A stretch of 64,000 nucleotides of DNA, taken from the IMG/VR virus record IMGVR_UViG_3300045049_000286, positions 1-64,000 of that record; one strand, given 5' to 3'. Numbering within the stretch: position 1 is the stretch's first letter; every line of letters starts with the position of its first letter. This document shows, in pieces, positions 1 through 64,000 of this stretch. This DNA comes from a virus. The notes beneath the pieces were generated by a model that was given only the letters and a program-made list of their open reading frames with translations, searched no databases and had not been told where the DNA came from. The translations under genes and the position numbers were made by a program.

Positions 1-2457
1 ACAGGCTGCGTCGGCCTGGTGGTCAAGGACGCCGGCTACCGGCCGATGCTCTACAACCTGGTGCCGCTGCCCTACAAGGCCGCCACCGTGGAGACGACGT
101 CGTCGAACGTGCCGGTCAACGACGACCTGTACGCCTTCACGTCCGTGTTCGGCTTCCACCTGGACGTGATGAAGACCGAGCACGACGCGCTGCTGCGGAT
201 GAACAACATCGAGCAGTGCACCGACCGGCAGCTCTCGTTGATCGCCCAGCAGATGGGCATCGACGACCGCCTCCCGGCCCTGCCGGAGCTGCGGCGCACC
301 TTCGTGCGCGACGCCAACTCCATCCAGCGCAGCTCCGGCAGCGCCAGCGCCTTGGCCGAGCTGATGCAGGACCTCACCGGATGGCAGACCACCGCCACCA
401 TCAGCTACAACCTGATGCCGACGAGCGACTCGTCGACCTTCGGGTCCACGCTCGCGCAGCCGTGGAACGCCAACGCCTTCTACAAGGCCGGCCAGTCGTC
501 GTCCATCACCTACGACGTGGTCACGTACAACAACACGCTGTACGCCGCAGCCGCCGGCACCAGCGTCGTCGCCACATACCTGATGCCGGTCGGGAACATC
601 GCCGCCACCGGCGCCACGGTGTCCTTCATCCGCGACCCATCGGCCGGCCGCAACAAGGGCTACGTCGGCTTCAACCCCAGCAGCACCGGCTCGTCGCTGA
701 TCTTCACCGTCACCCCGAACCCCAGCCTCGCAGCCGGCAACTTCAACCTGTACGTGAAGTTCCGGCGCGACCCCGGTGCCGGCCAGGTGTCCGTCTCCGT
801 CAACGGCACGACCGTGTCCGGCTGGACCCACGACCTGTACGCGCCCTCCCGGCAGGCCGACGGCATCGTCTACATCGCCAGCGGCAACTACGGCACGAAC
901 ACCACCGTGTCCTTCAACGTCACCGGCAAGAACCCGCTGTCCAGCGGCTACGCCGTCTACGTCGAGGAGCTGTGGTTCCAGACCGGTTCCTCTATCGGGC
1001 CCCAGAACATCGGCGTCCCACCGACCGGCGCGAGCAACTCGTCCACCTTCTGGACCACCACGATCGGCGGCAACGAGCTGCCCGACATCGACACCGAGCG
1101 CAACTGGCTGACCGACGGCCAGAACATCTGGAACCTGATCGACGCCAACGGCAACACCAACGCCCGGCCCGACAACGCCCAAGGCGGCTCGAACCCGACC
1201 TCGTCGTTCGGCGTGATCCCCTACGGCAGCTACGTCGGCACCAACGCACCCGGCATCGGCAACTCGCTCAGCTACCAGAACAACGGCACCGCCGGCAAGA
1301 TGACCCTGCAGACCTGCGGCTACGTCCAGTACGCCGGCTGGTCCGCGACCACGCCGTACATGGCCGGACAGCCGGCCTCCTGGGGCCTGCCCGCGACCGT
1401 GCCGACGCTGGTCTACGTCGCGAAGAACTACACCCTGGGCGACCAGCCCGACCAGAACCCCACGAAGTGGGAGCCCCACCAGTTCACCGGAACGATCAGC
1501 GGCGGCACCGACCCGCTGCTGCTGCCGAACCAGGCCGTAGTGATGCCGCAGATCCCCCTGTGGGTCGCCTCCAACAGCTACGCCAAGGGCACCGTCATCC
1601 GGTGGCGCCAGACCCTGTACCAGGCAGCGCAGCAGGTCCCGGTAGGCGCCGCCCCGTCCGGCTACAACGCCGACACGCCGTTTTGGCGTTGGATGGGCCC
1701 GGCCGAGCAGATCTACACCTTCTCGGCCTACCACTACCGCACCTCCACCGCGACCGGCGTGAACGTGCGGCCGGGCCTTGACTGGTACGACGCGAACGGC
1801 AACTTCCTCGGCCACGCGGGCTCCACGGACGGCAAGACCCAGGTCTGGGACGGATTCAACGACTACTCGGCCTCTTGGCCCTCCTCCACCGTCGCCGCCC
1901 CGCCTACCGGCTGGACCACCCCAGCCGCCTGGCATATGGGCACCGGCATTCCCTGGGTCACCACCTACGGCACCTGGGCACCGGTCGACGACATGGCCGC
2001 CCCAACCGCCTGGGTCTCCGGTGTCACCACACTGCAGCAGCAGGCCGGCCGGATGCTGTGGTTCGACCGCACCTGGCTGTACTCCGGCACCCTGGTCGAC
2101 ACCGTGTACGCCACCTTCCGAAGCGCCCCCTTCGACCCCTCCAACACGATGGAGCACGGCATCGTCGTGCGCTACAACAGCGCGAACGGGTACTGGCTCG
2201 CCTCCCGAGACCGCCTGTCGTACACCACCTTGACCTACACCTCCGGCAACCTCACCGGAGTCACCAACAGCGTCCAGGCGACGTGGACGCCCATCACCGA
2301 CGGCACCCGCATGAAGGTCACCGTCAACTCCGGCCAGGTCATGGTCTACGCGATGACCGGCGCGCAGCCCGGCACGTGGGTGCAGCTCGCCAACGTCTCC
2401 AGCACCCAGTTCAACACCCAGACCGGCGTCGGTCTCCTGGAGAGGATTCGCCTGTAA
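1..2457 (+). CDS. tail protein, 5' end outside window
   Basis: The frame is open from base 1 and the first ATG (base 19) has no ribosome binding site, so the gene starts upstream; 818 codons are visible. The first ~120 residues (PMLYNLVPLPYK, then LPALPELRRTF and SGSASALAELMQDLTGW) resemble the phage tail-protein-I type module that sits near the tail tip. The rest is Gly/Thr/Ser/Asn-rich beta-structure typical of tail fibre or adhesin domains, with at least two CBM5/12-like stretches (around WVASNSYAKGTVIRW and YAGWSATTPYMAG) that could bind host cell-wall glycans. It overlaps the next tail gene by one base (TAATG). Role in host recognition is inference; phage tail origin is fairly sure. Confidence 0.8.
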   Translation, partial: TGCVGLVVKDAGYRPMLYNLVPLPYKAATVETTSSNVPVNDDLYAFTSVFGFHLDVMKTEHDALLRMNNIEQCTDRQLSLIAQQMGIDDRLPALPELRRTFVRDANSIQRSSGSASALAELMQDLTGWQTTATISYNLMPTSDSSTFGSTLAQPWNANAFYKAGQSSSITYDVVTYNNTLYAAAAGTSVVATYLMPVGNIAATGATVSFIRDPSAGRNKGYVGFNPSSTGSSLIFTVTPNPSLAAGNFNLYVKFRRDPGAGQVSVSVNGTTVSGWTHDLYAPSRQADGIVYIASGNYGTNTTVSFNVTGKNPLSSGYAVYVEELWFQTGSSIGPQNIGVPPTGASNSSTFWTTTIGGNELPDIDTERNWLTDGQNIWNLIDANGNTNARPDNAQGGSNPTSSFGVIPYGSYVGTNAPGIGNSLSYQNNGTAGKMTLQTCGYVQYAGWSATTPYMAGQPASWGLPATVPTLVYVAKNYTLGDQPDQNPTKWEPHQFTGTISGGTDPLLLPNQAVVMPQIPLWVASNSYAKGTVIRWRQTLYQAAQQVPVGAAPSGYNADTPFWRWMGPAEQIYTFSAYHYRTSTATGVNVRPGLDWYDANGNFLGHAGSTDGKTQVWDGFNDYSASWPSSTVAAPPTGWTTPAAWHMGTGIPWVTTYGTWAPVDDMAAPTAWVSGVTTLQQQAGRMLWFDRTWLYSGTLVDTVYATFRSAPFDPSNTMEHGIVVRYNSANGYWLASRDRLSYTTLTYTSGNLTGVTNSVQATWTPITDGTRMKVTVNSGQVMVYAMTGAQPGTWVQLANVSSTQFNTQTGVGLLERIRL

Positions 2458-4541
2458 TGAGCACCCCCGTGCCGGTGACCTTCTCCGGCCGCTCCACCAG
2501 CTCAGGGACCGTCGCGTTCGTCAAACTACAAGACGTCCCCCTCGCCCTGTCCGGCAAGTCGACCAGCTCGGGCACGCTGACCTTGTCGACGCAGAGCGTC
2601 TACGGGGCGTTCGACGACTTCGGCGTCATGCCGTATGTGGCCGGTGCAGAGCTGACCGACCCGGTCATCACCGGCCTGGTCGATATCACCGCCCGCATCG
2701 GAGGCTCCGACACGGCCAACGCCTGGCAGCGCATCTCCGTCAGCGCCCGCCGGCCGGTCGACTACGCACCCGGGCCGGCCGGGCAGCTCTACAGCCGCGC
2801 CGCGTACGCGCGCCTGTCGATCAACACCGACTCGATGCCGGTGGGTCAGCCCATGCAGATCACCGGCGCGCAGTTCGAGCAGACCCCGGGACAGCCCTAC
2901 CCCCTCACCGACTTCCCCGGCATCAACCTGCTGACGACCGAGCAGTCCTCCTACGAGGGCCGCCTGATGTACGTCCCGACCGCCACCTTCCAGGGCGCCA
3001 AGTTCGCCCGCGACAACTCCCGCGCGAGTTGCGGTGTGTGGAGCGGCCACTACACCTACGCGACCCCGCCAGCCGCCAACACCTACCAGGCCGTGCAGGG
3101 CTGGGGCAGCTACAGCGGCGCCGAGGCCGGCAACGCCACCTACTCGCAGCTCATCTACAACGTGCCGCCCGGCACCAGCCCAGGCACCGGAACCGGACAG
3201 ACCACCTTCACCATCACCCCGATGCCCGAGGCGGTGGTCCCATGCAGCGCCGGCACCTACATCGTCGGCTCGCTCAACATGACCATGGCAGTGGCCACCC
3301 CGCCGGCCGGCCACTGGTTCGCGGAGATCACCTGGTACAACTCCTCGATGGCCGAGATCGGCACCACCCTCGGCCCCGGCTACAACATCACCGGCAACGG
3401 GGTGTGGGACCGCGTCATATCCACCGCCACCGCGCCCGCCAACACCGCCTACGTGGGCCTGGGCGCCCGGTTCATCGCCACCTCCGCGATCAACTCCTGC
3501 GAGTGGTGGGCTGACGAGCACCGCCTGTACACCCCGATCAACCTCAACCCCGCCGGCACCTCGGGCACCAGCCCCGCCCGCCCCTGGCACTCCCCGCGCC
3601 TGGTCATCCTGCGCCCGCAGGCCACACGGGTGAACCTGTGCCAGAACCCCGGCTTCTACAACGACCTGGCTGGCTGGTCCAGCCAGGTCCCCGCCGGCGT
3701 CACCGCCACCTGGACCCGCAACACCACCGCCGGCCTCGGCGGCGGAGCGTGCGGCGACTTCCAGATCGCCTCCGGCATGCCGACCGGCGCGCTGCTCGGC
3801 AACGGCGTCGTGCCCTGGACCGGAGTCGGCACCACCAACAACCCGACCGGCGCCAACTGGATCGCCATCGACCTGGTGCCGCCCGGCAAGCAGGCCACCT
3901 ACAGCGCCTACGTCAAGACCGTCCAGGGCGGCCTGCCCATCACCATCTGGGCCGACAACGGCAACACCCTGGTACGCGGCACCAGCGCCGCGCCCGGCAA
4001 CGGCAACTGGACGCGCATCTACGTCACCGTCACCACCCGCAGCGACTACGGCGGCTCGGCCATCGTGAACATCGGCTACGCCGCCAGCGACGTCCAGCGG
4101 ATCTACTCCGCCTGCCCACCAGCCACCAACCCCGACGTGTGGCAGCCCATCGCGGCGGGCAGCTACGCGGCCTGGTCCGCCACCACCACCTACGCCACCG
4201 GCGCGCAGGTGGTCTACACCGACGGCAACTCCTACCAGGCCCTGGTGCCCAACGGCCCCTACTCGACCGTGCCGAGCGCGCTGGAGTTCTACGTCGACCA
4301 GATCCTCGCCGAGGCGTCCGGGCAGCTCCAGCCCTACTTCGACGGCTTCACCGCCGGCGCGGACTACATGTGGGAGCCGCGCACCGACACCCGACCCCAG
4401 ACGGGCGAGTCCCGGTCGCACTATTACCTCGGAAAAACGGTCAATCAATACCGTCTCGACCAGGCCCTGCAGCGGGCCATCCCCGTGGGCAGCAAGTACG
4501 CCGTGATCTACGCGTCGCCGCCCATCCCACAGGTCGGGTGA
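2457..4541 (+). CDS. large tail/adhesin-like protein
   Basis: 694 residues, starting at the ATG of a TAATG overlap with the upstream tail gene, hence translationally coupled. The N-terminus has two tandem copies of an SG[RK]STSSGT motif (residues ~9-40). The middle and C-terminal parts are beta-rich modules with carbohydrate-binding-like segments, for example LCQNPGFYNDLAGWSS (typical opening of a jelly-roll carbohydrate-binding module) and AAWSATTTYATGAQVVY (CBM5/12-like). No enzymatic motif was recognised. Gene order right after a tail-tip type protein suggests a minor tail or receptor-binding protein. The C-terminal YDGF/YVDQ region looks like tail-protein repeats seen in actinophages; exact role is inferred. 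Confidence 0.75.
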   Translation: MSTPVPVTFSGRSTSSGTVAFVKLQDVPLALSGKSTSSGTLTLSTQSVYGAFDDFGVMPYVAGAELTDPVITGLVDITARIGGSDTANAWQRISVSARRPVDYAPGPAGQLYSRAAYARLSINTDSMPVGQPMQITGAQFEQTPGQPYPLTDFPGINLLTTEQSSYEGRLMYVPTATFQGAKFARDNSRASCGVWSGHYTYATPPAANTYQAVQGWGSYSGAEAGNATYSQLIYNVPPGTSPGTGTGQTTFTITPMPEAVVPCSAGTYIVGSLNMTMAVATPPAGHWFAEITWYNSSMAEIGTTLGPGYNITGNGVWDRVISTATAPANTAYVGLGARFIATSAINSCEWWADEHRLYTPINLNPAGTSGTSPARPWHSPRLVILRPQATRVNLCQNPGFYNDLAGWSSQVPAGVTATWTRNTTAGLGGGACGDFQIASGMPTGALLGNGVVPWTGVGTTNNPTGANWIAIDLVPPGKQATYSAYVKTVQGGLPITIWADNGNTLVRGTSAAPGNGNWTRIYVTVTTRSDYGGSAIVNIGYAASDVQRIYSACPPATNPDVWQPIAAGSYAAWSATTTYATGAQVVYTDGNSYQALVPNGPYSTVPSALEFYVDQILAEASGQLQPYFDGFTAGADYMWEPRTDTRPQTGESRSHYYLGKTVNQYRLDQALQRAIPVGSKYAVIYASPPIPQVG

Positions 4542-4544
4542 GGT

Positions 4545-4853
4545 ATGCCGCCGCTCTTCGTCATCGACGCACTGGCCGTGCTGTTCCTATGGAGCATGGT
4601 CGGCCGCCCCCTGGTCTCCCTACTGGACGAGGTCCTCGACGGTCTGCCGGCCCTCGCGCTGCGGCCCGCCGTCGTCGCGGGACTCGCGTACTGGACGCTG
4701 TCCACGCACTCGCTGTGGTGGACCGCGTGCGCCGTCGGCGGCGCGGTCGGCGCCTGCCTGGCCGCGATCGGCGCGCTCCAGCATGTCGCAGACCAGCCGC
4801 CCGCGACGCTGGTGACACGCCGGTCAGCCCCGCGCCGGCCGTTCACGCATTGA
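4545..4853 (+). CDS. small membrane protein
   Basis: 102 residues with an N-terminal hydrophobic segment (residues ~4-18, FVIDALAVLFLWSMV) and two more hydrophobic stretches (residues ~40-52 and ~58-80), so probably two or three membrane spans, followed by a basic Arg/Pro tail. It begins three bases after the tail gene stop with a GTGAGGT ribosome binding site. Function unknown; a small membrane protein after tail genes could be holin-like, but proper lysis genes lie near 27-28 kb. No family recognised. Confidence 0.6.
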   Translation: MPPLFVIDALAVLFLWSMVGRPLVSLLDEVLDGLPALALRPAVVAGLAYWTLSTHSLWWTACAVGGAVGACLAAIGALQHVADQPPATLVTRRSAPRRPFTH

Positions 4854-4881
4854 CGACGCTGCGCCACACGGGTGACGTGAC

Positions 4882-4920
4882 GACATTTCCGTCGAGGTCC
4901 GTGCATTCCGGACATTTGTG
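4882..4920 (+). promoter_or_regulatory. CATT-box cluster
   Basis: Three boxes lie in the gap before the next gene: GACATTTCCG (4882), GCATTCCG (4903) and GACATTTG (4911). The first two CATT cores are 20 bp apart. Similar boxes recur at many other gene starts in this window (see findings). Function, promoter or operator, is inferred from position only. Confidence 0.45.
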
Positions 4921-4967
4921 GTGTGACTATCTGGTGGTCATCCCCCGCGAATGCTTGGAGGTACTCC

Positions 4968-5840
4968 ATGGGTGACCTGCGCCCCGTGACCGTGGGAGCC
5001 ATCGGGACCGGCGCCGTCACGGCCGACCTGGTCTGCGCCGCCCTCAACGACACCTTCGCCTACGGCCCCGAGGACGACGAGGGCTACTTCGCCCCCTCGG
5101 ACATGTGCGAGGTGAGCCTGCTGCTGTGCGCCAACGACGACATCCCCGCCGGCCTGCAGCAGGTGTGGCAGTGGGGACTTCGGTGCGAGCTGCGCATGGA
5201 GCTGTACACCGCCGGCGACAACCACGAGTCAATCACGGTCGTCGCCGAGACCCTCGACGGGACCGACCTGCACAAGGTCGTGGCCTCCCCCGTCACCGAC
5301 ATGCTCGCCGCCCTCGGCGCCGGCGAGAACCCGCTGCTGCTGGTCATCTCCGAGGACGGGGTCCTCGACGAGGACGCCGAATGGGCCGCCGCTCGTGCGC
5401 TGGAGAAGGACATCCCCGTCTTCGACCTCTCGCGCGCCGTACTCCAGCTCGACTGGGATGACCTGCCCCACCACGAGGCGCCCGAGCCGGTCCAGGAAGA
5501 ACCAGACGGGCAGCTCGCCCTCGTGGTCGACGACGGCCCCGAGACCATGCTGACCGCCAGCGAGGTCCGCACCATCAACGACGTGCTCGGCGCCATCGGC
5601 GAGTTCGCACTGCAACTGCGCGAGCTGCTCGCCAACGGCATCGACGACCTGCTCGCCGACATCAACAAGGCCCGCGCCGTGCTGGCACCGCGCGCCGCCG
5701 AGCCCGAGGAGAAGACCAGCAAGCGCGCCTCACGCCAGTACCTGGAGGTCTTCGACGAGGCCACCGGGGAGTGGAAGCGCGCCGGACGCGGCCGGCCGAA
5801 GAAGGGCGCCCAGACGCGCCTGGTCCCCGCGAACTCCTGA
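4968..5840 (+). CDS. unknown acidic protein with C-terminal AT-hook
   Basis: 290 residues. The start at 4968 is chosen because GGAGG lies 7 bases upstream; an in-frame ATG at 4923 has no ribosome binding site. The body is acidic with no recognised domain (GAIGTGAVTADLVCAAL near the start; NPLLLVISEDGVLDEDAEW near residue 120). The last 30 residues are basic and contain GRGRPKKG, a classic AT-hook that binds the DNA minor groove, preceded by YLEVFDEATGEWKRA, a segment common just before such hooks in actinophage proteins. It is followed by a hairpin terminator. A DNA-associated role is inferred from the hook only. Confidence 0.7.
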   Translation: MGDLRPVTVGAIGTGAVTADLVCAALNDTFAYGPEDDEGYFAPSDMCEVSLLLCANDDIPAGLQQVWQWGLRCELRMELYTAGDNHESITVVAETLDGTDLHKVVASPVTDMLAALGAGENPLLLVISEDGVLDEDAEWAAARALEKDIPVFDLSRAVLQLDWDDLPHHEAPEPVQEEPDGQLALVVDDGPETMLTASEVRTINDVLGAIGEFALQLRELLANGIDDLLADINKARAVLAPRAAEPEEKTSKRASRQYLEVFDEATGEWKRAGRGRPKKGAQTRLVPANS

Positions 5841-5852
5841 CAGACGCGCAAA

Positions 5853-5887
5853 GCCCCCTCACAGGATCGTCAACACCGCGAGGGGGC
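5853..5887 (+). terminator. hairpin terminator
   Basis: GCCCCCTC (5853-5860) pairs with GAGGGGGC (5880-5887) around a 19-base loop, 13 bases after the AT-hook gene stop. There is no T-tract, which is usual in high-GC actinobacterial genomes. Confidence 0.6.
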
Positions 5888-5889
5888 GC

Positions 5890-5909
5890 GCATTCCGGAT
5901 CGACATTCC
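5890..5909 (+). promoter_or_regulatory. CATT-box pair
   Basis: GCATTCCG (5890) and GACATTCC (5902) with CATT cores 13 bp apart, 26 bases before the start of the HTH gene and just after a terminator, so well placed to drive or control that gene. Nearly the same arrangement (spacing 14) occurs at 30822-30840. Confidence 0.45.
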
Positions 5910-5934
5910 TCCGGGGCAGTGAAGGGAGATTAGC

Positions 5935-6378
5935 ATGCAGCCCGTCACCATAGACGACATTCTCCAACGTGTTCCCGACCGTGCGCAGCTCGCCTACACC
6001 AACCTCATCACGCACCGAGACTCAGTGTTCGACGACGCCACCGGCTGGTCCTACGCCTACCTGACCCAACGCGAGTTGGCCTGCGAGATGGGCGTCGCAT
6101 ACCGCACCGCTCAGCGCGCGCTGGTGGATCTGCGCGAGGTGGGCCTCGTCCGCGTCCTCGCGTGGCCGACCGCGCAGACCGAGACCCACATTCGCGTGGC
6201 CGACATCGACATTTCCTCGGTGTTCGGCCCCATCCGCGCAATGCAGGAGCAGCTCCCGCGCGAAGAGCAGATCGACTGGGCAATCCAGCAGCTCAGGCGC
6301 TACTTCGACTACCTCGACGAGGCCGAGGGAGTAACTGACGCCTCAACTGGCGGTTCGAGCGCATGCGCTGGGAGCTAG
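5935..6378 (+). CDS. winged-helix DNA-binding protein, possible replication initiator
   Basis: 147 residues. Residues ~40-75 (YLTQRELACEMGVAYRTAQ, then ALVDLREVGLVRV) form a clear helix-turn-helix followed by a wing, like DnaD/replication-initiator or helix_turn_helix_36 domains found in front of phage helicase loaders. A strong site AAGGGAG precedes the ATG. The C-terminal third is helical and acidic. Being first in the replication block, with a tandem-repeat/hairpin element at its 3' end (6371-6435), suggests it may bind a replication origin or regulate the block; that is inference. Confidence 0.7.
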   Translation: MQPVTIDDILQRVPDRAQLAYTNLITHRDSVFDDATGWSYAYLTQRELACEMGVAYRTAQRALVDLREVGLVRVLAWPTAQTETHIRVADIDISSVFGPIRAMQEQLPREEQIDWAIQQLRRYFDYLDEAEGVTDASTGGSSACAGS

Positions 6379-6406
6379 AGCAGGAGCTAGAGCACCAGCA
6401 AGAGCA
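6371..6406 (+). repeat. three 12-bp tandem repeats
   Basis: GGAGCTAGAGCA occurs twice perfectly (6371-6382, 6383-6394) and once degenerately (CCAGCAAGAGCA, 6395-6406). The first copy contains the stop codon of the HTH gene. Iteron-like, but only three units. Confidence 0.7.
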
Positions 6407-6412
6407 GGGTGC

Positions 6413-6435
6413 GTAAAGAGACTTCGTCTCTTTAC
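6413..6435 (+). terminator. strong hairpin, terminator or structured leader
   Basis: GTAAAGAGAC and GTCTCTTTAC form a perfect 10-bp stem closed by TTC (a C-UUC-G type loop). A second small hairpin (GCGCG-CTGA-CGCGC) follows at 6441-6454. Between the HTH gene and the next gene the 115-base gap holds only these hairpins, the tandem repeats and the ribosome binding site AAGGAG. Confidence 0.6.
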
Positions 6436-6493
6436 TCCCTGCGCGCTGACGCGCGCATCTCAAAACAAATGACAGACCGAAGGAGCCGACGCC

Positions 6494-7039
6494 ATGGGGC
6501 GCAAGTACATCGACCCTGACGCAGAACTGAGCATTATCGGCGCTGGCGAGTCCATGCTGGACCGGCCCGACAAGAGCCCTGACGGCCCCTCTGACAGCCT
6601 CGACGACGAGGGCGGCTCCTCGCGTCGGCTGACCCCCTACCAGGTCCGCCAGCGCCTAACCCAGGAGCGCAAGCGGAAGCCCAAGCCCGACTCCGCCACC
6701 GGCCTCGCGATCCACTTCCTCGACCGCTGCCCGCAGCGCTCGTGGACCCACGGCCTGGAGTTCGCCAACCTCCGCTCCATCGTCGCCGTGTTCTCCGAGT
6801 TGCTGCGAGCCGACGTCACCCCCGACACCTGCCGGGCCATGGTCGACCTGTACTTCACCCGCCTCGGCGGCCGGACCCCGAACCGCGCATACGTCTGGGA
6901 CTTCAAGTTCCAGCGCTACGACCTGCTGCGTCAGCTCGCCAAGACCGGCCAGACCAACGCCACACCCGAGGACTACGCGGACTGGAACGCCGGCACCGAG
7001 CAGACCGTCGACTACGCCGCCTCCTGGGGCCAGGTATGA
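6494..7039 (+). CDS. unknown replication-block protein
   Basis: 181 residues, good site GAAGGAG upstream. The first ~60 residues are charged and probably disordered; residues ~60-150 are helical (LTPYQVRQRLTQERKRKPKP, then GLAIHFLDRCP and a segment around TRLGGRTPNRAYVWDF). It overlaps the helicase loader gene by ATGA, the position where phages often carry a helicase-loader partner or primosome protein. No family recognised; partner role is inference. Confidence 0.65.
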   Translation: MGRKYIDPDAELSIIGAGESMLDRPDKSPDGPSDSLDDEGGSSRRLTPYQVRQRLTQERKRKPKPDSATGLAIHFLDRCPQRSWTHGLEFANLRSIVAVFSELLRADVTPDTCRAMVDLYFTRLGGRTPNRAYVWDFKFQRYDLLRQLAKTGQTNATPEDYADWNAGTEQTVDYAASWGQV

Positions 7040-7710
7040 CCCTGCGTATCACCACCGACATGGACCCCACCCGGGCCATGTTCATCGGCACCGGCATCCC
7101 ACCGCGCTACCGCCACCTGGACATCCTCCAGATGGCCTCCGGCCCCGACCGCCCCTGGATTGGCCTCGCCTCCGAGTGGGCCGTGGGCTGGCCCGACCAG
7201 CAGCGCACCGACATCTACACCGGGCTCCCCGCCCACCCCGACGCCTACGGGCGCGGACTGCTGCTCGCCGGCGCCCCCGGACGCGGCAAGACCACCATCG
7301 CCCTGTCCGTCCTGTGCACCCTGCGCCGGCACTTCGGCACCCGCGTCTACTTCGTGCGCTGGCCCGAATACATGGACTGCGCCCGCGAGCTGCTGTCCAA
7401 CAACGAGGACTACAGCGACGCCAAGCAGCGCGCCTACCGCGTCCTCGACGCCGTCGCCGACACCCCCGTGGTCTGCCTCGACGACGTCGGCCACGAGCAC
7501 ACCACCGCGTCGCGCTACGCCGAGGACACCCTCCACCAGCTCCTGCGCGACCGCTACCAGCGCGGCCTGGCCACCCTCATCACCACCAACCTCACCGGCG
7601 AAGCCTGGCGCGACACATACACCGACGCCTGCCGCAGCTTCATCACCGAAGCATGCCTCGTCGTCCCTTTCACCGGCCCGAGCCTTCGGAGCAGCCATGC
7701 AGAACGGTGA
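7036..7710 (+). CDS. DnaC/IstB-like AAA+ ATPase, helicase loader
   Basis: 224 residues. Walker A GAPGRGKTT at residues 79-87, Walker B VVCLDDVGHE at ~144-153, and a downstream sensor-like TLITTNLTGEAW, all as in DnaC/IstB helicase loaders. Such proteins place the replicative helicase on DNA, and the DnaB-type helicase is four genes downstream in the same overlapping transcript. The start overlaps the previous stop by ATGA. The length fits the family. Loader role is inferred from motifs plus neighbours. Confidence 0.85.
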   Translation: MTLRITTDMDPTRAMFIGTGIPPRYRHLDILQMASGPDRPWIGLASEWAVGWPDQQRTDIYTGLPAHPDAYGRGLLLAGAPGRGKTTIALSVLCTLRRHFGTRVYFVRWPEYMDCARELLSNNEDYSDAKQRAYRVLDAVADTPVVCLDDVGHEHTTASRYAEDTLHQLLRDRYQRGLATLITTNLTGEAWRDTYTDACRSFITEACLVVPFTGPSLRSSHAER

Positions 7711-8155
7711 CATCTCCAACGAGCCCATCGACAACAGCGCGATCTACGTGGTCTGGGAGGGCATGCTCGGCCTCCGCCACCGGCGCTACACCCCCTCGCT
7801 GTTCCGCTGGTACGCCGCCACCGTCGGCCCCCGCCGCGCCCTCAAGCTGTTCTTCGAGACCAACCAGGCGTGCGTCGACCAGCTCTGGGAGCTGTGGAAC
7901 AACGCCCAACCCATCGCCGTGGTCACCTACCTGCCCCCCAACGTGCACCAGGCCCTGCTGTCGCGCCTGCGCCGCGAGGACGTCCCCTTCAGCAGGCTGA
8001 TCCCCTCCACGCCACAGGAGATGGCGCGTCGCGTGGCGCTCGACTCCGGCTGCCGGCAGATCATCGACCCCGACCCGAAGCACGTGGGCCTGTACGGACG
8101 CAAGGGCATCTGGCTCGCCCCGGAGAGCGCCAAGCTGATCGGCAGGCTGCAGTGA
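7697..8155 (+). CDS. pseudo-HAD-like protein
   Basis: 152 residues. Reads like a HAD-superfamily fold without the catalytic nucleophile: IYVVWEGMLG stands where DxDGxL is expected, AVVTYLPPN fits the motif II strand, and IIDPDPKHVGLYG fits the late DP motif. A related protein with the same changes is at 31141-31611. The ATG lies inside the 3' end of the loader gene (14-base overlap). Lack of the first aspartate argues against phosphatase activity; a binding or regulatory role is possible. Fold assignment is by eye and uncertain. Confidence 0.5.
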   Translation: MQNGDISNEPIDNSAIYVVWEGMLGLRHRRYTPSLFRWYAATVGPRRALKLFFETNQACVDQLWELWNNAQPIAVVTYLPPNVHQALLSRLRREDVPFSRLIPSTPQEMARRVALDSGCRQIIDPDPKHVGLYGRKGIWLAPESAKLIGRLQ

Positions 8156-8610
8156 GCAGATTCGTGCGCCCCGATGGCACCGTCTGGGCCTGGTGGATCT
8201 TCAAGGACGCCATCAAGAACGGCCCGGCCGCCCGCCAGTGGCACGGTCGAATCCGGTCCTTCGCCAAGTTCCTGCAAGACCGCCTCCCCTACGACGAGGA
8301 GCTGTTCAAGCTCGTCAACGAGGAGCGCGTCGAGCGCTACACCCGCCGCCGCGCCGAGCACTCCCTGTACGGCGCGCCGTCCTCGGGGATGACCCGGTTC
8401 CTCGCCGACACGCTGTGGATCTCGCCGGCGTGGCTGTGGATGCCGCCGTCGGCCGAACCGCCCGACGTGCACCCCGCCATGCTCACCGTCCTGACCCAGC
8501 TCCAGGGCCCCGACCTGCGCGGATTCCTCGTCGGCTACGAGCTGCTGCTCGCCGAGGCCCGCAACAACATGCTCCCGAAGCTGCCCCGGATGTGGAGCCC
8601 ACGATCATGA
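8152..8610 (+). CDS. unknown protein
   Basis: 152 residues from a GTG that overlaps the previous stop (GTGA). Rich in Trp and Arg (FVRPDGTVWAWWIFKDAIKN near the start) and helical in the middle (FAKFLQDRLPYDEELFKLVNEE). No family recognised. It lies inside the replication operon between the loader and the helicase, so a DNA-metabolism role is plausible but unproven. Confidence 0.6.
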   Translation: MSRFVRPDGTVWAWWIFKDAIKNGPAARQWHGRIRSFAKFLQDRLPYDEELFKLVNEERVERYTRRRAEHSLYGAPSSGMTRFLADTLWISPAWLWMPPSAEPPDVHPAMLTVLTQLQGPDLRGFLVGYELLLAEARNNMLPKLPRMWSPRS

Positions 8611-8882
8611 TCAAGGTCCCCCCGGGCTTCGACCCGACCTGCAGCACCGTCCTGCAGATGCTCCCCGCCGCCGGCCTGCACCGCGCCGTCTTCGGCGACG
8701 ACGACCAGGTAGGCGTCTACGAGATCTGGCCGATCGTCGGCTGGGCCTCGGTGATGCACATACCGGCCGACGGCCTGCCCGTCGTCGCCCTCGAACCCGT
8801 CGTCGACGCCGAGGACTACGGCCCGATCATCGCCTCCGACCTCACCCGCGAGACCGGCCTGGACCTTCGGCGGGTGGAATGA
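8607..8882 (+). CDS. small unknown protein
   Basis: 91 residues, starting within the end of the previous gene (ATGATCA context) and overlapping the helicase gene by ATGA. It has an alpha/beta look (VGVYEIWPIVGWASVMHIP; LPVVALEPVVDAEDYGPI) with an acidic C-terminal half. No recognised domain. Its coupling suggests co-expression with the helicase. Confidence 0.6.
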   Translation: MIKVPPGFDPTCSTVLQMLPAAGLHRAVFGDDDQVGVYEIWPIVGWASVMHIPADGLPVVALEPVVDAEDYGPIIASDLTRETGLDLRRVE

Positions 8883-10117
8883 ACCAGCTCGAAGAGCAGG
8901 TCCTGAGCTACATCGCGATCGAGGGCGACCTGGACACCGTCCGAGATGCCGGCGTGACGGCCGACCACTTCCTTCTGCCGGCCAACCGCACGATCTTCAA
9001 CGACATCCTGTCCTTCCACCGCGACTACGGCGAGCCGCCCACCCCCGAGGTCGTCCTCAAGGACCACCCCACCTTCAAGTTCGCCACCGACGCCGTCGCA
9101 CCGATCGGCTACCTGGTCGCGCAGCTCATCGAGAAGCGCACCCGCACCATCATCGAGGTCGGCCTCGGGCAGGCCATGTCCGCGCTCGACGACGGCGGCC
9201 CCGAGCGCGCCCTGCAGGTGCTGCGTGTCCTGCAGACCCAGGCGGTGCTCGCCAACGCCCACATCACCGAGGTCGACTACGCCACCACCGGCACCGACCG
9301 GCTGGAGTGGTACCGCAACGCCCGGGAGAACCCCGACGCCATGCGGGGCCTGCCGACCGGCTTCGTGTTCCTCGACAAGCTCTTGCGCGGCATCCAGTCC
9401 ACGGACTTCTTCGTCCTCACCGGGCTGGCGAAGAGCTGCAAGACCACCGTTCTGCTGGCGATGCTGCGCACCGCATTCGAGGCCGGCGCAAAGCCGCTCG
9501 CGCTGTCCTTCGAGATGAGCTACCCGCAGATCGCCCGCAGGCTCGACGGCTTCACGTTCGGCATCAACCCCAACGACCTGCTCAGCGGCCAGGTCAGCGA
9601 GAAGGACTGGCGCCGACTTGAGCGCGAGCTGACGAAGGAGGTCGAGGACAAGTCGCTGATCTTCACCGAGGATCGCGCCGGCTCCATGACGGTCTCGGGC
9701 CTGGACCGCAAGATCGAGCAGCTCAACCCCGACATCGTCTTCCTCGACGGCGCGTACTTCCTGCGCGACGAGATCTCCGGCGAGACGCAGACCGCGCTCG
9801 CGCTCACCAACGTCTCCCGGGGCCTGCGGAAGATCTCCCTGGACCGAGGCGTGCCGCTGGTGGTCACCACCCAGTCCCTGCCGTCCAAGGTCGGCGCGAA
9901 GGGCCTGACCGCCAACAGCCTCGGCTACACCAGCGCCTGGGTCCAGGACGCCACCGCCGTCATCGGCATGGAGGCCACCGACGAGATCGGCGAGTACGTC
10001 ATGAAGATCATCGAAGCCCGCGAGGCCCCCCGCTCCCAGACCACCCTGTCGATCTCCTTCGATCCCCCGTCGATCGAAGAGGCCCCGCCGGAGGACGAGA
10101 ATGACTACCCCTACTAA
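8879..10117 (+). CDS. DnaB-type replicative helicase
   Basis: 412 residues, close to the usual DnaB length. The N-terminal domain (residues 1-110, LEEQVLSYIAIEGDLD, then AGVTADHFLLPANRTIFNDI) matches the DnaB N-terminal helical domain; the C-terminal RecA-like core has Walker A TGLAKSCKTT (181-190), LALSFEMSY (motif H1a-like) and Walker B NPDIVFLDGAY. The P-loop carries Cys instead of the usual Gly before Lys (SCKT rather than SGKT), a variant seen in some phage helicases. It would unwind DNA at the fork, loaded by the AAA+ protein upstream and paired with the primase downstream. Confidence 0.85.
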   Translation: MNQLEEQVLSYIAIEGDLDTVRDAGVTADHFLLPANRTIFNDILSFHRDYGEPPTPEVVLKDHPTFKFATDAVAPIGYLVAQLIEKRTRTIIEVGLGQAMSALDDGGPERALQVLRVLQTQAVLANAHITEVDYATTGTDRLEWYRNARENPDAMRGLPTGFVFLDKLLRGIQSTDFFVLTGLAKSCKTTVLLAMLRTAFEAGAKPLALSFEMSYPQIARRLDGFTFGINPNDLLSGQVSEKDWRRLERELTKEVEDKSLIFTEDRAGSMTVSGLDRKIEQLNPDIVFLDGAYFLRDEISGETQTALALTNVSRGLRKISLDRGVPLVVTTQSLPSKVGAKGLTANSLGYTSAWVQDATAVIGMEATDEIGEYVMKIIEAREAPRSQTTLSISFDPPSIEEAPPEDENDYPY

Positions 10118-10412
10118 GCGCTGTCCCGCCTGCGACAAGACCAAGGCCCTCGACGACTTCCACCGCTGCCGCACCCGCAAGGACGGCCGGCAGGGACGCT
10201 GCAAGGAATGCGTCAACGCCTACGCGAAAACACCCGAGCAGCGCGAGCGCCGCGCGGCAACCCAACGCCGCTATGCCGCCGCGCACCCCAAGGAAGTCCA
10301 GGCCGCTAGGGCTCGCTACTACCGCGAGAATCGCGAAGCCATCCTCGCCAGGGCCAAGGCCCGCCGCGACAAGCGCCGCGCCGCTGGGACCGTGACGCCG
10401 GGCAGTGGGTGA
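10101..10412 (+). CDS. small Zn-finger basic protein, possible endonuclease VII-type N-domain
   Basis: 103 residues. It starts 17 bases inside the helicase gene. The N-terminus CPACDKTKALDDFHRC with a later CKEC forms a C2-C2 zinc site of the type found at the N-terminus of phage HNH/endonuclease-VII-like proteins; the remainder is highly basic and helical (ARARYYRENREAILARAKAR). No HNH catalytic residues are visible, so it is either a truncated nuclease or a DNA-binding accessory protein. Confidence 0.6.
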   Translation: MTTPTKRCPACDKTKALDDFHRCRTRKDGRQGRCKECVNAYAKTPEQRERRAATQRRYAAAHPKEVQAARARYYRENREAILARAKARRDKRRAAGTVTPGSG

Positions 10413-10416
10413 GGAC

Positions 10417-11400
10417 ATGACCGCAGGCTGGTCGATACTCGACGGCTTCGCCAACCCTGTGCCGGCCAACATGGGCGCCGCGCTGCGGGCGCTGGGCATC
10501 GAGGTGTTGCGGGTCAACACGCGGGTGGACGACCGCAGCGAGGAATTGTGCATCCGCTGCCCCGAGCACGCCGCGCGTACCGGCAAGGAGGACCGCAAGC
10601 CGTCCTGCTGGATCAACTCGGTCTCGGGTGCCTTCGTGTGCTTCTCGTGTGGGTACAGCGGCCCGTTCGTGGTCCTTGCGGCCGACCGCCTGGGCTGCGA
10701 TCGGGCTGCGGCGGCCGTGTGGACCGCCGCCTACGGCGTGCGCTCGGTCCTACAGAGAACTGACGACGCAACTGCGCCGACGATCGCCCAGCACGAAGTG
10801 ATTCGCATCACCGAGGCGGCCATCGCGCTGTACGTGCCGCCGCCGCGCAAGGCCCTGGACAGCCGGCACCTGACCGAGCAGGCCGCCGCCGACTACGGCG
10901 TGCTGTGGAACGAGGAGCACCGGCGGTGGATTCTGCCGATCCGCGACCCGGACACCGGGGAGCTGTGGGGCTGGCAGGAGAAGGGGAAACGGTTCTTCAA
11001 GAACCACCCCGACGGGGTGAAGAAGTCCCTATCCCTGTTCGGCTGGGACACCCTCGGCGACGAGGACCAGCTCATCTTGCTGGAGTCGCCGCTGGACGCC
11101 GTGCGCCTGGCCTCCCACGGCATCCCAGGAGCTGTCGCCTCCTACGGCGCCCACGTCTCGGCCGCGCAGATGAACCTGATCCGCCGACGCGGCTCGCGGC
11201 TGATCGTCGCCCTCGACAACGACCGCGCCGGCTACGCCGCCGCCGACCGCATCGCCCGGCTCTGGCGCCAGCGCGGCGTCCCTATGCGGTTCCTGTCCTA
11301 CCACCACACCACCGCCAAGGACATCGGCGCCATGAGCGCCGCCGAGATCGACGAGTCCCTCGCGACGCTACGGCTGACCCCATACCTGAGAGCTGCCTGA
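10417..11400 (+). CDS. DNA primase, CHC2 zinc finger plus Toprim
   Basis: 327 residues. An N-terminal zinc ribbon (CIRCPEH at residues ~44-50 and CFSCGYSG at ~74-81) precedes a Toprim domain with LLESPLDAVRLASHG and LIVALDNDRAGYAAA carrying the conserved Glu and the DxDxxG-type acidic residues (here DNDRAG). This is the normal DnaG/phage primase layout. ATG at 10417 is preferred over GTG at 10405 because GTGAGGAC sits just before it. It acts with the helicase to start lagging-strand synthesis. No C-terminal helicase-binding domain is visible. Confidence 0.88.
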   Translation: MTAGWSILDGFANPVPANMGAALRALGIEVLRVNTRVDDRSEELCIRCPEHAARTGKEDRKPSCWINSVSGAFVCFSCGYSGPFVVLAADRLGCDRAAAAVWTAAYGVRSVLQRTDDATAPTIAQHEVIRITEAAIALYVPPPRKALDSRHLTEQAAADYGVLWNEEHRRWILPIRDPDTGELWGWQEKGKRFFKNHPDGVKKSLSLFGWDTLGDEDQLILLESPLDAVRLASHGIPGAVASYGAHVSAAQMNLIRRRGSRLIVALDNDRAGYAAADRIARLWRQRGVPMRFLSYHHTTAKDIGAMSAAEIDESLATLRLTPYLRAA

Positions 11401-12998
11401 TGTTCACCGGAACCCTCTACCCCTACCAGGTCGACGCGGTCGAGAAGATCATCGACCTGCGCAAGATCCTCGTCGCCTACTCCATGGGCACCGGCAAGAC
11501 GGTGTGCACCATCGCCGCGCTGGAGGAGCTACTCGGCCGCCGGGAGGTCAACATGGTGCTGATCCTGGTGCCTGCGTCGCTGAAATGGCAGTGGGCACAG
11601 TCCCTGGCCAAGTTCACCGACCTGCCTACCGAGGAGGTGACCCTGCGCGGCACGAGGCTGCGCGTGCCCACCCAGGACTCGTGCGTGGTCATCGACGGCG
11701 ACGCGAAGAAGCGAGCCGAGAAGTGGAACATCGCGAACTGCAACCTGGTCGACTACACCATCGCCAGCCACGGCGCGGTACTGAACGACTGGGACCAGGT
11801 CGCTGGCCTCCCCTTCGACGCGATCGTCGTGGACGAGGCAACGGTGATCAAGAACTTCGCGGCCGAGACCAGCAAGCGCATCAAGCGCCTGCAGACCCCG
11901 GTGCGGATCGCACTGTCCGGCACTCCGGTGGAGAACCGCCCCGAGGACGTGTTCTCGATCATGCAGTGGGTCGATGCCAACGTGCTGGGCCGCTGGGACC
12001 TGTTCGACAAGTCCTTCATCGTGCGCAACGCCTTCGGCGCGGTGAAGAGCTACCAGAACCTGCACCTGCTCAACGGCCGCCTGAACCGGCGCATGATCCG
12101 CAAGTCGAGGCTCGATCCCGAGGTCGCCAAGTACCTGCCGAAGGTCGCCGAGACCACCAGGCTCGTCACGCTCGACAAGACCACCGAGCGCTTCTACCGG
12201 GCCATCCTCGCGGACCTGCAGGACGCGCTGAACGAGCTGGCGAACTCCGGCGGCACGCTGGACCTCGCGGCCTACTACGCCGGTTCCGCCAGCATCGAGG
12301 AGCGCTCCGCGCAGGGCAAGGTGATGGCACGCCTGCAGGCCACCCGGCTGCTACTGGACCACCCATCGTTGCTGCTGGACTCCGCCGAGGCGTACCACGA
12401 CAAGGGCCCGGAGGGCTCCGCGTACATCGCCGAGCTGCTGGACCGCGCACCGGCGCTCGCGAACCTGAACGCCACCCCGAAACTGAACGAGCTGGAGCAG
12501 GTCATCGCCCAGCTCATGGCCGAGGACGGCGTGAAGGTCGCGGTCTTCACCCAGTACCGCCGGATGCTGCCCTACATCGCCGCCAGGCTGCAGAAGTACA
12601 CCGACATGGTGCTCTTCCACGGCGAGATGAAGGCCGACGAACGCGCGGCTGCCGTTGCCGCATTCTCCACCGACCCGGACGTTCGCGCATTCATCTCCAC
12701 CAACGCAGGTGGCTATGGACTGGACCTGCCCGTCGCACAGTACCTGGTCAACTACGACCTCCCCGACAGCCGGGGCGTCCTTGACCAGCGCAACACCCGA
12801 CATGTCAGAGCCTCGTCGCATCATGGACGCGTATACGTCGTGAACCTCGTCGCGGCCGGAACCATCGAAGAGCGGCAGCAGGCCACGCTCAACCTGCGCG
12901 GCCGGCTGGCCAATTCGGTCGTGGATGGCAAGGGCGGCGGCGAGATCGTGAACGACGTAGCGTCCCTGACCAGTTTCATCGGCTCCGGCAGGAGCTGA
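11400..12998 (+). CDS. SNF2-family DEAD-like helicase/ATPase
   Basis: 532 residues, ATG overlapping the primase stop (TGATG). Motifs in order: Q-like LYPYQVDAVEKI, Walker A YSMGTGKTVC (residues 27-36), motif II VVDEAT (a DEAT variant of DEAH), motif III ALSGTPVENR, then the second RecA fold with VAVFTQYRRML and TNAGGYGLDLPVAQYLVNYD. This order is that of SNF2/Swi2-type ATPases common in phage replication blocks, where they remodel or unwind DNA or stalled forks. Motif VI is unusual (DQRNTRHVR rather than QxxGRxxR). Confidence 0.88.
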   Translation: MFTGTLYPYQVDAVEKIIDLRKILVAYSMGTGKTVCTIAALEELLGRREVNMVLILVPASLKWQWAQSLAKFTDLPTEEVTLRGTRLRVPTQDSCVVIDGDAKKRAEKWNIANCNLVDYTIASHGAVLNDWDQVAGLPFDAIVVDEATVIKNFAAETSKRIKRLQTPVRIALSGTPVENRPEDVFSIMQWVDANVLGRWDLFDKSFIVRNAFGAVKSYQNLHLLNGRLNRRMIRKSRLDPEVAKYLPKVAETTRLVTLDKTTERFYRAILADLQDALNELANSGGTLDLAAYYAGSASIEERSAQGKVMARLQATRLLLDHPSLLLDSAEAYHDKGPEGSAYIAELLDRAPALANLNATPKLNELEQVIAQLMAEDGVKVAVFTQYRRMLPYIAARLQKYTDMVLFHGEMKADERAAAVAAFSTDPDVRAFISTNAGGYGLDLPVAQYLVNYDLPDSRGVLDQRNTRHVRASSHHGRVYVVNLVAAGTIEERQQATLNLRGRLANSVVDGKGGGEIVNDVASLTSFIGSGRS

Positions 12999-13020
12999 CA
13001 CCCGTTCGGCCGCTGTCCGC

Positions 13021-13051
13021 GCATTTTTTCCGATCATAGGCTGCATTTGCC
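13021..13051 (+). promoter_or_regulatory. CATT-box pair
   Basis: GCATTTTTTCCG (13021) and GCATTTGCC (13043), cores 22 bp apart, in the 100-base gap before the next gene. Very similar to the pair upstream of recA at 18914-18948 (GCATTTTTTGCG and GCATTTGTCC, 23 bp apart). An AT-rich patch in a GC-rich genome; promoter or operator role is inferred. Confidence 0.5.
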
Positions 13052-13100
13052 AGCGAGCGAGAAACTCGCATTCCTACTCCAACGCAAGGGCTTACCTGGC

Positions 13101-13589
13101 ATGGGCGAAAACGAGTCCTCCGAGTACGAACCGCAGCTCGATCCCGTCCCGATCGACCCCGTGGTCCCCCTCTTTCGCGAGTGGGCCCTCCTCAAGGCGC
13201 GCACCACCCAGCTCAGCGCCGAGCGCGACAAGCTGCGCGACCGCATCGCCAAGGCCGTCGAGGAGCGCGGCTACACCGACCACAAGGGCTCCCAACTCCT
13301 CGACCTGCCCTTCCCCCTGCAGGTCGGCGACACCACCTACACTCGCATCAAGCGCGAACGCCGCGTCAGCGTCGTCCCCGACGTGGACGCCGCCGAAGCC
13401 ATCTGCCACAACGTCGGCATCGAGAACGGCGTCGGCGACGAGTACTACGAGCGCGCCTTCCCCCTCGTCCGCCAGCTCGACGTGGAAATGCTCTACGTCC
13501 TGCTGCAGGAAGGCGTCCTCGACGAAGAGGACATGGACACCATCTTCGTCGAGCACGAAACCTACGCATTCCGTGGGCTCACCTCATGA
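13101..13589 (+). CDS. unknown coiled-coil protein
   Basis: 162 residues from the ATG at 13101 (AAGGG upstream); a TTG at 13047 would add 18 residues but lies inside the CATT box. Residues ~25-60 (LLKARTTQLSAERDKLRDRI) form a short coiled coil; the middle (YTRIKRERRVSVVPDVDAAE) and acidic C-terminus match phage proteins of unknown function. It overlaps the following gene by ATGA. Confidence 0.6.
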   Translation: MGENESSEYEPQLDPVPIDPVVPLFREWALLKARTTQLSAERDKLRDRIAKAVEERGYTDHKGSQLLDLPFPLQVGDTTYTRIKRERRVSVVPDVDAAEAICHNVGIENGVGDEYYERAFPLVRQLDVEMLYVLLQEGVLDEEDMDTIFVEHETYAFRGLTS

Positions 13590-13987
13590 CCGCCCGCAAG
13601 CGCATGAACTCCCGCCCTCTGCTCGGCCTCGGCGAAGCCCTGCGCCGCGAGGGCCTGACTGCCGACGACCTCGCTGACCTCACCTCGCGCGATATCACCA
13701 CTGTGCGGTCCTGGATCGGCGGCGGCAACGTGCTCATCGGAATGCGTCGCCAGCTCGCCCGCCTCCTCGACGTCTCCCTGGTCGACCTGGAGGAAGGCTT
13801 CCCCGAGTCGGCCGAACCGCCGGCTGCACCGCCCGCCCCGGAGGCCCCTGCCCCGCCGAAGAGCGTGCGGTTCGAGCCCTACCGAGAACTCATCGAGCCG
13901 ATCCGCCTCCCAACCTACGACGAGGCAGTCCTGCTCCTGCTCGACTTCCAGCGCCGCCTCGACGCACTCCTGGGGCCGCTGCGGTGA
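13586..13987 (+). CDS. HTH-type regulator
   Basis: 133 residues. Residues ~13-65 (LGLGEALRREGLTADDLADL, DITTVRSWIGG, RRQLARLLDVSLVDLEEGF) match a Cro/XRE-like helix-turn-helix; the middle is Pro/Ala-rich and the C-terminus helical. ATGA coupled to the preceding gene and GTGA coupled to the next. Likely a DNA-binding protein within the replication operon; target unknown. Confidence 0.6.
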   Translation: MTARKRMNSRPLLGLGEALRREGLTADDLADLTSRDITTVRSWIGGGNVLIGMRRQLARLLDVSLVDLEEGFPESAEPPAAPPAPEAPAPPKSVRFEPYRELIEPIRLPTYDEAVLLLLDFQRRLDALLGPLR

Positions 13988-14421
13988 AGTCCATCGACGT
14001 CTACCCAGGCACCCACCAGCCCATCGGCTCTCGGGCGCCCACGCCGCTCGCGCCGCGCAGCAGCGGTTGGGACGAGAACCCGATCTACCGCCAGGTACAG
14101 GGCTACATGCGCGAGTTCTTCGGCGTTGGCCACCTGTCCAAGGCCCTCGGCCGGTCCGTCAAGACGATCTACAAGTGGGAGACCGAGGGCCTGTTCCCCA
14201 AGGCCACGTTCATCTACAACGGCGCCTCCCGCAACGGTCAGCGCCGGCTGTACACCCGCGCCCAGATCGAAGGCGCCCTGCGCATCGCCGAGGAGGAGGG
14301 CATCCTCACCGGCCGCGTGCGCTACCTCGGCCAGACCCTCTTCCCCACCCGATGCGCGGACCTGTTCCGCACCACCAAGGGCATCCTCCCGCCCCCCATC
14401 ACCGAATGGAGCACCCAGTGA
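13984..14421 (+). CDS. MerR/excisionase-like HTH protein
   Basis: 145 residues, GTG start overlapping the previous stop. Residues ~45-85 (FGVGHLSKALGRSVKTIYKW, ETEGLFPKA, then NGQRRLYTRAQIEGAL) match the MerR/HTH_17 winged helix-turn-helix used by excisionases and phage regulators. The YKWE..G..P.A pattern and the RRLYT recognition wing are clear. It may regulate replication genes or act as a recombination directionality factor for the serine integrase; the latter is speculation. Confidence 0.7.
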   Translation: MKSIDVYPGTHQPIGSRAPTPLAPRSSGWDENPIYRQVQGYMREFFGVGHLSKALGRSVKTIYKWETEGLFPKATFIYNGASRNGQRRLYTRAQIEGALRIAEEEGILTGRVRYLGQTLFPTRCADLFRTTKGILPPPITEWSTQ

Positions 14422-15113
14422 CCGAGACCCGCCAGTTCGGCCGCCGCCGCACCGTCCCCGAGGCCGACACCGAGGCCCCGGCCGCGCCGAAGGCGAAGGC
14501 CGCCAAGTCCAGCAAGCCCGAGCCGCCGTCCTCCGCCGCCGCCGGCTGGGGCGCCATGGAGCAGAAGGCCGGCCAGGCGGGCGGCGACTTCTACCTCAAG
14601 GTCACCGAGCAGGAGACCGTCATCAAGATCATGGACGAGGCGCCGTTCGACAACTACGTCGCCCACTGGGTCGACGAGATCGAAGAGGGCTCCAAGTCGG
14701 TGCGCTGCTGGGGCGACGGCTGCCCCCTGTGCGCGATCGGCGACAAGGCCAAGAAGTTCTCCGCCTGCTTCAACGTCGTCTCCCTGTCCGACCCCGGCAA
14801 CCCCGCGCTGCTCGTGTGGGAGGCCGGCGTGAAGATCGCCCGGCAGCTCAAGGAGATCGCGATGGACGCCAAGAAGGGCCCCCTGAACCGGGAGGACCTC
14901 TACTTCACGATCAAGAAGAACCAGAAGGCCAAGGCGGTCGAGTACGTCCTGGAGCGCATCCGCGCCCGCGACCTGGAAGAGGAGAAGGGCATCGAGCCCC
15001 TGGACGAGGACACCCTCGCCAAGTTCGGTCCCGACCTGCGCGACGAGCCGGTCAAGGAGTGCCTGTCGGCCGACGAAATGAAGGACCTCGTCGACCTCCT
15101 GCTCGGCGACTGA
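14418..15113 (+). CDS. probable single-stranded DNA-binding protein
   Basis: 231 residues from a GTG overlapping the previous stop. After a ~45-residue Ala/Lys/Pro-rich N-terminus there is an OB-fold-like core (DFYLKVTEQETVIKIMDE, AHWVDEIEEGSKSVRCWGD) with a CxLC-type zinc/cysteine patch (GCPLCAIGDKAKKF), then a helical region and a very acidic C-terminal tail (CLSADEMKDLVDLLLGD) of the kind used by SSBs to recruit partners. This layout is seen in T4 gp32-like SSBs of actinophages. Assigned by eye; position before the polymerase supports it. Confidence 0.6.
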   Translation: MTETRQFGRRRTVPEADTEAPAAPKAKAAKSSKPEPPSSAAAGWGAMEQKAGQAGGDFYLKVTEQETVIKIMDEAPFDNYVAHWVDEIEEGSKSVRCWGDGCPLCAIGDKAKKFSACFNVVSLSDPGNPALLVWEAGVKIARQLKEIAMDAKKGPLNREDLYFTIKKNQKAKAVEYVLERIRARDLEEEKGIEPLDEDTLAKFGPDLRDEPVKECLSADEMKDLVDLLLGD

Positions 15114-15130
15114 CACCCCAAGGAGCAAGC

Positions 15131-15463
15131 GTGATCCCCACCATCGGACGCATCGTCCACTACACGCTCAGCCAGTACGACGCGGACGCCATCAACCGCC
15201 GCTACCGGCACTTCGACGCCTACCGCGCCAAGCACGCCGGCGACGTCGTCCCGGGCGAGCCGGGCAACACCGGACACGTCGGCCACTACGGCAACAACGC
15301 CCAGGCCGGCGACGTGCTGCCCGCCATCATCGTCCGCGTCTGGGGTGACACCGCCGAGTCGGCCGTCAACCTGCAGGTCCACCTCGACGGTAGCGACGTC
15401 TACTGGGCCACCAGCCGCACCCATGGCGACGGCCAAGGCCACTGGCACTGGCCCCTTCGATAG
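15131..15463 (+). CDS. small unknown protein, phage/prophage type
   Basis: 110 residues from a GTG with site AAGGAG eight bases upstream. The sequence PTIGRIVHYTLSQYDADAIN, then PAIIVRVWGDTAESAVNLQV and a His/Trp-rich end is of a type widespread in Streptomyces phages and prophages. Compact beta-rich fold likely. Function unknown. Followed by a hairpin terminator. Confidence 0.65.
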   Translation: MIPTIGRIVHYTLSQYDADAINRRYRHFDAYRAKHAGDVVPGEPGNTGHVGHYGNNAQAGDVLPAIIVRVWGDTAESAVNLQVHLDGSDVYWATSRTHGDGQGHWHWPLR

Positions 15464-15470
15464 GCCCCGC

Positions 15471-15525
15471 ATGGCAGCAGGGGCTGCCCGCACTCGGGTA
15501 AGTGCATACGAGCAGCCCCCGCCAT
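15471..15525 (+). terminator. hairpin terminator
   Basis: GGGGCTGC (15480-15487) pairs with GCAGCCCC (15512-15519), extended by ATGGC (15471-15475) with GCCAT (15521-15525). It separates the small gene from the polymerase gene. Confidence 0.6.
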
Positions 15526-15581
15526 CGAGTCGCCAGCACGAAGCCGAACGCGGTGACATTTCTACCGCACCGGAGACGCTC

Positions 15582-17474
15582 GTGCACGCATCCCAGGTCA
15601 TCACCGACACGCATTCCCTGGCCGAGGCGATGCAGCATTTCCTCGCCCAGGACTCCTTCGTCATCGACGTCGAGACGATCGGCGAGGACCGCCTGGTCCC
15701 GGCCGTCAACCAGGTCCTGTGGGTCGCGCTCGCCACCCACGGCCGCTCCGTCGTCATCCCCCTCGGCCACCCCAACGGCGACGAACTGCTGCGCAAGGCC
15801 ACGTGGCGCAAGAACAAGGACACCGGGCTGCGCGAGACCATCCCCGCCCAGTTCAGCCCCCCGCGCCCGCAGCTACGCCCCTCCCAGGTCTTCGAGGCCC
15901 TGGAGCCGCTGCTGTTCTCCGACCGGCAGAAGATCGCCCACAACGTGCCCTTCGACATCCTGTCCGTGGCCAAGTACTACGACGGCGCGTTCCCCGAGGG
16001 CCCGTACTTCGACACCGCTGTCGCGCAGTGGGCCGTGAATGAGAACCTGCTGAACTTCAAGCTCAAGCCCCTGCTGGAGCGCCGCTTCGGCCTGCGCTAC
16101 GACGACGCCGACGTCGGCAAACGCGTCGAGGACCACACCTTCCGCGACGTCGCCCTGTACGCCTGGCTCGACGCGCGCGGCACCTGGCTTCTCAAGCAGG
16201 ACCTCGACACCCTGATCGACGTCGAGCAGGTCCGCGACATCTGGAACCTGGAGATGGACCTGGTCCCGGTCCTGCTCCACATGCAGTCCCACGGATGCCC
16301 GGTCGACGTCGCCGAACTGGAGCGCATGCGCACCGACCTGCGCGCCAAGCTCATCACCGTCGAGGCCGACTGCTACCGCGCCGCCGGCCGTGTCATCAAC
16401 CTCGGCTCCTACCCGCAGAAAGCCGACCTGCTGTACGGCAAGGACGGCTTCAACCTCAAGCCCCTGCGGTTCACCGACAAGGGCGCCCCCTCCACCGACG
16501 CCGCCGCCCTCAAGCTCTACCCCGACAACGAGTTCTGCCGCACCCTGCTGGAGTACCAGGAGTTCGACAAGCTGCTGGGCACCTACGTCGAGGGCTACCT
16601 CGGCAACGACAAGAAACGCAGCCAGATCTTCGACGGCCGCATCTACCCGTCCTTCAAGCAGCACGGCGCCAAGACCGGCAGATTCTCCTGCTCCGCGCCC
16701 AACGTGCAGAACTGGCCCCGCCCCTCGACCGACTTCGGCAAACGCATCCGCGACATCATCATCCCCGGCGAGGACCAGGTGCTCCTGGTCGCCGACTACG
16801 GACAGATCGAGCAGCGCATCCTCGCGCACTACTGCGGCCCCGGCGCCCTCATGCAGGGATTCCTCGACGGCCAGGACGCCCACACCACCACCGCGTCCAC
16901 CGTCTACGGCGTGCGCCCCGAGGACGTGACCAAAGAGCAGCGCCAGGACGCCAAGGCCATCGCGTTCGCCATCAACTACGACGCCGGCCCCGCCACCGTG
17001 GGCGAGATGGCCGGCTGCTCCGAGCGCAAGGCCCGCCAGCTCCTCAAAATGCACGAGCAGGCGTTCCCAGAGATCTACGCCTTCAAGCGCAAGCTCAAGG
17101 CCACCGTCATGGGCCGGCGACCCACCCCCTACCTGCGCACCATCCTCGGCCGCAAGCGCCGGCTTCCGGACCTGCTGCACCGCAACAAGAACATCCGCGC
17201 CGACGCCGAGCGGCAGATCGTCAACTCCTGCATCCAGGGCGGCAACGCCGACCTCACCAAGCTCGCCATGGTCCGCTTCTACCAGATGCGCCGGCCCGGC
17301 ATGCAGCTCCTTCTCACCGTCCACGACGAACTCGCCGCCCTGGCCCCGCGCGACGACGCCGAGGAGTGCGCGAAGGTCCTGCACGAGGCCATGGCCGGCC
17401 CCGAGATGCAGATGCTCGCCGTCCCCGTGGTCACCGACGTGAAAATCTGCAACCGCTGGTCCGAGGGCAAGTAA
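15582..17474 (+). CDS. family A DNA polymerase (PolI-like) with 3'-5' exonuclease
   Basis: 630 residues; GTG at 15582 is preferred because GGAGAC precedes it. Exonuclease motifs: VIDVETIGED (D29, E31), IAHNVPFD, and a Y-containing Exo III region (HTFRDVALYAW). Polymerase motifs: A LLVADYGQIEQRILAHY (usual DYSQIELR), B RQDAKAIAFAINYD (usual RxxxKxxxFGxxYG), C LLTVHDEL. No 5' nuclease domain, as usual for phages. The two glycines of motif B are Ala and Asp, and motif A has G and Q substitutions, so the active site is divergent but catalytic Asp, Lys and Arg are kept. The main replicative polymerase. Confidence 0.93.
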   Translation: MHASQVITDTHSLAEAMQHFLAQDSFVIDVETIGEDRLVPAVNQVLWVALATHGRSVVIPLGHPNGDELLRKATWRKNKDTGLRETIPAQFSPPRPQLRPSQVFEALEPLLFSDRQKIAHNVPFDILSVAKYYDGAFPEGPYFDTAVAQWAVNENLLNFKLKPLLERRFGLRYDDADVGKRVEDHTFRDVALYAWLDARGTWLLKQDLDTLIDVEQVRDIWNLEMDLVPVLLHMQSHGCPVDVAELERMRTDLRAKLITVEADCYRAAGRVINLGSYPQKADLLYGKDGFNLKPLRFTDKGAPSTDAAALKLYPDNEFCRTLLEYQEFDKLLGTYVEGYLGNDKKRSQIFDGRIYPSFKQHGAKTGRFSCSAPNVQNWPRPSTDFGKRIRDIIIPGEDQVLLVADYGQIEQRILAHYCGPGALMQGFLDGQDAHTTTASTVYGVRPEDVTKEQRQDAKAIAFAINYDAGPATVGEMAGCSERKARQLLKMHEQAFPEIYAFKRKLKATVMGRRPTPYLRTILGRKRRLPDLLHRNKNIRADAERQIVNSCIQGGNADLTKLAMVRFYQMRRPGMQLLLTVHDELAALAPRDDAEECAKVLHEAMAGPEMQMLAVPVVTDVKICNRWSEGK

Positions 17475-17484
17475 TTGACGCGCC

Positions 17485-17490
17485 TACAGT
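17485..17490 (+). promoter_or_regulatory. possible -10 of a leaderless transcript
   Basis: TACAGT ends six bases before the ATG at 17497, and no ribosome binding site is present. Such spacing predicts transcription starting at or next to the start codon. The -35 is not clear. Confidence 0.35.
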
Positions 17491-17496
17491 GTCCGC

Positions 17497-17907
17497 ATGG
17501 ACAAGTGCGACGGACCTTTCCCCGTCGGGGACTACCGCGACATGGTCCGTGACCTGGTCGCGTGCTCCGACTTCTCCGAGTTCTGCCTGCGGCTGGGCCT
17601 GGTGCCCTCCGGGCCCGACGTCGACCTGCTGGAACACCGCCGACACCACGCCCGCGTGGCCGCCATCCAGCCGATCGTCCCCGCCATGAACGACGCCGCC
17701 GCGCTCGCCGCCCGCGTCATCCACGACATCTTCCACTCGGTCCCGTCGGACGAGAATGATGAACCCGACGAAGACGAGGACGACGACGCCGAGGAATGCG
17801 ACACGAGCCAGGTGCTTGCCATCTCTCAGCTCGCCGCCACGGCTACCATTCTTCACCTGGTAGCACAGGGAAAACTCGCAGTGACATGCACTCCCCGACT
17901 CTCCTGA
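17497..17907 (+). CDS. unknown acidic protein
   Basis: 136 residues with no ribosome binding site but a TACAGT element directly upstream. N-terminal two thirds are helical (YRDMVRDLVACSDFSEFCLR, AALAARVIHDIFHSV), followed by a very acidic run (about 20 residues of D/E around residues 85-105) and a hydrophobic C-terminus. No family recognised. Confidence 0.55.
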   Translation: MDKCDGPFPVGDYRDMVRDLVACSDFSEFCLRLGLVPSGPDVDLLEHRRHHARVAAIQPIVPAMNDAAALAARVIHDIFHSVPSDENDEPDEDEDDDAEECDTSQVLAISQLAATATILHLVAQGKLAVTCTPRLS

Positions 17908-18065
17908 CCACCCGCGTGACCGTGCGCCCCATCGCACGAGGAAGGCGCACCTTCCGCCGCGCGTTCTGGTCCACATGCACCTGCGGCTGGACCAGCGAGA
18001 AGCACTACACGACCGTGACCGGCGCACACTACGCATTCGGAACCCACCTGGTGGAGCAGCAGTGA
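17886..18065 (+). CDS. small basic Cys-containing protein
   Basis: 59 residues, overlapping the 3' end of the preceding gene by 22 bases in another frame. Basic and Thr/His-rich with one CxC (FWSTCTCGWT). Its stop overlaps the next GTG start. Could be a small zinc or nucleic-acid binding protein. Weak evidence beyond the coupling and coding character. Confidence 0.45.
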   Translation: MHSPTLLTTRVTVRPIARGRRTFRRAFWSTCTCGWTSEKHYTTVTGAHYAFGTHLVEQQ

Positions 18066-18331
18066 AAGTCAGCCTCATCGCGCACCCGCACTTCGCGACC
18101 GGCGTCCGCTACGTCCCCGGCCCCGCAGGCGACCAGCACCTCGCCGACCTGGTGGGCCACCACCGCGTCGCCTTCCGCTCCGACGCCCCGCCCCTGATCG
18201 AGGACGACGAGGACGGATGGGTCGAACTCCACCCCGGCGACTGGGCCGTGATGTGCGAGGAGGGGTGCGTGCACCGCTACGGCAACTCGGAGCTTCTGCA
18301 GACCTACGAGGAGGTCAACGATGGCCGATGA
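18062..18331 (+). CDS. small unknown protein
   Basis: 89 residues from a GTG overlapping the previous stop. It contains VAFRSDAPPLIEDDEDGW, then ELHPGDWAVMCEEGCVHRY, which looks like a compact beta-rich domain found in phage small proteins that often starts VSLIAHP. No recognised function. Its end overlaps a 14-codon reading frame with a strong ribosome binding site. Confidence 0.55.
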   Translation: MKVSLIAHPHFATGVRYVPGPAGDQHLADLVGHHRVAFRSDAPPLIEDDEDGWVELHPGDWAVMCEEGCVHRYGNSELLQTYEEVNDGR

Positions 18332-18365
18332 CCGGCTACTAGGACCGAAGGGAGAAACCCGTTGA
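18321..18365 (+). CDS. 14-codon leader/coupling peptide
   Basis: ATG at 18321 is preceded by a strong GAGGAGGT site inside the end of the previous gene. It encodes MADDRLLGPKGETR and stops at TGA 18363-18365, overlapping the TTG start of the next gene (TTGA). The layout suggests translational coupling for a gene with a weak TTG start. Too short to infer a product function. Confidence 0.4.
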   Translation: MADDRLLGPKGETR

Positions 18366-18802
18366 GTGACGACTTCTGGGCCAGGGCGCTGCGAGAGGCG
18401 TCCCCGCAGCCGGCCGCCGCGCCGCCGGCCAACTACCAGGCGCCGCCGCCTGGAACGCCGTGGTGGCAGCTTCCCACCTACCAGAGCGCCGCAACGCCGG
18501 CCGCGCCGGCGCCCCATCAGGTGCCCGGCCCGCAGGACCTGCACCCGCTGACGGCGATGCCCAAGCCGGTCAACCTCGCCTCCGCGCGCAATGCCTCCCA
18601 GTGCCCCGGCTGCGGGGGCGACCAGTACTTCAAGGCGACCCCGAACAGCTCACCTCGTTGCTTCGAGTGCGGCTACCCGGTGCAGCATTCCACCTCGGGG
18701 CTGCGCGTGTCGCACAACGACCAGTCGGTGCCGACGAAGGTGTCGATGCGTCAGGTAACCGGCAACGGCTTCCAGCCGCAGACCATCGTGGGCCACGTGT
18801 AG
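18362..18802 (+). CDS. Pro-rich protein with zinc ribbon
   Basis: 146 residues from TTG at 18362 with AAGGGAG upstream. Residues 1-75 are Pro/Ala/Gln-rich and probably disordered (PPANYQAPPPGTPWWQLPTY). Residues ~79-108 form a zinc ribbon (CPGCGGDQYFKA, then RCFECGYP). The C-terminus is polar. Proteins with a long disordered N-terminus and a single ribbon occur in many actinophages without known role. Confidence 0.6.
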   Translation: MSDDFWARALREASPQPAAAPPANYQAPPPGTPWWQLPTYQSAATPAAPAPHQVPGPQDLHPLTAMPKPVNLASARNASQCPGCGGDQYFKATPNSSPRCFECGYPVQHSTSGLRVSHNDQSVPTKVSMRQVTGNGFQPQTIVGHV

Positions 18803-18913
18803 CCTGGACTCTCACGCCCCGGGCGCTGGCATCTGCAAGGCGGTGGAACGCCGCCGCCAGCGTGCCGGGGTTCTCGCATTGCATTAAAGGGCCACTCGTT
18901 CAGCTCTACCGGT

Positions 18914-18948
18914 GCATTTTTTGCGATCTTACGATCGCATTTGTCCGG
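18914..18948 (+). promoter_or_regulatory. CATT-box pair before recA
   Basis: GCATTTTTTGCGATC (18914) and GCATTTGTCCGG (18937), cores 23 bp apart. The segment is nearly the same as that at 13021-13051. It sits in the 169-base gap before recA, where nothing else is visible besides a GCATTGCATTAAAG stretch near 18886. Confidence 0.5.
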
Positions 18949-18971
18949 TTTGGAGATGAAATGAGTGGCCC

Positions 18972-20027
18972 ATGCCTTTGCGTGACGACGCCCGCGCCGT
19001 AATGGCGAAGCTGAACAAGCAGGTGGGCGACTCCGTGTTCGTCATCGCCTCCGACCTCCCGCCCATCCCCCGCATGACCTCCGGCTCACCCTCCCTCGAC
19101 ATCATGCTGGGCGGCGGCTGGCCGTGTAACCAGTGGTGCGAGGTCATTGGCAAGGAGTCCAGCGGCAAGACCACGATCATCCACAAGACCATCGCCGCCA
19201 ACCAGCAGCGCGACGAGGACTTCTCCACCCTCTGGGTCGCCTCCGAGGGCTACGACGAAGAGTGGGCCCAGTCGCTGGGCGTCGACACCGACCGCGTCCT
19301 GGTCCAGGAGACCAACTCCATGGAGGCCGCCTACACCGCGATGCTCGCGGCGGCCGAGTCCCGCGCGTTCGACGCCGTCGTCCTGGACTCCTACCCGGCC
19401 CTGATCGCCGGCGCCGAGGACGAGAAGGGCATGGACGAGATCGTCGTCGCCCCCGGAGCCCGCACCACCGGCAAGTTCTTCCGCAAGGCCGGCGCCAAGA
19501 CCAAGCGCAACATCGACGGCTCCGAACGGCCCCTGCTCGCCATCGTCGTCAACCAGTGGCGCGACAAGATCGGCGGCTTCGCCCCGCACGGCATCGTCCC
19601 GCAGTACACCCCCGGCGGCCACGCCAAGGACTACGTCTACTACACCCGACTCGAAGTCTCCCGCACCGAGTGGATCGACGAGAAGCGGCAGGTCGGCGCC
19701 GGGAAGATCCGCGTCGGCCAGGTCATCAAGCTCAAGACCATCAAGAACAAGGCCGCCCCGCCGCAGCAGGTCTCCACCATCCGCTTCTACTTCGACCACA
19801 GCCCCGAGACAGGGCTACGCCAAGGCGAGTACGACCTCGCCAAGGAACTGGTCGCGCTCGGCCTGCTGTATGGCGTCATCTCCAAGCGCGACGGCGGCCG
19901 GTTCGCCTACAAGGACGCCAACTGGCACGGCGAAGGCCGCCTGCTGCAGTCCATCCGCGAGGAACCCGACCTCGCCGACGCTCTCTACGCCGAGGTCCTG
20001 GCCGCCGCCAAGGACACGACCGCATGA
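18972..20027 (+). CDS. recA: RecA-like recombinase
   Basis: 351 residues. Walker A GKESSGKTT (60-68) after the GS..LDIMLGGG core, Walker B AVVLDSYPAL, and L2-like region VVNQWRD. The protein binds single-stranded DNA and pairs homologous strands; with the downstream resolvases it forms a recombination set. ATG at 18972 keeps the N-terminal RDDARAVMAKLNKQVGD helix typical of RecA. Alternatives are ATG 18961 (a 13-codon frame with a better site, GGAG) which ends by overlapping an in-frame ATG at 19002 (TAATG), so coupling through a leader is possible. Confidence 0.9.
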   Translation: MPLRDDARAVMAKLNKQVGDSVFVIASDLPPIPRMTSGSPSLDIMLGGGWPCNQWCEVIGKESSGKTTIIHKTIAANQQRDEDFSTLWVASEGYDEEWAQSLGVDTDRVLVQETNSMEAAYTAMLAAAESRAFDAVVLDSYPALIAGAEDEKGMDEIVVAPGARTTGKFFRKAGAKTKRNIDGSERPLLAIVVNQWRDKIGGFAPHGIVPQYTPGGHAKDYVYYTRLEVSRTEWIDEKRQVGAGKIRVGQVIKLKTIKNKAAPPQQVSTIRFYFDHSPETGLRQGEYDLAKELVALGLLYGVISKRDGGRFAYKDANWHGEGRLLQSIREEPDLADALYAEVLAAAKDTTA

Positions 20028-20332
20028 GCACCGAGGGACAGCGCCGCTCCAAGCGCCAAGAGAAGCGCCTCGCCGCCGACGTCGGCGGCCGGCGCACCGC
20101 CGGCTCCGGCAACGGGTGGGCCGTCAAGAACGACGTCCGCAACGACCGCTGGAGTATCGAGGCCAAGACCACCGAGCGCCGCTCCTACAGCCTGCGGCTG
20201 GATGCGCTCAAGCAGGCCGAGAAGCACGCCCTACTCGACGGCCGCGAGATGGCGTTCTGCGTCGAGATCGCCGGCGAATCCTTCGTCGTGGTCACCTACG
20301 ACACCTTCCGTCATCTCTTCCCGCAGGAATAG
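20024..20332 (+). CDS. Hjr-like resolvase/PD-(D/E)XK nuclease
   Basis: 102 residues. The pattern RQEKRLAADVGGRRTAGSGN, then KNDVRNDRWSIEAKTTERRS matches archaeal/phage Holliday-junction resolvase-type PD-(D/E)XK nucleases, with the acidic (N/D)D and ExK catalytic motifs visible. Overlaps recA by ATGA, consistent with processing of recombination or replication intermediates. Small size is normal for this family. Confidence 0.75.
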   Translation: MSTEGQRRSKRQEKRLAADVGGRRTAGSGNGWAVKNDVRNDRWSIEAKTTERRSYSLRLDALKQAEKHALLDGREMAFCVEIAGESFVVVTYDTFRHLFPQE

Positions 20333-20334
20333 CC

Positions 20335-20700
20335 ATGGCGATTCGCGCACAGACCCCATCGCCGGACTGGTCCGACAAGCACTGGCGTGGCGAAGCGAAA
20401 TGCACCCGCACGCCGCCATCCCTCGGCGGCCCCGACCTCTTCTACGACGACGAACCGGTCGCCCTGGAATTCTGCAACGGCACCTTGTACCCAGGCGACT
20501 TCGTCTGCCCGCGCCGGGCCGAATGCCTGCGCACCGCGATGCTCAATCTGGAGAACTACGGCATCTGGGGCGGCATGACCCCCGAAGACCGGTTCGCGCT
20601 GCGGTCCCGCTACCCGGGAATGCCAGAGCGCTGGGTATGGCATCCGCCCCGCACCACCAACCAACTGGAGGACGAATCCTCGTGGCCAACGGCAGCATGA
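20335..20700 (+). CDS. WhiB-like (Wbl) regulator, variant cysteine set
   Basis: 121 residues. The WhiB signature YGIWGGMTPEDR and CPRRAECLRTAM are present, plus an upstream KC and FC, so four cysteines can ligate an Fe-S cluster. The spacing is odd: the usual CxxCxxxxxC is replaced by FCNGTLYPGDFVCPRRAEC, with nine residues between the second and third cysteines. Phage Wbl proteins can alter host sigma-factor-driven transcription or silence whiB-type host genes. It sits between two nuclease genes, two bases after the resolvase stop. Confidence 0.85.
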   Translation: MAIRAQTPSPDWSDKHWRGEAKCTRTPPSLGGPDLFYDDEPVALEFCNGTLYPGDFVCPRRAECLRTAMLNLENYGIWGGMTPEDRFALRSRYPGMPERWVWHPPRTTNQLEDESSWPTAA

Positions 20701-21584
20701 AGCCCTCCAAGCAATTCGCCGCCTACCTGGAAGCACGCAAGTCCTCCGAAGTGCTCTACGGCGACATCCAAAAGCACGTCCTGGCCAAGGCGTTCAAGCC
20801 CAGCGGTCGGCGCACCGACTGCATGCACCCCTCCGCGATGGTCAAGTCCGACTGGTGCCACCGCGCCCAGTACTTCGAGCTGCTCGACCCGCCGGCGCGG
20901 CCGGCTACCACGTTCAACCGCGAGAACGTCTTCGAGATGGGCCACGCAATCCACCGCAAGTGGCAGGGCTGGCTGCAGGAGATGGGCCGGCTCGGCGGGG
21001 AGTGGCGCTGCCGCAACTGCAAGCACCAGTGGTGGTACGAGGCCACCCCGCTGCTGTGTCCCGCATGCGCCTCCTACGTCATCGAGTACGACGAGGTCAC
21101 CCTCAACGCCGACCCGCTGATGATCGGCGGCCACACCGACGGCTGGTGCCCCGAGGACAACTGCCTCATCGAGATCAAGTCCATGGGCCTTGGGTCACTG
21201 CGGTTCGAGGACCCCAAGTTCCTGCGCCGCTTCGAGGTCCACACCGAAGGACGCGGCATCTCCTGGGACCTGGACCGCATGTGGAAGCAGTTCAACCGGC
21301 CCCTGCCGGCCGCCTACCGGCAGGGCCAGCTCTACCTCTACATCGCCCGGCACTTCGAGGACCTGGACGTCGACCGGATCACGTTCCTCTACGAGTTCAA
21401 GGCCACCCAGGAATCCAAGGCGTTCACCGTGCTCTACGACGAGGACGTCTCCGAGCCGCTCATCACCGCCGCCAAGGCCATCGCCGACGCGATCCGCGAC
21501 CGCTCCCTGCCCGCCCCCGCCTGCAACATCGACCCAGAGAACGGATGCCGCAAGTGCCGAACCATGACCGCGACTGCTGCATGA
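20682..21584 (+). CDS. Cas4/RecB-like PD-(D/E)XK exonuclease
   Basis: 300 residues from GTG at 20682 (GGAGGA upstream); an ATG at 20697 overlapping the WhiB stop is an alternative. Catalytic motif: IGGHTDGWCPEDNCLIEIKS (D and ExK of the RecB/Cas4 fold). It has an internal zinc pair (RCRNCKHQWWYEATPLLCPA..) and C-terminal cysteines (ACNIDPENGCRKC) like the Fe-S or zinc cap of Cas4/AddB-type nucleases. Probably a 5'-3' or end-processing exonuclease cooperating with the RecA-like protein. Confidence 0.78.
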   Translation: MANGSMKPSKQFAAYLEARKSSEVLYGDIQKHVLAKAFKPSGRRTDCMHPSAMVKSDWCHRAQYFELLDPPARPATTFNRENVFEMGHAIHRKWQGWLQEMGRLGGEWRCRNCKHQWWYEATPLLCPACASYVIEYDEVTLNADPLMIGGHTDGWCPEDNCLIEIKSMGLGSLRFEDPKFLRRFEVHTEGRGISWDLDRMWKQFNRPLPAAYRQGQLYLYIARHFEDLDVDRITFLYEFKATQESKAFTVLYDEDVSEPLITAAKAIADAIRDRSLPAPACNIDPENGCRKCRTMTATAA

Positions 21585-21772
21585 ACCACGCCGAACCGAA
21601 GGTGCTGGACGACCAGGATCTGTTCATCGGCCCCAACCCGCAGATGGACCGCGTCGTCTTGGAGGTCGCCGGCCTGCAGATCGTCCTGCAGCCTGACGGT
21701 GCCCGCGAAGCCGCGCGCATCCTCAACCGCTCCGCGTCCCTCGTCGAGGCCCAGCAGGCGGTGCAACCATGA
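21581..21772 (+). CDS. small unknown protein
   Basis: 63 residues, ATGA-overlapping the exonuclease gene and the next gene. A beta-hairpin (MDRVVLEVAGLQIVLQPDG) is followed by a helix (AREAARILNRSASLVEAQQA). Looks like a small dimeric phage accessory protein; no family recognised. Confidence 0.55.
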   Translation: MNHAEPKVLDDQDLFIGPNPQMDRVVLEVAGLQIVLQPDGAREAARILNRSASLVEAQQAVQP

Positions 21773-22224
21773 CCTGGGAACTCCTGGACTCCCTCGGGTT
21801 CGCCAACGAGACCCGGCCCGACGGCTCGATGCCCACACTGCCGGCCGACGTCACCGAGCTGACCGACCAGACCCTCATGGCCCGCTTCGCGGCGCTGACC
21901 GAGTGGACCTGCTACGCCGCCGCTCAGCTCGCCATGGCCAAGGGCGAGCAGCGGGAAGGCCAGGCCGCCGTACGCGCCGCAACGGCGCTCGCGATGTCCA
22001 AGGTCACCGGAGAGCGCACCGTGTCCGGCCGCAAGGCCGCCGCCGCAGCCGACCCCGACGTCCGCGAAGCCGAAGACCAGCTCGACCGCGACACCAACCT
22101 GGTCGAGGCGCTGGAGATGGTGCACGAGAACGCCAAGTCCCGGGCCCAGTTCATGTCCCGCGAGCTGTCGCGGCGTATCGCGATGCGAGACACCCAAAAC
22201 CGCAACGACAAGTGGGGAGTGTGA
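21769..22224 (+). CDS. helical protein, possible recombination mediator
   Basis: 151 residues, almost entirely helical after residue 35 (LMARFAALTEWTCYAAAQLAMAK, DQLDRDTNLVEALEMVHENA). The shape, basic C-terminus (RELSRRIAMRDTQ) and position between nuclease and resolvase resemble phage recombination-mediator-like helical proteins, but no motif proves it. Coupled by ATGA to the preceding gene. Confidence 0.55.
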   Translation: MTWELLDSLGFANETRPDGSMPTLPADVTELTDQTLMARFAALTEWTCYAAAQLAMAKGEQREGQAAVRAATALAMSKVTGERTVSGRKAAAAADPDVREAEDQLDRDTNLVEALEMVHENAKSRAQFMSRELSRRIAMRDTQNRNDKWGV

Positions 22225-22230
22225 CCGACC

Positions 22231-22479
22231 ATGGGTCTGTACCGGCTCGACACCCGCGCCCTGGTGCAGGAGATCGACCAGGAACTGCGCGCCTGCGGCA
22301 TGTCCTACCGCCAGCTCACCCGCGAGCTGGACCTGTCCACCAACACCCTCTTCACACGCATGCGGGCTGGCAAGGAGGTCCACTCCGACTCGCTCGCCAC
22401 GGTGCTGCACTGGATGCGCATGGACGACGGCATCCGGCACCTGATCGTGCCCACCGACCCAGGCCGAGGCCACCGGTGA
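22231..22479 (+). CDS. small HTH protein
   Basis: 82 residues. Residues 23-62 (CGMSYRQLTRELDLSTNTLF, TRMRAGKEVHSDSLATVLHW) form a Cro/XRE helix-turn-helix. Weak site GAGTGTGACC before ATG. Overlaps the next gene by GTGA. Probably DNA binding and autoregulatory, target unknown. Confidence 0.65.
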   Translation: MGLYRLDTRALVQEIDQELRACGMSYRQLTRELDLSTNTLFTRMRAGKEVHSDSLATVLHWMRMDDGIRHLIVPTDPGRGHR

Positions 22480-23057
22480 GCGGCCTCACCTACACCAGCA
22501 CCGAGCCGCCGGTCATCCACGTCGGCATCGACCCCTCCTACAGCGCGTTCGCAATGGTCGCCCACGTCACCGGCCCCAAGGAGAACGGGCACCACCAGTG
22601 GCTGTGGGACTTCTCCCCCAGCAAGGCCGGCCGCGCCGGCGCCCGCCTGCGATGCATCCAAGCAACCCTGCGCGACGCCTTCGGCGAGATCCACTCACAC
22701 GGACGCATCGCGGTGGTCGCCCTCGAAGGCTACGCACCCGGCCGAACCCAAAACCGTGAGGTGATGGGGGAACTCGGCGGCGTGGTCAAGATGGTCCTGG
22801 ACGAGGAGGTCGGCGACGGCCGCGTGTTCGTCGTCGCCCCCACCGCCCTCAAGAAGTTCGTCACCGGCTCCGGCAGCGCCCCCAAGGATAACGTCCTGCT
22901 GCAGGTCTACAAGAAGTGGGGCGTGGAGTTTCGATCCAACGACGTCGCCGACGCGTTCGGCCTCATGCAGGTCGCCCGCGCCTTGAACTACGGCGCCGAA
23001 CGCGCCTACGAACAAGAGGTCATCAAGTCCCTGCTGGCGAAGCAGGATAACGGGTAG
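22476..23057 (+). CDS. RuvC-like Holliday-junction resolvase
   Basis: 193 residues. RNase-H-fold order of RuvC: VIHVGIDPSYSAFAMVAHV (first catalytic Asp), VVALEGYAPG (Glu), a middle helix (GELGGVVKMVLDE) and FVVAPTALKKFVTGSGSAPK ending with NDVADAFGLMQVARAL (final Asp). It cuts four-way junctions formed by recombination. GTG start overlaps the previous stop. Follows the RecA-exonuclease group and ends the replication-recombination block. Confidence 0.85.
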   Translation: MSGLTYTSTEPPVIHVGIDPSYSAFAMVAHVTGPKENGHHQWLWDFSPSKAGRAGARLRCIQATLRDAFGEIHSHGRIAVVALEGYAPGRTQNREVMGELGGVVKMVLDEEVGDGRVFVVAPTALKKFVTGSGSAPKDNVLLQVYKKWGVEFRSNDVADAFGLMQVARALNYGAERAYEQEVIKSLLAKQDNG

Positions 23058-23070
23058 GAAAACTCGCGCC

Positions 23071-23112
23071 GTACGCTCCAGCCACAATTCGGAACAAGAT
23101 CAGGGAGCGTAC
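23071..23112 (+). promoter_or_regulatory. inverted repeat covering a ribosome binding site
   Basis: GTACGCTCC (23071-23079) pairs exactly with GGAGCGTAC (23104-23112) around a 24-base loop. The right arm carries the GGGAG ribosome binding site of the SpoVS-like gene (GTG 23116), so folding of the RNA would hide it; as DNA it could be an operator. Confidence 0.5.
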
Positions 23113-23115
23113 ACG

Positions 23116-23394
23116 GTGGAAGACAAGACGGAAGACCAGACCTTCCGGGTGAAGTCCACCACTTCGCCGCCGGAACTCGGCTCGGCCATCGCCCACGCCA
23201 TCAACAAGGGCAGTGAGGTCACCCTCAAAGCAGTCGGCGCGGGCGCGGTGAACCAGGCCGTGAAGTCCATCCCGATCGCCCAGAGTTTCGTCATCTCCTT
23301 CGGCATCGAGCTGGTCCAGCAGATCAGCTTCTTCAACGGCCGCGCACGCGAGGGCGAACTCGTCGGAGTCGCGATCCGCGTCATGCGCCGCTGA
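23116..23394 (+). CDS. SpoVS-like (Alba-fold) protein
   Basis: 92 residues from GTG with GGGAG upstream. Residues 12-92 align by eye with stage V sporulation protein S: FRVKSTTSPPELGSAIAHAI, the hallmark GAGAVNQAVKSIPIAQSF, then a final strand VGVAIRVMRR. SpoVS is a small Alba-fold protein important in sporulation of Bacillus and present in other bacteria and phages; nucleic-acid binding is suspected. A phage copy could influence host development or nucleic-acid packaging. Function here is inferred. Confidence 0.8.
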   Translation: MEDKTEDQTFRVKSTTSPPELGSAIAHAINKGSEVTLKAVGAGAVNQAVKSIPIAQSFVISFGIELVQQISFFNGRAREGELVGVAIRVMRR

Positions 23395-23463
23395 ATATTC
23401 GCGCCGAAAGACGCGCTTTTATCCTCCCCTTCGACGCTCCACATAGCGAAGGGCCGAAGGATC

Positions 23464-23823
23464 ATGGACTCGAAGCACTGGACGGCCCCGAACCGGGGCA
23501 AGGAGACGCCGCTCACCTCCGGCATGCTCAACCACGGCCAGTTCGGCGCCGGCACCGAGACCAGCCACGGCTGCGTCGTCACCCCCATCGCCGGCCACTC
23601 CGCCCCGCGCCACTACGCGGGCGCCGCCGACCCGGCTGCCGGCCCGCACGACTACCGCCGCAACGTGCCGCTCGGAGGCGACACCTACGGTCCCGCCGGC
23701 CGCGTCCAGGTCACCCGCGCCTACGCCGACCCCTCCGGCGTCAAGCAGGTCCGCCCCGTGCGCTCTGCGTTCGGCCCGCAGGACAACTTCCGCTCCGGCC
23801 GCGCCGACGGGGTGACCGAGTGA
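23464..23823 (+). CDS. unknown Gly/Ala/Pro-rich protein
   Basis: 119 residues with GAAGGATC before the ATG. Mostly polar, Gly/Ala/Pro-rich, low in predicted helix (GMLNHGQFGAGTETSHGCVV; AADPAAGPHDYRRNVPLGGD). It opens a run of seven small, similarly disordered proteins coupled by GTGA/ATGA. Such runs in actinophages often encode minor virion proteins, but there is no direct proof. Confidence 0.5.
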   Translation: MDSKHWTAPNRGKETPLTSGMLNHGQFGAGTETSHGCVVTPIAGHSAPRHYAGAADPAAGPHDYRRNVPLGGDTYGPAGRVQVTRAYADPSGVKQVRPVRSAFGPQDNFRSGRADGVTE

Positions 23824-24026
23824 ACCCGGTCCAGGCGTACCCCGAGGACCCGGACTTCCGCGCCGACGCCTACCCCACCACCGTCACCCGGGGGCCGGTC
23901 CAGCCGACCGGCCACACCCACCTGCTGTCGGCCGACCAGTTCGCCTCCCGGCCCACCTCCATGGTGTCCGAGTTCCAGCAGGGCTACGAACTGGGCCGCG
24001 ACGCGCAGGCAACCGGCCAGCCGTGA
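23820..24026 (+). CDS. small unknown protein
   Basis: 68 residues from GTG overlapping the previous stop. N-terminal half Asp/Pro-rich; the C-terminal part (SMVSEFQQGYELGRDAQAT) is helical. Related in style to its neighbours. No family recognised. Confidence 0.5.
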   Translation: MNPVQAYPEDPDFRADAYPTTVTRGPVQPTGHTHLLSADQFASRPTSMVSEFQQGYELGRDAQATGQP

Positions 24027-24214
24027 CCGTCCCCGCCGCGCCCGAGCCAGAAGAGCCCGCCGCCCGCAGCGCGGACACCATCGGCGCGGCACCCACCAGC
24101 CCCTCCCGCCCGCTCGCCGACACCGGACTCACCGGCGCCGGGCGGGAGGCACACATCGCCAACTTCCACGACGCCGTCAACCGCAGCCTCGGCAAGGAGG
24201 TGCACAACCTATGA
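24023..24214 (+). CDS. small unknown protein
   Basis: 63 residues from GTG overlapping the previous stop. Pro/Glu-rich N-terminus, helical C-terminus (AHIANFHDAVNRSLGKEVHN). Coupled to the next gene by ATGA. No family recognised. Confidence 0.48.
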   Translation: MTVPAAPEPEEPAARSADTIGAAPTSPSRPLADTGLTGAGREAHIANFHDAVNRSLGKEVHNL

Positions 24215-24819
24215 ACACGCCAGGGCAGATGCGGGGACAGTACGCCAACGCGAACCTCTCCTACAGCCCCCCATACGGCGCGCAGGTCCCCGGCGCCACC
24301 ACCTACACCGGCGGCGGAGGCGGCCACCTGATCACCGGCGCCCGCGACATCCTCGACGCACGCCGCCTGATGGAAACCGGCCACGTCCCAACCGCCGCCT
24401 ACCCCGACGGCTACCTCGGCACCATCGGCGCCGGCACCCGCCGCGAGGACCGCCTCCTCGGCGCAGTCGCCAACCGAGCCACCCAGCGCTCCTACCAGCG
24501 CGGCGTCCACAAGGGCGAGCGCATAGACCCCGCCGACTACTACTGGACCGACCAGGTCAACCCCGCCGCCGGCATCCGCGCCCAGATGAACAACCAGCCC
24601 AACCCCAACGGCGGTATCGCCACCGGCCGCTGGACACAAAAGGGCACGATAATCGGCTCCCCGCTGGTCAATGACGCCAAGTCCGACACCCTGGTCGCCA
24701 CCCACGCCCGGTTCGCCACCGCGCAGCGCGTCTACACCCAGGAGCTGACGCCGCCGTACACCTCGGTCAACGAGGAGCGGCGCGCGCAACTCATGCGCTT
24801 CAAGACCCCGTGGAGCTGA
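24211..24819 (+). CDS. unknown, possible minor virion protein
   Basis: 202 residues. Gly/Pro/Tyr/Asn-rich N-terminus (YANANLSYSPPYGAQVPGAT), a middle helix-rich part (RREDRLLGAVANRATQRSYQ) and a polar C-terminus (RVYTQELTPPYTSVNEERRA). Composition is like structural phage proteins. ATGA coupling to the preceding gene. Confidence 0.5.
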   Translation: MNTPGQMRGQYANANLSYSPPYGAQVPGATTYTGGGGGHLITGARDILDARRLMETGHVPTAAYPDGYLGTIGAGTRREDRLLGAVANRATQRSYQRGVHKGERIDPADYYWTDQVNPAAGIRAQMNNQPNPNGGIATGRWTQKGTIIGSPLVNDAKSDTLVATHARFATAQRVYTQELTPPYTSVNEERRAQLMRFKTPWS

Positions 24820-24822
24820 GCC

Positions 24823-25116
24823 GTGTACGAAGCCGACTCCCAGTACGCCACGCGCCCGTGGTCCACCAGCCAGGAGCAGCAGGTCTCCAACTACCTCATG
24901 GAGTGGCTGGACCTGCCCACCGACGCGATCCGCCGCATCGCCCCGCCGGTGCCGAACATCGGCCGGCGCCCGCCCCGCTTCGGCTACCGCACCCACGTGC
25001 CCGGCATCGCCGACATCGCCCGCCTCGACGACATCTACCCCGGCGCGCGCGTGGACTACAGCCAGCGCCAGTCCGGCTACTCCGCCACCCAGACGCCCGC
25101 GTTGGGAGTGATCTGA
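24823..25116 (+). CDS. small unknown protein
   Basis: 97 residues from GTG. An N-terminal helical segment (SQEQQVSNYLMEWLDLPTDA) is followed by a Pro/Arg-rich stretch (APPVPNIGRRPPRFGYRTHV) and YPGARVDYSQRQSG. No domain recognised; style matches the neighbouring putative virion proteins. Confidence 0.48.
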   Translation: MYEADSQYATRPWSTSQEQQVSNYLMEWLDLPTDAIRRIAPPVPNIGRRPPRFGYRTHVPGIADIARLDDIYPGARVDYSQRQSGYSATQTPALGVI

Positions 25117-25117
25117 C

Positions 25118-25375
25118 ATGCCCAAGCGCACCAGCTTGACCGACCGCCGTGGCCACGGGGTGGGCGACAACACCGGCACGAAGGTGACGGCGAAGGCCAA
25201 CCTGCAAGACCAGCGCAAGAAGGGTGCCTACGCCCCCAAGCCACCCGCCGCGACGACCAGCAGCGAGTTCGCGGCCGGCGCGGCGGCCGGCCTGGGCCGC
25301 ACTCCCGCGACCCAGGGAAAGCCGCCAGCCCGCACCACCGGGAAGGCGCCGAAGCTCGGAGCAGGACATGGCTGA
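25118..25375 (+). CDS. small basic unknown protein
   Basis: 85 residues, Lys/Gly/Ala-rich and disordered (TDRRGHGVGDNTGTKVTAKA; KPPAATTSSEFAAGAAAGLG). Starts one base after the previous stop. Overlaps the next, Lys-rich mini-gene by a few codons. Possibly nucleic-acid binding because of its charge; unknown. Confidence 0.45.
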   Translation: MPKRTSLTDRRGHGVGDNTGTKVTAKANLQDQRKKGAYAPKPPAATTSSEFAAGAAAGLGRTPATQGKPPARTTGKAPKLGAGHG

Positions 25376-25481
25376 CAAGAAGAAGCTGCCACCGTTCATG
25401 GACAAGAAGGACGACAAGGGCGGCAACGGCAAGGCGGCCTCGAAGAAGACGGCCAAGAAGGACACCAAGAAGAAGCGCTAG
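25368..25481 (+). CDS. 37-residue Lys-rich peptide
   Basis: ATG at 25368 with GGAGCAGG upstream, inside the end of the previous gene. Sequence is lysine-rich, ending AKKDTKKKR. Such short basic proteins can bind DNA or RNA. Overlap and good ribosome binding site support it as a gene, but it is short. Confidence 0.45.
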   Translation: MADKKKLPPFMDKKDDKGGNGKAASKKTAKKDTKKKR

Positions 25482-25491
25482 GAGCACCGCC

Positions 25492-25737
25492 ATGGCATAC
25501 GCCCCCCGCCGCTCCCTGTCCGACGGCCTCAAGGCCGGCTACACCGACGGCACCTGGAAGAAGGGCGTCCGTGAGCGCGGCGGGGTGGTCGAGCCCACCA
25601 CCGCGCGCGTGCGCGACGACCTCGCGGACACCTACTACGGCATCCACGAAGCGGCGGTGAAGATCGACCCCTTCGGCCGGCCGATCACCACCCCCGACAC
25701 GAACACCGGCGGCCCCGTCACCTACCCCGGAAGCTGA
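25492..25737 (+). CDS. small unknown protein
   Basis: 81 residues with AGGAGC before the ATG. Contains SDGLKAGYTDGTWKKGVRER and a C-terminal KIDPFGRPITTPDTNTGGPV. No family recognised; the last member of the small-protein run before the fibronectin-like protein. Confidence 0.48.
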   Translation: MAYAPRRSLSDGLKAGYTDGTWKKGVRERGGVVEPTTARVRDDLADTYYGIHEAAVKIDPFGRPITTPDTNTGGPVTYPGS

Positions 25738-25770
25738 GCCGGACCCGACTTACGCCTTCTGGAGGCACCG

Positions 25771-27078
25771 GTGACCACACCGATCACGAACATCGAGACC
25801 AACTCCGACCTGACCGCCGAGTCCGGCTCGCTCGCGGGGCGCACCACCACCCCCCCGGAGACCGCCGCCGCCCGCATCACCGACCGGCAGGCCGTCAGCT
25901 ACCCCGTCATCCCGGCTCCGCCCACGCCGATCTGGTACACCAACAGCTCCGGCACCGCGATCCCCGGCGGCACGGTCACGCCCACCTCGATCCAGCTCTT
26001 TTGGAAGAGCAACGTCGGCGCCATCGCCGCCGGATCGAAGATGCCCCCGCTGCCGCCCACCGCGAGCGCCGACCCTATCAACAAGGGCTCCGCCGGCGTG
26101 CAGCACCTCGGGGTCGGCGGCCACAACATCTACATCAACGGCGCCACCAGCCCGAGCCTTCGCCTGCGCGGGCCCGCCACCACGGCCATCATCACCGGCT
26201 ACTTCAACAGCTCCGGCGTGTGGACCCTGATCCAGCCCAACACCACCTACACGATCGTGGTGGAGGCGTGCTACCCCACCGGCACCCTCCCGGGCCTGCA
26301 GGGCAACGGACCCACCACCCCCTCGGCGCTGGCCGGAACCGGCTCCGGCAACAAGTCCGCATCGCTGTCGGTGACCACCCCGCTGACCACCACCACGTCC
26401 CAGCAGGTGACCACCCCGCCGCCCACCGCCGGCGGCGTGCAGCTCACCGCCCCCGTCCCGGTCATCACCGCCCCGGCCGGCGTGCAGATCTCCATGAGCT
26501 GGAACCGCGTCTCGCAGGCCACCGGCTACGAGCTGTGGGACAACAACTCCACCACCAACGACCTGCAGCCGGACCCCAACAACCCCGGGTTCTTCCTCGG
26601 CGACTACAAGGTCGGCACCATCACCCAGGTCGCCCTGCCGGCCACCACCGTCACCTACATGACCCCGGCCTACCAGATCCCCGGCGTGCCGTTCCGCCTC
26701 AAGGTCCGCTCGGTCAAGACCGACTCCAACGGCACCGCCTACTCCGCGTTCTCGCCCGTCCTGCGCGGCACCATCCCCCCGGCTCTCACCGCCCCGGCCA
26801 CCCCGCCCGCCCCGACAGCCGCCAACAACGCAAGCCCCGCGCACTCGGTCAACGTCACCGTCAACGCCAACAGCTCCTTCACCGGCGGCAACGCCCCGGA
26901 GTACTACAAGATCTACGACGGGGCCACCCTCAAGACGCAGCTCACCGCCGCGCAGATCGGCACCCCCTACCAGATCCAGTACGCCGGCTCCGGCGTGAAC
27001 TACTCGATCACCGTGGTCGCGGGCAACAGCAAGGGCCTGTCCGTCGCCTCCCCCGCCGCCACCGGGACCACCACGTGA
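25771..27078 (+). CDS. fibronectin-III-like protein, probable virion decoration or tail protein
   Basis: 435 residues from GTG with GGAGG upstream. After a polar N-terminus there are at least two Ig/FN3-like modules (SMSWNRVSQATGYELWDN, FRLKVRSVKTDSNGTAYSAF; then PEYYKIYDGATLKTQL and YSITVVAGNSKGLS near the end). Tandem FN3-like modules are common on phage surface proteins, where they may bind host cell-wall sugars. Coupled to the holin-like gene by GTGA. Placement after the small putative virion genes supports a structural role. Confidence 0.7.
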   Translation: MTTPITNIETNSDLTAESGSLAGRTTTPPETAAARITDRQAVSYPVIPAPPTPIWYTNSSGTAIPGGTVTPTSIQLFWKSNVGAIAAGSKMPPLPPTASADPINKGSAGVQHLGVGGHNIYINGATSPSLRLRGPATTAIITGYFNSSGVWTLIQPNTTYTIVVEACYPTGTLPGLQGNGPTTPSALAGTGSGNKSASLSVTTPLTTTTSQQVTTPPPTAGGVQLTAPVPVITAPAGVQISMSWNRVSQATGYELWDNNSTTNDLQPDPNNPGFFLGDYKVGTITQVALPATTVTYMTPAYQIPGVPFRLKVRSVKTDSNGTAYSAFSPVLRGTIPPALTAPATPPAPTAANNASPAHSVNVTVNANSSFTGGNAPEYYKIYDGATLKTQLTAAQIGTPYQIQYAGSGVNYSITVVAGNSKGLSVASPAATGTTT

Positions 27079-27359
27079 CCACCCGCATCAACGCCGCCGT
27101 CGACCGGCTCCTGGCCACCGTCGAACAGGCCAGCATCTCCCGATGGCACATCCTCGCGCTGCTCTTCCTCGGCGTGGGCCTGCTCACCCAGGGCCACAAC
27201 GCGAGCTTCGAGCTGGTCGGTGGCAACTACACCAACATCATCTCCGCGACCGTCAGCCTCCTGGTCCTGGCCGAGCAAAAGCGCGCCGACAAACGCCGCT
27301 CCGACCTCCACGCCGACCTCAAGGACCACATCACCACCACACACACCGAGTCCAGATAG
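27075..27359 (+). CDS. holin-like membrane protein
   Basis: 94 residues from GTG. Two hydrophobic segments (HILALLFLGVGLLTQG, residues 24-39; NYTNIISATVSLLVLAE, residues 51-67) with a charged C-terminal tail (KRADKRRSDLHADLKDH). Size and topology fit holins, and it directly precedes the endolysin. Another holin candidate follows the endolysin, so which one forms the pore is unclear. Confidence 0.55.
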   Translation: MTTRINAAVDRLLATVEQASISRWHILALLFLGVGLLTQGHNASFELVGGNYTNIISATVSLLVLAEQKRADKRRSDLHADLKDHITTTHTESR

Positions 27360-27374
27360 AAGGAGTGACACCTC

Positions 27375-28169
27375 ATGGCGCGCATGCCCGGAGCCGTTTG
27401 GATAGGCCCCACCCCCAACGAGCACCCCAACGGAATGCTCGACCACCGTGGGCTCGTCCTGCACATCCAGCAGGGCACCGAAGCCGGCAGCGAGGCGTGG
27501 TTCAAGGACCCCGCCAGCCAGGCCAGCGCCCACTTCCTCAACCCCAAGACCGGACCGCTGCGCCAGCTCGTCGACACCGACGACCGCGCCTGGGCCGAGA
27601 TGCGCGGCAACTGGTACTGGGTCAGCATCGAGAACGAGGGCTACTCCGGGCAGCAGCTCACCGCCTCCCAGTTGGAGAACGCCGCCCGCCTCCTCGCGTG
27701 GCTGCACACCACCTACCAAGTGCCCCTGCAGTCCACCGACGACCCCAACGGCCACGGCCTTGGCTGGCACGGCATGGGCGGCGACGCCTGGGGCGGCCAC
27801 TTCGACTGCCCCGGAGACCCCATCAAGGCCCAGCGCGGCCAGATCATCGCCCGCGCCCAGGCCATCCTCGGCCAGCCCACGCCCCCGCCCAGCGGCGGCG
27901 GCAGCAAGACCTACATCCCGCCCGCGTTCCCCACCGGCCTGCACCCGGACGGCACCAGCCCCTCCGCCAAGCCACTGCAGCAGGCGCTCAAGGCCACCGG
28001 TTGGCTCGCCAAGGACGTCGTCCTGTCCGACCACTACGGCCCCCTCACCCAGCACGCGGTCGCCGGCTTCAACGCCAAGCACAACCTCAACGACACCGGC
28101 CTCACCTACGACCCGGCGATCGGACCGCGCGGCTGGGCCCTGCTCAACACCCTCGCCTACGGTCACTGA
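27375..28169 (+). CDS. endolysin: N-acetylmuramoyl-L-alanine amidase with peptidoglycan-binding domain
   Basis: 264 residues. The N-terminal Amidase_2 domain has the zinc-ligand pattern DHRGLVLHIQQG ... SAHFLNPKTG ... SIENEGYSG ... HGMGGDAWGGHFDCPGDP. The C-terminus (residues ~195-264, AKPLQQALKATGWLAKD, then DHYGPLTQHAVAGFNAKHNL) is a PG_binding_1 domain. It cleaves the amide bond between N-acetylmuramic acid and L-alanine to lyse the host. GAAGGAG ribosome binding site. No signal peptide, so it depends on a holin. Confidence 0.9.
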   Translation: MARMPGAVWIGPTPNEHPNGMLDHRGLVLHIQQGTEAGSEAWFKDPASQASAHFLNPKTGPLRQLVDTDDRAWAEMRGNWYWVSIENEGYSGQQLTASQLENAARLLAWLHTTYQVPLQSTDDPNGHGLGWHGMGGDAWGGHFDCPGDPIKAQRGQIIARAQAILGQPTPPPSGGGSKTYIPPAFPTGLHPDGTSPSAKPLQQALKATGWLAKDVVLSDHYGPLTQHAVAGFNAKHNLNDTGLTYDPAIGPRGWALLNTLAYGH

Positions 28170-28180
28170 CGGACAAGGAC

Positions 28181-28459
28181 ATGACCATGAACAAGACGTT
28201 CCTCGTCGACCTCGCCGAGCGCACCATCTCCACCTACCTGCAGGCCCTCCTCGGCCTGCTGCTCGCCGACTCCACCCACCTGCTCAGCCTCGGCGCCCTC
28301 AAGGCCACCGCCATCGCCTCCCTGCCGGCCGCCCTCGCCGTCGTCAAGGGCGCACTGGCCGGCTCCATCGGCACCGCCGGCACCGCCTCCCTGCTGCCCG
28401 CCGCCGGCACCGCCAGCGCCACCCCGGCCCCGGCCGCCAGCACCACCAGCGCCGGCTGA
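28181..28459 (+). CDS. holin, r1t/actinophage type candidate
   Basis: 92 residues from the ATG at 28181 (AAGGAC upstream). Hydrophobic helices at residues ~15-35 (ISTYLQALLGLLLADST) and ~40-62 (LKATAIASLPAALAVVKGAL) followed by an Ala/Thr/Pro-rich tail resemble the r1t-type holin of actinophages. It follows the amidase by 11 bases, the usual holin position in many actinophages. Confidence 0.7.
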   Translation: MTMNKTFLVDLAERTISTYLQALLGLLLADSTHLLSLGALKATAIASLPAALAVVKGALAGSIGTAGTASLLPAAGTASATPAPAASTTSAG

Positions 28460-28584
28460 CCCACCCACGCGGCGCACAGGCATTAACCCGCGCGAAAAAC
28501 CCCTCCGTAGGGTCGGGAGCCGTCACCCAGGAACGCCTCTGGGAGAGCCGGTGACACGCTCCTGTTCCCGTTGAACGGACCGAA

Positions 28585-29133
28585 ATGCTCTCCCAGCGAC
28601 TCAAAAACCGCCTCACCACCCACGCCATGGCGCCCCTTTACGCGCTCGCAGCCGCCGCCATCGCGGCCACCGCGTTCCTCGCGCCAGCAAGCGCCGCGCC
28701 CCACCCGGCCGCCGCGACGAAGCCGGCACGCGCCGTGCAGGTAGACGATCTTGTCCCGCACCGCAACGCCGCCGTCGCCCACACCATCCAGGCCACCCGC
28801 GCACCGGCCACGGCCGCCATCCACCACCGGCGCCTCGTGATCACCACCACCGCCGGCGCCAAGCGCTACGCCCGCTCCCTGCTCTCCGCCCGCCAGTACG
28901 CGTGCCTGAACAACATCTACATGCGCGAGTCCGGCTGGGACATCCACGCCTGGAACCCCGAGGGCGCCTACGGCATCCCGCAGGCGTACCCCGGCTGGAA
29001 GATGCGCACCTTCGGCAGCGACTGGCGCTGGAACGCGGCCACCCAAATCAACTGGGGCCTCTCCTACATCCACGACCGCTACGGCACCCCCTGCAGCGCG
29101 TGGGCCTTCTGGCAGGACCACAACTGGTACTAG
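28585..29133 (+). CDS. secreted lytic transglycosylase-like protein
   Basis: 182 residues with a signal peptide: positive N-terminus, hydrophobic ALAAAAIAATAFLAPASAA, then probable cleavage after ASA. The C-terminal ~80 residues (YACLNNIYMRESGWDIHAWN, EGAYGIPQAYPGWKM, ATQINWGLSYIHDRYGTPCS) match a transglycosylase-like SLT domain with the catalytic ESGW glutamate, typical of actinobacterial phage and secreted muralytic enzymes. It could help cell-wall breakdown at release or entry. The 118 bases before it hold a small CACAGGCATTAACC element (28474) and no further gene. Confidence 0.78.
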   Translation: MLSQRLKNRLTTHAMAPLYALAAAAIAATAFLAPASAAPHPAAATKPARAVQVDDLVPHRNAAVAHTIQATRAPATAAIHHRRLVITTTAGAKRYARSLLSARQYACLNNIYMRESGWDIHAWNPEGAYGIPQAYPGWKMRTFGSDWRWNAATQINWGLSYIHDRYGTPCSAWAFWQDHNWY

Positions 29134-29151
29134 AGACGGGACTCGTCCACC

Positions 29152-29658
29152 GTGAGCAACATTCGCATTCTGATCTGCAAGGACTGCCAGTCCACCGAGA
29201 CCCTCCCCGACTTCCAGGGACGGCCGGCCGACGACGTCGAACTCGAATACGCCTGCTCCAAGCACGCCTACCCCGACGGCACACGCCACCTCGGGGGACG
29301 CCTGTTCACGGTGGACGAAACCGTCTGGAACAACCGCGAAGCCCGCGACGAGATCCTCAAGCAGATGTGGCAGAAGATGGGCCACACCGGACTCGAACCA
29401 TGGGTCTACCAGGCCGTCGACACCCTGCGCGCCGACGCAATGCAGTGCTGGCGCGACCGCCTGCGCCCCACCCGCTGCGCCGACTTCCACTCGGACAAGA
29501 AGATCCTCACCCCGCCCACCCGCGCCGAGCGCAAGTCCGAGGGCATGCCCAAGTGGGACAAGAACAACCGCGCAGCCCAGCGCTACCTGTGCGACTACTG
29601 CCCCATGCGCTCCGTCGCCGAGCAGGAAGTGCGAGCCAAGCAGGGCCTGTACGAATGA
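29152..29658 (+). CDS. unknown Cys-rich protein
   Basis: 168 residues from GTG (a weak site). Cysteine/histidine pairs at ICKDC (~9-13), YACSKH (~45-50), RPTRCADFH (~103-111) and LCDYCPMR (~146-153) suggest one or two zinc sites. The middle is helical (WNNREARDEILKQMWQKMGH). No family recognised. Overlaps the HNH gene by ATGA. Confidence 0.55.
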   Translation: MSNIRILICKDCQSTETLPDFQGRPADDVELEYACSKHAYPDGTRHLGGRLFTVDETVWNNREARDEILKQMWQKMGHTGLEPWVYQAVDTLRADAMQCWRDRLRPTRCADFHSDKKILTPPTRAERKSEGMPKWDKNNRAAQRYLCDYCPMRSVAEQEVRAKQGLYE

Positions 29659-30200
29659 GCCGCCGTCCAAAGCCGAAGCAGCCGCGCGGCATGTCCGTCT
29701 TCGACTGGCAGCGCCGCTTCTTCGAGCACGTGGACAAGGGCACCGAGTTCGACGACTGCTGGCTGTGGCGAGACGCGGTCGACGAGGACGGCTACGGCAA
29801 GTTCCGCACCCCCGACGGCGTACGCGGCGCTCACATCATCTCCTGGGAGATGTGCCACGAACGCCGCCTGCCCAAGGGCTGGCACGTCGACCACCTGTGC
29901 CGCATCCGCCGGTGCTGCAATCCCGAGCACCTCGAAGCGGTCGAGCATTCCGAGAACGTCCTGCGCGGCGCGTCGTTTTCCGCCAAGAACAAGCAGAAGA
30001 CACACTGTCCCAGGGGACACGAGTACACCGACGAGAACACGCGCATTCACCACGGCAGCAGGGAATGCATCACCTGCATCCGCCAGCGCGACCGCGAACG
30101 CCGCCAGGCCCGCAAGGACGACCACGACCTCACACGCGACGAACGGCTCCACGCGATCCTCACGGACAACTACTACGACTACGATCTCCCCGAGGAGTGA
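29655..30200 (+). CDS. HNH homing-type endonuclease
   Basis: 181 residues, ATGA-coupled. Classic HNH_3 motif: GWHVDHLCRIRRCCNPEHLE with a second cysteine pair (THCPRGHEYT ... RECITCIRQRDRER). The N-terminal CWLWRDAVDEDGYGKF motif is the common phage HNH/NUMOD front. It cuts or nicks DNA, often in mobile or packaging contexts. Not next to a terminase here, so probably a free-standing HNH. Confidence 0.85.
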   Translation: MSRRPKPKQPRGMSVFDWQRRFFEHVDKGTEFDDCWLWRDAVDEDGYGKFRTPDGVRGAHIISWEMCHERRLPKGWHVDHLCRIRRCCNPEHLEAVEHSENVLRGASFSAKNKQKTHCPRGHEYTDENTRIHHGSRECITCIRQRDRERRQARKDDHDLTRDERLHAILTDNYYDYDLPEE

Positions 30201-30206
30201 ATCGAC

Positions 30207-30503
30207 ATGGCCTCCAAGAAGACCGACCCCACCCCCCAGGCCGAACCCGCCGCCCAGGCAGTGCCGCACCCCGAGCACACCGGCAGCGTCATCACCGGCG
30301 AACTGCACCGTGCCGTGGCCGCGATCGAGGCCGTCGCCGCCCGCGCCTCCCTGCTCGCCGGCAGCGGTGTCGGCGAGCTTGCCCAGGCCGCCCACAACCT
30401 CCTCGGCGACGCCCAGACCGCCCTGCAGCACGTCAAGAACGCGCTCTCCAAGAACACCGCCGACCAGCCGGCACCCCAGGCCGAGAAGGAGGCGCAGGCG
30501 TGA
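30207..30503 (+). CDS. unknown acidic/Ala-rich protein
   Basis: 98 residues. Pro/Gln/Ala-rich ends and a helical core (ELHRAVAAIEAVAARASLLA, LAQAAHNLLGDAQTALQHVK). Coupled to the next gene by GTGA. No family recognised. Confidence 0.5.
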   Translation: MASKKTDPTPQAEPAAQAVPHPEHTGSVITGELHRAVAAIEAVAARASLLAGSGVGELAQAAHNLLGDAQTALQHVKNALSKNTADQPAPQAEKEAQA

Positions 30504-30820
30504 GCGAGCCCATCATCGGCGAGCCTGCCAACGAGACGCCGGAGGATAGCGCCCCGGCCCTGCAGGTCATCACCGCGTTCACCGTGCTGCTGCACCCCAA
30601 CGGCAAGTGGGAGGCCCGGCCGGCGGTCGGCCAGCCCATTCAGGCCGAACGCATGCCGCTGCTGGAGGAAATGCGCACCGGGGCCGAGGCCGTCGCCTTC
30701 GAGATCGGCATCAGCATGGCCGCGCAGGTCAACACCCAGTACCAGCTCAGCATGGCGCAGCAGGCCCGTGCTCAGGCCGAGAACGCCGCCATCGCCAGCA
30801 AGCTGCACCTGCCCCGGTAG
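30500..30820 (+). CDS. unknown helical protein
   Basis: 106 residues from GTG overlapping the previous stop. N-terminal strand-rich part (VITAFTVLLHPNGKWEARPA) and C-terminal helix (YQLSMAQQARAQAENAAIAS). Typical of small phage proteins of unknown role. It ends with a CATT box and then a terminator. Confidence 0.55.
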   Translation: MSEPIIGEPANETPEDSAPALQVITAFTVLLHPNGKWEARPAVGQPIQAERMPLLEEMRTGAEAVAFEIGISMAAQVNTQYQLSMAQQARAQAENAAIASKLHLPR

Positions 30821-30821
30821 C

Positions 30822-30840
30822 GCATTCCTGGTTCGACATT
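30822..30840 (+). promoter_or_regulatory. CATT-box pair
   Basis: GCATTCCTGG (30822) and GACATTC (30835), cores 14 bp apart, between the gene stop and the terminator. Matches the pair at 5890-5909. Confidence 0.4.
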
Positions 30841-30865
30841 CGAGCCCACGCGCGGCGCTCATGGA

Positions 30866-30899
30866 GAAGGCCCCTCCACCTGTCCCCGGAGGGGCCTTC
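30866..30899 (+). terminator. strong hairpin terminator
   Basis: GAAGGCCCCTCC (30866-30877) pairs perfectly with GGAGGGGCCTTC (30888-30899), 12 bp, followed by TTCC. Ends the rightward block. Confidence 0.85.
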
Positions 30900-31140
30900 T
30901 TCCGTTGCCGGCTCCAGGAGTTGGGGGAAAAGTGACCGCCTCCATGCTTCCCTACCCGCTCATGTGTAGGTAGCAGAGACGGCCCCCGGAACGCCGGCGA
31001 CCTGGTGCACCACGGTTGGTTGACGTGGCACAGGCCACACTACCCCCAGTAATGCACGATCAACAGAGCAGTGACATTAACTGACCGGAATGTCGCATTT
31101 TTACCCTTGCCGCACTCGGCAATGAATCGGAGGCCCGACC
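30900..31140 (+). promoter_or_regulatory. promoter-like gap with CATT boxes
   Basis: Non-coding 240 bases after a terminator. TTGACG at 31020 could be a -35 but no convincing -10 lies at the right distance. GACATTAA (31073) and GCATTTTTA (31095) have cores 21 bp apart, ending about 40 bases before the next start, which has GGAG. Otherwise nothing recognised. Confidence 0.45.
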
Positions 31141-31611
31141 ATGCTCACCGTCGTCATGGTCCTGGAAGGCGTGCTGCGAATCCCCAGCTCAGACGGCCAC
31201 TACCCCACCGGATGGTCGCTCTTCCACGCCCTCGCCCCCAACACGCGCCTCTACCTGCTCTCCCACCAGTGGCGCGACGAGGAATGCAAACCCTGGCTCG
31301 CCAAGCGCAACCTGACGGGCCATCTCGGCTACATCCACCAGCCCATCCCCGGCACGGCAGGCCGCCTCGAAGCCCTCCAACTCGTGCGCCACTGGCACGT
31401 CAACCTCGTCATCGAACCCGACCCCGCCTGCGCCGCCGCCGAGTTGGAAGCCGGATGGAACACCCTCCTGCACACCCACACCGGCTACAGCCGACCCGAA
31501 TGGCGCCCCGACTACACCGGCACGCCCCGCCCCTGGGACGACCTCATCGCCACCATCGAACGCCACCAGGACCTCCGCGCCCGCGACGACCGACTCAAGG
31601 AACCCAAGTGA
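31141..31611 (+). CDS. pseudo-HAD-like protein
   Basis: 156 residues, GGAGG upstream. As in the protein at 7697-8155, the HAD motif I position reads VVMVLEGVLRIP (expected DxDGVL), the second strand ends LYLLSHQW, and a later VIEPDPACAAAELEAGW matches the DP motif of HAD folds. The nucleophile Asp is therefore missing in both. Could bind a phosphoester or nucleotide without hydrolysing it. Fold is inferred by pattern; no catalysis claimed. Confidence 0.5.
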   Translation: MLTVVMVLEGVLRIPSSDGHYPTGWSLFHALAPNTRLYLLSHQWRDEECKPWLAKRNLTGHLGYIHQPIPGTAGRLEALQLVRHWHVNLVIEPDPACAAAELEAGWNTLLHTHTGYSRPEWRPDYTGTPRPWDDLIATIERHQDLRARDDRLKEPK

Positions 31612-31850
31612 ACGACTACGACCCCACCGAGCCGCTGCGCTTCAAGATCCTCCGCCAAGAGGACGACACCCTCAAGCACGTCGCCGACGGCGTCCGCTGG
31701 ACCGACAACAGCGTCTCCGTCCAGTGGCTCGACGAATCCCCCCGCGTGCTCAACTTCACCACCCTCGACCACGCCTCCCAAGTCCTCGGCGCAGACGGCG
31801 ACACCCACTTCGCCTTCCTCGACCACTGGGTGCCCCGGGAGAAGCTGTGA
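31608..31850 (+). CDS. small unknown protein
   Basis: 80 residues from GTG overlapping the previous stop. A compact beta-rich domain (PLRFKILRQEDDTLKHV, RWTDNSVSVQWLDESPR). Overlaps the next gene by GTGA, so the three genes at 31141-33319 form one translational unit. Confidence 0.55.
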   Translation: MNDYDPTEPLRFKILRQEDDTLKHVADGVRWTDNSVSVQWLDESPRVLNFTTLDHASQVLGADGDTHFAFLDHWVPREKL

Positions 31851-33319
31851 AGTTCTACTTCGGCGGAGGAGAGATCCCATCCCACCGCAACCTGCTCACC
31901 GCCGAGAACATGCCCCACGTCGCCCTCAGCTACATGGGCCTGCGCCGGCGCACCAAGTTCACCAAGCCCTGGCTCGCCGCCGAGGTCTTCGGCGACGACC
32001 AGTCCATCCTCCTCGACTCCGGCTGCCACACCCTCAACCGCGAAGGCGTCGAAGTCGACCACGACGAACTACGCGCCATCGCCGACCACTACTACAGCCT
32101 GATCGAGGCCAACATCGACCGCCTCGACGCGTACACAGAGTTCGACGCCCTCGCCCTCGGACACGACTGGATCAAGAACAACCGCGAACACCTCCATCCC
32201 GACAAGGCCATCGTCGTCTGGCACGAGGAGTACGGCCTCGACGAACTGCGCCGCATGGCCGACCAGCACCCCTACGTCGCCGTCGGACAAGCCACCTGCG
32301 GCGACCGCGACATCATCCCCGTTCTGCGCTCCCTCGCCCGCCAAGGACGTCTCCACGGCATGGGCTTCTCCTCCCCGCCGCTCATGCTCGCCGCCGACTG
32401 GTACTCGATCGCCTCCACCACCTGGCTGTCCGCAGCCCAGCACGGCGAGACCTTCGTGTGGACCGGAACCGAGTTGAAGCGGTACCCCACCCGCTACAAG
32501 GCCCAGGCCCGCAAACGCCACCGCTCCCTGTTCACCGACGCCGGCCTCGACGCCGACAAGATCGAAGCCGACGACCCCACCGAGGTCCTGCGCCTGTCCC
32601 TGTGGTCGTGGACGAAGCAGATCGAGCACATTTCGCGGCGCCACGGCGACCCAGCAACTGTGACGCCGATCCGGCCACACCTCGAAATCGCGGAAACCAC
32701 CGCCGGTGCACCTACGGGGACGCACCCCGAGGATAGCCTCGAACCCGCAACTATCCGCCGCGAGAAGCGCCTCCTGCCCGGAATCGAACAAGAGCGCTTC
32801 ACCTACCGCTACACCGACCCCGAAACCGGCGAGAAGACCAGCCGGCAGGAAACCCGCCTGCACGCCGTGGACCCAGACGTCCGCGTCTGCGACGGATGCT
32901 TCCTCGCCAACAAGTGCCGCGACTACCAGCCCGGCCACTCCTGCGTCTACGAGATCCCCATCCGCGTCCGCACCAAAGAGCAGTACATCGCCCTCTTGGA
33001 CGGGGTCATCGCCATGCAGGGCGCCCGCGTCATGTTCATGCGCGTCGCAGAAGAGGTCGAAGGCGGATACGCCGACCCCAACCTCTCCCAGGAGATGGAC
33101 CGCCTCGCGAAGTACATCAAGCTCAAGGCCGACATCGAAGAAGCCGGCTTCACCTTCTCCATGAAGATCCAGCAAAAGGACGGCGCACAGGTCGGCCTCC
33201 TGTCCCGGCTCTTTGGAGACAAGGCGGGGGGCCCCCCGGCCCTCACCGCCTCCGGCACAGTGTCAGCCCAGCAGGCAATCGAACAAATGGGCATCGTGGA
33301 CGCCGAAGTCGTCGAATGA
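31847..33319 (+). CDS. TGT/DpdA-like protein with C-terminal Cys domain
   Basis: 490 residues from GTG. The N-terminal ~250 residues match the TIM-barrel tRNA-guanine-transglycosylase/DpdA type: SILLDSGCHTL, ALGHDWIKNNREHL, KAIVVWHEEYGLDEL, YVAVGQATCGD, LHGMGFSSPP. Phage DpdA proteins swap guanine for 7-deazaguanine in DNA to resist restriction. The expected nucleophile in the SvDStsW context is Ala here (SIASTTW). A second domain (residues ~345-470) has VCDGCFLANKCRDYQPGHSC, a probable zinc site, and a helical tail. No preQ0 synthesis genes are in the window. Activity is therefore uncertain. Confidence 0.6.
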   Translation: MKFYFGGGEIPSHRNLLTAENMPHVALSYMGLRRRTKFTKPWLAAEVFGDDQSILLDSGCHTLNREGVEVDHDELRAIADHYYSLIEANIDRLDAYTEFDALALGHDWIKNNREHLHPDKAIVVWHEEYGLDELRRMADQHPYVAVGQATCGDRDIIPVLRSLARQGRLHGMGFSSPPLMLAADWYSIASTTWLSAAQHGETFVWTGTELKRYPTRYKAQARKRHRSLFTDAGLDADKIEADDPTEVLRLSLWSWTKQIEHISRRHGDPATVTPIRPHLEIAETTAGAPTGTHPEDSLEPATIRREKRLLPGIEQERFTYRYTDPETGEKTSRQETRLHAVDPDVRVCDGCFLANKCRDYQPGHSCVYEIPIRVRTKEQYIALLDGVIAMQGARVMFMRVAEEVEGGYADPNLSQEMDRLAKYIKLKADIEEAGFTFSMKIQQKDGAQVGLLSRLFGDKAGGPPALTASGTVSAQQAIEQMGIVDAEVVE

Positions 33320-33333
33320 GCCAGTAACTCGAA

Positions 33334-33362
33334 GAACCCCGCTCCACCAGGGAACGGGGTTC
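33334..33362. terminator. bidirectional hairpin terminator
   Basis: GAACCCCG (33334-33341) pairs with CGGGGTTC (33355-33362) between the end of a rightward gene and the end of a leftward gene, so it can stop both transcripts. Confidence 0.75.
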
Positions 33363-33386
33363 GTCCAACCACAGGCTCGAACCGGC

Positions 33387-33872
33387 TCAGGCCAGCTGAT
33401 CCTCGCGCTCTCCGGCCTCCTCCAGCGCCATGTCCTCCAGCACGTCCGCGATGGCAACCTCCAGCGCCGTCTGGTTCGGCCCCACGACCGGCACGAGCGC
33501 CGCCCGGAACAGATCCGGCGCCCTCCTCAACGCCAGCGCCAACGTCGCGGTGATCTGCGGCCCCCACGTGTCCGCCATGTCCAACCGAAGAGCCACGCAG
33601 CGCGACTCCTCCGCAATCAGCCGCAGCCTAACCTCACCGGCTGGTTCCGCTACCGCTAGCCACCGCATGCACTCCGCGTGGACGTCCTTCATCGTCTGCA
33701 CCGCGATCGAGTAGCGCAGGTGCATGCCGCTCAGCTCGTCCAGCGTGATCTCCAGATCCGGGTGCGCCGCCTGGTACTCCCGGAACTCCATCAACCAGCT
33801 CTGCCCCACACGCCACGCCGCCCGGTACCGGCGCGCGTAGCCGCCGTCTTCCAGCATCTCCGGGGAACTCAT
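33387..33872 (-). CDS. unknown helical protein
   Basis: 161 residues from ATG 33872 with GAGGAGGG upstream. Mainly helical (MLEDGGYARRYRAAWRVGQS, GMHLRYSIAVQTMKDVHAEC, LVPVVGPNQTALEVAIADVL) with an acidic end. No family recognised. It is the last gene of a leftward unit whose promoter region contains two GCATATGC palindromes. Confidence 0.6.
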   Translation of the reverse strand: MSSPEMLEDGGYARRYRAAWRVGQSWLMEFREYQAAHPDLEITLDELSGMHLRYSIAVQTMKDVHAECMRWLAVAEPAGEVRLRLIAEESRCVALRLDMADTWGPQITATLALALRRAPDLFRAALVPVVGPNQTALEVAIADVLEDMALEEAGEREDQLA

Positions 33873-33902
33873 AACACCCTCCTCGCTCCTAACACGTACG
33901 CA

Positions 33903-33931
33903 GCATATGCAAATCACCACGACGCATATGC
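33903..33931 (-). promoter_or_regulatory. two GCATATGC palindromes 21 bp apart
   Basis: GCATATGC at 33903-33910 and 33924-33931 in the 121-base gap, upstream of the gene starting at 33872. The two sites are 21 bp apart, like the CATT boxes, and could be an operator for a dimer or two dimers. Confidence 0.5.
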
Positions 33932-33944
33932 GAAAACGACAAAA

Positions 33945-33978
33945 CGGCCCCACCAGGACCTAGATCCCAATGGGGCCG
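33945..33978 (-). terminator. hairpin terminator
   Basis: On the minus strand the stem CGGCCCCA/TGGGGCCG (33971-33978 with 33945-33952) is followed by TTTTGTCGTTTT, a T-rich tail. It ends the leftward gene at 33994. Confidence 0.8.
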
Positions 33979-33993
33979 CTCTCGCGCCCTACG

Positions 33994-34335
33994 TCACGTC
34001 TCCTGCAACGGCTCACCCGCGCGCACCTTGCGCACCACCTCGCGGTGACCCTCCAGCGCGTCCTCCGCAGTGTGGTACTCGGCCACCTCGATCGGACGAG
34101 GCACACCATCGTGCGGCCAGAAGACCGCCGTCCCGAAGAACGCCCCCGGCTCATGACACGAGCACCCGCCCGACAGGTCGTACGGACTGTCGAGATGCCG
34201 CATCGTCCGCACCAGCACCAGCACCCCGCCAGGTGCCGGCACCTCGTCCTCGCCCATGACCCGGTTCTCGAAGCTGTTCGCCGGGTCCAGATACTTCGCG
34301 ACCCGCTGCTCCACCTCGTCGTCCCTGGACCCCAT
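33994..34335 (-). CDS. small unknown protein
   Basis: 113 residues from ATG 34335. Alpha/beta look (VLVLVRTMRHLDSPYDL; TAVFWPHDGVPRPIEVAEYH, ALEGHREVVRKVRAGEPL). Contains a GGCSCHEPGA cluster. Part of a leftward run (33994-35708) of short genes joined by overlaps or tiny gaps. No family recognised. Confidence 0.55.
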   Translation of the reverse strand: MGSRDDEVEQRVAKYLDPANSFENRVMGEDEVPAPGGVLVLVRTMRHLDSPYDLSGGCSCHEPGAFFGTAVFWPHDGVPRPIEVAEYHTAEDALEGHREVVRKVRAGEPLQET

Positions 34336-34339
34336 TCTC

Positions 34340-34684
34340 TCAGTCCTCGAACGGCTCCAGCAGCGCGTACGCCTCTTCGTGCCGGCCGTCCAGCCAGAGC
34401 TTCGAGTACGCGCCGATGTGCCGGCGCGGCAGCAACCCGCGCTGCTCGGCGATGAGACCGGAGTCATCCCACGCGCCGACCTCGCTGTCGAGGAAGCTCG
34501 TGCCCTTCGTGTCGGCGCGGTCCAGCCGTTCAGCCTCGATGCCGAACGCGAGAAACTCGGCGCGCGTACCGACCATGGCCGGCTGCTCACACATCGTCGA
34601 CCAGCCTACGTACAGGTCTTCGTCGGGCGCCGACTTCATGATCAGACGGGGCTGCCAGAGGCCCCGCGTGGCAGGCATCGTCAT
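34340..34684 (-). CDS. small unknown protein
   Basis: 114 residues from ATG 34684 (AAGGAGC upstream; ATG 34678 also possible). Contains GLWQPRLIMKSAPDEDLYVG, GTRAEFLAFGIEAERLDRAD and the helical LYSKLW-like end (AYSKLWLDGRHEEAYALLEP). No family recognised. Overlaps the upstream gene by a few bases. Confidence 0.55.
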   Translation of the reverse strand: MTMPATRGLWQPRLIMKSAPDEDLYVGWSTMCEQPAMVGTRAEFLAFGIEAERLDRADTKGTSFLDSEVGAWDDSGLIAEQRGLLPRRHIGAYSKLWLDGRHEEAYALLEPFED

Positions 34685-35061
34685 GCTGCTCCTTCTGGTT
34701 GGAATCGGTGACTCTCGTAGCTGCTGAGCTTCCAGCCGCCCTGCTCGTGGTCGTCCTGGAGGACGTTGAGCCCGGGGGCCTTGATCGTCTCCGTACACAC
34801 GTCGCAGTCGCACTGGTGCGACATGCACGGGCACTGGGCGTCGTCGCAGAGCGGATTCGCTCCGTACCCCTCGGCGACGTCCTTCGACCACGTCGGGTGG
34901 ACGCGGTGCTCTCGGTCGAATCGGTGGCCGTGGGGCAGCGGGACCTTCGGGCAGGAGAACTTCGATCCCTTCGCCGCCTCCTCGGTGGCCCACGCCGCCC
35001 GGCAGCCGTTGCACTGCCACCGGCCGGCACGGACCTGACCGACATGGGGGACGCGCTTCAC
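34681..35061 (-). CDS. unknown protein with zinc-ribbon-like cysteines
   Basis: 126 residues from GTG 35061 overlapping the upstream stop. N-terminal RWQCNGCRAAWATEEAAKGS and SCPKVPLPHGHRFDREH form a Cys/His cluster (treble-clef or ribbon), then CDDAQCPCMSHQCDCDVC gives a very cysteine-dense patch. Zinc binding is near certain; role unknown. The end is acidic. Confidence 0.6.
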   Translation of the reverse strand: MKRVPHVGQVRAGRWQCNGCRAAWATEEAAKGSKFSCPKVPLPHGHRFDREHRVHPTWSKDVAEGYGANPLCDDAQCPCMSHQCDCDVCTETIKAPGLNVLQDDHEQGGWKLSSYESHRFQPEGAA

Positions 35062-35258
35062 GGGGTGGCTTCCCGCGCCTCGGCGGCCTCGGCCCCCTCC
35101 TTGGCCCACTGCAGCTCGGCGATGACCTTGTCCACATCCTCGGGCGTCAGGTAGGTGAACCCGTCGATCCCGCCCGACGCCTGGATGCCGACGAGGCCGG
35201 CCATCCACGTGAAGCTGAGCTGCTGCCGGTTCTGCCCGACGCGAATTTCATGGCTCAC
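35058..35258 (-). CDS. small unknown protein
   Basis: 66 residues from GTG 35258 overlapping the upstream stop. Sequence EIRVGQNRQQLSFTWMAGLV, then TPEDVDKVIAELQWAKEGAE. A small compact domain, no family recognised. Confidence 0.55.
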   Translation of the reverse strand: MSHEIRVGQNRQQLSFTWMAGLVGIQASGGIDGFTYLTPEDVDKVIAELQWAKEGAEAAEAREATP

Positions 35259-35437
35259 TGGTTGTTCTCCTCGATCGAGATCTCGGGCACCTCGTCGAAT
35301 CCGACCTTCACGCCGGCGCGCTCCAGCTCGCCGATCATGCCGCCGTGCAGCACCGCCTCCTCGATCGCTTCCTTCATCTTCCACAGCACGTAGCCGCGCG
35401 GCAGCTCGGCGTTGAAGCTGATCGTGATCTTGGCCAT
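35255..35437 (-). CDS. small unknown protein
   Basis: 60 residues from ATG 35437 with strong AAGGAGGAG upstream. It reads AKITISFNAELPRGYVLWKM then a helix (EAIEEAVLHGGMIGELERAG). No family recognised. Overlaps the next gene by GTGA. Confidence 0.58.
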   Translation of the reverse strand: MAKITISFNAELPRGYVLWKMKEAIEEAVLHGGMIGELERAGVKVGFDEVPEISIEENNQ

Positions 35438-35439
35438 GA

Positions 35440-35655
35440 CTACTTCTCCTCCTTGTCGACGGCCCGAGCCGCCGCGTCCTGCCGGGCCTTCGGCCACGAG
35501 TAGAAGATCGCGTCAGCCGCTGCATCGCCCTGATCGGCCGCCCGGCAGATCTCGGCGTCGCTCGCGTCCGCGTAGGCCGACACGTTCTCCAGCTCCTCGT
35601 CCGTGAGGTCATCCGGGTTGTGCGGGTCATGGAAATCGTCGCGGCGTCGGATCAT
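35440..35655 (-). CDS. small acidic unknown protein
   Basis: 71 residues from ATG 35655, which overlaps by one base the stop of a 17-codon leader frame (TGATG). Very acidic (DFHDPHNPDDLTDEELENVS) with a helical end (KARQDAAARAVDKEEK). Likely regulated by coupling to the leader. No family recognised. Confidence 0.58.
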   Translation of the reverse strand: MIRRRDDFHDPHNPDDLTDEELENVSAYADASDAEICRAADQGDAAADAIFYSWPKARQDAAARAVDKEEK

Positions 35656-35708
35656 CAGTCCACCTTCTCGATCGCGAGAAGGTGGGGGACAAGGTCCTCG
35701 GGCAGCAT
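35655..35708 (-). CDS. 17-codon leader peptide
   Basis: ATG 35708 with GAGGAGAG upstream encodes MLPEDLVPHLLAIEKVD and stops at TGA overlapping the next ATG (TGATG). It sits at the start of a leftward operon (35708-33994) right after an intergenic region with CATT boxes, so it may control translation of the operon. The exact peptide may not matter. Confidence 0.45.
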   Translation of the reverse strand: MLPEDLVPHLLAIEKVD

Positions 35709-35825
35709 GGTCTCTCCTCGGGTGAAGGTGCCTGGTGGCACCGTATCGGCCCCTCGGCCCGGAGCGGGAAAAACGAGGGGAGCGGGTGGGAGCGGACACG
35801 GATGCCCGGCCGCCGGAAAATGCAA

Positions 35826-35862
35826 AATGCGTCACCCGTTCGGCCGGGCATACCGGACATTT
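35826..35862. promoter_or_regulatory. CATT-box region
   Basis: Divergent-type gap: AAAATGCGTCACCCG (35825) is an inverted box, then GCATACCGGACATTTTTC (35848). The last is nearly the same as GCATTCCGGACATTTG at 4903. The region lies between the leftward operon and a small rightward frame. Confidence 0.4.
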
Positions 35863-35882
35863 TTCGCGGGGACGTCAACCTC

Positions 35883-36008
35883 GTGCTGACGGACTCCGAC
35901 GACGCGACTCCCGACAAGGCCGACTGCTGGGCCGCCTTCTGGGAGGTCATAGGCCCTGAGCTGTACCGGCTCTGGCTCGAAGACCAGACCAACTCAACTA
36001 GCGACTGA
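35883..36008 (+). CDS. possible 41-residue protein
   Basis: GTG at 35883, poor ribosome binding site, 20 bases after a CATT box. Sequence LTDSDDATPDKADCWAAFWE then VIGPELYRLWLEDQTN looks coding and helical. Overlaps the 3' end of the integrase (opposite strand) by 15 bases. In-frame ATGs at 35802 and 35820 are alternatives. Weak evidence. Confidence 0.35.
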   Translation: MLTDSDDATPDKADCWAAFWEVIGPELYRLWLEDQTNSTSD

Positions 36009-37715
36009 CGCGCGCTGTTCCAACACCTTCTCCCATGCCACGCGTCGCTTGACCTTCCCGTCGGGAGCCTCCCACGCGGGCACGATCTCGATCACGCTCC
36101 AGGACGTACCGGCACCCTTGCGCACCGCAATATGGTCGACAACCATGCGCAGCGCCGCTCGGCGCTTGTCCACCGACAGCCGTGGCCACTGCTCCGCCAT
36201 CTTCTCGAATGCTTCCGCAGGCGGCGGCGCACTGCTGCGTACCCGGGGCGCGAGCGTCTTCATCTCGGTCTCGATGTCCGCCAGCCTCTGCTCGTACTCG
36301 CGGGTGAGCTTCTCCGCCGACCGCTCCGGCACGGACTTCTTCGCCACTGCGAGGGCCAACGCATCCTGCTCGGCTTCGATCTGCTCCTTGAGCTTCTCCA
36401 GCTGTACCAGCTTCTTGCGGTCCCGCTCATCAGAAAGTTGACGCTGGACCGCTGCTACCGCGTTCTCCTCGCCCTCAGCGTTCGCCTTGAGCCAGTTGAG
36501 GACCGCAGCTTCCAACCGTGCCAGCGAGACCTGCACGCCCTCGCAGTCGCCCGTGTGCAACTTGCGTCGGCAGCCGAAGTTGACGATGTACCCCGACGTC
36601 GCCCGAGAGTCCCGCCTCGGCCGTGCGGACATGGAAGACCTGCAGACGCTCCCGTTCTCCCGCGTCGCATAGCAACGAACCAGCGTCGAAACCGAGTACT
36701 TGGGGTTCGTCGACCGCGTCTCCCCCTGTGCCTGCAGCAGCCGGCGCTCCACGTACCGGCGCCACACCTCTGGACCGATGATCGGAGCGTGCTTACCCCG
36801 CCGCCAACCGGCTGGCGGAGCGTAGTACGACGGACCGCCTTCCTCGTCTTGAACAAGCTCCCACTCGAAATCGTCGGCCGCCCACTTCCGCAGCTCCTCG
36901 GTCTCCGTACCGACGTCGGTCCGGAGGTAGCCGGCCTGGAACCCGGTGTCGAGCGAGTTGCGCCAATCGCCCCACGACATCTTCTTGCCGTCGGGGTATT
37001 TCTTTGACGGGGCCGAACGGAATCCGGACTTCTGGAACTGCGCAGCGAGCGCCTGCCCGCTTTCGCCGTTCCCGTACCGGCGGCACATCTCCTCGATGTC
37101 GTCGGCCGTGCTCTCGTTGATCTGCAGCACGCCGTCGCACGTCTTGCAGTGGACGTATGCGCGCTCGTTCATCGGGTTGCGATGGCAATCAGGGCACCGG
37201 GTGTATCCGAGCCGCAGCCGGCCGCTGTGCGGCATGCCGCGCCGGTGTCGGTTGTCGTGGGCGCGGACCCACGCCTCGGAGATAAGCACCGAGCCGTTCT
37301 CGTCGACCACGGTGTTGAATTGAAAGGCGAGCTTTCCGGCCGCCGTGGATGTGTCGATGATCTGGCCGCCAGCGATAAGGCATGAGCCAGATTCACGCAG
37401 CAGTCGCTCATGCCGCTGAGCCTCTGCGCTGTTGCGCCCCCACCGGTTGGTGTGAATGAGGATGACGCCGTCGATCTCAGCGCGGCGCGACATGTCAATG
37501 ATTTCCATGATTCGGCGCGTCTCGAAGACGGTGCCGGTGAGGTCCTTCTCGATGATGACATCGACGACCGAAACACCGAGCATCTCGGCTACGCGCTTGC
37601 CGTGGTCGATCTGGATCTCTTCGCTGTACTGCATCGTGCGGTCCATGCTGATGCGCACATAGATGACTGCCCGGCGCAGTGCGCGAAGGGCTGTACGGCG
37701 CAGCTTCTTTGCCAT
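35994..37715 (-). CDS. large serine integrase
   Basis: 573 residues. N-terminal resolvase domain with AVIYVRISMDR (catalytic Ser23), RRAEIDGVILIHTNRWGRN, then a recombinase domain and a zinc-ribbon domain (RCYATRENGSVCRSSM, NFGCRRKLHTGDCEG) and a coiled-coil (LEKLKEQIEAEQDALALAVA). An extra Cys4 ribbon (RCPDCHRNPMNERAYVHCKT, CDG) lies inside the recombinase domain. Such enzymes join attP and attB with a 2-base crossover. Leftward, last in a three-gene leftward group after the candidate attP. Implies a temperate life style. Confidence 0.95.
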   Translation of the reverse strand: MAKKLRRTALRALRRAVIYVRISMDRTMQYSEEIQIDHGKRVAEMLGVSVVDVIIEKDLTGTVFETRRIMEIIDMSRRAEIDGVILIHTNRWGRNSAEAQRHERLLRESGSCLIAGGQIIDTSTAAGKLAFQFNTVVDENGSVLISEAWVRAHDNRHRRGMPHSGRLRLGYTRCPDCHRNPMNERAYVHCKTCDGVLQINESTADDIEEMCRRYGNGESGQALAAQFQKSGFRSAPSKKYPDGKKMSWGDWRNSLDTGFQAGYLRTDVGTETEELRKWAADDFEWELVQDEEGGPSYYAPPAGWRRGKHAPIIGPEVWRRYVERRLLQAQGETRSTNPKYSVSTLVRCYATRENGSVCRSSMSARPRRDSRATSGYIVNFGCRRKLHTGDCEGVQVSLARLEAAVLNWLKANAEGEENAVAAVQRQLSDERDRKKLVQLEKLKEQIEAEQDALALAVAKKSVPERSAEKLTREYEQRLADIETEMKTLAPRVRSSAPPPAEAFEKMAEQWPRLSVDKRRAALRMVVDHIAVRKGAGTSWSVIEIVPAWEAPDGKVKRRVAWEKVLEQRASVAS

Positions 37716-37800
37716 GCCTCTCCTCGGTAGTCGTGTTGCACGATACCGACGAAGGGGGTGCTTCTCCTCGTCCGACAGGCGCTGGGGCGGCCCGTTGTGA

Positions 37801-37852
37801 GTAGAACCCTCTTGTCAGTCTCGTGAAGACGAACGCTACCAGAGGGTGCTAC
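37801..37852. other. attP: candidate attP site
   Basis: Imperfect inverted repeat: GTAGAACCCTCT (37801-37812) against AGAGGGTGCTAC (37841-37852), 11 of 12 matching, with an inner GTCT/AGAC pair (37818-37821 and 37827-37830). Total 52 bp, 86 bases upstream of the integrase start. Length, symmetry and position fit attP sites of large serine integrases (e.g. the terminal arms of Bxb1 attP). The centre at 37826-37827 would be the crossover. It overlaps the last bases of the neighbouring leftward gene. Inference; a hairpin of other function is possible. Confidence 0.45.
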
Positions 37853-38163
37853 TTCCCTGCGTGGCTTCCGTACCAGAACTCATAGGTCGTCGGATCGTCG
37901 TTCTGACCAGCTGACTTGTCGCGAATCGGCAGCTCAATCACAGGGGCCAGGGCGGGTTCGTCCGCCTCCAGAAGGTCCAGGATGCCGGACGCCTCGGCGT
38001 CGGGCTGAGCTTCGAGCAGGCTTCGCAGGTACGCACGCTGCCTCGGGCTGATGATCAACTCCATGCCTCCCTCTGTGAGCGTCGCTGTCTCCACAGCGCA
38101 CGCTTCGAAGGTAGCGAGCAACAGCTCGCCGATATCCCTGCGGTTCCGTCGGGTCTTAGCCAC
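37849..38163 (-). CDS. small unknown protein upstream of integrase
   Basis: 104 residues from ATG 38163. Basic N-terminus (AKTRRNRRDIGELLLATFEA), middle helix (ISPRQRAYLRSLLEAQPDAE), acidic centre (SGILDLLEADEPALAPVIEL). It precedes the integrase on the same strand with a 133-base gap containing the attP candidate, a position where a recombination directionality factor or regulator could be encoded, but there is no HTH. Unknown. Confidence 0.58.
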   Translation of the reverse strand: MAKTRRNRRDIGELLLATFEACAVETATLTEGGMELIISPRQRAYLRSLLEAQPDAEASGILDLLEADEPALAPVIELPIRDKSAGQNDDPTTYEFWYGSHAGK

Positions 38164-38252
38164 AACAAGCTCCCCAGCTTCGTGGACTGATTCAGCCGTG
38201 ATCGTAGTGGGGAAAATGCGGCACCCACCACACGATCGGCCGGACCCGCGAA

Positions 38253-38258
38253 TATTGT
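38253..38258 (+). promoter_or_regulatory. possible -10 of a leaderless transcript
   Basis: TATTGT ends six bases before ATG 38265 and no ribosome binding site is visible. The 101 bases between the leftward gene start (38163) and here form a divergent promoter region. Confidence 0.4.
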
Positions 38259-38264
38259 GATGGC

Positions 38265-38801
38265 ATGCGAGACGAGAATGCGCTGCGCGCGCTGTGGGAC
38301 GCCCTGCCCGCCATCCAGTGCAAGGGCCTGTGTGATGACTCGTGCACCGCGATCGACATGAGCCCGCTGGAGCACGATCTGGTGCGCGAGGCCGGCGTCG
38401 ACATCCCCAAGCATGCGGTAACGAAGGACCAGCGATGCGTGGCGCTGGGGACGTTCAACCGGTGCCGCGTCTACGAGAGCCGGCCGACTGTGTGCCGGGT
38501 TTTCGGGCTGACCCGGTCCCTGTACTGCGGGCATGGCTGCGTGCCGGAGGGCGGCTTTTTGGAGGAGTACGACGCGATCCTGCGTCTGCAGCTCTCGATG
38601 CTCTACGGCGGGGCTTTCCCGGACGACCTCACCGAGGAGCGGTTGAGGGAAGTGGCTGCGCGGCCGGAGGTCCGTGCGAAGGTGCTGGCCGCTTCTCTGA
38701 GCATCGGATGGCCCCGGTTACCGCGCGCGTTGTGGAGTGAGAATGCGAGAGGCCCACCCCCGGCTCGGGTGGGCCTCTTCGTCATGCTGCCACGGCGCTG
38801 A
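38265..38801 (+). CDS. YkgJ/UPF0153-type Cys-cluster protein
   Basis: 178 residues. Cysteine pattern CKGLCDDSC ... C ... CRVYESRPTVCRVFGLTRSLYC matches the YkgJ family (CxxxCxxxC and RCxVYxxRPxxCR), metal-binding proteins of uncertain function. The single rightward gene in a leftward region, with a leaderless-type promoter. A strong bidirectional hairpin sits inside its last codons and its end overlaps the convergent gene by 20 bases; the true end could be a bit earlier if the gene was truncated. Confidence 0.8.
   Translation: MRDENALRALWDALPAIQCKGLCDDSCTAIDMSPLEHDLVREAGVDIPKHAVTKDQRCVALGTFNRCRVYESRPTVCRVFGLTRSLYCGHGCVPEGGFLEEYDAILRLQLSMLYGGAFPDDLTEERLREVAARPEVRAKVLAASLSIGWPRLPRALWSENARGPPPARVGLFVMLPRR
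38749..38777. terminator. bidirectional hairpin terminator
   Basis: GAGGCCCACCC (38749-38759) pairs perfectly with GGGTGGGCCTC (38767-38777). It lies between convergent genes and overlaps the 3' end of the rightward one. Confidence 0.85.
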
Positions 38802-39768
38802 GTGTGCGCTCGGGCGGTTCGGTGTGCTCGGCCTGTTCTTGCTTGTCGGCGAGCTTCTTGGCCTTCTGTTCTTCCTTGATGCAGTGGATGCGGATGCTCT
38901 CTTCGCTGGGGAAGGGGAAGCCGGCGCCGTTGTCGTAGGTGGCGCAGCGTTCGTGCTTGGTGCAGCGGGCGCCCCAGGTAAGTCCGGCATCGTTGCCCCA
39001 CTGGATCTCGGTGATGTGTAGTCCGTGGTGGTCTGCGTGGCCTGCGCGGTTCTTGAGGTTGACCCAGTAGGGGGTGGGTGCGCCGGCGCGGTGGTCGAGG
39101 GGGCAGGTGACTTGGCGGAGTGCCGGGTTGCGGTGGCCGTTGTTGGGGCCGGCGCGCTTCTTCTGGACGGCTGGTGTTGGCTGGCTCTTGGCTGCCTGGG
39201 AGGCGGTGCCGCGTTGGGAGAGCTTGTTGATGTGCCCGTCGAGGCCCTTCTTGGTGGTGTAGCCGGCGAGGCAGCCGTCTACGCCGCAGGCGCCGTTGCA
39301 CAGGGCCTCGAAGGTGAAGCCGACGGGGCGGTAGGGCACGTGTTCCAAGGTGCTGTCGTGCTTGCGCTTGGCGTGCTCGCCTCGGTGGCTGTAGCGGACT
39401 GGGTCGCCGCACAGAATGCAGTCGACCATGAGGGCGGTGGTTGGGGTGTCGCCGTCGCGTTGCTCGGGCAGTGGGAGGGTCTCTTGGGTGCCGCGTGCGG
39501 GAGCCTCCTCGACTGCCGCCGGCGTGGTGAGGACCTTGGTGCGCGGTGTGCGCTTCTCGACCGGCGTGCGTGCGCTTCCGAGGAGTTCGGGGAGGGCTTC
39601 GATCCAGGCCCGGCGAGGGTAGGCGAAGTCCCACAGGATGGCGCAGTGGTCGCAGAGGTCGAGGACCTTGCCCTCATCGGTGGTGCGCTGGGCGTCGGCG
39701 GAGATGTTGTGCTGGCCGCGCTTGCTGTGCCAGTCGCAGGTGAGGGTGATCCTGACTTGCTCGGCCAT
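38782..39768 (-). CDS. zinc-finger protein, possible regulator
   Basis: 328 residues. N-terminus VRITLTCDWHSKRGQHNIS and LDLCDHCAILWDF give a zinc ribbon; the middle has CILCGDPVRYSHRGEHAKRK (C2H2-like) and CNGACGVDGC with GYTTKKGLDGHINK. C-terminus basic (KKLADKQEQAEH). Several zinc sites and lysine patches suggest nucleic-acid binding. It overlaps the upstream gene by four bases. Unknown family; in this genome it is in an operon-like group with the gene at 39768-40205. Confidence 0.62.
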   Translation of the reverse strand: MAEQVRITLTCDWHSKRGQHNISADAQRTTDEGKVLDLCDHCAILWDFAYPRRAWIEALPELLGSARTPVEKRTPRTKVLTTPAAVEEAPARGTQETLPLPEQRDGDTPTTALMVDCILCGDPVRYSHRGEHAKRKHDSTLEHVPYRPVGFTFEALCNGACGVDGCLAGYTTKKGLDGHINKLSQRGTASQAAKSQPTPAVQKKRAGPNNGHRNPALRQVTCPLDHRAGAPTPYWVNLKNRAGHADHHGLHITEIQWGNDAGLTWGARCTKHERCATYDNGAGFPFPSEESIRIHCIKEEQKAKKLADKQEQAEHTEPPERTLSAVAA

Positions 39769-40205
39769 CAGGCGGCTGCCTTACGCGTGCGCTTCTTAGT
39801 GATGGGGGTGACCTCTGCGTCGAAGGCCGACAGCGCCTTGCGCAGGAGGATCGCGCCGTCTGTACTGGCGCGGACGCTGACGCCGGTGTGGGAGATGCCG
39901 TGGGGGGCGACGAGAGCGGCGTTGCGGTTGGCGTACTCGCGGTCGCCGACCTTGCGGCCTCGAAGGTCGACTGGGGTGGTGCGCTCCAGGTCGCACACGG
40001 GGCAGGCTTCGGTGACCTCGATGTAAGCCGCCTTGGCGACCTCCGCGTGGGGCAGGGGGCGGCCCCCTCGGCTGAACGGGGTGACGCGGACCGGCTTGGC
40101 ACGAATCCAGTCGTGGCGGCCGGCGGCGCACTCGGCCAGCTCGGCGGGGATGCCTTCGATGAAGCGCTCGGCCTCAGCGGTCGTGCACAGGTCGTCAACG
40201 CGCAT
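39768..40205 (-). CDS. unknown protein with Cys pair
   Basis: 145 residues, GGAGAGG before ATG 40205. Contains ECAAGRHDWIRAKPVRVTPF and EACPVCDLERTTPVDL; the C-terminus ends in a basic VTPITKKRTRKAAA. May bind nucleic acid. Between its start and 40368 is a 160-base region with GCATTCCCGG (minus strand, about 40264) and an inverted CATTTT box near 40289. Confidence 0.58.
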   Translation of the reverse strand: MRVDDLCTTAEAERFIEGIPAELAECAAGRHDWIRAKPVRVTPFSRGGRPLPHAEVAKAAYIEVTEACPVCDLERTTPVDLRGRKVGDREYANRNAALVAPHGISHTGVSVRASTDGAILLRKALSAFDAEVTPITKKRTRKAAA

Positions 40206-40367
40206 GGCGGGGCCTCTCCTGTCGTTGCAGGTGTGGAACAGGCAACAAAAATAGCCACCCGGGAATGCAGATGGCCAGGAGGTAACGCATTTTGACTTGT
40301 GTTGGCGTGTTGGCTAGGCCGCGTGGGGGTGTCGTTGAGGGCTGCGACACCCCCCGGTTGCGGCAGG

Positions 40368-41225
40368 TCAGGAGCGCTTGGAGTGGATCTCGTACAGGGC
40401 GATGGCTGCCCCGTTGATGCGGGCATTGCCCTCCTTGTCGCGAGCGGCGAAGCCCTTGCGGAGCAGATGGTCGGTGTTCTTGGTGCCTTCGGGGGCGAGG
40501 AGGCCGCCGTTGGCGATGGCGCGGGCGATGTTGGTCAGGGAGGACTTGGAAGCGACGTCGGCGTTGTCCTGCGCGTGCGCGATGTCCTTCTTGCTGGGGG
40601 TGGGCAGCTTGACTGGTGTGACGCCGGCGCTGGCGAGGCGTTCGCGGATGCGGCGGTCGAGTCCGGCGAACTCGGGGGTGCCCTGGGCGTAGAAGGCGCT
40701 GCTGATGTCGGCTGGGATGCGTCCCCTGGCGGGGGCTGCGCCTACGCCGTAGGTCTTGGCTGCCCAGGCGCGGATGGCGGAGGAGTTCGGGTCGCGGGCG
40801 GCGTTGGGGTCGCGTCCTGGCAGCGCCGGCTCTGTGCTGGGGAGTGGGGCCGTGGTGGTCGGCTCTGGTGTGGCGGCTGTGGCGGGCGTTGACGCGAACT
40901 CAGCGGGGGGGCGGAAGAGGTCGAGTGGGTTGTAGCTGGGGGTGGCGGCGCGTCGGGTGAGGTTCTCGACGCGGGCGGCGTGGTGGGCGAAGGGGGCGAC
41001 GTGGTCGCTGTTGGGGGCCGCGTGCTTTGCGGCCGGTCGGCGGCGGGGCACAATGCGGGCGTGCTTCACGAATGGGTCGAGGGCCTTCTGGAGCCGCTCC
41101 TTGTTTTGGGGGCTGAGGTCGATCTCGTAGGTGACGTCGCCTACCGCGAACGTGACGCATTCAGCGGCGGTCTGCCCATCAATGTCGTCTACGACTTGTT
41201 CAACTTTCACGATTTTGCGCGCCAT
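40368..41225 (-). CDS. Lsr2-like nucleoid protein with long C-terminal extension
   Basis: 285 residues from ATG 41225. Residues 1-60 match Lsr2: VKVEQVVDDIDGQTAAECVT, DVTYEIDLSPQNKERLQKAL. Residues ~150-180 (DPNSSAIRAWAAKTYGVGAA, ARGRIPADISSAFYAQG) match the Lsr2 DNA-binding domain with the minor-groove RGR hook. The extra ~100-residue tail (KKDIAHAQDNADVASKSSLT and beyond) is not in host Lsr2 (about 112 residues) and is followed by nothing else recognisable. Lsr2 silences AT-rich foreign DNA; a phage copy may compete with or mimic the host protein. Confidence 0.85.
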   Translation of the reverse strand: MARKIVKVEQVVDDIDGQTAAECVTFAVGDVTYEIDLSPQNKERLQKALDPFVKHARIVPRRRPAAKHAAPNSDHVAPFAHHAARVENLTRRAATPSYNPLDLFRPPAEFASTPATAATPEPTTTAPLPSTEPALPGRDPNAARDPNSSAIRAWAAKTYGVGAAPARGRIPADISSAFYAQGTPEFAGLDRRIRERLASAGVTPVKLPTPSKKDIAHAQDNADVASKSSLTNIARAIANGGLLAPEGTKNTDHLLRKGFAARDKEGNARINGAAIALYEIHSKRS

Positions 41226-41757
41226 AAGCCCGGTCCTGTTCGGTCGCGTGGTGCGTCTGGATAGGTGCGTCCTGCAGGTGCCTTGTGTCGTGCGCGGGAC
41301 GCTGCGTCTACACGCGAAGGTACCGCATTTTTGTGAGTGCGGAGTGCGGCGCGCTGGGGTCTGTGGAGGGCTCGCGGGGGGCGCGCGGAGGTGTCGTGGG
41401 CCGCTCAATACCATGCATATGCAGGGCGTTTGCCCTTGGGTGTGACGTGCGCTACGCAACAGTGCAGCTCAGGTGCAGTGTGCTGGCTGCCGGCCAGTGA
41501 ATGGGGGAATGCGAATGTGGGCGCGGTGCATGGGGGGCGCTAAGGATGCGTTAAGGCCCCCTTTGCAGAACTTCCACAAGCTGAGTACACGCTGCCGCTT
41601 ACCGTACGTCCGCACCCCTTGGACAACGAGTAACGAAGGCCGAGGTCACACTTTTTGATCGTGACATCCGACATAGGCCGGGGCTAGACGCCACGCCACA
41701 TTCAGGTGATCTGACGACGGCAATCATGCAGATCATCTGCAGATTCCGCATATGACA
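41226..41757. other. 532-base gap upstream of the Lsr2-like gene
   Basis: No gene recognised. It holds a box GCATTTTTGTGAG (41325), a GCATATGC (41416), another GCATATGAC (41748), repeated TGCAG words (41464-41485), and the start of a terminator. It probably contains the promoter of the Lsr2-like gene and its AT-rich patches may be autoregulatory targets; that is inference. Confidence 0.5.
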
Positions 41758-41797
41758 AACGGCCGGCTGGGGGTGCATTTCCCCCCGACCGGCCGTT
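41758..41797. terminator. strong bidirectional hairpin terminator
   Basis: AACGGCCGG (41758-41766) with CCGGCCGTT (41789-41797), plus an inner GGGGG/CCCCC pair. Ends the leftward 41809-61178 block. Confidence 0.85.
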
Positions 41798-41808
41798 GCG
41801 ATGGAGCG

Positions 41809-42159
41809 TCAGACCAGCTCGCGCAGGCGCGCAGCGCGCTCGTCCAGGTGCGCGAGGATGTGCCGGCCACGCTCAACCAGCTCCGGGTACGCCAGGCCGT
41901 CCTCCTCGCCGTCGAGCAGCTCGGACACGTCGCTGATGGTGATGCGCTCGTAGGTCAGCAGCGTGGCGCCCTCGATCGCGGCGGCGACGAAGGCGTCGGT
42001 GGTGACCCCCATGATCTCCCCCGTCTCCAGCACCGTGACCGCGAAGGCGTCGCCGTCACTCTGGACGTAGACGCACGCCTCGGCGTCCCCAGTGCTGTCG
42101 ATGACCTCGAACCCATTAGGGAGGCTGCCGTAGGCCCATACCGGCGTCGTGGCGGTCAT
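41809..42159 (-). CDS. small unknown protein
   Basis: 116 residues from ATG 42159. A beta-rich domain (AYGSLPNGFEVIDSTGDAEA, CVYVQSDGDAFAVTVLETGE) then a helix (ISDVSELLDGEEDGLAYPEL). Overlaps the lipoprotein gene by four bases. Last gene of the leftward block, followed by a strong terminator. No family recognised. Confidence 0.58.
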   Translation of the reverse strand: MTATTPVWAYGSLPNGFEVIDSTGDAEACVYVQSDGDAFAVTVLETGEIMGVTTDAFVAAAIEGATLLTYERITISDVSELLDGEEDGLAYPELVERGRHILAHLDERAARLRELV

Positions 42160-42512
42160 TGCGGTGCTCCGTTCGTGGGAATGTCGGTCGGGATGGGTGG
42201 GTCCGTGTGGGGGTTCTGGGGGGCGCTCAGCATGCCGTCGGCGCAGCCGGCGAGCCAGCCGTCGTTGCGGTTGTAGTCCAGCGGCAGACCTTCGGTGTAC
42301 GCCTTCTGCTGGTCGTGCTCTATGCACAGGCGTACCGCGTCGTCCGTGTTCTTGGCGGTGGTGCCGCCGGCGACGATGTTCCAGCCGAACTGGTACCCGG
42401 GCGGGTAGTTGACGGTGCTGGCCACGCTGCCGGCGTTCGCGCCGGCGCAGGCGGTGAGGAACGCGAACGCCGCTGCGGCGGTGGCGGCGGCGAGTGCGGT
42501 GCGCGGTCTCAT
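42156..42512 (-). CDS. phage lipoprotein
   Basis: 118 residues with a lipoprotein signal peptide: hydrophobic ALAAATAAAAFAFLTACAG with lipobox LTAC (Cys21). The mature part (NYPPGYQFGWNIVAGGTT, AVRLCIEHDQQKAYTEGLPL) has several Gly/Pro turns. A membrane-anchored exported protein made by a phage might act in superinfection exclusion or host surface change; that is inference. GTG-free ATG start at 42512 with ATGA overlaps at both ends. Confidence 0.75.
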   Translation of the reverse strand: MRPRTALAAATAAAAFAFLTACAGANAGSVASTVNYPPGYQFGWNIVAGGTTAKNTDDAVRLCIEHDQQKAYTEGLPLDYNRNDGWLAGCADGMLSAPQNPHTDPPIPTDIPTNGAPQ

Positions 42513-42823
42513 TGTGGGTCTCCGAATCGCTCGGTCCAGCGCGCCAGCAGCTCCTCGGCCAGCGGCGTGACGGCCGTGATACGCCACGGGTAACTCACGT
42601 TGTAGAGGCGCTCGCCCGCATTTTCGGCCGTAATCCAGGTGACCGTGACCAGACCGTTGCCTTCCAGAACGCGGACCTGCTTGTTGTTCAACATGAGGTC
42701 GGCGCGCTCGATGGGCAGCTCGACGCTGCGGAGCTTGGCGATAAGAGCGGCCTGCTCCGGACTGAAAAACCGCGTCCCCTTCGGAGTGGGGTACGCGATG
42801 GTCTTGGTCTTGGGCTCGCTCAC
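42509..42823 (-). CDS. small unknown protein
   Basis: 104 residues. N-terminal basic part (TKTIAYPTPKGTRFFSPEQA) and a winged-helix-like body (LIAKLRSVELPIERADLMLN, VRVLEGNGLVTVTWIT). Could be a small DNA-binding protein; not proven. Overlaps the lipoprotein gene by ATGA. Confidence 0.5.
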   Translation of the reverse strand: MSEPKTKTIAYPTPKGTRFFSPEQAALIAKLRSVELPIERADLMLNNKQVRVLEGNGLVTVTWITAENAGERLYNVSYPWRITAVTPLAEELLARWTERFGDPQ

Positions 42824-42894
42824 AGGACTTCCTCTGATCGGGGATGTACGGCGTGCGCACCACCGTAGTAGTGCGCCACCGGTACGTCTCCGAC

Positions 42895-43380
42895 TCAGTC
42901 GGTGTCGGGCAACGGGTGCGTGGCGTGGAGCAGGCGCTCCTCGCAGTCGGTGCAGACCTTCTTTTCGGTGGTGCCGCCGCCCGGCTCGTAGACGGTGATG
43001 GTCTGGGTGCCCGGGTCCTGTTCGCAGTCCTCGCAGATCGGCCCGTTGTCGACGTCATGCTTCTCGATGATGGGCGTGAGGTCGACGCTCTCGACGGCCT
43101 CCTTGATGTCGTCGACTTCCTCATCCGCAGGCGGCTGGTAGGCCGGGTCGCTTCGGTCCGGCCCGTGGAACTCGTTGCCGACGAGCGAGATCCCCCGGGG
43201 AAGGGCGGCGTCGATCGCGGCGCGGTAGTCCCGCTCGATCCTGTCCAGCGCGCCGGCTGTCTCCATGCGCTCCAGCCACTCAGTGCTGCCGCCGTTGACG
43301 GCCTGGGTGACGGCGTCGCTTGGAGTGAGACCGTATCCGGTGCGGTTGTACCAGGTGCCGTAGGAGGTTGTGACGGTCAC
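42895..43380 (-). CDS. unknown protein with C-terminal zinc ribbon
   Basis: 161 residues. N-terminus TVTTSYGTWYNRTGYGLTPS and a helical middle (RIERDYRAAIDAALPRGISL), then an acidic part and a C-terminal Cys4 site (ICEDCEQDPGTQTI, KVCTDCEERLLHA). GGAAG upstream. Zinc binding likely, function unknown. Confidence 0.55.
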   Translation of the reverse strand: MTVTTSYGTWYNRTGYGLTPSDAVTQAVNGGSTEWLERMETAGALDRIERDYRAAIDAALPRGISLVGNEFHGPDRSDPAYQPPADEEVDDIKEAVESVDLTPIIEKHDVDNGPICEDCEQDPGTQTITVYEPGGGTTEKKVCTDCEERLLHATHPLPDTD

Positions 43381-43392
43381 CAGGGCTTCCTT

Positions 43393-43680
43393 TCAGGTGG
43401 TGGGTGGTGGGGTCGGCACGTACAGGCGTCGCCCGCCGACGTCGATGTCGTTGGAGAAGCAGCGCTCCAGCAGGGCCACGCGCTGGTCGTAGTCCATGTT
43501 CGCGAGGTGGAATTCGAGGATCTCCATGGAGGTCTTGCCGGCCTCCTTCGCGGTGGCCCAGACCAGGCCGCCGGCGTCGCGGACGCGCTGCTCCAGCTCC
43601 CAGCTCAAGATGATCGCGCTGACGACCACCCCGGGCTGGCCTTCGTGCTCAACGAGCGTGTAGGTGGGCGTGTAGGGCAT
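43393..43680 (-). CDS. unknown, paralog of the gene at 44317
   Basis: 95 residues from ATG 43680. The start YTPTYTLVEHEGQPGVVVSA and end VGGRRLYVPTPPPTT match the shape of the protein at 44317-44622 (YYTLAEHENVPGCVVAVA ... VDGRRMYIPLRE), so the two are products of a duplication. Function unknown. Confidence 0.6.
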   Translation of the reverse strand: MPYTPTYTLVEHEGQPGVVVSAIILSWELEQRVRDAGGLVWATAKEAGKTSMEILEFHLANMDYDQRVALLERCFSNDIDVGGRRLYVPTPPPTT

Positions 43681-43697
43681 GTACGCCCCTCTCGCGG

Positions 43698-44030
43698 TCA
43701 GTCCAGGTACTTCCTGCCGTCGATCTCTCCGATGCCGATGCGGCCGTCGCGGTAGTCCTCGTGGAGCGGCAGCATGAGGACCTTGTTGTCGGCCGTCCGG
43801 CAGCCGACCAGCACCCGCTCCGGGCTTCCCTCGCGAGCGCGGTCCAGGGCCTTCATGTGCTGGGCGACGTGCAGGTCTCCCACGTTCCAGACCACGAAGA
43901 CGTCGCCGTGCCACGCGCCGAGTTCGTCGATCGCCTTCTCGTAGTCGGCGCGCACCCGTGTGGTGTTGAAACTGGAGTCGGCGGTGATCGTGTTGTCCTC
44001 GCCGATGACGGCCTTCATGACCACGTACAT
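43698..44030 (-). CDS. small unknown protein
   Basis: 110 residues. Alpha/beta look (FNTTRVRADYEKAIDELGAW, VFVVWNVGDLHVAQHMKALD, RVLVGCRTADNKVLMLPLHE). No family recognised. Its ATG overlaps the previous stop by one base (TGATG). Confidence 0.55.
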   Translation of the reverse strand: MYVVMKAVIGEDNTITADSSFNTTRVRADYEKAIDELGAWHGDVFVVWNVGDLHVAQHMKALDRAREGSPERVLVGCRTADNKVLMLPLHEDYRDGRIGIGEIDGRKYLD

Positions 44031-44320
44031 CAGGGGTTCATTCCCTTCTCCAGGCGACGGTAGAAGTCGCGCAGCTCTTCCTCGGCCGCGTTCTGCGCCC
44101 GCTGCGTGGCCGTGTGGCCGGCTCCGTCGGGGCTGCAGCGCACACCGTCCGGGGTGGTGCGGCTGCTGGGGAACAGGACGAACAGCCGGACGTCGGTGGG
44201 TTCGTCGAACGGCTCCCTCGGCTTGCCGATGCGGAACAGTTCAAGGTCACCGACGGTTCCGATCGTGACGCCGCTCTTGTTCACGGCCCAGGTGATCTTG
44301 GGTGCCGGGCGGGGGCTCAA
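44030..44320 (-). CDS. small unknown protein
   Basis: 96 residues. KITWAVNKSGVTIGTVGDLE, LFVLFPSSRTTPDGVRCSPD and a helical RAQNAAEEELRDFYRRLEKG end. Coupled by ATGA to its neighbours. No family recognised. Confidence 0.55.
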   Translation of the reverse strand: MSPRPAPKITWAVNKSGVTIGTVGDLELFRIGKPREPFDEPTDVRLFVLFPSSRTTPDGVRCSPDGAGHTATQRAQNAAEEELRDFYRRLEKGMNP

Positions 44321-44622
44321 TCTACGCTCTCCTTCTTCTCTCGAAGCGGGATGTACATGCGGCGTCCATCGACGATGACCTTGCGGGTGAAGCCGGTCAT
44401 GTGGGCGCCGTTTTCGACGTCGGGGACGATACCGCCGGCCGAGGCGAAGCGGTCGTTGATCGCCTCGGCCGCCTCATCGGCCTCACTCCAGTCCTCGTAG
44501 ACGACGCCGCAGTGCTGGGTGATCTTGGCGCGCAGCACGGCCCCGGTGAAGGCGACCGCGACGACGCAGCCGGGGACGTTCTCGTGCTCGGCGAGGGTGT
44601 AGTACGAGGGCCTCTCGGCCAT
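44317..44622 (-). CDS. unknown, paralog of the gene at 43393
   Basis: 101 residues from ATG 44622. Shares the N-terminal YTLxEHExxPGxVV and C-terminal VxGRRxYxP patterns with the protein at 43393-43680, but the middle differs (VVYEDWSEADEAAEAINDRF). Overlaps the previous gene by four bases. Duplicated small phage gene, function unknown. Confidence 0.6.
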   Translation of the reverse strand: MAERPSYYTLAEHENVPGCVVAVAFTGAVLRAKITQHCGVVYEDWSEADEAAEAINDRFASAGGIVPDVENGAHMTGFTRKVIVDGRRMYIPLREKKESVD

Positions 44623-44659
44623 CGGCTGGCCTCCGTTTCTGTTGCGTCCTTGCGGTCCG

Positions 44660-45394
44660 CTAGAAGCGGATGTGCCGCTCGAACGCGGCCGGCACCAGGT
44701 AGGGCAGGCTCGCGTGGGCGGCGGCGCGGTGCTCGTCGCACAGGCCGCCCTCGGCGATGTCACCGCAGCGCTGGACGCCGTCGGCGTCGCCGGTGACCCA
44801 GGTGCAGTTCCCGTCCTCGGCCAGCGTCCAGATCTCCTCGAACCGAGCCTGGGTCAACGGCTTCTCGGTCCACCACTTCGGAGTGTGCTTCGTGCTGGCG
44901 AACTTCGGGTCGAACTCCTCCCCGTCCTCGGCCGTCAGTCCGTGCCAGCCGTACTCCATCGAGCCATCCGGGTAGACCAGGACGCGCCGCCGCTCCTCCT
45001 GGTCGTCCTTGCGCTCGTTCTCGATGTACACCTCGACGGGGTAGCCGAGCTGCGGGGTGTCGCGGACGAAGTGGCGCCAGACGCCGGGGAAGCCGCCTGC
45101 CTTCTCGATGCGCTTGCACTCCATGTACTCGTCGAACTGCGCGGCGGTGATGTCGCCCCAGTTCATCGTCTGGCCGATGGTGCGCCGGCACTCCTCCTCG
45201 GTGGCGACGCTGATGAGTTGGCCCTCAGCGTCCTTGTACATCAGCCCGTAGAGGTCCTCGATTGCTGCGACGCGGCGCTGCAGCTCGGGCCAGTTGTCCT
45301 CGGTGACGTGGCGCATCTGGACGTGCGCGGCGACGGCCGGGAAGACGATGGGGTACTCGCCGATGTTCGGCATGAGGTTGAAGGTCTCGGTCAT
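44660..45394 (-). CDS. unknown protein, C-terminal Cys site
   Basis: 244 residues. Middle region IENERKDDQEERRRVLVYPD and a C-terminal CTWVTGDADGVQRCGDIAEG, LCDEHR zinc-site pattern (C..C..C..H). The start TETFNLMPNIGEYPIVFPAV is beta-like. No family recognised. Good GAGGAG-type site upstream. Bordered by small gaps, so part of the same leftward unit. Confidence 0.58.
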   Translation of the reverse strand: MTETFNLMPNIGEYPIVFPAVAAHVQMRHVTEDNWPELQRRVAAIEDLYGLMYKDAEGQLISVATEEECRRTIGQTMNWGDITAAQFDEYMECKRIEKAGGFPGVWRHFVRDTPQLGYPVEVYIENERKDDQEERRRVLVYPDGSMEYGWHGLTAEDGEEFDPKFASTKHTPKWWTEKPLTQARFEEIWTLAEDGNCTWVTGDADGVQRCGDIAEGGLCDEHRAAAHASLPYLVPAAFERHIRF

Positions 45395-45396
45395 GA

Positions 45397-45714
45397 TCAG
45401 TTCTCCTCGGGCAGTAGGCCGTGCTCGGTGAGGTACTGGCGGTCGGCGGTGTTCTGGTTGAGCTTGGTCTGGTAGGTGCTGGTCGCGCCGGTGGCGGCGT
45501 GCCGTTGGATGGCGGCTTGGACGAGATTGCCGAGGGCGTCCCAGGCGTCGTGCTCCATCTCGAAGGGGCGGCAGTCCATGGTGGAGATCCGGCGGAAGAG
45601 GTCGGCTGCGGTGACGAGGTCCTTCACTTCCGGCGAGGGGTCGGGCAGGAAGTGGTGGGCTACGCCCCAGGGCTTGTCGTGCAGCTCGCTGGACATCACG
45701 GTCTTGATCTTCAT
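45397..45714 (-). CDS. small unknown protein
   Basis: 105 residues from ATG 45714, which overlaps the stop of the frameshifted gene upstream (ATGA). Helical (SPEVKDLVTAADLFRRISTM, HDAWDALGNLVQAAIQRHAA). No family recognised. Confidence 0.55.
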   Translation of the reverse strand: MKIKTVMSSELHDKPWGVAHHFLPDPSPEVKDLVTAADLFRRISTMDCRPFEMEHDAWDALGNLVQAAIQRHAATGATSTYQTKLNQNTADRQYLTEHGLLPEEN

Positions 45715-45988
45715 CCCCAGATCACCCCGGCTTCGTGGCGGTTGAAGGAGTCCATGTAGAAGTGGTGGTGCTCGGAGGAGCCGGCGTCCTTGGCCTTCTT
45801 GGGTGGGCGTTCTGCCAGTCGTAGACGCCCTCGGCGATGCCGTTGCGCTTGTCGGCGAGCTGCCACGGGGAACGTGCGCCGCAGGTGCGGTAGATGCTCG
45901 ACATGTACGTGCCGGTCTTCTCGGGGAAGGCGATGGAGCCGCCCGTACCGGGCGGGGTCTCCAGGTTGGTTCCGTGCTCGTTGGGCAT
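45711..45988 (-). pseudogene. small gene with an apparent one-base deletion
   Basis: From ATG 45988 the frame reads plausibly (HGTNLETPPGTGGSIAFPEK ... NGIAEGVYDWQNAHP) up to a CCC run at 45801-45803 and then becomes Pro/Thr-rich. One frame over, the sequence continues sensibly as KKAKDAGSSEHHHFYMDSFN, RHEAGVIWG and stops exactly at 45711 in an ATGA overlap with the next gene. A single missing C restores a 92-residue protein. Either a sequencing/assembly error, a real frameshift, or programmed -1 slippage. Confidence 0.7.
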
Positions 45989-46080
45989 GCGCCTCATCCT
46001 TGCATCACTGGCCGACAATGGCGGCTGACTTGCGCTTATCCGTTTTTTGTGCGGAATTCTCAGGGCCTATCCGGCCTCGG

Positions 46081-46425
46081 TCAGTAGTCCTGGACGTACA
46101 CCACGAAGGGGTGCCGGGCGTTGGGCCCCTCGGCGGGGCGCAGGCGGTAGATCTGGTCGGGCTTCTCGCTGGGCTGGGGCGCGCCATCGGCCGCGCCGCG
46201 TTTCCACACGAGCATGAGGGCGGCGCCGGTGGCGTCGGGCCAGGTCTCGCGGCGGCGGTGCTCATCGCGGGTGAGCTTGGGGACGCCCTGCTCGAACAGG
46301 ACGCCCTCCTTCTCTACCGCGCGCCGACGCAGGACGCGGTGGGCGACCTCGACGCTGGGGAACTCCTCGATCGGCCGCACGACCGGAACGTTGCCGGGGC
46401 GTGGGTGGAACTGGGCGTAGATCAC
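46081..46425 (-). CDS. small unknown protein
   Basis: 114 residues from GTG 46425 with GGAGG upstream. It reads VIYAQFHPRPGNVPVVRPIE, VEVAHRVLRRRAVEKEGVLF and ends YRLRPAEGPNARHPFVVYVQ. A compact alpha/beta fold likely. No family recognised. A terminator lies between it and the collagen-like gene. Confidence 0.55.
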   Translation of the reverse strand: MIYAQFHPRPGNVPVVRPIEEFPSVEVAHRVLRRRAVEKEGVLFEQGVPKLTRDEHRRRETWPDATGAALMLVWKRGAADGAPQPSEKPDQIYRLRPAEGPNARHPFVVYVQDY

Positions 46426-46462
46426 GGCGCTGCCTCCTGTCGGGGTCCTGCGGTGGAAATGA

Positions 46463-46492
46463 CGAAAGCCCCCACCTGGGCGGGGGCTTTCG
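46463..46492. terminator. hairpin terminator
   Basis: CGAAAGCCCCC (46463-46473) pairs with GGGGGCTTTCG (46482-46492), 11 bp, ending the leftward collagen-like gene. Confidence 0.8.
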
Positions 46493-46504
46493 CGGGCGCG
46501 GTGG

Positions 46505-46828
46505 CTATTGCTTGACCGGGGTGACCGGGACGTAGGTGCCGACGCTGCACGACGCGACACCGCTGGCGGAGATCACTGGGGAGGTGACGGTGTCGACGTA
46601 GTTGATGTTGACGTACGGCCCGCTGTTGTAGCTGCTGGACACGCACACGCCGAGCGCGGCCGGGGTGCTGTCCTTGGGCGCCGGCGCGGCGTCGCCCTGC
46701 GGACCTCGGGGGCCGGCGACTCCCCTTGCGCCCTGCACGCCACGGGGGCCGGCGTGGGTGAGAGAGACGGTGAGCGATGCGGCAGACAAGGCCACCGCGA
46801 CGGCGGCGAGGCTTATGAGGGCCTTCAT
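46505..46828 (-). CDS. secreted collagen-like protein
   Basis: 107 residues. Signal peptide (MKALISLAAVAVALSAASLT, VSLTHA) then a Gly-X-Y run of about six triplets (GPRGVQGARGVAGPRGPQG) and a Thr/Ser/Val-rich C-terminal domain (VSSSYNSGPYVNINYVDTVT) with two cysteines. Collagen-like repeats form trimers on phage tail fibres and bacterial surface proteins. With a signal peptide, it is likely exported. Start at 46828 preceded by GGAGC. Confidence 0.7.
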   Translation of the reverse strand: MKALISLAAVAVALSAASLTVSLTHAGPRGVQGARGVAGPRGPQGDAAPAPKDSTPAALGVCVSSSYNSGPYVNINYVDTVTSPVISASGVASCSVGTYVPVTPVKQ

Positions 46829-46915
46829 GAATGCTCCGTGGAGAGGCGGTGAGGTGAATGTGCGTGGATGTTATCGGGTGAGCGGGGAAATGCGCCGCCG
46901 TTCCTTGGCGATGGG

Positions 46916-47566
46916 TCAGGACTGCTGCGTGGCCGTGGTGAGGTCGATGTGCTCCATCCAGCGGCGGTGCCAGGTGGTGGACTCGCGGCTCATGATGTTC
47001 GCGGCCCACATGCGGACGACGTCGGCGGTGAAGGCGGCGCCGCCGGTGTCGGCGTCCTCGGAGTACTTCGCGGCGATGCTGGTGATGGACCAGGCGCGGG
47101 TGGTGGGCTCGTACTTGGCGACGCCCAGGGTCCTGCCGTTGACCTCGACGTTGAAAAGGCGCTCGTTGGTCCAGGGGTCCGGGTTGGGGCTGGGGACCAG
47201 GTCGATGCCGGCCAGGTGCTGGGAGGGGGTGGGCAAGATGGTGTCGCCGTACCAGTCGTGGCCCCGGATGTCGATGACGCACACCGCCTGGTCGGCGTGC
47301 TTGGGGTCGAACACGCCCGGGATGCCGCCCTTGGCGGCGAGGTGGCTCGGGTCGAGCGGGTCGGACATGTCGGGGCTGATGAAGCGGGACGCGACCTCGG
47401 CGACGGCGGCGGTCCAGGCGCGCAGCCAGGCGGTCTGGAAGTCCTCGCCGTCGGCGGTGACAGCGAACTCCAGCCGGTTGTTGTTGTGGGGGCGGGCGAA
47501 CACGAAGATCCACGAGGGGTGCGCGTCGACCTTGAAGTCGAGCTGCTCGGGCTGGGCGTTGCTCAT
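46916..47566 (-). CDS. unknown 216-residue protein
   Basis: AGGAGAG precedes ATG 47566. Alpha/beta look (FKVDAHPSWIFVFARPHNNN, AAVAEVASRFISPDMSDPLD, VCVIDIRGHDWYGDTILPTP). No recognised motif. It is bounded by hairpins at both sides and by a repeated GGACGTACAC element. Confidence 0.55.
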   Translation of the reverse strand: MSNAQPEQLDFKVDAHPSWIFVFARPHNNNRLEFAVTADGEDFQTAWLRAWTAAVAEVASRFISPDMSDPLDPSHLAAKGGIPGVFDPKHADQAVCVIDIRGHDWYGDTILPTPSQHLAGIDLVPSPNPDPWTNERLFNVEVNGRTLGVAKYEPTTRAWSITSIAAKYSEDADTGGAAFTADVVRMWAANIMSRESTTWHRRWMEHIDLTTATQQS

Positions 47567-47597
47567 GGTGCTCTCCTTTGAAAGGGGACTGGACGTA

Positions 47598-47642
47598 CAC
47601 GGCCCCCCACCCCCGGGATGCTTGCGGGGATGGAGGGCCGTG
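47598..47642 (-). terminator. hairpin terminator, duplicated gap type
   Basis: CACGGCCC (47598-47605) with GGGCCGTG (47635-47642) plus inner CCACCCCCG/CGGGGATGG-type pairing. The gap 47567-47652 and that at 47878-47957 share GGACGTACAC next to the hairpin. Confidence 0.65.
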
Positions 47643-47652
47643 AGCGTGCAGG

Positions 47653-47877
47653 TCAGCTCGGCGTCGGCTTGGCGGTGACGGGGGTGATGATGGGGCGGGT
47701 GAAGTCGAACTCCATGTCGTCCGTCTCCTGCGGGTGGATGAGGTTGTGGTAGACCTCGTGCGCCAAGCCGCGCGCGCCGCGCGGGATGTCGAAGGAGACC
47801 TCGACCTCGATGACCTGGGTGTCGTCGCCGCGCACGGGGAAGCCGACGTTGTAGGTGCCGGGCTCAAGCATCTGCAT
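47653..47877 (-). CDS. small unknown protein
   Basis: 74 residues from ATG 47877 (GGGAGCACC upstream). Beta-rich (GTYNVGFPVRGDDTQVIEVE) with a middle helix (GARGLAHEVYHNLIHPQETD). No family recognised. Confidence 0.52.
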   Translation of the reverse strand: MQMLEPGTYNVGFPVRGDDTQVIEVEVSFDIPRGARGLAHEVYHNLIHPQETDDMEFDFTRPIITPVTAKPTPS

Positions 47878-47910
47878 GGTGGTGCTCCCATTGGTGTGGT
47901 CTGGACGTAC

Positions 47911-47945
47911 ACGGGGCCCCACCCCGAGAAGGGATGGAGCCCCGG
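47911..47945 (-). terminator. hairpin terminator, duplicated gap type
   Basis: CGGGGC (47912-47917) with GCCCCG (47939-47944), extended by CCACCC/GGGATGG. Ends the gene at 47958. Confidence 0.65.
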
Positions 47946-47957
47946 TGCGCGAGCAGA

Positions 47958-48356
47958 TCAGAGGTGGACCGTCTCACCGTTGATCATGGTGAGCCCCGCG
48001 CCGCCCTCGTACTGGAGGACCGCGATGTTGGCCGCGTTGCAGTAGTCGGTGTCCTCGGCGGGGAGGTCGTGGCCGAGGTGGAGGAAGCGGCCCTCCCAGG
48101 CCCGGACCTGCTGGGTGGCCTGCTCCCAGGTCTCAGCGGTGACGGTGAACGTCGCCACCATCTTGGCCTGGAATGTGTAGGTCTGCTGTGCCACGGTCTT
48201 CTTCTTCTCCTCGGGTGGTTGGTGCTTGATGGGCACCCAGTCACGGGGGTGCCAGGAGATGCAGTGGATGCCGCTCCAGTCGTCCTCGACGGTGAGGCCG
48301 TTGGTGAACAGCCGCGCGCCGCAGCGGGTGCAGTCTCCGAGCGGCTTCCAGGTCAT
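47958..48356 (-). CDS. unknown protein with a Cys pair
   Basis: 132 residues from ATG 48356, overlapping the previous stop. TRCGARLFTNGLTVEDDW with a His-rich follow-up (SGIHCISWHPRDW) could be a zinc site; then QTYTFQAKMVATFTVTAETW, a beta-rich end. No family recognised. Confidence 0.52.
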   Translation of the reverse strand: MTWKPLGDCTRCGARLFTNGLTVEDDWSGIHCISWHPRDWVPIKHQPPEEKKKTVAQQTYTFQAKMVATFTVTAETWEQATQQVRAWEGRFLHLGHDLPAEDTDYCNAANIAVLQYEGGAGLTMINGETVHL

Positions 48357-48718
48357 GATTCGGGCCGGATGCAGTAGGCCCAGTCCTTCGGGCTGCACTT
48401 GTCGCCGCGATCCAAAGCCCACGGCCGCAGTTCGCGACCGCAGCGCGGGCAGGTCTTCACGACGGTGGTGGTGCCGGTCAGGGCGTCGCTGGTGCGCTGG
48501 ACCATCGGCATGAGCGCGTCGATGTCGGCCATGGTCAGGTCGACCTCGTGACTGGCTTCAAGGCCGTCGCCGTCAGGCACGAAGTGCTGGACGACCAGGA
48601 GGTCGGCGGCGTCGAGCTGCATCAGGCTGAGCCGTCCCGTCGGGGTGCCGGTGAGGACGGCGTGGACGAGGACCTCGATGCGGCCGTTCTCGTCGCAGTG
48701 GTCGATGGTGCAGGCCAT
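48353..48718 (-). CDS. unknown protein with Cys site
   Basis: 121 residues from ATG 48718. N-terminal CTIDHCDENGRIEV and C-terminal CPRCGRELRPWALDRGDKCS form likely zinc sites; the middle has a helix (LTMADIDALMPMVQRTSDAL). ATGA overlap with the next gene. No family recognised. Confidence 0.55.
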   Translation of the reverse strand: MACTIDHCDENGRIEVLVHAVLTGTPTGRLSLMQLDAADLLVVQHFVPDGDGLEASHEVDLTMADIDALMPMVQRTSDALTGTTTVVKTCPRCGRELRPWALDRGDKCSPKDWAYCIRPES

Positions 48719-48720
48719 GG

Positions 48721-49320
48721 TCAGCTCTCCTTGTCGATGCGGACGTACGGGTGGTGGGCGTTGGCGGTGTAGCGCAGGTGCACCCAGCGGTCGTCGAGGT
48801 CGGCCGGCGTCTCGGTGGTGAAGAACGACGTCTCCCAGTGCTGCCCGTCCTCGGCATGCCGGCTCTCGCGGATCGAGCCGGTGACCTTGTAGGCGTCGTT
48901 GTCGGTCGCGGCCTGGATCGCGAAGTGCCGGGAGACGCCGTCGGCGCGGGTCAAGGTGGCGTAGTAGGTCCGCAGCGGCATGGTGCCTTCGGCGTTGAGG
49001 ATGATCCGCTGGTCGACCCAGCCGCCGGTGTGGTGCCGCTGGTGCTGGAGTGGTGCGGTCACGCAGTCGCCGGTGAACACGAACTCGATCCGGAAGATCG
49101 GGTCGCCGCCGTCGTCGCCGAACACGCCGTCCGGGTGGAGGTTCTCGATGTCGAACTCGTCCCAGTCGCCGTCGTCGCGAAGTCCCTGCTTGGCGACCGG
49201 CAACAGGGACTTGGCGACCAGGCGGCACGCGTCCTCGTAGGTGGGGGCGGTGACGACGTAGACGTAAGAGCCGTCCCAGTAGGAGCTGTCCGGCTGGATG
49301 CACAGGGTGAAGGTGTTCAC
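48721..49320 (-). CDS. unknown 199-residue protein
   Basis: GTG 49320, AAGGAGAG upstream. Alpha/beta domain with SYWDGSYVYVVTAPTYEDAC, KSLLPVAKQGLRDDGDWDEF and a second part (TYYATLTRADGVSRHFAIQA). Two similar YVYVVTAPTYEDA/SRHFAIQAATDNDA halves suggest an internal duplication. No family recognised. Confidence 0.58.
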   Translation of the reverse strand: MNTFTLCIQPDSSYWDGSYVYVVTAPTYEDACRLVAKSLLPVAKQGLRDDGDWDEFDIENLHPDGVFGDDGGDPIFRIEFVFTGDCVTAPLQHQRHHTGGWVDQRIILNAEGTMPLRTYYATLTRADGVSRHFAIQAATDNDAYKVTGSIRESRHAEDGQHWETSFFTTETPADLDDRWVHLRYTANAHHPYVRIDKES

Positions 49321-49322
49321 GG

Positions 49323-49712
49323 TCAGCTCTCCTTGGTGGTGTCTGTGGGCACCCAGCGCCCGTCCTTGTAGGTCGCTCCGGCCGCGAGCCGTCGGGCGAA
49401 CTCGACGCTTGCGGCGGGGTAGTCCTCGGGGTCGATCGGCGTGTAGTAGATGCCGTTGATCTCGTGCTCGGGGATCGAGGAGCACCCGCGCCCGGTGATC
49501 TCGCCGAACGCGTCGGATGCCCAGAAGTCGTAGCCGCCGGGGTTGTGGCCGTTGATCTTGCCTCGGGGCTCGCCGATCAGGCCCCACGAGGTCCAGCCCT
49601 TCGGCATGTAGTGCATCTTGACCCACATGCCGGTGGTGAGCTGCTCATGGGGAATGCGGTCGTCGGGCATGTCGTAGTTCGGCATGATGGGCGGAATCCT
49701 GCGCTGCGGCAT
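49323..49712 (-). CDS. SH3/KOW-like small protein
   Basis: 129 residues from ATG 49712. Reads LTTGMWVKMHYMPKGWTSWG, LIGEPRGKINGHNPGGYDFW, resembling the GxxIRPGxRV..GxGTV.. small beta-barrel proteins of actinophages. Similar in style to the proteins at 50677 and 51204. Function unknown. Confidence 0.5.
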   Translation of the reverse strand: MPQRRIPPIMPNYDMPDDRIPHEQLTTGMWVKMHYMPKGWTSWGLIGEPRGKINGHNPGGYDFWASDAFGEITGRGCSSIPEHEINGIYYTPIDPEDYPAASVEFARRLAAGATYKDGRWVPTDTTKES

Positions 49713-49725
49713 GGTGGGTTCTCCT

Positions 49726-50028
49726 CTACTCGACGCGGGTGCCGTCGCCGTACACGACCGGCATGGGCTCGCAGGTGGCGTTGTTCTTCGCGGCGAACTG
49801 GTTCAGAAGCCGCACGATCATCTGGTGCTGCTCGTCAGCTGGGTCGATCTCGGTGCTGCACTCCTTGCACGTCACCGAGAACTTCTCGTTGAACAGGCCG
49901 TCGAAGACCAGCTCGGGCGGGGGCGGCGTGTCCGTCTCGGACAGCGGCTCGTAGGTCTCGACGGTGAACATCGCGCCGACGTTGACGTCGAAGGCGGTGT
50001 TGGTGCACTCGGGGTTGGTGCAGCGCAT
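49726..50028 (-). CDS. unknown protein with zinc site
   Basis: 100 residues. N-terminal RCTNPECTNTAFDVNVGAMF and later CKECSTEIDPADEQH make a likely Cys4 site. Acidic middle. Start ATG 50028 has AAGGAG nearby. No family recognised. Confidence 0.55.
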   Translation of the reverse strand: MRCTNPECTNTAFDVNVGAMFTVETYEPLSETDTPPPPELVFDGLFNEKFSVTCKECSTEIDPADEQHQMIVRLLNQFAAKNNATCEPMPVVYGDGTRVE

Positions 50029-50030
50029 GG

Positions 50031-50570
50031 TCAGTTCTCCTTGTTCTCGATGGCGCCCAGGCAGTCGTCGTCGTGGTAGGTGTAGTCGTGGACGGACTCC
50101 ACCTGCGCTTGGTAGGCGTCGGCCACGGCGGGCGGCATGTCGGCGTCCCAGCCGGGGGCGAGCTGCTCAAGGAACCAGTCGCAGCCGCTGCCGGAGCGGC
50201 CGGGGTCGATGTCGTGCTGGTTGAAGCTGTCGACCTGCACGCCGTTGACGAAGAGCGTGCAGGTGGTGTCGCCGTCCGGGTCGCGGTTGACGATCAGGTC
50301 GTAGCGAGGGGGGTTCTTGGCGTCGAACACGTCGGTGTCGTTGATGCTGACGCGGAGGTTGACCAACTCGTGGTCGGGGTTCCCGAAGTGCAGTTCCTCG
50401 GGCCACGCCTCTTCCAGCTCGATGGTGACCTGGTAGCGCGGCTCGGGGTCATCGGTGACGTAGGCGAACACGCGGTCGCCGTTCGGCATCATCAGGCGGG
50501 GCAGGGGCGTTGCCGCGCTGCCCTTGAGCGCTCGGATCGTGCGGTTGAACTGACGGGCGTCGAAGCTCAC
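50031..50570 (-). CDS. unknown 179-residue protein
   Basis: GTG 50570. Beta-rich (RYQVTIELEEAWPEELHFGN, ELVNLRVSINDTDVFDAKNP, CTLFVNGVQVDSFNQHDIDP), which could be a small jelly-roll or receptor-like fold. No family recognised. Its start lies next to a CATT-box region. Confidence 0.55.
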   Translation of the reverse strand: MSFDARQFNRTIRALKGSAATPLPRLMMPNGDRVFAYVTDDPEPRYQVTIELEEAWPEELHFGNPDHELVNLRVSINDTDVFDAKNPPRYDLIVNRDPDGDTTCTLFVNGVQVDSFNQHDIDPGRSGSGCDWFLEQLAPGWDADMPPAVADAYQAQVESVHDYTYHDDDCLGAIENKEN

Positions 50571-50572
50571 GG

Positions 50573-50645
50573 GAATGCCTCCAGTAAATGCGGATGGGCA
50601 GCCCCGACATTCTGGGACTGCCCTGCGTCGAAAATGCGTGACCGT
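50573..50645 (-). promoter_or_regulatory. CATT-box region before a leftward gene
   Basis: On the minus strand: GCATTTTCGACG (near 50637), GAATGTCGGGG (near 50613), GCATTTACTGGAGGCATTCCC (near 50597 and 50580), the last of which includes the GGAG site of the GTG start at 50570. Same box type as on the plus strand. Confidence 0.4.
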
Positions 50646-50676
50646 GCGGCCGGCGGAACGGCCGGCGTGTCGGCGG

Positions 50677-51207
50677 TCAGGTGGTCGGCTGGTTGGCCCA
50701 GTGCTCCAGGTAGCCGCGTGCGAGGTCGCTGGAGGGGAAGCCGCCGTAGCCGATGATGTCGAGGCCGTCGGTGGACAGGACCGCCGCGAGGACGTCGAGA
50801 CCGCCCTGCACGCGGGCCTCCGCCGCCTGGTAGAACCTTGTGCGCAGCGGGTGCTCGGTGGTCTTCTTGGCCCGCTCCCACGCCTCGTCGTGGTCCTTCA
50901 TGAGCTGGGCCACGCGGCGCAGCGCGGCTTGGGCGGTCGGGGAGGGCTGGTAGCTGATTGTGGTTGCGTCCTTGCGCAGGCCGGGGATGGCCGTGGTGCG
51001 CAGGCGCTCGCCGTTCTGCGAGACGACTCTGCCGTCCTCGTACCGGACGTCGTACCAGCCCTCGAAGTACGGGCCGCCGGGGTCGGTGGAGCGGCCCCGG
51101 GTGAACTGCTCGGGGTCGATGATGCCCCATCGGGCTTCGTTGGTCATGACCCACATGCCGGGCCTGATCACGACTCCGTCGGACGTGCGGTGCTCGGTGG
51201 GCTTCAC
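50677..51207 (-). CDS. SH3-like domain protein, paralog of 51204
   Basis: 176 residues from GTG 51207. First 60 residues (VIRPGMWVMTNEARWGIIDP, GRSTDPGGPYFEGWYDVRYE) match the protein at 51204-51473 (ITPGLRVHTEHGWGTVTPGQ, PLAEPGGPYFNGRFEVRLD) closely. This small beta-barrel is widespread in actinophages. The rest is helical (AALRRVAQLMKDHDEAWERA). Recent tandem duplication; GTGA coupling. Confidence 0.62.
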   Translation of the reverse strand: MKPTEHRTSDGVVIRPGMWVMTNEARWGIIDPEQFTRGRSTDPGGPYFEGWYDVRYEDGRVVSQNGERLRTTAIPGLRKDATTISYQPSPTAQAALRRVAQLMKDHDEAWERAKKTTEHPLRTRFYQAAEARVQGGLDVLAAVLSTDGLDIIGYGGFPSSDLARGYLEHWANQPTT

Positions 51208-51473
51208 TGGTTCACCTGCTCGTGTGTGGTTTCGGTGGTGGTCATGTCGACGCCCAGGCACATGCGGTGGCGGCGGAAGAGGCCGATGCGGTGGTCGAGT
51301 CGGACCTCGAACCGGCCGTTGAAGTAGGGGCCGCCGGGCTCGGCCAGCGGCATGACCCGGGAGAATTGGCCCGGGGTCACGGTCCCCCACCCGTGCTCGG
51401 TGTGGACGCGCAGACCGGGGGTGATCTTGACGCCGTCGCGGGTGGTGTGAAGTGGGTTGACCGGCGCTCGCAT
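51204..51473 (-). CDS. SH3-like domain protein, paralog of 50677
   Basis: 89 residues from ATG 51473, GGAGG upstream. Single beta-barrel domain as in the neighbouring protein, ending in a short polar tail. Overlaps the next gene by GTGA. Function unknown; shared domain may bind a common partner. Confidence 0.62.
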   Translation of the reverse strand: MRAPVNPLHTTRDGVKITPGLRVHTEHGWGTVTPGQFSRVMPLAEPGGPYFNGRFEVRLDHRIGLFRRHRMCLGVDMTTTETTHEQVNQ

Positions 51474-51500
51474 CACGCCTCCTTCCGTCTTGCGGGCATG

Positions 51501-51530
51501 AAAAAGCCCCGCACCGGTCTCGATGCGGGG
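51501..51530 (-). terminator. hairpin terminator with T-tract
   Basis: Stem TGCGGGG/CCCCGCA (51524-51530 and 51507-51513) followed on the minus strand by TTTTT (51501-51505): an intrinsic terminator for the gene ending at 51550. Confidence 0.88.
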
Positions 51531-51549
51531 TCGGGCGTGCGGGGCCGAG

Positions 51550-51900
51550 TCAGGCGAGCTTGGCTGCCTTCTGGCTGTCGGGGTGGTGGATCGCGTCGCG
51601 ACCTTCGAGGGCGATGGACTGCCAGATGAGCTTCTCAACGCCGTCGCGGTGCTTGGCGGCGCCGAGCGGCTTGGGCTCGTACGGTTCCTCCTGGTCCCAG
51701 CGGCGGAACCACAGGCGGCCCACGATGTAGCCGCTGTCGCCGAACCGCACGTCGAACTTGGCATCGTTGTTCATGACCCGCTGGCCGACAACCCAGTGGA
51801 AGTCGTCCTCGGGGTCCTGCTCCCACACCAGCTCCATGTCGGTGCGCTCCTGCACGACAGCGGCCAGCGCCCGCGTCGCGTCCTGGTTGACGTCGCTCAC
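51550..51900 (-). CDS. small unknown protein
   Basis: 116 residues from GTG 51900. Contains HWVVGQRVMNNDAKFDVRFG and DSGYIVGRLWFRRWDQEEPY, reminiscent of the SH3-like proteins next to it, then a helical end. Overlaps the upstream gene by GTGA. No family recognised. Confidence 0.52.
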   Translation of the reverse strand: MSDVNQDATRALAAVVQERTDMELVWEQDPEDDFHWVVGQRVMNNDAKFDVRFGDSGYIVGRLWFRRWDQEEPYEPKPLGAAKHRDGVEKLIWQSIALEGRDAIHHPDSQKAAKLA

Positions 51901-52346
51901 GCGCTCTCCTTCATGTCGAACCAGTAGACGGAGATGTGGTCGCCGAAGCCGTTGTCGGAGTCGGCGGAGTCCACGTACAGCGAGTCGCCGACGGCCATCT
52001 TCTTGACCTCCGACAGGCCCTGGTCGTTGAGCCACTCCATCGGGATCTCGTTCCGGCCGCCGCAGTGGTCGTCCAGCCACTCCTGGATCACGTCGCCCCA
52101 GCCGTCGTCGATTCGGCTGGTGTTGTACATGCCGACGACCTCGGCGAACTGGAGGGTGTCGATCTCGTTGATGTTGTGGTGCTTGAACGCGGCCAGGACG
52201 CACGCGTGGACCGCGTTGTCGTCGCGGTCCACGTGGGTGTACGCCTCGACCAGGGCCTCCTGGATCGGCGGGATGTCGATGTCGTCCCAGCCGTTCGCGT
52301 CGCAGTCCTCCAGCGCCTGCATCCACTCGTCGAGTGTGTACGTCAT
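51897..52346 (-). CDS. acidic helical protein, weak ArdA-like look
   Basis: 149 residues, 20%-plus Asp/Glu and many Trp/Asn (DEWMQALEDCDANGWDDIDI, VIQEWLDDHCGGRNEIPMEW, SLYVDSADSDNGFGDHISVY). Acidic DNA-mimic antirestriction proteins (ArdA) look broadly like this, but conserved ArdA motifs were not clearly found, so the assignment is only a possibility. ATGA coupled to both neighbours. Confidence 0.4.
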   Translation of the reverse strand: MTYTLDEWMQALEDCDANGWDDIDIPPIQEALVEAYTHVDRDDNAVHACVLAAFKHHNINEIDTLQFAEVVGMYNTSRIDDGWGDVIQEWLDDHCGGRNEIPMEWLNDQGLSEVKKMAVGDSLYVDSADSDNGFGDHISVYWFDMKESA

Positions 52347-52591
52347 CCCTCGGTCTCCTTGTAGTCGTCGCTGTCGTAGACGACGTTCTCGGTCATCACG
52401 TGCACGGCGACCACCCGGGCGCCCTGCTCCTCGGCCCACCGCTCGGTGCGCGGCTGCCAGTTGTCGGTGAGCGCGAACTCGTCGAACGGGCCATCGGCCG
52501 TGCGGCGCCGGAGGATGACGAACTGCTTGTCCGTGTAGTCGATGGCCTCGTTGACCGTGGGGGTGACTTCGAGGTCGCTGAGCTTCTTCAC
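52343..52591 (-). CDS. small unknown protein
   Basis: 82 residues from ATG 52591. Reads VNEAIDYTDKQFVILRRRTA, GARVVAVHVMTENVVYDSDD. A small alpha/beta domain. Coupled by ATGA. Confidence 0.52.
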   Translation of the reverse strand: MKKLSDLEVTPTVNEAIDYTDKQFVILRRRTADGPFDEFALTDNWQPRTERWAEEQGARVVAVHVMTENVVYDSDDYKETEG

Positions 52592-52603
52592 TGTGGCTGG
52601 CTC

Positions 52604-52891
52604 CTACATGTTGGCGCGGGTGTCGGCGCCCTCGCGCCGGGCCCACGCGCGCAGCTCGTCCTTGACGTACTGCTCGGGGTCGTCCTCGTCGACCTCGTCG
52701 CCGGTGGTGTTGATGACCGAGACGGAGGGGAAGTCGCCGGTGTTCTCCCCGGCCGCGTCCAGGCGCGCGCCCTCCTCAGCGGCGAAGACGTCGATGTACT
52801 CGCCGCCGTGCCAGGTGGCCCACCATCCTGCGGCCTCCACGACGATCGGCTCGTCGAGCTTGAGCCAGGTGTCTCCGCCGAGCTTGATCAT
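52604..52891 (-). CDS. small acidic unknown protein
   Basis: 95 residues from ATG 52891 (GGAG upstream). KLGGDTWLKLDEPIVVEAAG, then acidic DEVDEDDPEQYVKDELRAWA. No family recognised. A tRNA-like element lies upstream at 52932-52977. Confidence 0.52.
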   Translation of the reverse strand: MIKLGGDTWLKLDEPIVVEAAGWWATWHGGEYIDVFAAEEGARLDAAGENTGDFPSVSVINTTGDEVDEDDPEQYVKDELRAWARREGADTRANM

Positions 52892-52931
52892 GCTTTCTCC
52901 TTATGCACGGGTTGTGGTTGGGTCCTTGAGT

Positions 52932-52977
52932 GCGCCGTGCCCGGAATCGAACCGGGCAGCTTCCCTCGTGACGGCGC
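52932..52977 (-). other. tRNA-like acceptor/T-arm element
   Basis: On the minus strand GCGCCGT (52971-52977) pairs with ACGGCGC (52932-52938), enclosing GCCCGGTTCGATTCCGGGC (52939-52957), a perfect T-arm with T-loop TTCGATT. Between the acceptor and T-arm are only 13 bases, so D and anticodon arms are missing. It is not a working tRNA; it could be a tRNA remnant, an RNA-processing signal or a decoy. Confidence 0.6.
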
Positions 52978-53004
52978 CCGCTATTCAGTTGTTGGTCCTG
53001 CGTC

Positions 53005-53517
53005 TCACGCGTCCCACTCCGTCTTCCACAGGAACTCGTCGAAGTGCTCGCCGAGGAACTGGCGCACCCTGATGGTCTGGGCGGTGTGGATGGTGAACAG
53101 GTCGTATGCCCGCGCCAGCTCGGCTGCGGTGATCTGGCCTAGGTCGCCGAACCAGTTGCTGACCCAGTCGTTGTAGTTGCCCTGGGCGTTGATGATGTCG
53201 ACCGTCTGGTGGCAGACGGTCTGGACCAGCTCGTAGACGTCGGGCTGCTCGTTGTCCTGGTAGGCCGCCGACGATCCCTGGTTCTGCACGATCATCGTGC
53301 GGCCGGTGTAGTTGGACAGGCCGATGATCTCGCCCTCGTCGCGGTCCTCGATCGGGCTCGGCAGGTAGAGGTCGGGCGCGTCGGTGTCGGCGGGGAAGCA
53401 CAGCACGCTGATCCACTCGTGGTGCTTGCGGCCGTCGGCCTCGCGTGTGGTGCCACCGTAGTAGTTCACGACGTAGATGCCGTGCTCGTCCACGCGCTCG
53501 CGAAGCGACTGGGTCAT
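53005..53517 (-). CDS. unknown 170-residue protein
   Basis: ATG 53517. N-terminal helix-turn (QSLRERVDEHGIYVVNYYGG) and a middle WISVLCFPADTDAPDLYLP, C-terminal helix (ELARAYDLFTIHTAQTIRVR). No family recognised. Coupled upstream by ATGA to 53514-53825. Confidence 0.55.
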   Translation of the reverse strand: MTQSLRERVDEHGIYVVNYYGGTTREADGRKHHEWISVLCFPADTDAPDLYLPSPIEDRDEGEIIGLSNYTGRTMIVQNQGSSAAYQDNEQPDVYELVQTVCHQTVDIINAQGNYNDWVSNWFGDLGQITAAELARAYDLFTIHTAQTIRVRQFLGEHFDEFLWKTEWDA

Positions 53518-53825
53518 GGGGTGGTGTCCTCCGAGTTCTGCTGGGCCTTCTGCTTGCGCAGCGCGTTGATCAGTTGCCGCATGGTGCTGATCTCGTCCTC
53601 ACGGGCCGCGATCATGTCGAACAGGGTCGAGATCTGGATGGAGTCGCCCGGCTGACGCTCGGGAACCGTCTCCGGCTCGTGGGCCTCAAGGTGCGCCACA
53701 TAGGCGCGCTCGTCGGCGTCGCGCATCTGCTCGGTCCACCCGCTGATCGTGCGGGGGTCGGTCATCCGGTGCCGGCCGGCCTCGTCGTGCCAGTGCTTCG
53801 GTTCTCGGCCAGTAAGCCGAGTCAC
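53514..53825 (-). CDS. small unknown protein with coiled coil
   Basis: 103 residues from ATG 53825. Residues 60-100 (FDMIAAREDEISTMRQLINA, LRKQKAQQN) form a short coiled coil. No family recognised. ATGA coupled on both sides. Confidence 0.52.
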   Translation of the reverse strand: MTRLTGREPKHWHDEAGRHRMTDPRTISGWTEQMRDADERAYVAHLEAHEPETVPERQPGDSIQISTLFDMIAAREDEISTMRQLINALRKQKAQQNSEDTTP

Positions 53826-54187
53826 TGGCCCTGCTCCTCCGCCTCGGCGAGGGCCTCGGCGGTCAGCTCGGCCTCGACCACGCGGCGGTACGGGCTGTGC
53901 TCATCGGCGTCGATCTGGCCGAGGTTCGCGAGATCGTTCCCGTCGCGGTCGTACAGAGTCGCGATGTAACCCTGCTCCGAGCCGTCGTGCACGTCGTCGT
54001 CGAACGGCTCCGGGTCCTCAGACCAGACCACGTACCAGTCGGCCGACAGACGGTGCAGCTCGGCCGCCGCAAGCGCACGCGCACCTCGGACGCGCCCCTC
54101 CTCCGGGGTCTCGGTCGCCGGGTCGTACGACGTCCCGGCGTGGTCGTAAAAGAACTGCTCGCGCTGGTCCAGCGCTGCTCCGCTCAC
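53822..54187 (-). CDS. unknown acidic protein
   Basis: 121 residues from GTG 54187. Reads QREQFFYDHAGTSYDPATET, AAAELHRLSADWYVVWSEDP and ends EAELTAEALAEAEEQ. Helical and acidic. No family recognised. Confidence 0.52.
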   Translation of the reverse strand: MSGAALDQREQFFYDHAGTSYDPATETPEEGRVRGARALAAAELHRLSADWYVVWSEDPEPFDDDVHDGSEQGYIATLYDRDGNDLANLGQIDADEHSPYRRVVEAELTAEALAEAEEQGQ

Positions 54188-54690
54188 TGCTGCTTCTCCT
54201 TGTTGATCTCGTCGGCGATCCGCTGCGCCGCCCCGGGCATCAGGGCGCCATCCTCGTCGTAGTCCTCTTCGCGGACCAAAGCCTCGACCTGCTCGCCGGT
54301 AACGACGATCTTGGCGTCGGGATGCCGGGCGTGCCAGGAACCATTGATGCCGTAGACCTCGGCTACACCGTCGTGCGCCATCAGGGCGAGGGGCCCGGCC
54401 AGCGCAACCAGCTCGGTCACCTGCTCGGGCGTGACGGGCACCACGGGGTGCCGGTCGTCCAGCCACTGCTTGCAGCGGGCCACGAACGTGTCGTAGAGCT
54501 CGGGCCGGTTAGTGATGCCGGACTCCTGGTGGTGCAGGTTGATGCACTGGTCCCAGACGCGGCCGTTGACCTCCTGCCGCCCGATCTCGATCACCGAGGC
54601 CCCGACGGTTTGCTTGAACATCAGGTTGCTGGCCTTGTCGTACCACTCCATCGGCGCCAGCTCGCGGGGGTCGACGTAGTCGCCGCTCAT
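54184..54690 (-). CDS. unknown 168-residue protein
   Basis: ATG 54690, GGAG upstream. Middle segment VGASVIEIGRQEVNGRVWDQ and CINLHHQESGITNRPELYDT look like a beta-rich domain; the C-terminus is acidic. No family recognised. Coupled by GTGA to its neighbour. Confidence 0.55.
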   Translation of the reverse strand: MSGDYVDPRELAPMEWYDKASNLMFKQTVGASVIEIGRQEVNGRVWDQCINLHHQESGITNRPELYDTFVARCKQWLDDRHPVVPVTPEQVTELVALAGPLALMAHDGVAEVYGINGSWHARHPDAKIVVTGEQVEALVREEDYDEDGALMPGAAQRIADEINKEKQQ

Positions 54691-54887
54691 GTCTCCTCGA
54701 TCGGTCGGATGGTGGCCTGGAGCGCCGGGCGGCGGGTGTAGCTCTCGCCGCACGGCTGGCACACCCGCTCGCTGACCGGCTCCCGCTCCCCCGTGTCGGG
54801 GTTGCGCTCGCTGTAGTCGAGCGTGTGCGTTGCGATACCGGTACACGTACCGCCATCGCCCCTGATTGTGGCGCATCGCACTGTCAT
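54687..54887 (-). CDS. small zinc-binding protein
   Basis: 66 residues. Cys pattern VRCATIRGDGGTCTG ... RVCQPCGESY suggests a zinc ribbon. ATGA coupled to 54184 and to 54884. No further recognition. Confidence 0.55.
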   Translation of the reverse strand: MTVRCATIRGDGGTCTGIATHTLDYSERNPDTGEREPVSERVCQPCGESYTRRPALQATIRPIEET

Positions 54888-55399
54888 CGGGCGGGCTCCT
54901 CGATCAGAACGCCGCGCTCGCGCAGCGCCTCGACGAGCGACTCGGCGTCGTTGTAAGCCTCCTTGAGCTTGTCGATCTCCTTGTCGTTGCTGTCGCCCAT
55001 CGCCAGCTCCTCCAGCTCCTCGCTGTAGCCGCTCACCGTACGGGCGTACTCAGTGATGGACTGCCGGTCGGAGTAGCGAAGGTGCACCGAGTCGCGGGGC
55101 AGGAACTCGTTGCCATATGACTCGGCGACTTTGCGCCAGTAGAAGGCGCGCGCGGTGTCCTCGTCGTCGAAGTAGTCACCCTGGTCGGCGTCCAGTTTGC
55201 CGACCGCCCAGGCGCCGTGCTGGAGGTGGTCCCCGTGGGCCAGCAGGAGCACATCCCCGGCCGGGGTGAGGAACGAGTCCACCACCGATCGGACGCCGTA
55301 GTCCTTGGCAACGGTGTAGCGCTCTCGCCACACGTCCCAGTACTCGTGCGGCTCGGCCTCGTAGGTCGGCTCGGGCATCTCGAAGTGCGGGCGCTGCAT
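54884..55399 (-). CDS. unknown 171-residue protein
   Basis: ATG 55399, AGGAGG upstream. Middle VLLLAHGDHLQHGAWAVGKL and a C-terminal helical, partly coiled-coil region (YSEELEELAMGDSNDKEIDK, LKEAYNDAESLVEALR). No family recognised. Confidence 0.55.
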   Translation of the reverse strand: MQRPHFEMPEPTYEAEPHEYWDVWRERYTVAKDYGVRSVVDSFLTPAGDVLLLAHGDHLQHGAWAVGKLDADQGDYFDDEDTARAFYWRKVAESYGNEFLPRDSVHLRYSDRQSITEYARTVSGYSEELEELAMGDSNDKEIDKLKEAYNDAESLVEALRERGVLIEEPAR

Positions 55400-55860
55400 C
55401 AGTAGACCTCCTCGGGTCGGAAGATCGAGAGCGGGTACAGGCCCCGGTCGGTGTACTCGTCGGGGCCGTGGCGCAGCTCGGCGGTGACGTTGCCGGTCTT
55501 GTAGCCCTCGTGGTCGACCTCGGCCGCCAGGACCACCCACCGGCTGTCCTCGGCGCGCAGGAACTCGCGGCCCACGGGGTCGATGACGTCGACCCACTCG
55601 TCGATCGCGTACTGGGTCATCGGGTACGGGACCGCTCCGGGGTGGTCGTAGGTGCCGGCCGCGCCGAGCGGGCCGATGTAGCAGCCGTCAGCGTCAGTCA
55701 CGTCGATCGGGCGCGTGTCGCCGTGCGGCAGGATGGCGATCACGTACGCGGCGTGCGTGCGGTGGTCGAGGATTGCGGTTGCGTCCTTGCGGTCCAGGTC
55801 GGCGGCGGGCACCTCGGAGTCGTCGAGCTGGCGCAGCACGATCTTCGGGAACTGGATCAC
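55399..55860 (-). CDS. unknown 153-residue protein
   Basis: GTG 55860 is chosen because AGAGGGGAG precedes it; an upstream ATG (55890) lacks a ribosome binding site. Beta-rich (AAYVIAILPHGDTRPIDVTD, RWVVLAAEVDHEGYKTGNVT). No family recognised. One base overlap with the next gene (TGATG). Confidence 0.55.
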   Translation of the reverse strand: MIQFPKIVLRQLDDSEVPAADLDRKDATAILDHRTHAAYVIAILPHGDTRPIDVTDADGCYIGPLGAAGTYDHPGAVPYPMTQYAIDEWVDVIDPVGREFLRAEDSRWVVLAAEVDHEGYKTGNVTAELRHGPDEYTDRGLYPLSIFRPEEVY

Positions 55861-55898
55861 GGGTCTCCCCTCTCGGTTGCGGGTGGACATGGAAAAGC

Positions 55899-55949
55899 GC
55901 CCGGTGCGGGAGTCGAACCCGCTTGCGCATCGCTGCACACCCTCCGGGC
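55899..55949 (-). other. tRNA-like acceptor/T-arm element with one extra arm
   Basis: On the minus strand GCCCGG (55944-55949) pairs with CCGGGC (55899-55904), enclosing a T-arm GCGGGTTCGACTCCCGC (55906-55922) and, between, TGTGC-AGCGAT-GCGCA (about 55925-55940), a 5-bp stem like an anticodon arm but with a 6-base loop. A D-arm is absent, so it is not a standard tRNA. Sits between two genes as does the one at 52932. Confidence 0.55.
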
Positions 55950-55955
55950 GACCCG

Positions 55956-56168
55956 TTACCGCCGGGCTGCGGTCTTGCGCTCGTGCTTCGCGACAGCCGC
56001 ACGCCACGCGGCCTCGTCCTCGGCCCCATAGCCGTAGGCCGGGCCCCTGAAATAGAACGCATCGCGGAAGATGCCAGCGATGTTGTAGTTGGCCGGGTCG
56101 CGGTCCTCCATCGTCAGCGTGTCCTTGATCACCTGGCGGACCTCAGCCACGCTCCCGTACCCGCTCAC
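55956..56168 (-). CDS. small unknown protein
   Basis: 70 residues from GTG 56168. Reads VAEVRQVIKDTLTMEDRDPA, then FYFRGPAYGYGAEDEAAWRA. No family recognised. Its stop is a few bases from the tRNA-like element. Confidence 0.52.
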   Translation of the reverse strand: MSGYGSVAEVRQVIKDTLTMEDRDPANYNIAGIFRDAFYFRGPAYGYGAEDEAAWRAAVAKHERKTAARR

Positions 56169-56626
56169 GCGCCGACCTCCTTCGGCTCGTGGGCCATGCG
56201 GCAGCCGGGGCACGTCACCGACGCGGTCAAGCCGTAGTAGCTGTGCCGGTCGCGGTCGGAGTCGGGGACCATCTCCCCGCACATCGAAGCCGTGTGCGTG
56301 CCGCCGTCGCCGGAGAGCGCACCGAAGCGGGTCGCCGACAGCACGTGGACCGGGTTCTCTACCTGCTCCCAGATGGCAACCTCGACGCGGTCCCGTCCCT
56401 CACTCGCCATGCGGCATGCGCAGATCTGCGAGGTGAACTCGTTGGGCCGCTGCCACACGCGCACCGACACCACGCGCCCACACGAGCACGGTGACATCGT
56501 GGGTGCCTCACCGACCACGAACATGGGCTTCCACCTGCGGGCCAGGGGCACGCGCACCACCAGGCGCGCGCCGACGGGCAGCGCCTCGATCTCGTCCCAC
56601 GTGGCCAGGGTGATGGTCTCGTTCAT
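56165..56626 (-). CDS. unknown protein with several Cys pairs
   Basis: 153 residues. Cysteines at SPCSCGRV, ICACRM, MCGEM and CPGCRM suggest zinc or Fe-S sites; the body is basic with VGARLVVRVPLARRWKPMFV. No family recognised. AGGAGG upstream of ATG 56626. Confidence 0.55.
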   Translation of the reverse strand: MNETITLATWDEIEALPVGARLVVRVPLARRWKPMFVVGEAPTMSPCSCGRVVSVRVWQRPNEFTSQICACRMASEGRDRVEVAIWEQVENPVHVLSATRFGALSGDGGTHTASMCGEMVPDSDRDRHSYYGLTASVTCPGCRMAHEPKEVGA

Positions 56627-56634
56627 AGCGCCTC

Positions 56635-57006
56635 CTAGTAGCTGTGTCCGGCGGCCTGGAGCCAGTCCGCGAACCGGTCCAGGGTGTGGAGCGCGCGGCG
56701 CAGGTCGTCGTCGGTGCTGCCTTTGGTCACGCACTCGCGCACCATCTCGACCTCGAAGCTGTCGGGGTCGGGCTCACGCTGGCCCGAGCCAGGCGTGAAG
56801 ATGTCGCGCGGCACCGGGGTACCGAAGTCGAACGTCAGCACCTCGGCCACCGCTCCGAGCCACATCAGACACCACCCCCACTGGTCGTACGGGTCGTGGT
56901 TGAACCGGGCCTCGTACATCACGGCCTGGTAGCCGTTGTGGCCCTCCGGGCCGAAGGGGTAGACGCGTCGCGGATCACCACCGCGCGGGTGCAGCTTTGT
57001 CTTCAC
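56635..57006 (-). CDS. unknown protein
   Basis: 123 residues from GTG 57006. Reads GYQAVMYEARFNHDPYDQWG, MWLGAVAEVLTFDFGTPVPR and a C-terminal helix (LRRALHTLDRFADWLQAAGH). No family recognised. Coupled to the upstream gene by GTGA. Confidence 0.52.
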   Translation of the reverse strand: MKTKLHPRGGDPRRVYPFGPEGHNGYQAVMYEARFNHDPYDQWGWCLMWLGAVAEVLTFDFGTPVPRDIFTPGSGQREPDPDSFEVEMVRECVTKGSTDDDLRRALHTLDRFADWLQAAGHSY

Positions 57007-57386
57007 CGGAAAGGCTCTCCGTTCCAGTCGATGTCGCGGTTGGGGTCGAACGCGCGAATCCATGCGCGCGCGGTTTTTGTTGCGTCCTCGATGTCCCCGT
57101 TGAACGGCAGGGTGTCCAGCGACGCGTACGTGTAGTCGCACCACTCCTCGGTGCTGCCGGGGTCCTCGATGTCGCGGCAGATCATGAACTCGGTCATAGC
57201 GTCGACGCCGAGCGAGTCGAGGTCGTGTTCCACGTCATCATTGAGTGGCGCGGACGCGTAGGCGTACACGTTGACCACGCGACCGGGCAGATCCGGATTG
57301 ACGAACCGAACCGAGCACGCCTCGCCGAGCTGCTCGTCACCGTGTTGCCCGTCGTCGTCCATGATCGGTCCGTGCATGACCCACAT
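57003..57386 (-). CDS. small unknown protein
   Basis: 127 residues from ATG 57386. Contains VRFVNPDLPGRVVNVYAYAS and an acidic centre; C-terminal WIRAFDPNRDIDWNGEP. One base overlaps upstream. No family recognised. Confidence 0.52.
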   Translation of the reverse strand: MWVMHGPIMDDDGQHGDEQLGEACSVRFVNPDLPGRVVNVYAYASAPLNDDVEHDLDSLGVDAMTEFMICRDIEDPGSTEEWCDYTYASLDTLPFNGDIEDATKTARAWIRAFDPNRDIDWNGEPFR

Positions 57387-57688
57387 CAGTCGGTCTCCCT
57401 CGGCGTGCCGTCCGCGTTCAGGCCGCGCCGGTAGCGCCGCTGGCCCTCCTTGAACGCCACCTTGAAGAGGCGCCACATGGCGAAACGCTTGGTCTGCTCG
57501 CGAGGGCTGATCCGGCCCGCTCGGAACAGGTCCACGGTGACGTCTGGGTCCATTTGGGCCGGATAGTGAATCTTCGAGACGCCTTCACTGCCGTACGCCT
57601 CGACGTAGTTGGCGTGGTCCCATCCGTATTCCCAGCCCATCTCGTTCGCGCGCTGGGTCTCTTCCTCGGTGAGCTGCCAGTAGTCCAC
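57386..57688 (-). CDS. small unknown protein
   Basis: 100 residues. Acidic N-terminus (YWQLTEEETQRANEMGWEYG), then FRAGRISPREQTKRFAMWRL with a basic end RRYRRGLNADGTP. No family recognised. Confidence 0.52.
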   Translation of the reverse strand: MDYWQLTEEETQRANEMGWEYGWDHANYVEAYGSEGVSKIHYPAQMDPDVTVDLFRAGRISPREQTKRFAMWRLFKVAFKEGQRRYRRGLNADGTPRETD

Positions 57689-57691
57689 CGG

Positions 57692-57949
57692 TCAGTCCTC
57701 CGTCGTCGTGTCGGCCGAGACGACCGACGTGCCGTCTCCCCGGTATGCCGTGTACAGCCCGGCCTCACCGCAGGTGATCGGGAAACTGAACGGCCTGCCG
57801 TCCACGTAGAGTTGCGCCATGCGCGCGTCGCGGCCGGTGAGCCGCTCGACCCACGCTTCCTTACCTGCGACCTGCATGTGCATGCACACCTCGGAGTAGG
57901 GCAGCCGCACGTGGACCACATCGCCAGGCGCAACGAGAATCCGGCTCAC
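57692..57949 (-). CDS. small unknown protein
   Basis: 85 residues from GTG 57949, AAGGAGG upstream. Compact beta-rich domain (RILVAPGDVVHVRLPYSEVC, MAQLYVDGRPFSFPITCGEA). No family recognised. A strong terminator lies upstream of it. Confidence 0.54.
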   Translation of the reverse strand: MSRILVAPGDVVHVRLPYSEVCMHMQVAGKEAWVERLTGRDARMAQLYVDGRPFSFPITCGEAGLYTAYRGDGTSVVSADTTTED

Positions 57950-57996
57950 TTCCGAACCTCCTTGATTGAGTTGTGGATTGGGCGGAGAAAGGGCGA

Positions 57997-58023
57997 GGCC
58001 GCGCGGCCACACTCCGCGCGGCC
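57997..58023 (-). terminator. hairpin terminator
   Basis: GGCCGCGCGG (57997-58006) pairs perfectly with CCGCGCGGCC (58014-58023), 10 bp, with a pyrimidine-rich run after it on the minus strand. Ends the gene at 58030. Confidence 0.8.
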
Positions 58024-58029
58024 CCGTAG

Positions 58030-58524
58030 TCAGCCGACGATCGGCCCGGCCACGGTGCTCTCGGGCTTCTTGCCGATGCCCCAGTCGCGCATGCGGCGCG
58101 GTAGCTGCACGCAGAGCGTGTCGTAGCTGATCAGTCGGTCTTCGTCGCCGCCGACGTAGACGATGGTGTAGGCGCCGTTCGGGTTGATCACCACGTCCTT
58201 GACGACCTTGAACGCGAACGCGTAGGCGTACGCGGGCTGCTGCGGACTCATGTACGACGGTTCCGGCTCCAGCCAGTACGCGCGAGACACCGCGAGCCCG
58301 ATCAGCGCGCTGCGGTCGTACCAGGCGTCGGCCGGGCTGATGTAGAGGTAATGCCAGAACTTGGCACCCTCGGCCTCCACGCGTCGGTGGTTCTTCCAGA
58401 CGTTCGCGTAGTGGAACACGTCGTCACGAAGCCGAACGAGATCACGCGACCGTACGAACTGCTCCTTGTACCAGGCGAGTTCATCCTCGGCCGATGCGAA
58501 CTCCGGGATCTCGGTGCCGGTCAT
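58030..58524 (-). CDS. unknown 164-residue protein
   Basis: ATG 58524 (GGGAGGGC upstream). N-terminal SAEDELAWYKEQFVRSRDLV, RRVEAEGAKFWHYLYISPAD, AYAFAFKVVKDVVINPNGAY. Looks like a mixed alpha/beta fold. No family recognised. The 161-base gap upstream holds CATT boxes on the minus strand (near 58542, 58592 and 58610). Confidence 0.55.
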   Translation of the reverse strand: MTGTEIPEFASAEDELAWYKEQFVRSRDLVRLRDDVFHYANVWKNHRRVEAEGAKFWHYLYISPADAWYDRSALIGLAVSRAYWLEPEPSYMSPQQPAYAYAFAFKVVKDVVINPNGAYTIVYVGGDEDRLISYDTLCVQLPRRMRDWGIGKKPESTVAGPIVG

Positions 58525-58685
58525 AGGCCCTCCCCAGGAAAATGCGCGCGCGAGTTTTGGTTGCGTCCGCGCGCCCTCACGCCGCCGGACATTACCGGCG
58601 CGGTGTGACATTTCGGCAATGCAACACGCGACGCACAGCCGCGCCCGGCCACGTCCCCCGACCCGTGGCCCAGCGTGGCCCCACG

Positions 58686-59042
58686 TCAGGACGAAATGTG
58701 CTGCGCGAGCGCGGCCATCTGCGACAGCACGTCGGCGCGCCCGGACGCGAGGAACGCGCGCCGGTCGTTCGTGCTCATCGCGGACGGGTTGTACACGCGG
58801 TGCCGAATCTGCGTGGCCAACTCGTCCAGCGTGGCCGCGAGGGCGAGTCCGTCGCCCATCTCGTCGATCAGGTCGAGCAGTCCGCGCAACCGGTGCGTGT
58901 CCGAGCTGTCGATGTCGCCGCGCTCGGTGTAGTTGGCGGTCATCTCGTCGATTTGCTGGTTGATCTGGCCGAGGACGCTGCCGATCTCGTCCTCGGTGCG
59001 TTGGACGGCTGGCAGGTTGATCAGGTTTCGGGGACTGGTCAT
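58686..59042 (-). CDS. helical unknown protein
   Basis: 118 residues from ATG 59042, GGAGG upstream. Almost all helix (LGQINQQIDEMTANYTERGD, LRGLLDLIDEMGDGLALAAT, RADVLSQMAALAQHISS). ATGA coupling to the next gene. No family recognised. Confidence 0.55.
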   Translation of the reverse strand: MTSPRNLINLPAVQRTEDEIGSVLGQINQQIDEMTANYTERGDIDSSDTHRLRGLLDLIDEMGDGLALAATLDELATQIRHRVYNPSAMSTNDRRAFLASGRADVLSQMAALAQHISS

Positions 59043-59218
59043 GCGTTGACCTCCTTGATGGTGTGGGTCACGGGCAGGATGGTGGGGCGCACCACGTTGA
59101 GGGGCGGCGTGCCGAACCACAGCGGGTTCAGCAGGTTGGGGCGCAGGATGATCAGGCCCGGCAGGTCCGCTCGCGCGAACAGCTCGGCGGCGGTGCAATG
59201 GATCGCGGGCTTGATCAC
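59039..59218 (-). CDS. small unknown protein
   Basis: 59 residues from GTG 59218. A short hydrophobic part (LPGLIILRPNLLNPLWF) and a polar end; could be a small soluble or membrane-attached protein. Coupled on both sides. Confidence 0.48.
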   Translation of the reverse strand: MIKPAIHCTAAELFARADLPGLIILRPNLLNPLWFGTPPLNVVRPTILPVTHTIKEVNA

Positions 59219-59364
59219 GTCGTGGCCTTTCGACGGGGGATCTTGCGGGTGGTGGCGCTGACGATGGCGCGGAATGCGTGGCGGTCGCGCGGCTGCCACA
59301 GGAGGTTCGGCCGTTGCTGGTCGCCGACCTTGACCGAGAGCGTGACGCGCGGGCAGCCGGTCAC
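59215..59364 (-). CDS. small basic protein
   Basis: 49 residues from GTG 59364, whose bases overlap the upstream stop (GTGTGA). Basic (RDRHAFRAIVSATTRKIPRR). No family recognised; coupling and coding pattern are the evidence. Confidence 0.45.
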   Translation of the reverse strand: MTGCPRVTLSVKVGDQQRPNLLWQPRDRHAFRAIVSATTRKIPRRKATT

Positions 59365-59801
59365 ACCGCACGCCCCATCGGGGACAGGTGCAGCGGCATG
59401 ACCCGTGCGGGCGCGGCCGGCGGGGCGCCGATCACGCTCTCGACGGGGTAGCGGTCGACGTGTGTCTCGATCTCCTCGCGCCGGTACAGACCCAGTCGCA
59501 GCAGTTCGGCGATGATTTCGCGCGCCCGGTCGTGCGTGACGTGCCTGCCGCCGAATGCGGGCTTCCACACCGTGTCCTTTCGGACCGGCTGACGCACCAG
59601 CACGGTGTAGGTCTGGCGGGTACCGATGCCGAACACCACCGCGCCGGTATCGGCATCGGCCACCCGAATGCCGTGCGGGTACGCCTTCGGGAAGGACGCG
59701 TAGAGGTCCCGCGCCATGGCGATAGCGCTGACCTTGTTCAGCGCGCCGCCGTGGTGGCCCCATCGGTTCGGGTCGGTCGGGGCAATTTCGACGTGAAACA
59801 T
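59361..59801 (-). CDS. unknown 146-residue protein
   Basis: ATG 59801 with AGGGAG upstream. Alpha/beta look (VEIAPTDPNRWGHHGGALNK, RVADADTGAVVFGIGTRQTY, AREIIAELLRLGLYRREEIE). No family recognised. Confidence 0.55.
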   Translation of the reverse strand: MFHVEIAPTDPNRWGHHGGALNKVSAIAMARDLYASFPKAYPHGIRVADADTGAVVFGIGTRQTYTVLVRQPVRKDTVWKPAFGGRHVTHDRAREIIAELLRLGLYRREEIETHVDRYPVESVIGAPPAAPARVMPLHLSPMGRAV

Positions 59802-59809
59802 AACGCTCC

Positions 59810-60031
59810 CTACTGGACGTAGCTCGGTTCCCACAGGTAGCGGCTCGAATGGCGGTTGTTGGGGTCGAATCCCTGGCGCTTGCGGATCACACGCGTCATG
59901 CGGTCGGGCGTCTGCCGCGTGCGCTTGTGTGGCGCGTGCAGGTGCTGAAAGATGCGGGCCCGCTCGCGGTACGTGGCGCGCTTCCACGCCTCGAATGCGG
60001 CGTGGACTTCCTTGGGGCTCGGTCGACTCAT
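59810..60031 (-). CDS. small basic protein
   Basis: 73 residues from ATG 60031. Basic and aromatic (KEVHAAFEAWKRATYRERAR, RTRQTPDRMTRVIRKRQGFD), possibly nucleic-acid binding. ATGA coupled upstream. No family recognised. Confidence 0.5.
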   Translation of the reverse strand: MSRPSPKEVHAAFEAWKRATYRERARIFQHLHAPHKRTRQTPDRMTRVIRKRQGFDPNNRHSSRYLWEPSYVQ

Positions 60032-60324
60032 TGGGTGTAATCCTCCTTCGGCACCATGCCGACGATGCGGAACGTGCAGCCGCGCAACTCGCCGCGCGCG
60101 GCCGTGGTCATGCGCGCGAAAGCGGCTTCGGCTTCCTCACGCGAATTGGCGCGCGTGGATTTGGTGAACGGGTAAGCGTCGTGCGGGGACGTCATGTCCG
60201 CGCACCAGACGTCTTTGATCCCCGCCAGGGTGAGACGCGCGCGCCGTTGCTCACGCGTCTCAGGTGCGCGGTGCGCGCGCATGAACATATGGCGGGTGAG
60301 TCTGTACGCCTGGGCGTTCTTCAC
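60028..60324 (-). CDS. small unknown protein
   Basis: 98 residues. Basic N-terminus (QAYRLTRHMFMRAHRAPETR), then KDVWCADMTSPHDAYPFTKS and a helix (SREEAEAAFARMTTAARGEL). No family recognised. Confidence 0.52.
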   Translation of the reverse strand: MKNAQAYRLTRHMFMRAHRAPETREQRRARLTLAGIKDVWCADMTSPHDAYPFTKSTRANSREEAEAAFARMTTAARGELRGCTFRIVGMVPKEDYTQ

Positions 60325-61178
60325 ACCTTCCCTCCCTGCATCTTGATCAACTGCTCGGCGCGGCGGATCTTGTCGTTCGCGCGTGCGACCTTTCGCGCGT
60401 CGCCCTTAGCGGCGTGACGCTCCGCGATAGCCGTTGCCAGCAGCGCGCGACCGGTTGCGATGAGTGCGTCACGCGCGCCTTGCTCGGCGCGCATCCGCTC
60501 GAACTCCACTGCCGCGCTCTGCTGCGCCGCGAGGTCCCTTTCCGCGCGCGTGCGGTCGCGTCGCGCGTTCATTCCGCGACCGCGCACGAAAACCACGGGC
60601 TCAGAACTCTTCGGACGCTGCCCGCCCGGATTGCGCAAGTCGCGCACGCCGTAGGTTCGCGTCGTGCTCTGCTGCTTTCCCTCACCAGCGGGACGCTGGG
60701 CGCGGAACCACTCCTCACGCGCTTTCGGGTCGGCCGGAATTTCGGGCGCGGCCGTACTCTCGAAAACGTTGTGGCGCTCCGCGATGTCCGGGGCGGGCGT
60801 GGCCATGTCCGGCACGAAACCGGCGCGCGGACGCACACCAGCGGGCAGGCCACGGTTACCGCGCCCAGGACGGTTCGGCCGGTCACGGTCGCCCGGATAG
60901 GGATTGACGGAGGGAACGCGCACGGGCGAGTTTGCGCCGGGCGACGGGGCACCCTGGTAACGCATCAAACGGCCGTTGCGCGTGCGCTTGATCACGGGGG
61001 CAGGGTTCGGCACGTGGTCCGCACGCTCCGAAGCGGGAACGTTCGCAAGGGTGCCTTTCGGCAGCTTGCCTGCCAGCGCGTCACGAATCGGCGCAGCCAT
61101 GACGAAATGGCTTGTCACTCCTGCGGTCGGCTCACTGGCAAGGCCCATGCGTGCCAGTTCGAAAGCGGAAAGCGGCAT
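60321..61178 (-). CDS. unknown Pro/Arg-rich protein, largest in the accessory arm
   Basis: 285 residues from ATG 61178 (GAGAGGGG upstream). N-terminus LSAFELARMGLASEPTAGVT; middle Pro/Arg/Asn-rich and disordered (PYPGDRDRPNRPGRGNRGLP); C-terminal helix-rich basic end (RDRTRAERDLAAQQSAAVEF, ERHAAKGDARKVARANDKIR). No family recognised. It is the first leftward gene next to the large divergent control region. Confidence 0.55.
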   Translation of the reverse strand: MPLSAFELARMGLASEPTAGVTSHFVMAAPIRDALAGKLPKGTLANVPASERADHVPNPAPVIKRTRNGRLMRYQGAPSPGANSPVRVPSVNPYPGDRDRPNRPGRGNRGLPAGVRPRAGFVPDMATPAPDIAERHNVFESTAAPEIPADPKAREEWFRAQRPAGEGKQQSTTRTYGVRDLRNPGGQRPKSSEPVVFVRGRGMNARRDRTRAERDLAAQQSAAVEFERMRAEQGARDALIATGRALLATAIAERHAAKGDARKVARANDKIRRAEQLIKMQGGKV

Positions 61179-61617
61179 AGCGGTCCCCTCTCTGGTTTTC
61201 GTGGGATACGGGAATTGGTGCCTAGGTGGGTTCCGATGGTTCCCACCTACGGGCGCGGTGCGTCTAAGCCATGTCTCAGGCTCAAACCGGCGCACCGCGC
61301 CCCTAGGCGAAGGTTGTGCGTGCCTCTCGCTACGCGTTCGGCACGTCAGAGAAAGCGCGCCTGCCAAGCGCACATATCTCCCGCCCGTTTCCTCTCCTCG
61401 TTACGGGCAGAACTCACGTCACCACATGTCACCGCACGCCGTGCCAGCACGGGAGCGTGTCATTCGGCTACTTGCTTTCGCGTGGCAATGCACGGTCAGT
61501 GCGCATGTAAAAGGCGCACCGCTCCCAATGCATCGCAGACGCTATTCGCGTTCGCGTCACCTAGCCATGCGCACGGCGCATGACTGACATGGTGGGGATG
61601 TAGCGCGGCGGACCGCG

Positions 61618-61635
61618 CGGGACATAGCTGTCCCG
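61618..61635. promoter_or_regulatory. inverted repeat CGGGACA-TAGC-TGTCCCG
   Basis: Seven-base arms around TAGC. Arm sequences contain the GGACA/TGTCC word that recurs at least seven times between 62.1 and 62.9 kb. Confidence 0.6.
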
Positions 61636-62336
61636 TTGTCAAGGAACTCGCGAGAGGGCAGACCCCTCCCCTTGCAGCGCTACCGGCGCGGCCGACGCGG
61701 AAGATCACGCGCCCAAACCCGCGCTCACCGGACCGGCCACTCAACCCCCCGCGTAGCGGGTGGGGAGCCTGCCTGCCGTCCGTGGTGGCGACGGGAACAA
61801 CCATCCTCGCTTTTGGTCTCAGAACGAGCACACCCATATAACAGCGAGATAACTATAGGGAAGACGCAGGTCAGAGCCTATGTGATCAAGGAAAATAATT
61901 CCGTCCGCACGCGCAGCGATGTCCCGCTATGCCGCGTATGCCCGTTTCTCCAAGATCACCGTTACATAAAAGTGATGTCGGCTTTGGGCATGAAATTCGC
62001 ATATGTCTAGTCCAAAACGAACTAGGACAGACAGGGGCAAGCTGTGACACGCGCCGGGCCGCGAACTCGCGCAAGGCCCCGCCAGCGCGTCTTTTGCCCC
62101 AAAATGTCCGTCTCAAAATATGGACGCGCGGGGGACAAATAGGACACGCCCGAAACGGGCCTACAGGGTATCTCTCGCACGCGTAACCCCTACTCAGGTA
62201 CCGCGCGCCAACCGCTACCCGCGCGCGTCTGAGACGTGCCCTAGGTGCGTTTTTCGGGCCTGCTAGGTCTCCAGCCGTACCCGCCCCTAGTCCACTTCCC
62301 CGCCTCCCCGGCGCAAGCGGACGCGCCCGCTCCATG

Positions 62337-62349
62337 TGACGCGGCGTCA
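62337..62349. promoter_or_regulatory. palindrome TGACGC-G-GCGTCA
   Basis: Six-base arms around one base. Same design as the palindrome at 62412-62428: consensus TGAYGC-N-GCRTCA. Centres are 77 bp apart. Confidence 0.6.
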
Positions 62350-62411
62350 AGCGGAGGTTCGCGCTCCGGCGGGAGTTGGTGCCAGCGCGCCATGCGGACG
62401 GCCACGCTCCG

Positions 62412-62428
62412 TGTGATGCCGCATCACA
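62412..62428. promoter_or_regulatory. palindrome TGTGATGC-C-GCATCACA
   Basis: Eight-base perfect arms around one base. Shares the core with 62337-62349. Half-sites TGATGC and TGACGC also occur in tandem at 62686-62697. Confidence 0.65.
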
Positions 62429-62694
62429 TGGACGCAGAGCCTCCGCTATCGCTCTCCGTGACAACCGGCATTTGTCGCATGTCGGATACGTACGATGTAC
62501 GCGGGTATGAGGGAGCATGTCGGACATCGCGCGAATGTCGCGGATGCCAGGTGTGCCCGACATGTGATGACATGACGGACATAAGCAGTACCTCCCGCGA
62601 TGTCCGTTTTTTCTCTTACCAATATTCTTACTTAAATCCTCGTGATCAAGATATGCGCGGAGAGTATTTTGATCATGGCCTAAAGTGATGCTGA

Positions 62695-62720
62695 CGCACG
62701 GTAATGGTTATTACTGTGCG
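62695..62720. promoter_or_regulatory. inverted repeat CGCACGGTAAT-GGTT-ATTACTGTGCG
   Basis: Arms of 11 bases with one mismatch around GGTT, inside the most AT-rich part of the region. Typical size for a repressor operator or an initiator binding site. Confidence 0.65.
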
Positions 62721-63034
62721 TGAGAACAGGCATTTCGGACAGCTACGCGCGTAAACGTATGATGTCCAACCATATGCACTCATGGGGGTTTGAAGTGGTG
62801 CAGAAATGGGGATTCCAGGCGTATGCGGTGATGTCCCGCTAAATACGGACATAGATGGACGACCCCCCACCATTAAGTCATTTCCTCCCAAAACGGGCGG
62901 CCTGGTCCCGAGCGCACATCGCCGCGATACGCGCATAGGCAGTGTCCGCCGGCCGGGCAGTATCACTGTACGTGAAAATCGGCCCTCCGCACGGGCATGG
63001 GCAAAATACGCAAACCGGGCATGCGGCGGTGGAA

Positions 63035-63040
63035 TATGCT
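63035..63040 (+). promoter_or_regulatory. possible -10 of a leaderless transcript
   Basis: TATGCT ends seven bases before ATG 63048; no ribosome binding site is visible. First rightward gene after the divergent region. Confidence 0.4.
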
Positions 63041-63047
63041 CGCCGGC

Positions 63048-63419
63048 ATGACTGACGCAGACGCTGAGCGCACCGCCCTCACCCCCGAGCTGCTCGCCCA
63101 GGCGCTCGACGAGGTCGACGAGGAGATCGAGCGATGGAAGGACGAAGGGTCGATCGAGGAAGGCAGCGGAGCGGCCGGCTGTCTCGACCTTCTCCGCGAG
63201 GCGCTCGCCCGTCGCGGCATCGAGCTGCCAGACGCACCGGCGGAAAAGGTCGGCGAGGCCCCGCTGGTGACGATCCCGATCCGGACGCGGAAGCCGGCGA
63301 AGTGGCGCTTCGTGGACACCGAGACGGGCGAGGTCTGGCGCTGGGACGTGGCGGCCGGCACGTTCGTGCGCGACGAGGGCACGGTCTACATGGACGCCGG
63401 CGGCGGTCCAACTGCTTGA
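63048..63419 (+). CDS. small unknown protein
   Basis: 123 residues from ATG 63048 (a 5' extension to 62997 is possible but has no ribosome binding site). N-terminal helix (LTPELLAQALDEVDEEIERW), a middle LDLLREALARRGIEL and a beta-rich C-terminus (VTIPIRTRKPAKWRFVDTET, GEVWRWDVAAGTFVRDEGT). First rightward gene beside the control region, a position expected for an early regulator; no HTH is evident. Confidence 0.55.
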   Translation: MTDADAERTALTPELLAQALDEVDEEIERWKDEGSIEEGSGAAGCLDLLREALARRGIELPDAPAEKVGEAPLVTIPIRTRKPAKWRFVDTETGEVWRWDVAAGTFVRDEGTVYMDAGGGPTA

Positions 63420-63442
63420 ATAGTCAGGCCCCTAGGTCGGGG

Positions 63443-63513
63443 AGCATGGCGCAGGCTGGACACGCGGCCCGCCCGTTTGGGCATCGACTCGCTTCCACGT
63501 CCTGCGCCATGCT
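63443..63513. repeat. 13-bp inverted repeat with inner hairpin
   Basis: AGCATGGCGCAGG (63443-63455) and CCTGCGCCATGCT (63501-63513) are exact reverse complements around a 45-base loop that itself contains GCCC-GTTT-GGGC (63471-63482). Located in the 140-base gap between two rightward genes. Could be a structured RNA, transcription regulator or operator. Confidence 0.6.
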
Positions 63514-63547
63514 GGCGGCCACGCGCCTTTGGAGGCCGGCGCGGGCG

Positions 63548-63553
63548 CATAAT
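63548..63553 (+). promoter_or_regulatory. possible -10 of a leaderless transcript
   Basis: CATAAT ends six bases before GTG 63560. No ribosome binding site is visible. Confidence 0.4.
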
Positions 63554-63559
63554 GCGCTC

Positions 63560-63907
63560 GTGACCGATCAACTCGACTTCGACGGCTGCAGCCGCTCGTG
63601 CCGGCCTCGCAAGAAGCCCCGGAAACACACCTTCGTCTGGGGGCAGTGCGCGCACGCCGAGCGGCCCGAGCAGCGCATCAACATCGGCCCGCGCGTGTTC
63701 AAAGCCGAGGACGGCGAGATGTCCATCGGCTACGAGACGTTCACCTTGACCCAGATGGCCGACAAGGTCGAGGCCGCGCTGCGGTCGGTGGAAGCGCGCC
63801 TCGGCCCGTACGGCTTCTCTGCGCGGGGTGCCGCCGGCGGCCTTACCGGCGCGGAGTACCAGGCGATGGCGCTGGCGGTGGCGCGGATGCTGGCCGGCGA
63901 TGAGTGA
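63560..63907 (+). CDS. small unknown protein
   Basis: 115 residues from GTG 63560. N-terminal basic Cys-rich part (FDGCSRSCRPRKKPRKHTFV, WGQCAHAERP) with possible zinc ligands, then INIGPRVFKAEDGEMSIGYE and a helical end (LTGAEYQAMALAVARMLAGD). No family recognised. Overlaps the next gene by 8 bases. Confidence 0.58.
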   Translation: MTDQLDFDGCSRSCRPRKKPRKHTFVWGQCAHAERPEQRINIGPRVFKAEDGEMSIGYETFTLTQMADKVEAALRSVEARLGPYGFSARGAAGGLTGAEYQAMALAVARMLAGDE

Positions 63908-64000
63908 GCCGGCGGACTTCGTGGTGGAGACCTTCGAGGACGGCAGCCAGCGCACGCGGCTGGACCGGCTCACCGACGGTCGCGTGATGTGCTGCATCTG
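63900..64000 (+). CDS. unknown protein, cut by window end
   Basis: ATG 63900 overlaps the previous gene; visible start SEPADFVVETFEDGSQRTRL, DRLTDGRVMCCI. Too short to identify. Confidence 0.5.
   Translation, partial: MSEPADFVVETFEDGSQRTRLDRLTDGRVMCCI

Follow-up and report, generated by a model that had tools for sequence, protein, structure and literature searches.

The GCATT and GACATT boxes that recur at gene starts in this phage DNA are real, but they are not one element; the list of boxes is probably a mixture of late promoters, early promoters and tandem operators, together with a large remainder. The window, that is, the whole 64,000-nucleotide stretch analysed, belongs to a phage record of 107,980 bases whose kin are Streptomyces myoviruses, and 12 related records formed the comparison set, some counts being run on 11 others or on 13 relative records. 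Genes of the 107,980-base record were called by our own script, not by a published gene finder, giving 169 genes and gaps that make up 13.7% of the DNA; the same script made 159 calls on BRock, for which the abstract of the published description counts 188 genes (PMC7453282), so some "gaps" contain uncalled genes. Of 390 confirmed loci we kept 80, and we analysed the few whole records named here, the promoter analysis of LuckySocke, Alone3 and pSt2308 being limited to the RecA-like gene. Viral contigs searched through the DNA polymerase and gene 13101 yielded no confirmed relatives.

The sequence-only reading listed boxes at gene starts, and these were found in the sequence with three corrections: 35848 carries GCATA, with GACATT coming after it at 35856; two GACATT copies taken as minus-strand (58588 and 58607) are on the plus strand and point away from the leftward gene 58030-58524; and 30822/30835 lie just past a gene end, about 300 bases ahead of the next start. 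The spacings of 20, 22, 23 and 21 bp between paired cores were reproduced, and the sequences at 13021 and 18914 are indeed nearly identical, with a 1-base indel. When gap and coding DNA of the 107,980-base record were counted separately, as had been proposed, 58 of 122 GCATT and 16 of 24 GACATT copies fell in the gaps, the other 64 GCATT copies being intragenic. The boxes are enriched in gaps before genes and oriented with them. The excess is positional: over the whole window, GCATT is only slightly in excess (78 against 62.6, a value reached by 2 of 100 shuffles), and GACATT shows no excess (17 against 13.0; 22 of 100).

GCATT was compared with the five-letter words having three A/T, 246 in all when complements are treated as separate words. 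Only GCATA and its complement have a larger gap share, which places GCATT third, and no word has a larger orientation bias (36 forward and 12 reverse, a difference of 24, the next largest being 12); in 75 oriented gaps no word ranks above it, with 36 copies against an order-2 Markov expectation of 12.9. It is very unlikely that base composition alone produced this enrichment, through AT-rich words gathering in the gaps of a GC-rich genome and near -10 regions. Other AT-rich words do occur in gaps (CGTTT 45%, GCTTT 45%), but the rank and orientation of GCATT among composition-matched words, the lack of such enrichment in relatives of near-equal G+C, and a 21-bp pairing that beats shuffles all argue against it. 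The spacing of boxes, defined here as G, GA or GC before CATT, is also non-random at 20-25 bp (7 against 2.5, P 0.006), 20-23 bp (5 against 1.7, P 0.018) and 13-14 bp (4 against 0.9, P 0.010), in windows that were picked after the data were seen. Single-motif EM on the gap sequences was discarded as it returned mostly coding periodicity; GCATTT.C was recovered.

There is little chance that all boxes constitute a single phage-specific promoter or operator, at which a single protein would recognise GCATT/GACATT and so switch the genes that follow. The oriented enrichment of 36 to 12 and the occurrence of 49 boxes in 26 of the 75 gaps against 31.7 expected (P 0.02) speak for such an element, but the position of the box relative to the -10 varies, no constant distance between GCATT and the -10 having been found, conserved promoters lack GCATT in relatives, and none of the 12 relatives shows an enrichment of GCATT before genes. 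Of the original proposal of a phage-specific promoter or operator, the promoter is present and the operator probably so, but as separate elements that share letters, and many boxes remain unexplained.

The late promoter pattern consists of AWTAWC followed by YANNNT at exactly 26 bases start to start, which leaves 20 bp between the hexamers, and this locked spacing is conserved before genes in eight records. In six relatives, ATTA[ACT] precedes YANNNT at 26 bases in 20 cases, orthologues included, whereas every other distance between 12 and 41 gives 0-3 cases; the reverse strand also gives 7 cases at 26, which may reflect divergent gaps read twice. A matrix built from 35 sites of the six relatives, with near-identical orthologues down-weighted (16.6 effective sites), found 12 matches of at least 9 bits in this record, 10 of them in gaps, 8-72 bases ahead of a gene start. 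At 9 bits, 60 column-shuffled matrices gave a mean of 1.2 gap matches and never more than 4; at 12 bits, the mean was 0.23 and the maximum 3. In records that were not used for training, gap matches out of all matches at 12 bits were 8/9 in G010, 6/8 in G011, 5/7 in G012 and 2/2 in G013, and 0/2 in G018, 0/3 in G015, 1/2 in G001, 0/4 in BRock and 0/2 in GiJojo; at 9 bits, the outgroups gave 4/23 (BRock), 3/16 (GiJojo), 2/6 (G001) and 1/5 (G008).

Three GCATT/GACATT boxes overlie the -35-like element of such a promoter. The GCATT box of the predicted late promoter at 28480..28513 (plus strand, 23.3 bits), before the transglycosylase-like gene 28585, reads as GC plus ATTAAC, with the -10 TAGGGT at 28508-28513, and the GACATT box at 31073..31107 (plus strand, 14.7 bits), before gene 31141, reads as GAC plus ATTAAC, with the -10 TACCCT at 31102-31107; the latter box also forms a 21-bp pair with GCATT at 31095. 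Further late-type candidates on the plus strand precede genes 23116 (23046..23077; GATAAC, 26 bases, TACGCT; 14.2 bits) and 23464 (23394..23425; AATATT and TATCCT; 15.1 bits), and some late sites carry CANNNT or GANNNT as the -10. We infer from conservation and spacing that the pattern acts as a promoter, with AWTAWC at about -38 and YANNNT at -10; it is provisionally called late because of the genes behind it, such as terminase.

The TANNNT before genes is of the main-sigma (sigma-70/HrdB) type, and the corresponding TTGACA about 17 bases upstream was not found in this record, TTGAC with TANNNT occurring in its gaps at none of the distances from 12 to 41. BRock and GiJojo share the TANNNT -10 but combine it with TTGAC 23 bases upstream (12 cases against 0.54 and 12 against 0.44), which is absent here. 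The 20-bp spacer of the late promoter falls within the lengthened spacer of the MerR type (19-20 bp). The host polymerase probably retains the -10 contact, and a phage factor, which the late promoter would need, would supply the -35 contact at a shifted place. T4 middle promoters consist of a MotA box plus TATAAT, and the resemblance is that the main-sigma -10 is kept and the -35 contact is replaced by a phage-dependent box; the box and its distance differ. It is rather unlikely that a host alternative sigma factor, and not a phage-modified main polymerase, reads the late promoter. This would agree with the lack of a sigma region-4 (PF04545) match in this record, which speaks against a phage sigma factor of that family and makes the phage dependent on a host sigma either way, but TANNNT is an ordinary main-sigma -10, and BRock and GiJojo pair TTGACA with the same -10.

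A candidate for the late-promoter factor is the winged-HTH-like protein encoded at 5935..6378 (plus strand), whose HTH_Crp_2 match is below the cut-off for that family; it is confined to the late-promoter clade (found in 6 of the 7 clade records and in none of the 6 others), a distribution shared with nine other genes. The WhiB-like and MerR-like proteins named in the sequence-only reading do exist (20335-20700 and 13984-14421), but both are present in 10 of 11 records, including BRock and GiJojo, which use ordinary TTGACA promoters, so the distribution of the boxes does not follow theirs; nor does their presence single out either as the factor tied to the late promoter, although either may act there.

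The boxes at 13021 and 18914 are the two copies of an early promoter layout, CACYCGTTYGGC, a T-run and TANNNT, and this early class of upstream box, T-run and -10 before two replication genes would likewise function as a promoter. Before gene 13101 (12999..13042, plus strand), the box CACCCGTTCGGC lies at 12999-13010, the T-run within GCATTTTTT at 13021-13029 and the -10 TAGGCT at 13037-13042; the layout is shared before the orthologue in six relatives and appears in a divergent form in a seventh, G012. Before the RecA/UvsX-like gene 18972 (18893..18935, plus strand), where it is conserved in the clade, the box is CACTCGTTCAGC, the T-run lies in GCATTTTTT at 18914, and the -10 is TACGAT at 18930-18935. 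In all 12 aligned relative sites of both genes, the box lies 37-38 bases and the T-run 14-15 bases before the -10. The early matrix was built from these 12 sites, leaving out the G012 site before gene 13101 (different form), both sites of this record, and G013 before gene 18972, where no such stretch precedes the called start. Among its 30 early-box matches, 5 of them in gaps, one of the three best is CACCCGTTCGGC with a T-run at 35833..35861 (plus strand), which contains the 35848 box and adjoins the serine integrase gene; no -10 was found there. When all viral contigs were searched for the pattern of the 13021 promoter, there were 0 matches. Conservation in the clade extends to the late and early promoters, but not to the letters GCATT.

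The predicted operators are built around the palindrome GCATATGC, with a spacing of exactly 21 bp between sites. Pairs of [GA]CAT[AT] at 21 bp occur at 8 loci in this record and at none in 11 other records; random placement gave a mean of 0.66, with none of 2000 trials reaching 8, and none of 400 dinucleotide shuffles matched the observed number (9 loci under the looser merging used there). Strict GCATT-GCATT pairs fall short of significance (1 locus, P 0.21), and [GA]CATT pairs reach it only modestly (3 loci, P 0.009); the exact 21-bp signal becomes overwhelming only once GCATA is counted in. Most of the pairing comes from the palindrome GCATATGC, which was absent from the boxes previously listed. 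All 7 exact copies of GCATATGC lie in gaps, and with one mismatch there are 10 in gaps and 16 in genes. That mismatched operator words are frequent inside genes as well counts against the operator reading; with two mismatches, their numbers in gaps and genes were 13 and 19 in G000, 15 and 44 in G009, 38 and 155 in G012, a list that contains other spacings too, and 11 and 13 in G008. Two copies of GCATATGC 21 bp apart form a tandem operator candidate, without assigned strand, at 33903..33931 before the leftward gene 33387-33872, and a single copy, also unstranded, lies inside TGCATATGCA at 41415..41422 before the Lsr2-like gene 40368-41225, which has an Lsr2 domain match. Just past the early -10 elements, the plus-strand second boxes GCATTTGC (13043..13050) and GCATTTGT (18937..18944) are candidate operator arms; GCATTTGC differs from GCATATGC by one letter and was not seen in the sequences of relatives.

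The same palindrome sits in the promoter of a phage WhiJ-like gene (74182-75045) to the right of the window, as the pair 75124/75145 in the divergent gap between this gene and the HATPase gene 75272. The product is an XRE-DUF5753 protein (HTH plus DUF5753) with BldB-like DUF397 and AbaA-like HATPase neighbours, all over Pfam cut-offs (PF13560, PF19054 and PF04149 among the matches). A different palindrome, also tandem, lies in the whiJ-like promoter of three of the eight relatives with that gene, and its exact copies are all in gaps: TGCGTACGCA in G009 (3/3), TGCGCGCGCA in G012 (4/4) and GCAACGTTGC in G008 (3/3), with tandem spacings of 12, 11 and 12 bp, respectively. In five of the nine WhiJ-like records (G006, G015, G018, G001 and G002), no promoter palindrome with at least three gap-only copies was found; that of G006, CCCTAGGG, occurs twice. 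The half-sites of the relatives' palindromes are absent from the top words listed for those relatives. Whether whiJ promoters of the host carry this operator form was examined in a set of 29 DUF5753 loci of Streptomyces CBMA29, one of which gave no open frame, and was not borne out: only 4 of 27 non-phage promoters have TGC-N4-GCA, one of them twice, and it is missing from the other 23, so the form is not general to the DUF5753 family.

We propose that the phage-encoded WhiJ-like protein, with its BldB-like partner, would read tandem operators two helical turns apart, composed of GCATATGC and looser GCATT/ACATT arms. At 4 of 13 pair loci with 20-25 bp spacing, a TANNNT sits inside the pair, compared with 3.2% of random gap windows, and binding would block promoters because the arms straddle TANNNT at these four loci; both binding and repression are predictions from the arrangement of the sites. 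At iosA-whiJ9, WhiJ9 of Streptomyces venezuelae likewise combines XRE-DUF5753 with a DUF397 partner and binds direct repeats adjoining its own gene, in its own divergent gap; unlike its three direct repeats CGXXCTCAAC, the sites here are palindromes with GCAT...ATGC arms, 21 bp apart and scattered over the phage genome (PMC10294661).

With the late and early promoters masked, GCATT is still the top oriented word, with 29 of the 36 copies remaining against 10.9 expected and 10 in reverse; a palindromic operator fails to account for this orientation. These boxes are statistically firm, mostly unexplained and enriched in no relative, and their consensus is CGCATTYYC at best, columns beyond it showing no strong preference. 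They include GACATT, GCATT and GACATT at 4882..4916 (plus strand) before gene 4968, GACATT at 15555..15560 (plus strand) before the DNA polymerase gene 15582, and three GCATT boxes at 50574..50637 (minus strand) before the leftward gene 50031-50570, all of the unexplained class. The GCATT/GACATT pair 13 bp apart at 5890..5907 (plus strand), before gene 5935, is partly mirrored in relatives, for example by GCCATTCGACACATTCC in G006, and of the two GCATT boxes at 58541..58622 (minus strand), before the leftward gene 58030-58524, that at 58618 fits CATT..27..TAATGT, a weak late-type candidate missed by the matrix.

It is possible, if doubtful, that the leftover boxes are stoperator-like sites of a lineage-specific repressor, as in L5-type mycobacteriophages. 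The repressor could be the XRE-like regulator 13586..13987 (plus strand; phrog_2328, E 8e-5), encoded in the operon behind the 13021 promoter and thereby a rival for the role of box-binding protein, or some other regulator that only this record has. The consensus is asymmetric, oriented and enriched in this record only; the 13586 protein has no match in 13 relative records, and other XRE-like genes, as read from their sequences, occupy its slot in G010, G012 and G013. Against this, the conserved core spans only 5-8 bp, and the 64 intragenic GCATT copies remain. L5/Bxb1-type operators and stoperators of Cluster A mycobacteriophages (PMC6550527) are also numerous in each genome and oriented with transcription, as are the boxes here (36 to 12 in oriented gaps), and vary between lineages along with the repressor; unlike their 13-bp core, read by a different repressor, we find fixed-spacing palindromic pairs and leftover boxes with CGCATTYYC at best. 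The start-associated sequences of Cluster K mycobacteriophages are similarly short repeats before gene starts, mostly in one orientation, but typically lie 3-7 bp from the start codon and replace the ribosome-binding site, whereas the boxes lie 0 to more than 300 bases away (PMC3203893).

We tentatively suggest, at somewhat less than even confidence, that this clade of large Streptomyces-type myophages has made a host-like developmental switch, whiJ-bldB-abaA, usually 2-8 kb from terminase, its own circuit; lineage-specific tandem palindromes (11-12 or 21 bp apart, on one DNA face) would be scattered as its operators, and the underlying promoters, including the late class with its -35 contact moved to a 20-bp spacer, would stay conserved. 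In the open-access literature, with subscription journals mostly outside, no paper was found that deals with WhiJ in prophages or with comparable late promoters in actinophages, and the gene-timing signals of large Streptomyces-type myophages appear to be little described. From the spacing-locked late promoters, the transcription starts of up to about 10 genes per phage can be predicted, and from the early class those of two more. One Streptomyces genome contains 29 DUF5753 matches; for the study of WhiJ proteins, a phage-borne cassette of WhiJ, BldB and AbaA whose operator can be read would offer a compact system, and it could help to predict the immunity groups of such phages from sequence.

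The GCATT/GACATT boxes that a sequence-only reading had listed before genes of this phage exist in the sequence, and they are denser between genes, as was claimed; gaps between called genes make up 13.7% of the DNA of the whole record but hold 58 of its 122 GCATT and 16 of its 24 GACATT words. Across 75 gaps read in the direction of the gene behind them, GCATT leads all words of five letters relative to expectation (36 copies versus 12.9; 12 copies run the other way), and of 246 words matched in composition it ranks first in orientation bias and third in gap share, after GCATA and its complement. The proposed pairing of boxes about two helical turns apart also holds, with 7 pairs at 20-25 bp versus 2.5 expected (P 0.006, for a distance window chosen after the fact). 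Enrichment of GCATT before genes was found in none of 12 related records; the word ranks 157th or lower in 10 of these and is too rare for ranking in the other two. What is conserved is two promoter classes that contain some of the boxes, not the letters GCATT.

The window covers bases 1-64,000 of a 107,980-base virus record. This record, in which our own script called 169 genes, encodes a terminase 53-55% identical and a RecA/UvsX-like protein 47-50% identical to those of the Streptomyces phages BRock (described as a myovirus in PMC7453282), GiJojo, LuckySocke, Alone3 and pSt2308. Nearer relatives from IMG/VR and genome collections (G006, G009, G005, G010, G011 and fragments) show 73-79% terminase identity, and the values are 70% for a prophage-like region of Streptomyces sp. 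CBMA29 (G012) and 78% for a contig of Saccharothrix sp. ST-888 (G013). Because both a serine integrase (35994-37715) and a tyrosine integrase (18052-19134 of sequence L003) are carried, the phage is probably temperate. The 2.5 kb at 60494-63036 is without a confident gene call. A sigma region-4 match above the cut-off is present in only one of 11 records (G009:47894-47989), and a small protein preceded by a GCATT box (L003:8594-8947) weakly matches, below the cut-off, the C-terminal domain of the RNA polymerase alpha subunit (E 0.007).

The first promoter class was seen by aligning the gaps upstream of orthologous genes, where AWTAWC is followed by YANNNT; in six relatives, the two lie 26 bases apart, start to start, in 20 cases (orthologues included), versus 0-3 at each other distance in the range 12-41. 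A matrix built from 35 sites of relatives, with none from our own record, gave 12 matches of at least 9 bits in this record, 10 in gaps and two in coding DNA, whereas column-shuffled matrices gave 1.2 gap matches at this cut-off, with a maximum of 4. The 10 sites lie 8-72 bases before the genes starting at 23116, 23464, 28585, 31141, 72522, 77983, 79222, 80778, 91572 and 105050, with predicted promoters at 28482-28513 and 80709-80740. We infer that the class is late because the terminase (79222) and transglycosylase (28585) genes stand behind such sites. In records outside the training set, 12-bit matches fell in gaps in 8 of 9 cases in G010, 6 of 8 in G011, 5 of 7 in G012 and 2 of 2 in G013; the corresponding counts were 0 of 2 in G018, 0 of 3 in G015, 0 of 4 in BRock, 0 of 2 in GiJojo and 1 of 2 in G001. 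A related form, TAAC..24..TANNNT, occurs in G001 (8 versus 0.09), and TTGAC..23..TANNNT is found in BRock (12 versus 0.54) and GiJojo (12 versus 0.44); TTGAC..TANNNT is absent from our record at every distance in the range 12-41. The retained -10 and the displaced -35 contact suggest a phage factor that works alongside the host polymerase. A candidate for this factor, and no more than that, is gene 5935 (winged-HTH-like), which is present in six of seven clade records, the one without it being a fragment, and in none of six others; nine other genes have the same distribution. At four of the 10 late sites, a C stands before the -35-like element and completes CATT; three of these four are GCATT/GACATT boxes (28480, 31073 and 72458), with only 31073 among those originally listed.

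The second class is predicted to be early. Upstream of gene 13101, CACYCGTTYGGC, a T-run and TANNNT occur in seven records, with an eighth, G012, diverging, and seven records also have this arrangement ahead of the RecA-like gene 18972. Measured to the -10, the box lies 37-38 bases and the T-run 14-15 bases upstream at all 12 of the aligned relative sites. The near identity noticed between 13021 and 18914 reflects two copies of one predicted early promoter, in which the first box, GCATTTTTT, is the T-run, and the second, GCATTTG directly after the -10, is confined to our record. The upstream box and T-run recur once more at 35833, beside the integrase, where no -10 was found. Within about 100 bases upstream of the RecA-like gene in the BRock group (L007-L011), TTGTCAGTRGGGTC or AATGTCAGTGGGGTC is followed by a TANNNT-like hexamer, a combination that resembles the actinobacterial PafBC DNA-damage promoter. 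In G001 (L012-L017), the repeat GGAAAGGGGA is associated with gene starts (18 copies upstream versus 0.1 expected), and AGTTGGTCAAC repeats lie close to promoters at 26056, 32937 and 41188.

A third element consists of [GA]CAT[AT] pairs spaced at exactly 21 bp, present at eight loci in our record (31074 and 33903 in the window; 64117, 64792, 66526, 71738, 73946 and 75124 to its right); in 11 other records there is no such locus. The count was matched by 0 of 400 dinucleotide shuffles, at 21 bp or any distance. The palindrome GCATATGC has seven copies, all in gaps. One copy lies upstream of an Lsr2-like nucleoid protein gene (40368-41225). The pair 75124/75145 lies between a WhiJ-like gene encoding an HTH + DUF5753 protein (74182-75045) and a HATPase gene (75272-75706); together with a DUF397 protein gene (73973-74185), these resemble the Streptomyces whiJ/abaA/bldB arrangement described in PMC10294661, where WhiJ9 binds direct repeats adjoining its own gene.

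Six relatives, G006, G009, G012, G008, G015 and G018, also have a WhiJ-like gene next to a short DUF397-like one (the neighbours labelled by our own sequence reading, the Pfam scan having covered our record), within about 2-8 kb of the terminase in all of these but G018. The WhiJ-like promoter of three of eight relatives carries a different palindrome with every exact copy in gaps: TGCGTACGCA in G009 (3 of 3, tandem at 12 bp), TGCGCGCGCA in G012 (4 of 4, at 11 bp) and GCAACGTTGC in G008 (3 of 3, at 12 bp). In the other five, this promoter has no palindrome with at least three gap-only copies; in G006, CCCTAGGG is present twice. If two mismatches are tolerated, the palindrome words are frequent inside genes as well. 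Among 28 DUF5753 promoters of Streptomyces CBMA29, two copies of TGC-N4-GCA are carried by that of the phage region and by a single other promoter.

When the late promoters and both early ones are masked, GCATT is still the leading oriented word (29 versus 10.9, with 10 in reverse). The leftover CGCATTYYC boxes may be loose arms belonging to the predicted 21-bp operators: around GCATT boxes, GCATTT is matched best at 21 bases upstream (1.79 letters of 6, against a mean of 1.38 with sd 0.17), although offsets of -7, -34 and +25 are nearly as good, strict GCATT pairs show no significant excess at 21 bp, and this reading does not account for the orientation of the boxes. The main rival to the loose-arm reading is that they are sites of a lineage-specific regulator, such as the XRE-like 13586. 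XRE-like genes, which we read as mutually dissimilar, occupy one slot between two conserved genes here (13586-13987) and in G010, G012 and G013; no gene was called in this slot in G006, G009, G005 and G011.

The paired sites resemble WhiJ-type operators, a predicted membership that gene content and position support. Core length sets them apart from the Cluster A stoperators (PMC6550527), and position from the Cluster K start-associated sequences (PMC3203893); they belong to neither family. In the open-access literature, with subscription journals mostly outside, we found no paper on WhiJ in prophages and none that treats promoters, late genes and operators of a Streptomyces phage together; for actinophage late promoters, the papers found were on other phage groups. 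We infer that the phage WhiJ-like protein would bind the 21-bp pairs. TANNNT lies between the arms in 4 of 13 pair loci at 20-25 bp (13021, 18914, 70841 and 73946), compared with 3.2% of random gap windows; the predicted binding at these four loci would therefore cover the promoters there.

Follow-up and report, generated by a model that had tools for sequence, protein, structure and literature searches.

The window analysed here, i.e., the whole stretch of 64,000 nucleotides which opens a virus record of 107,980 bp (positions 1-64000), encodes a 490-aa protein which combines a DpdA/TGT-like barrel deprived of the nucleophile Asp with a Cys4/helical module (C-module) fused to its C-terminus (Table 1). 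The loss of catalysis is well supported. Judging from the sequences, the protein is very probably not a 7-deazaguanine transglycosylase, since the Asp-less state is a rule of its family, preQ0 genes are absent, the family has a single origin and is under purifying selection, and the presumed hosts lack tgt and mostly lack queC. There is about an even chance that it represents a DpdA-derived pseudoenzyme which has lost the nucleophile, acquired the C-module by fusion and operates now as a packaging or DNA-recognition factor resembling the terminase small subunit (TerS); a packaging role, taken separately, is somewhat less than evenly probable. The initial annotation, which had described a TGT/DpdA-like protein lacking its nucleophile, is partly supported as a whole.

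A DpdA-type barrel without the nucleophile

The sole profile match of the 490-aa protein was phrog_887, "queuine tRNA-ribosyltransferase" (full length, E 1.1e-67); the Pfam and NCBIfam searches returned no match, and a single-sequence search of the PDB gave nothing useful. The only sequence-level relative in the PDB was 7ui4, "DNA-guanine transglycosylase", whose "SIDSTT" aligns weakly (E 0.018) to SIASTTW of the window protein. Comparison of the barrel with Asp-bearing phage DpdA by hhalign gave E 6e-25 across 233 columns, and in BFVD it matched the queuine tRNA-ribosyltransferase of phage Sonali (E 4e-9); Foldseek of the protein model against the PDB revealed generic barrels only (E > 1e-3). 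In the AlphaFold2 model, built on 48 relatives, the barrel is followed by a disordered linker and the Cys4 region; a pair of long helices then leads to a flexible tail. The barrel is of the DpdA type. The fold assigned initially is therefore borne out by the phrog_887 profile, hhalign and the structure prediction called for at that time; the confident DpdA-like barrel at residues 1-265 contradicts the non-TGT fold named as the alternative.

Table 1. Features of the 490-aa protein and its gene neighbourhood (positions in the window)
Feature	Position	Strand	Remarks
168-aa Cys-rich neighbour, same block	29152..29658	+	conserved in 63/67 loci
156-aa neighbour, upstream	31141..31611	+	conserved in 64/67 loci
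Small ORF immediately upstream, 80 aa	31608..31850	+	phrog_7499 (no function assigned); few matches among compared loci
Asp-less DpdA/TGT-like protein with fused Cys4/helical C-module	31847..33319	+	490 aa, GTG start
TGT/DpdA-like barrel, residues 1-265	31847..32641	+	AlphaFold2 pLDDT mostly 90-98
D57 of the DSG motif, retained (other Asp for catalysis/recognition)	32015..32017	+	fused: D 36/50, E 7/50; unfused: D 8/8
D100, second pocket Asp, kept	32144..32146	+	fused 45/50; unfused 8/8
A189, where DpdA has its nucleophile Asp (S-V-D-S-x-S/T-W)	32411..32413	+	Asp in 0/134 fused, 8/8 unfused
E201, acid typical of the Asp-less clade	32447..32449	+	D/E in 50/50 non-redundant; A or S in 6/54 further proteins
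Cys4 motif C348-x2-C351-x5-C357-x8-C366	32888..32944	+	probable zinc site, from the sequence
Two long helices, residues 377-404 and 411-432	32975..33142	+	AlphaFold2; probable oligomerisation hairpin
Flexible tail, conserved L-x-R-L-F-G motif, acidic C-terminus DAEVVE	33164..33316	+	pLDDT < 50 over most
Serine integrase	35994-37715	-	phrog_95, E 4e-52

The likeness to phage DpdA (phrog_887; Knocker, Sonali, RHph_N17, BS162P1 gp87) includes, apart from the barrel, the DSG motif, D100, HG and S-x-x-S-x-S/T-W. The window protein differs in the absence of the nucleophile Asp and of preQ0 genes and in the presence of the fused Cys4/helical module; hence, no 7-deazaguanine would be expected from it. 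Residue 189, situated in the seventh barrel strand of the model, is Ala in "SIASTTW" as aligned with Asp-bearing phage DpdA proteins, just as had been read from the sequence initially, and the alignment displays no relocated Asp in the motif, a case that had also been considered. Among the 134 distinct fused relatives with a readable residue at this position, the column comprised S 82, A 37, T 5, L 4, G 4 and I 2, without a single Asp, whereas Asp was retained in all eight unfused phage DpdA relatives (Fisher p 3e-13, indicative only because the rows are related). Ala at 189 accordingly reflects a family rule, as seen in the aligned sequences, and not a single mutation.

The position equivalent to the nucleophile Asp280 is occupied by A189; the second catalytic Asp (the Asp102 equivalent) is present as D57. 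The D57 column is E, H or Y in 13/50 non-redundant fused proteins. The more distant aquatic members of the family have lost D57, and some of them D100 as well, but they keep the C-module, W193 and the G-D/E-T segment; the function under conservation is therefore something other than TGT chemistry. E201 was considered as a relocated nucleophile and rejected: D or E occurs in this column of all 50 non-redundant proteins, but A or S in 6/54 further ones, so E201 is not a strict replacement. As a separate observation, the Asp-bearing dpdA of MT835482.1 (L012:1473-3713) is split by a long intein-like insert exactly within the nucleophile motif.

Full-length relatives were gathered from GenBank phages, IMG/VR and two bacterial genome assemblies; the profile scan of IMG/VR confirmed 448 relatives, of which 80 were kept. 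The Asp-less fused proteins occupy one side of a branch (support 100/99), and their state takes one change on the tree (0/500 shuffles). The tree therefore indicates a single origin of the Asp-less fused clade. The dN/dS ratio was 0.07-0.41 across the whole gene and mostly lowest within the C-module, which shows a functional gene under purifying selection; together with the intact ORFs, these low values rule out a decaying pseudogene. Genes matching in GenBank are labelled in one case as DpdA-like, in one as "queuine tRNA-ribosyltransferase" and in the rest as "hypothetical". The two former labels predict deazaguanine-modified DNA, which is almost certainly wrong for the Asp-less clade, and many annotations are affected since 448 relatives were confirmed in IMG/VR.

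Precursor genes, hosts and possible TGT partners

The absence of preQ0 genes, initially noted for the window, extends to the whole 107,980-bp record, where the Pfam models of queC, queD and folE found no match; the suggestion that the missing genes lie outside the window is thereby refuted for this record. By comparison, several of queC, queD, queE and folE are present in 8/8 Asp-bearing loci. QueC was found in 0/33 whole Asp-less phage records, QueD in 0/18 and FolE in 0/21 Asp-less phage records, some of which may be fragments.

Supply of the precursor by the host, another initial suggestion, is unlikely. In 150 sampled Streptomyces genomes, taken as presumed hosts, TGT (PF01702) was found in none and a full-length QueC match in 18 (best E < 1e-20; the remaining matches were partial and weak). 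Neither QueC nor TGT was found in the Streptomyces diastatochromogenes genome carrying a relative of the 490-aa gene, which resides there in a 7.7-Mb contig (L016); in the Saccharothrix genome carrying another relative, QueC is present and TGT was not found. Moreover, the host precursor would be no rescue, since it cannot repair the missing nucleophile. Thus, of the three options offered initially, the inactive transglycosylase has much the strongest support.

That the protein is an active 7-deazaguanine transglycosylase using a host precursor and some other nucleophile seems very improbable. DpdA-only phages do exist as a large known (third) group, one of them, Salmonella phage 7-11, bearing traces of dADG (PMC6884629), and the full-length QueC of about 18/150 Streptomyces and of the Saccharothrix host genome also speaks for such an activity. 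Nevertheless, the Asp is lost in 134/134 fused proteins with no strictly conserved acid replacing it, the S. diastatochromogenes genome harbours a relative without QueC or TGT, and the DNA of the DpdA-only Mycobacterium phage Orion is free of 7-deazaguanine (PMC6884629). The Orion result agrees with the findings made here. The least probable possibility is an inactive subunit supporting a separate active TGT, for which eukaryotic QTRT2 sets a precedent: it is a non-catalytic protein of the TGT fold with changed catalytic Asp residues, working with the active partner QTRT1 (PMC6165067). For the window protein, no TGT partner was found in phage or host: the Asp-less phage records contain only one phrog_887 gene each (a second TGT was sought by phrog_887), and TGT was found in 0/150 Streptomyces and in 0/2 genomes holding relatives.

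The C-terminal module and terminase small subunits

The additional C-terminal Cys domain pointed out initially as unusual is real, its residues C348, C351, C357 and C366 being invariant across 50 non-redundant relatives, but it is no oddity of this protein: it is shared with a neighbour of dpdA and with annotated TerS. The mean pairwise identity is higher in the C-module (51%) than in the barrel (40%), and the helix region lies in the best conserved part of the family. In Bacteroides phage BS162P1 (gp88), MT835482.1 and L041, the homologous module (hhalign E 7e-29 between the window family and the stand-alone Bacteroides type) is a separate gene adjoining an Asp-bearing dpdA and preQ0 genes such as queC, in contrast to the fused module of the window protein.

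The second group of proteins with this module are the annotated TerS of Gordonia, Tsukamurella and Rhodococcus phages (phrog_16015, phrog_6902; Jumbo gp6), which resemble the window protein in length, in the helices and in the identical C-x2-C-x5-C-x8-C spacing. The C-module matched the C-terminal part of annotated TerS with hhalign E 1.4e-6 (the best of 100 column shuffles gave 0.011) and, with 18 sequences, at a profile E of 5.6e-8; the large terminase (TerL) used as a control in the profile comparison gave no match. The profiles thus indicate a remote but significant homology of the C-module to the C-terminal part of annotated TerS. The whole window protein was also matched by Foldseek to Gordonia phage Jumbo gp6, annotated as a terminase small subunit (E 1.4e-6), and the reciprocal search with the Jumbo TerS model returned A0A6J7XEC0 (3.4e-4) and A0A6J5L5L3 (1.1e-3), the same two entries that the window protein had matched best. 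This reciprocity is only supportive because the Jumbo TerS model is of low confidence (pLDDT 51). The N-terminal domains are weakly comparable, with hhalign E 1e-3 for the barrel vs. the TerS N-domain and 3e-4 for DpdA vs. the latter. Terminase small subunits have DAEVV ends similar to that of the window protein, possibly by coincidence. In BFVD, separate matches to the barrel and to the TerS-type protein fall on the consecutively numbered entries D4P707 and D4P708, which may be adjacent split genes of one phage.

In 11/11 Gordonia, Tsukamurella and Rhodococcus phages, the gene annotated as TerS immediately precedes that of the large terminase (including Gmala1, whose downstream gene bears a different label), these annotations being made by position and homology. 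In contrast, TerL of the window's phage occupies 79309-80655 of the record, at a distance of 46 kb from the 490-aa gene, and a wide separation of the two genes is also seen in the remaining Asp-less records. In BRock, TerL is annotated and no gene is annotated as TerS (GiJojo was viewed in part). TerS often goes unrecognised in phage genomes.

Possible functions and genomic setting

A tentative scenario, more speculative than the packaging role as such, is that fusion of DpdA with the Cys-module protein encoded next to it, along with the loss of catalysis, gave rise to a packaging (small-terminase) or DNA-recognition protein in a large and for the most part uncharacterised group of actinophages and aquatic phages. 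In the main reading, which has about even odds, a DpdA-type transglycosylase has lost the Asp nucleophile permanently and has been fused to the Cys4/helical-hairpin module; the barrel may still grip DNA or a guanine with no exchange of the base, zinc would be bound by the Cys4 site, the helical hairpin might oligomerise, and the tail could attach to a partner, e.g., the large terminase. This reading draws on the DpdA barrel, the Asp loss in a clade of apparently single origin, the preQ0 absence, the purifying selection and the C-module homologies. The packaging role is opposed by the remote TerL, the weak N-domain homology, the poor TerS model and the non-experimental character of the TerS annotation. 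If the packaging link is true, a modification enzyme would have become part of genome recognition, and the BRock-type phages, which have no annotated small terminase, would gain a candidate for it; in phages, the modification of DNA and its packaging would be tied by descent.

The pseudoenzyme view is also opposed by the retention of D57 and D100 in the window's own clade, which leaves room for a guanine-binding or catalytic role. The pocket might carry out guanine chemistry without the covalent Asp intermediate, e.g., base excision by water via D57, or base sensing, making the protein a new enzyme and not a scaffold. TIM barrels change chemistry easily, the HG motif is kept along with D57 and D100, and acidic residues at 201 are frequent in the Asp-less clade but seldom occur in DpdA. 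Still, this possibility is rather unlikely, given the replacement of D57 in 13/50 proteins, the lack of D100 in a few more distant members, the A or S at 201 in 6/54 further proteins and the conservation of the C-module exceeding that of the barrel. Even less probable is a factor for tRNA or RNA binding or repair. The ancestral TGT family binds tRNA, and the BRock-group phages, rich in tRNAs, carry RNA ligases and polynucleotide kinase; nevertheless, there is no tRNA gene in the window, the closest relatives belong to the DNA-modifying DpdA types of preQ0 clusters, and the C-module matches packaging proteins.

In the BRock group (NC_048650.1, L124; PP725410.1, L125), many tRNA genes (29 in BRock) occur together with the RNA ligases; the polynucleotide kinase was noted in BRock and a Ro-like protein in GiJojo. 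With its serine integrase, the 108-kb phage of the window is probably temperate. In its genome, the 490-aa gene stands last in a rightward block, behind the lysis genes (endolysin at 27375, holin at 28181, transglycosylase at 28585); its start overlaps by 4 bp with the stop codon before it. The conserved neighbours in this block were matched by neither Pfam nor PHROG models (the 156-aa protein) or had no significant Pfam match (the Cys-rich 168-aa protein). A 315-aa gene without a Pfam match, present in 46/67 loci (e.g., L076:5011-5949), displays a GS...DLDVLI pattern like that of pol-beta nucleotidyltransferases. Directly downstream of the Asp-less gene, a class II ribonucleotide reductase gene is found in 34/67 loci (e.g., L107:8612-10663).
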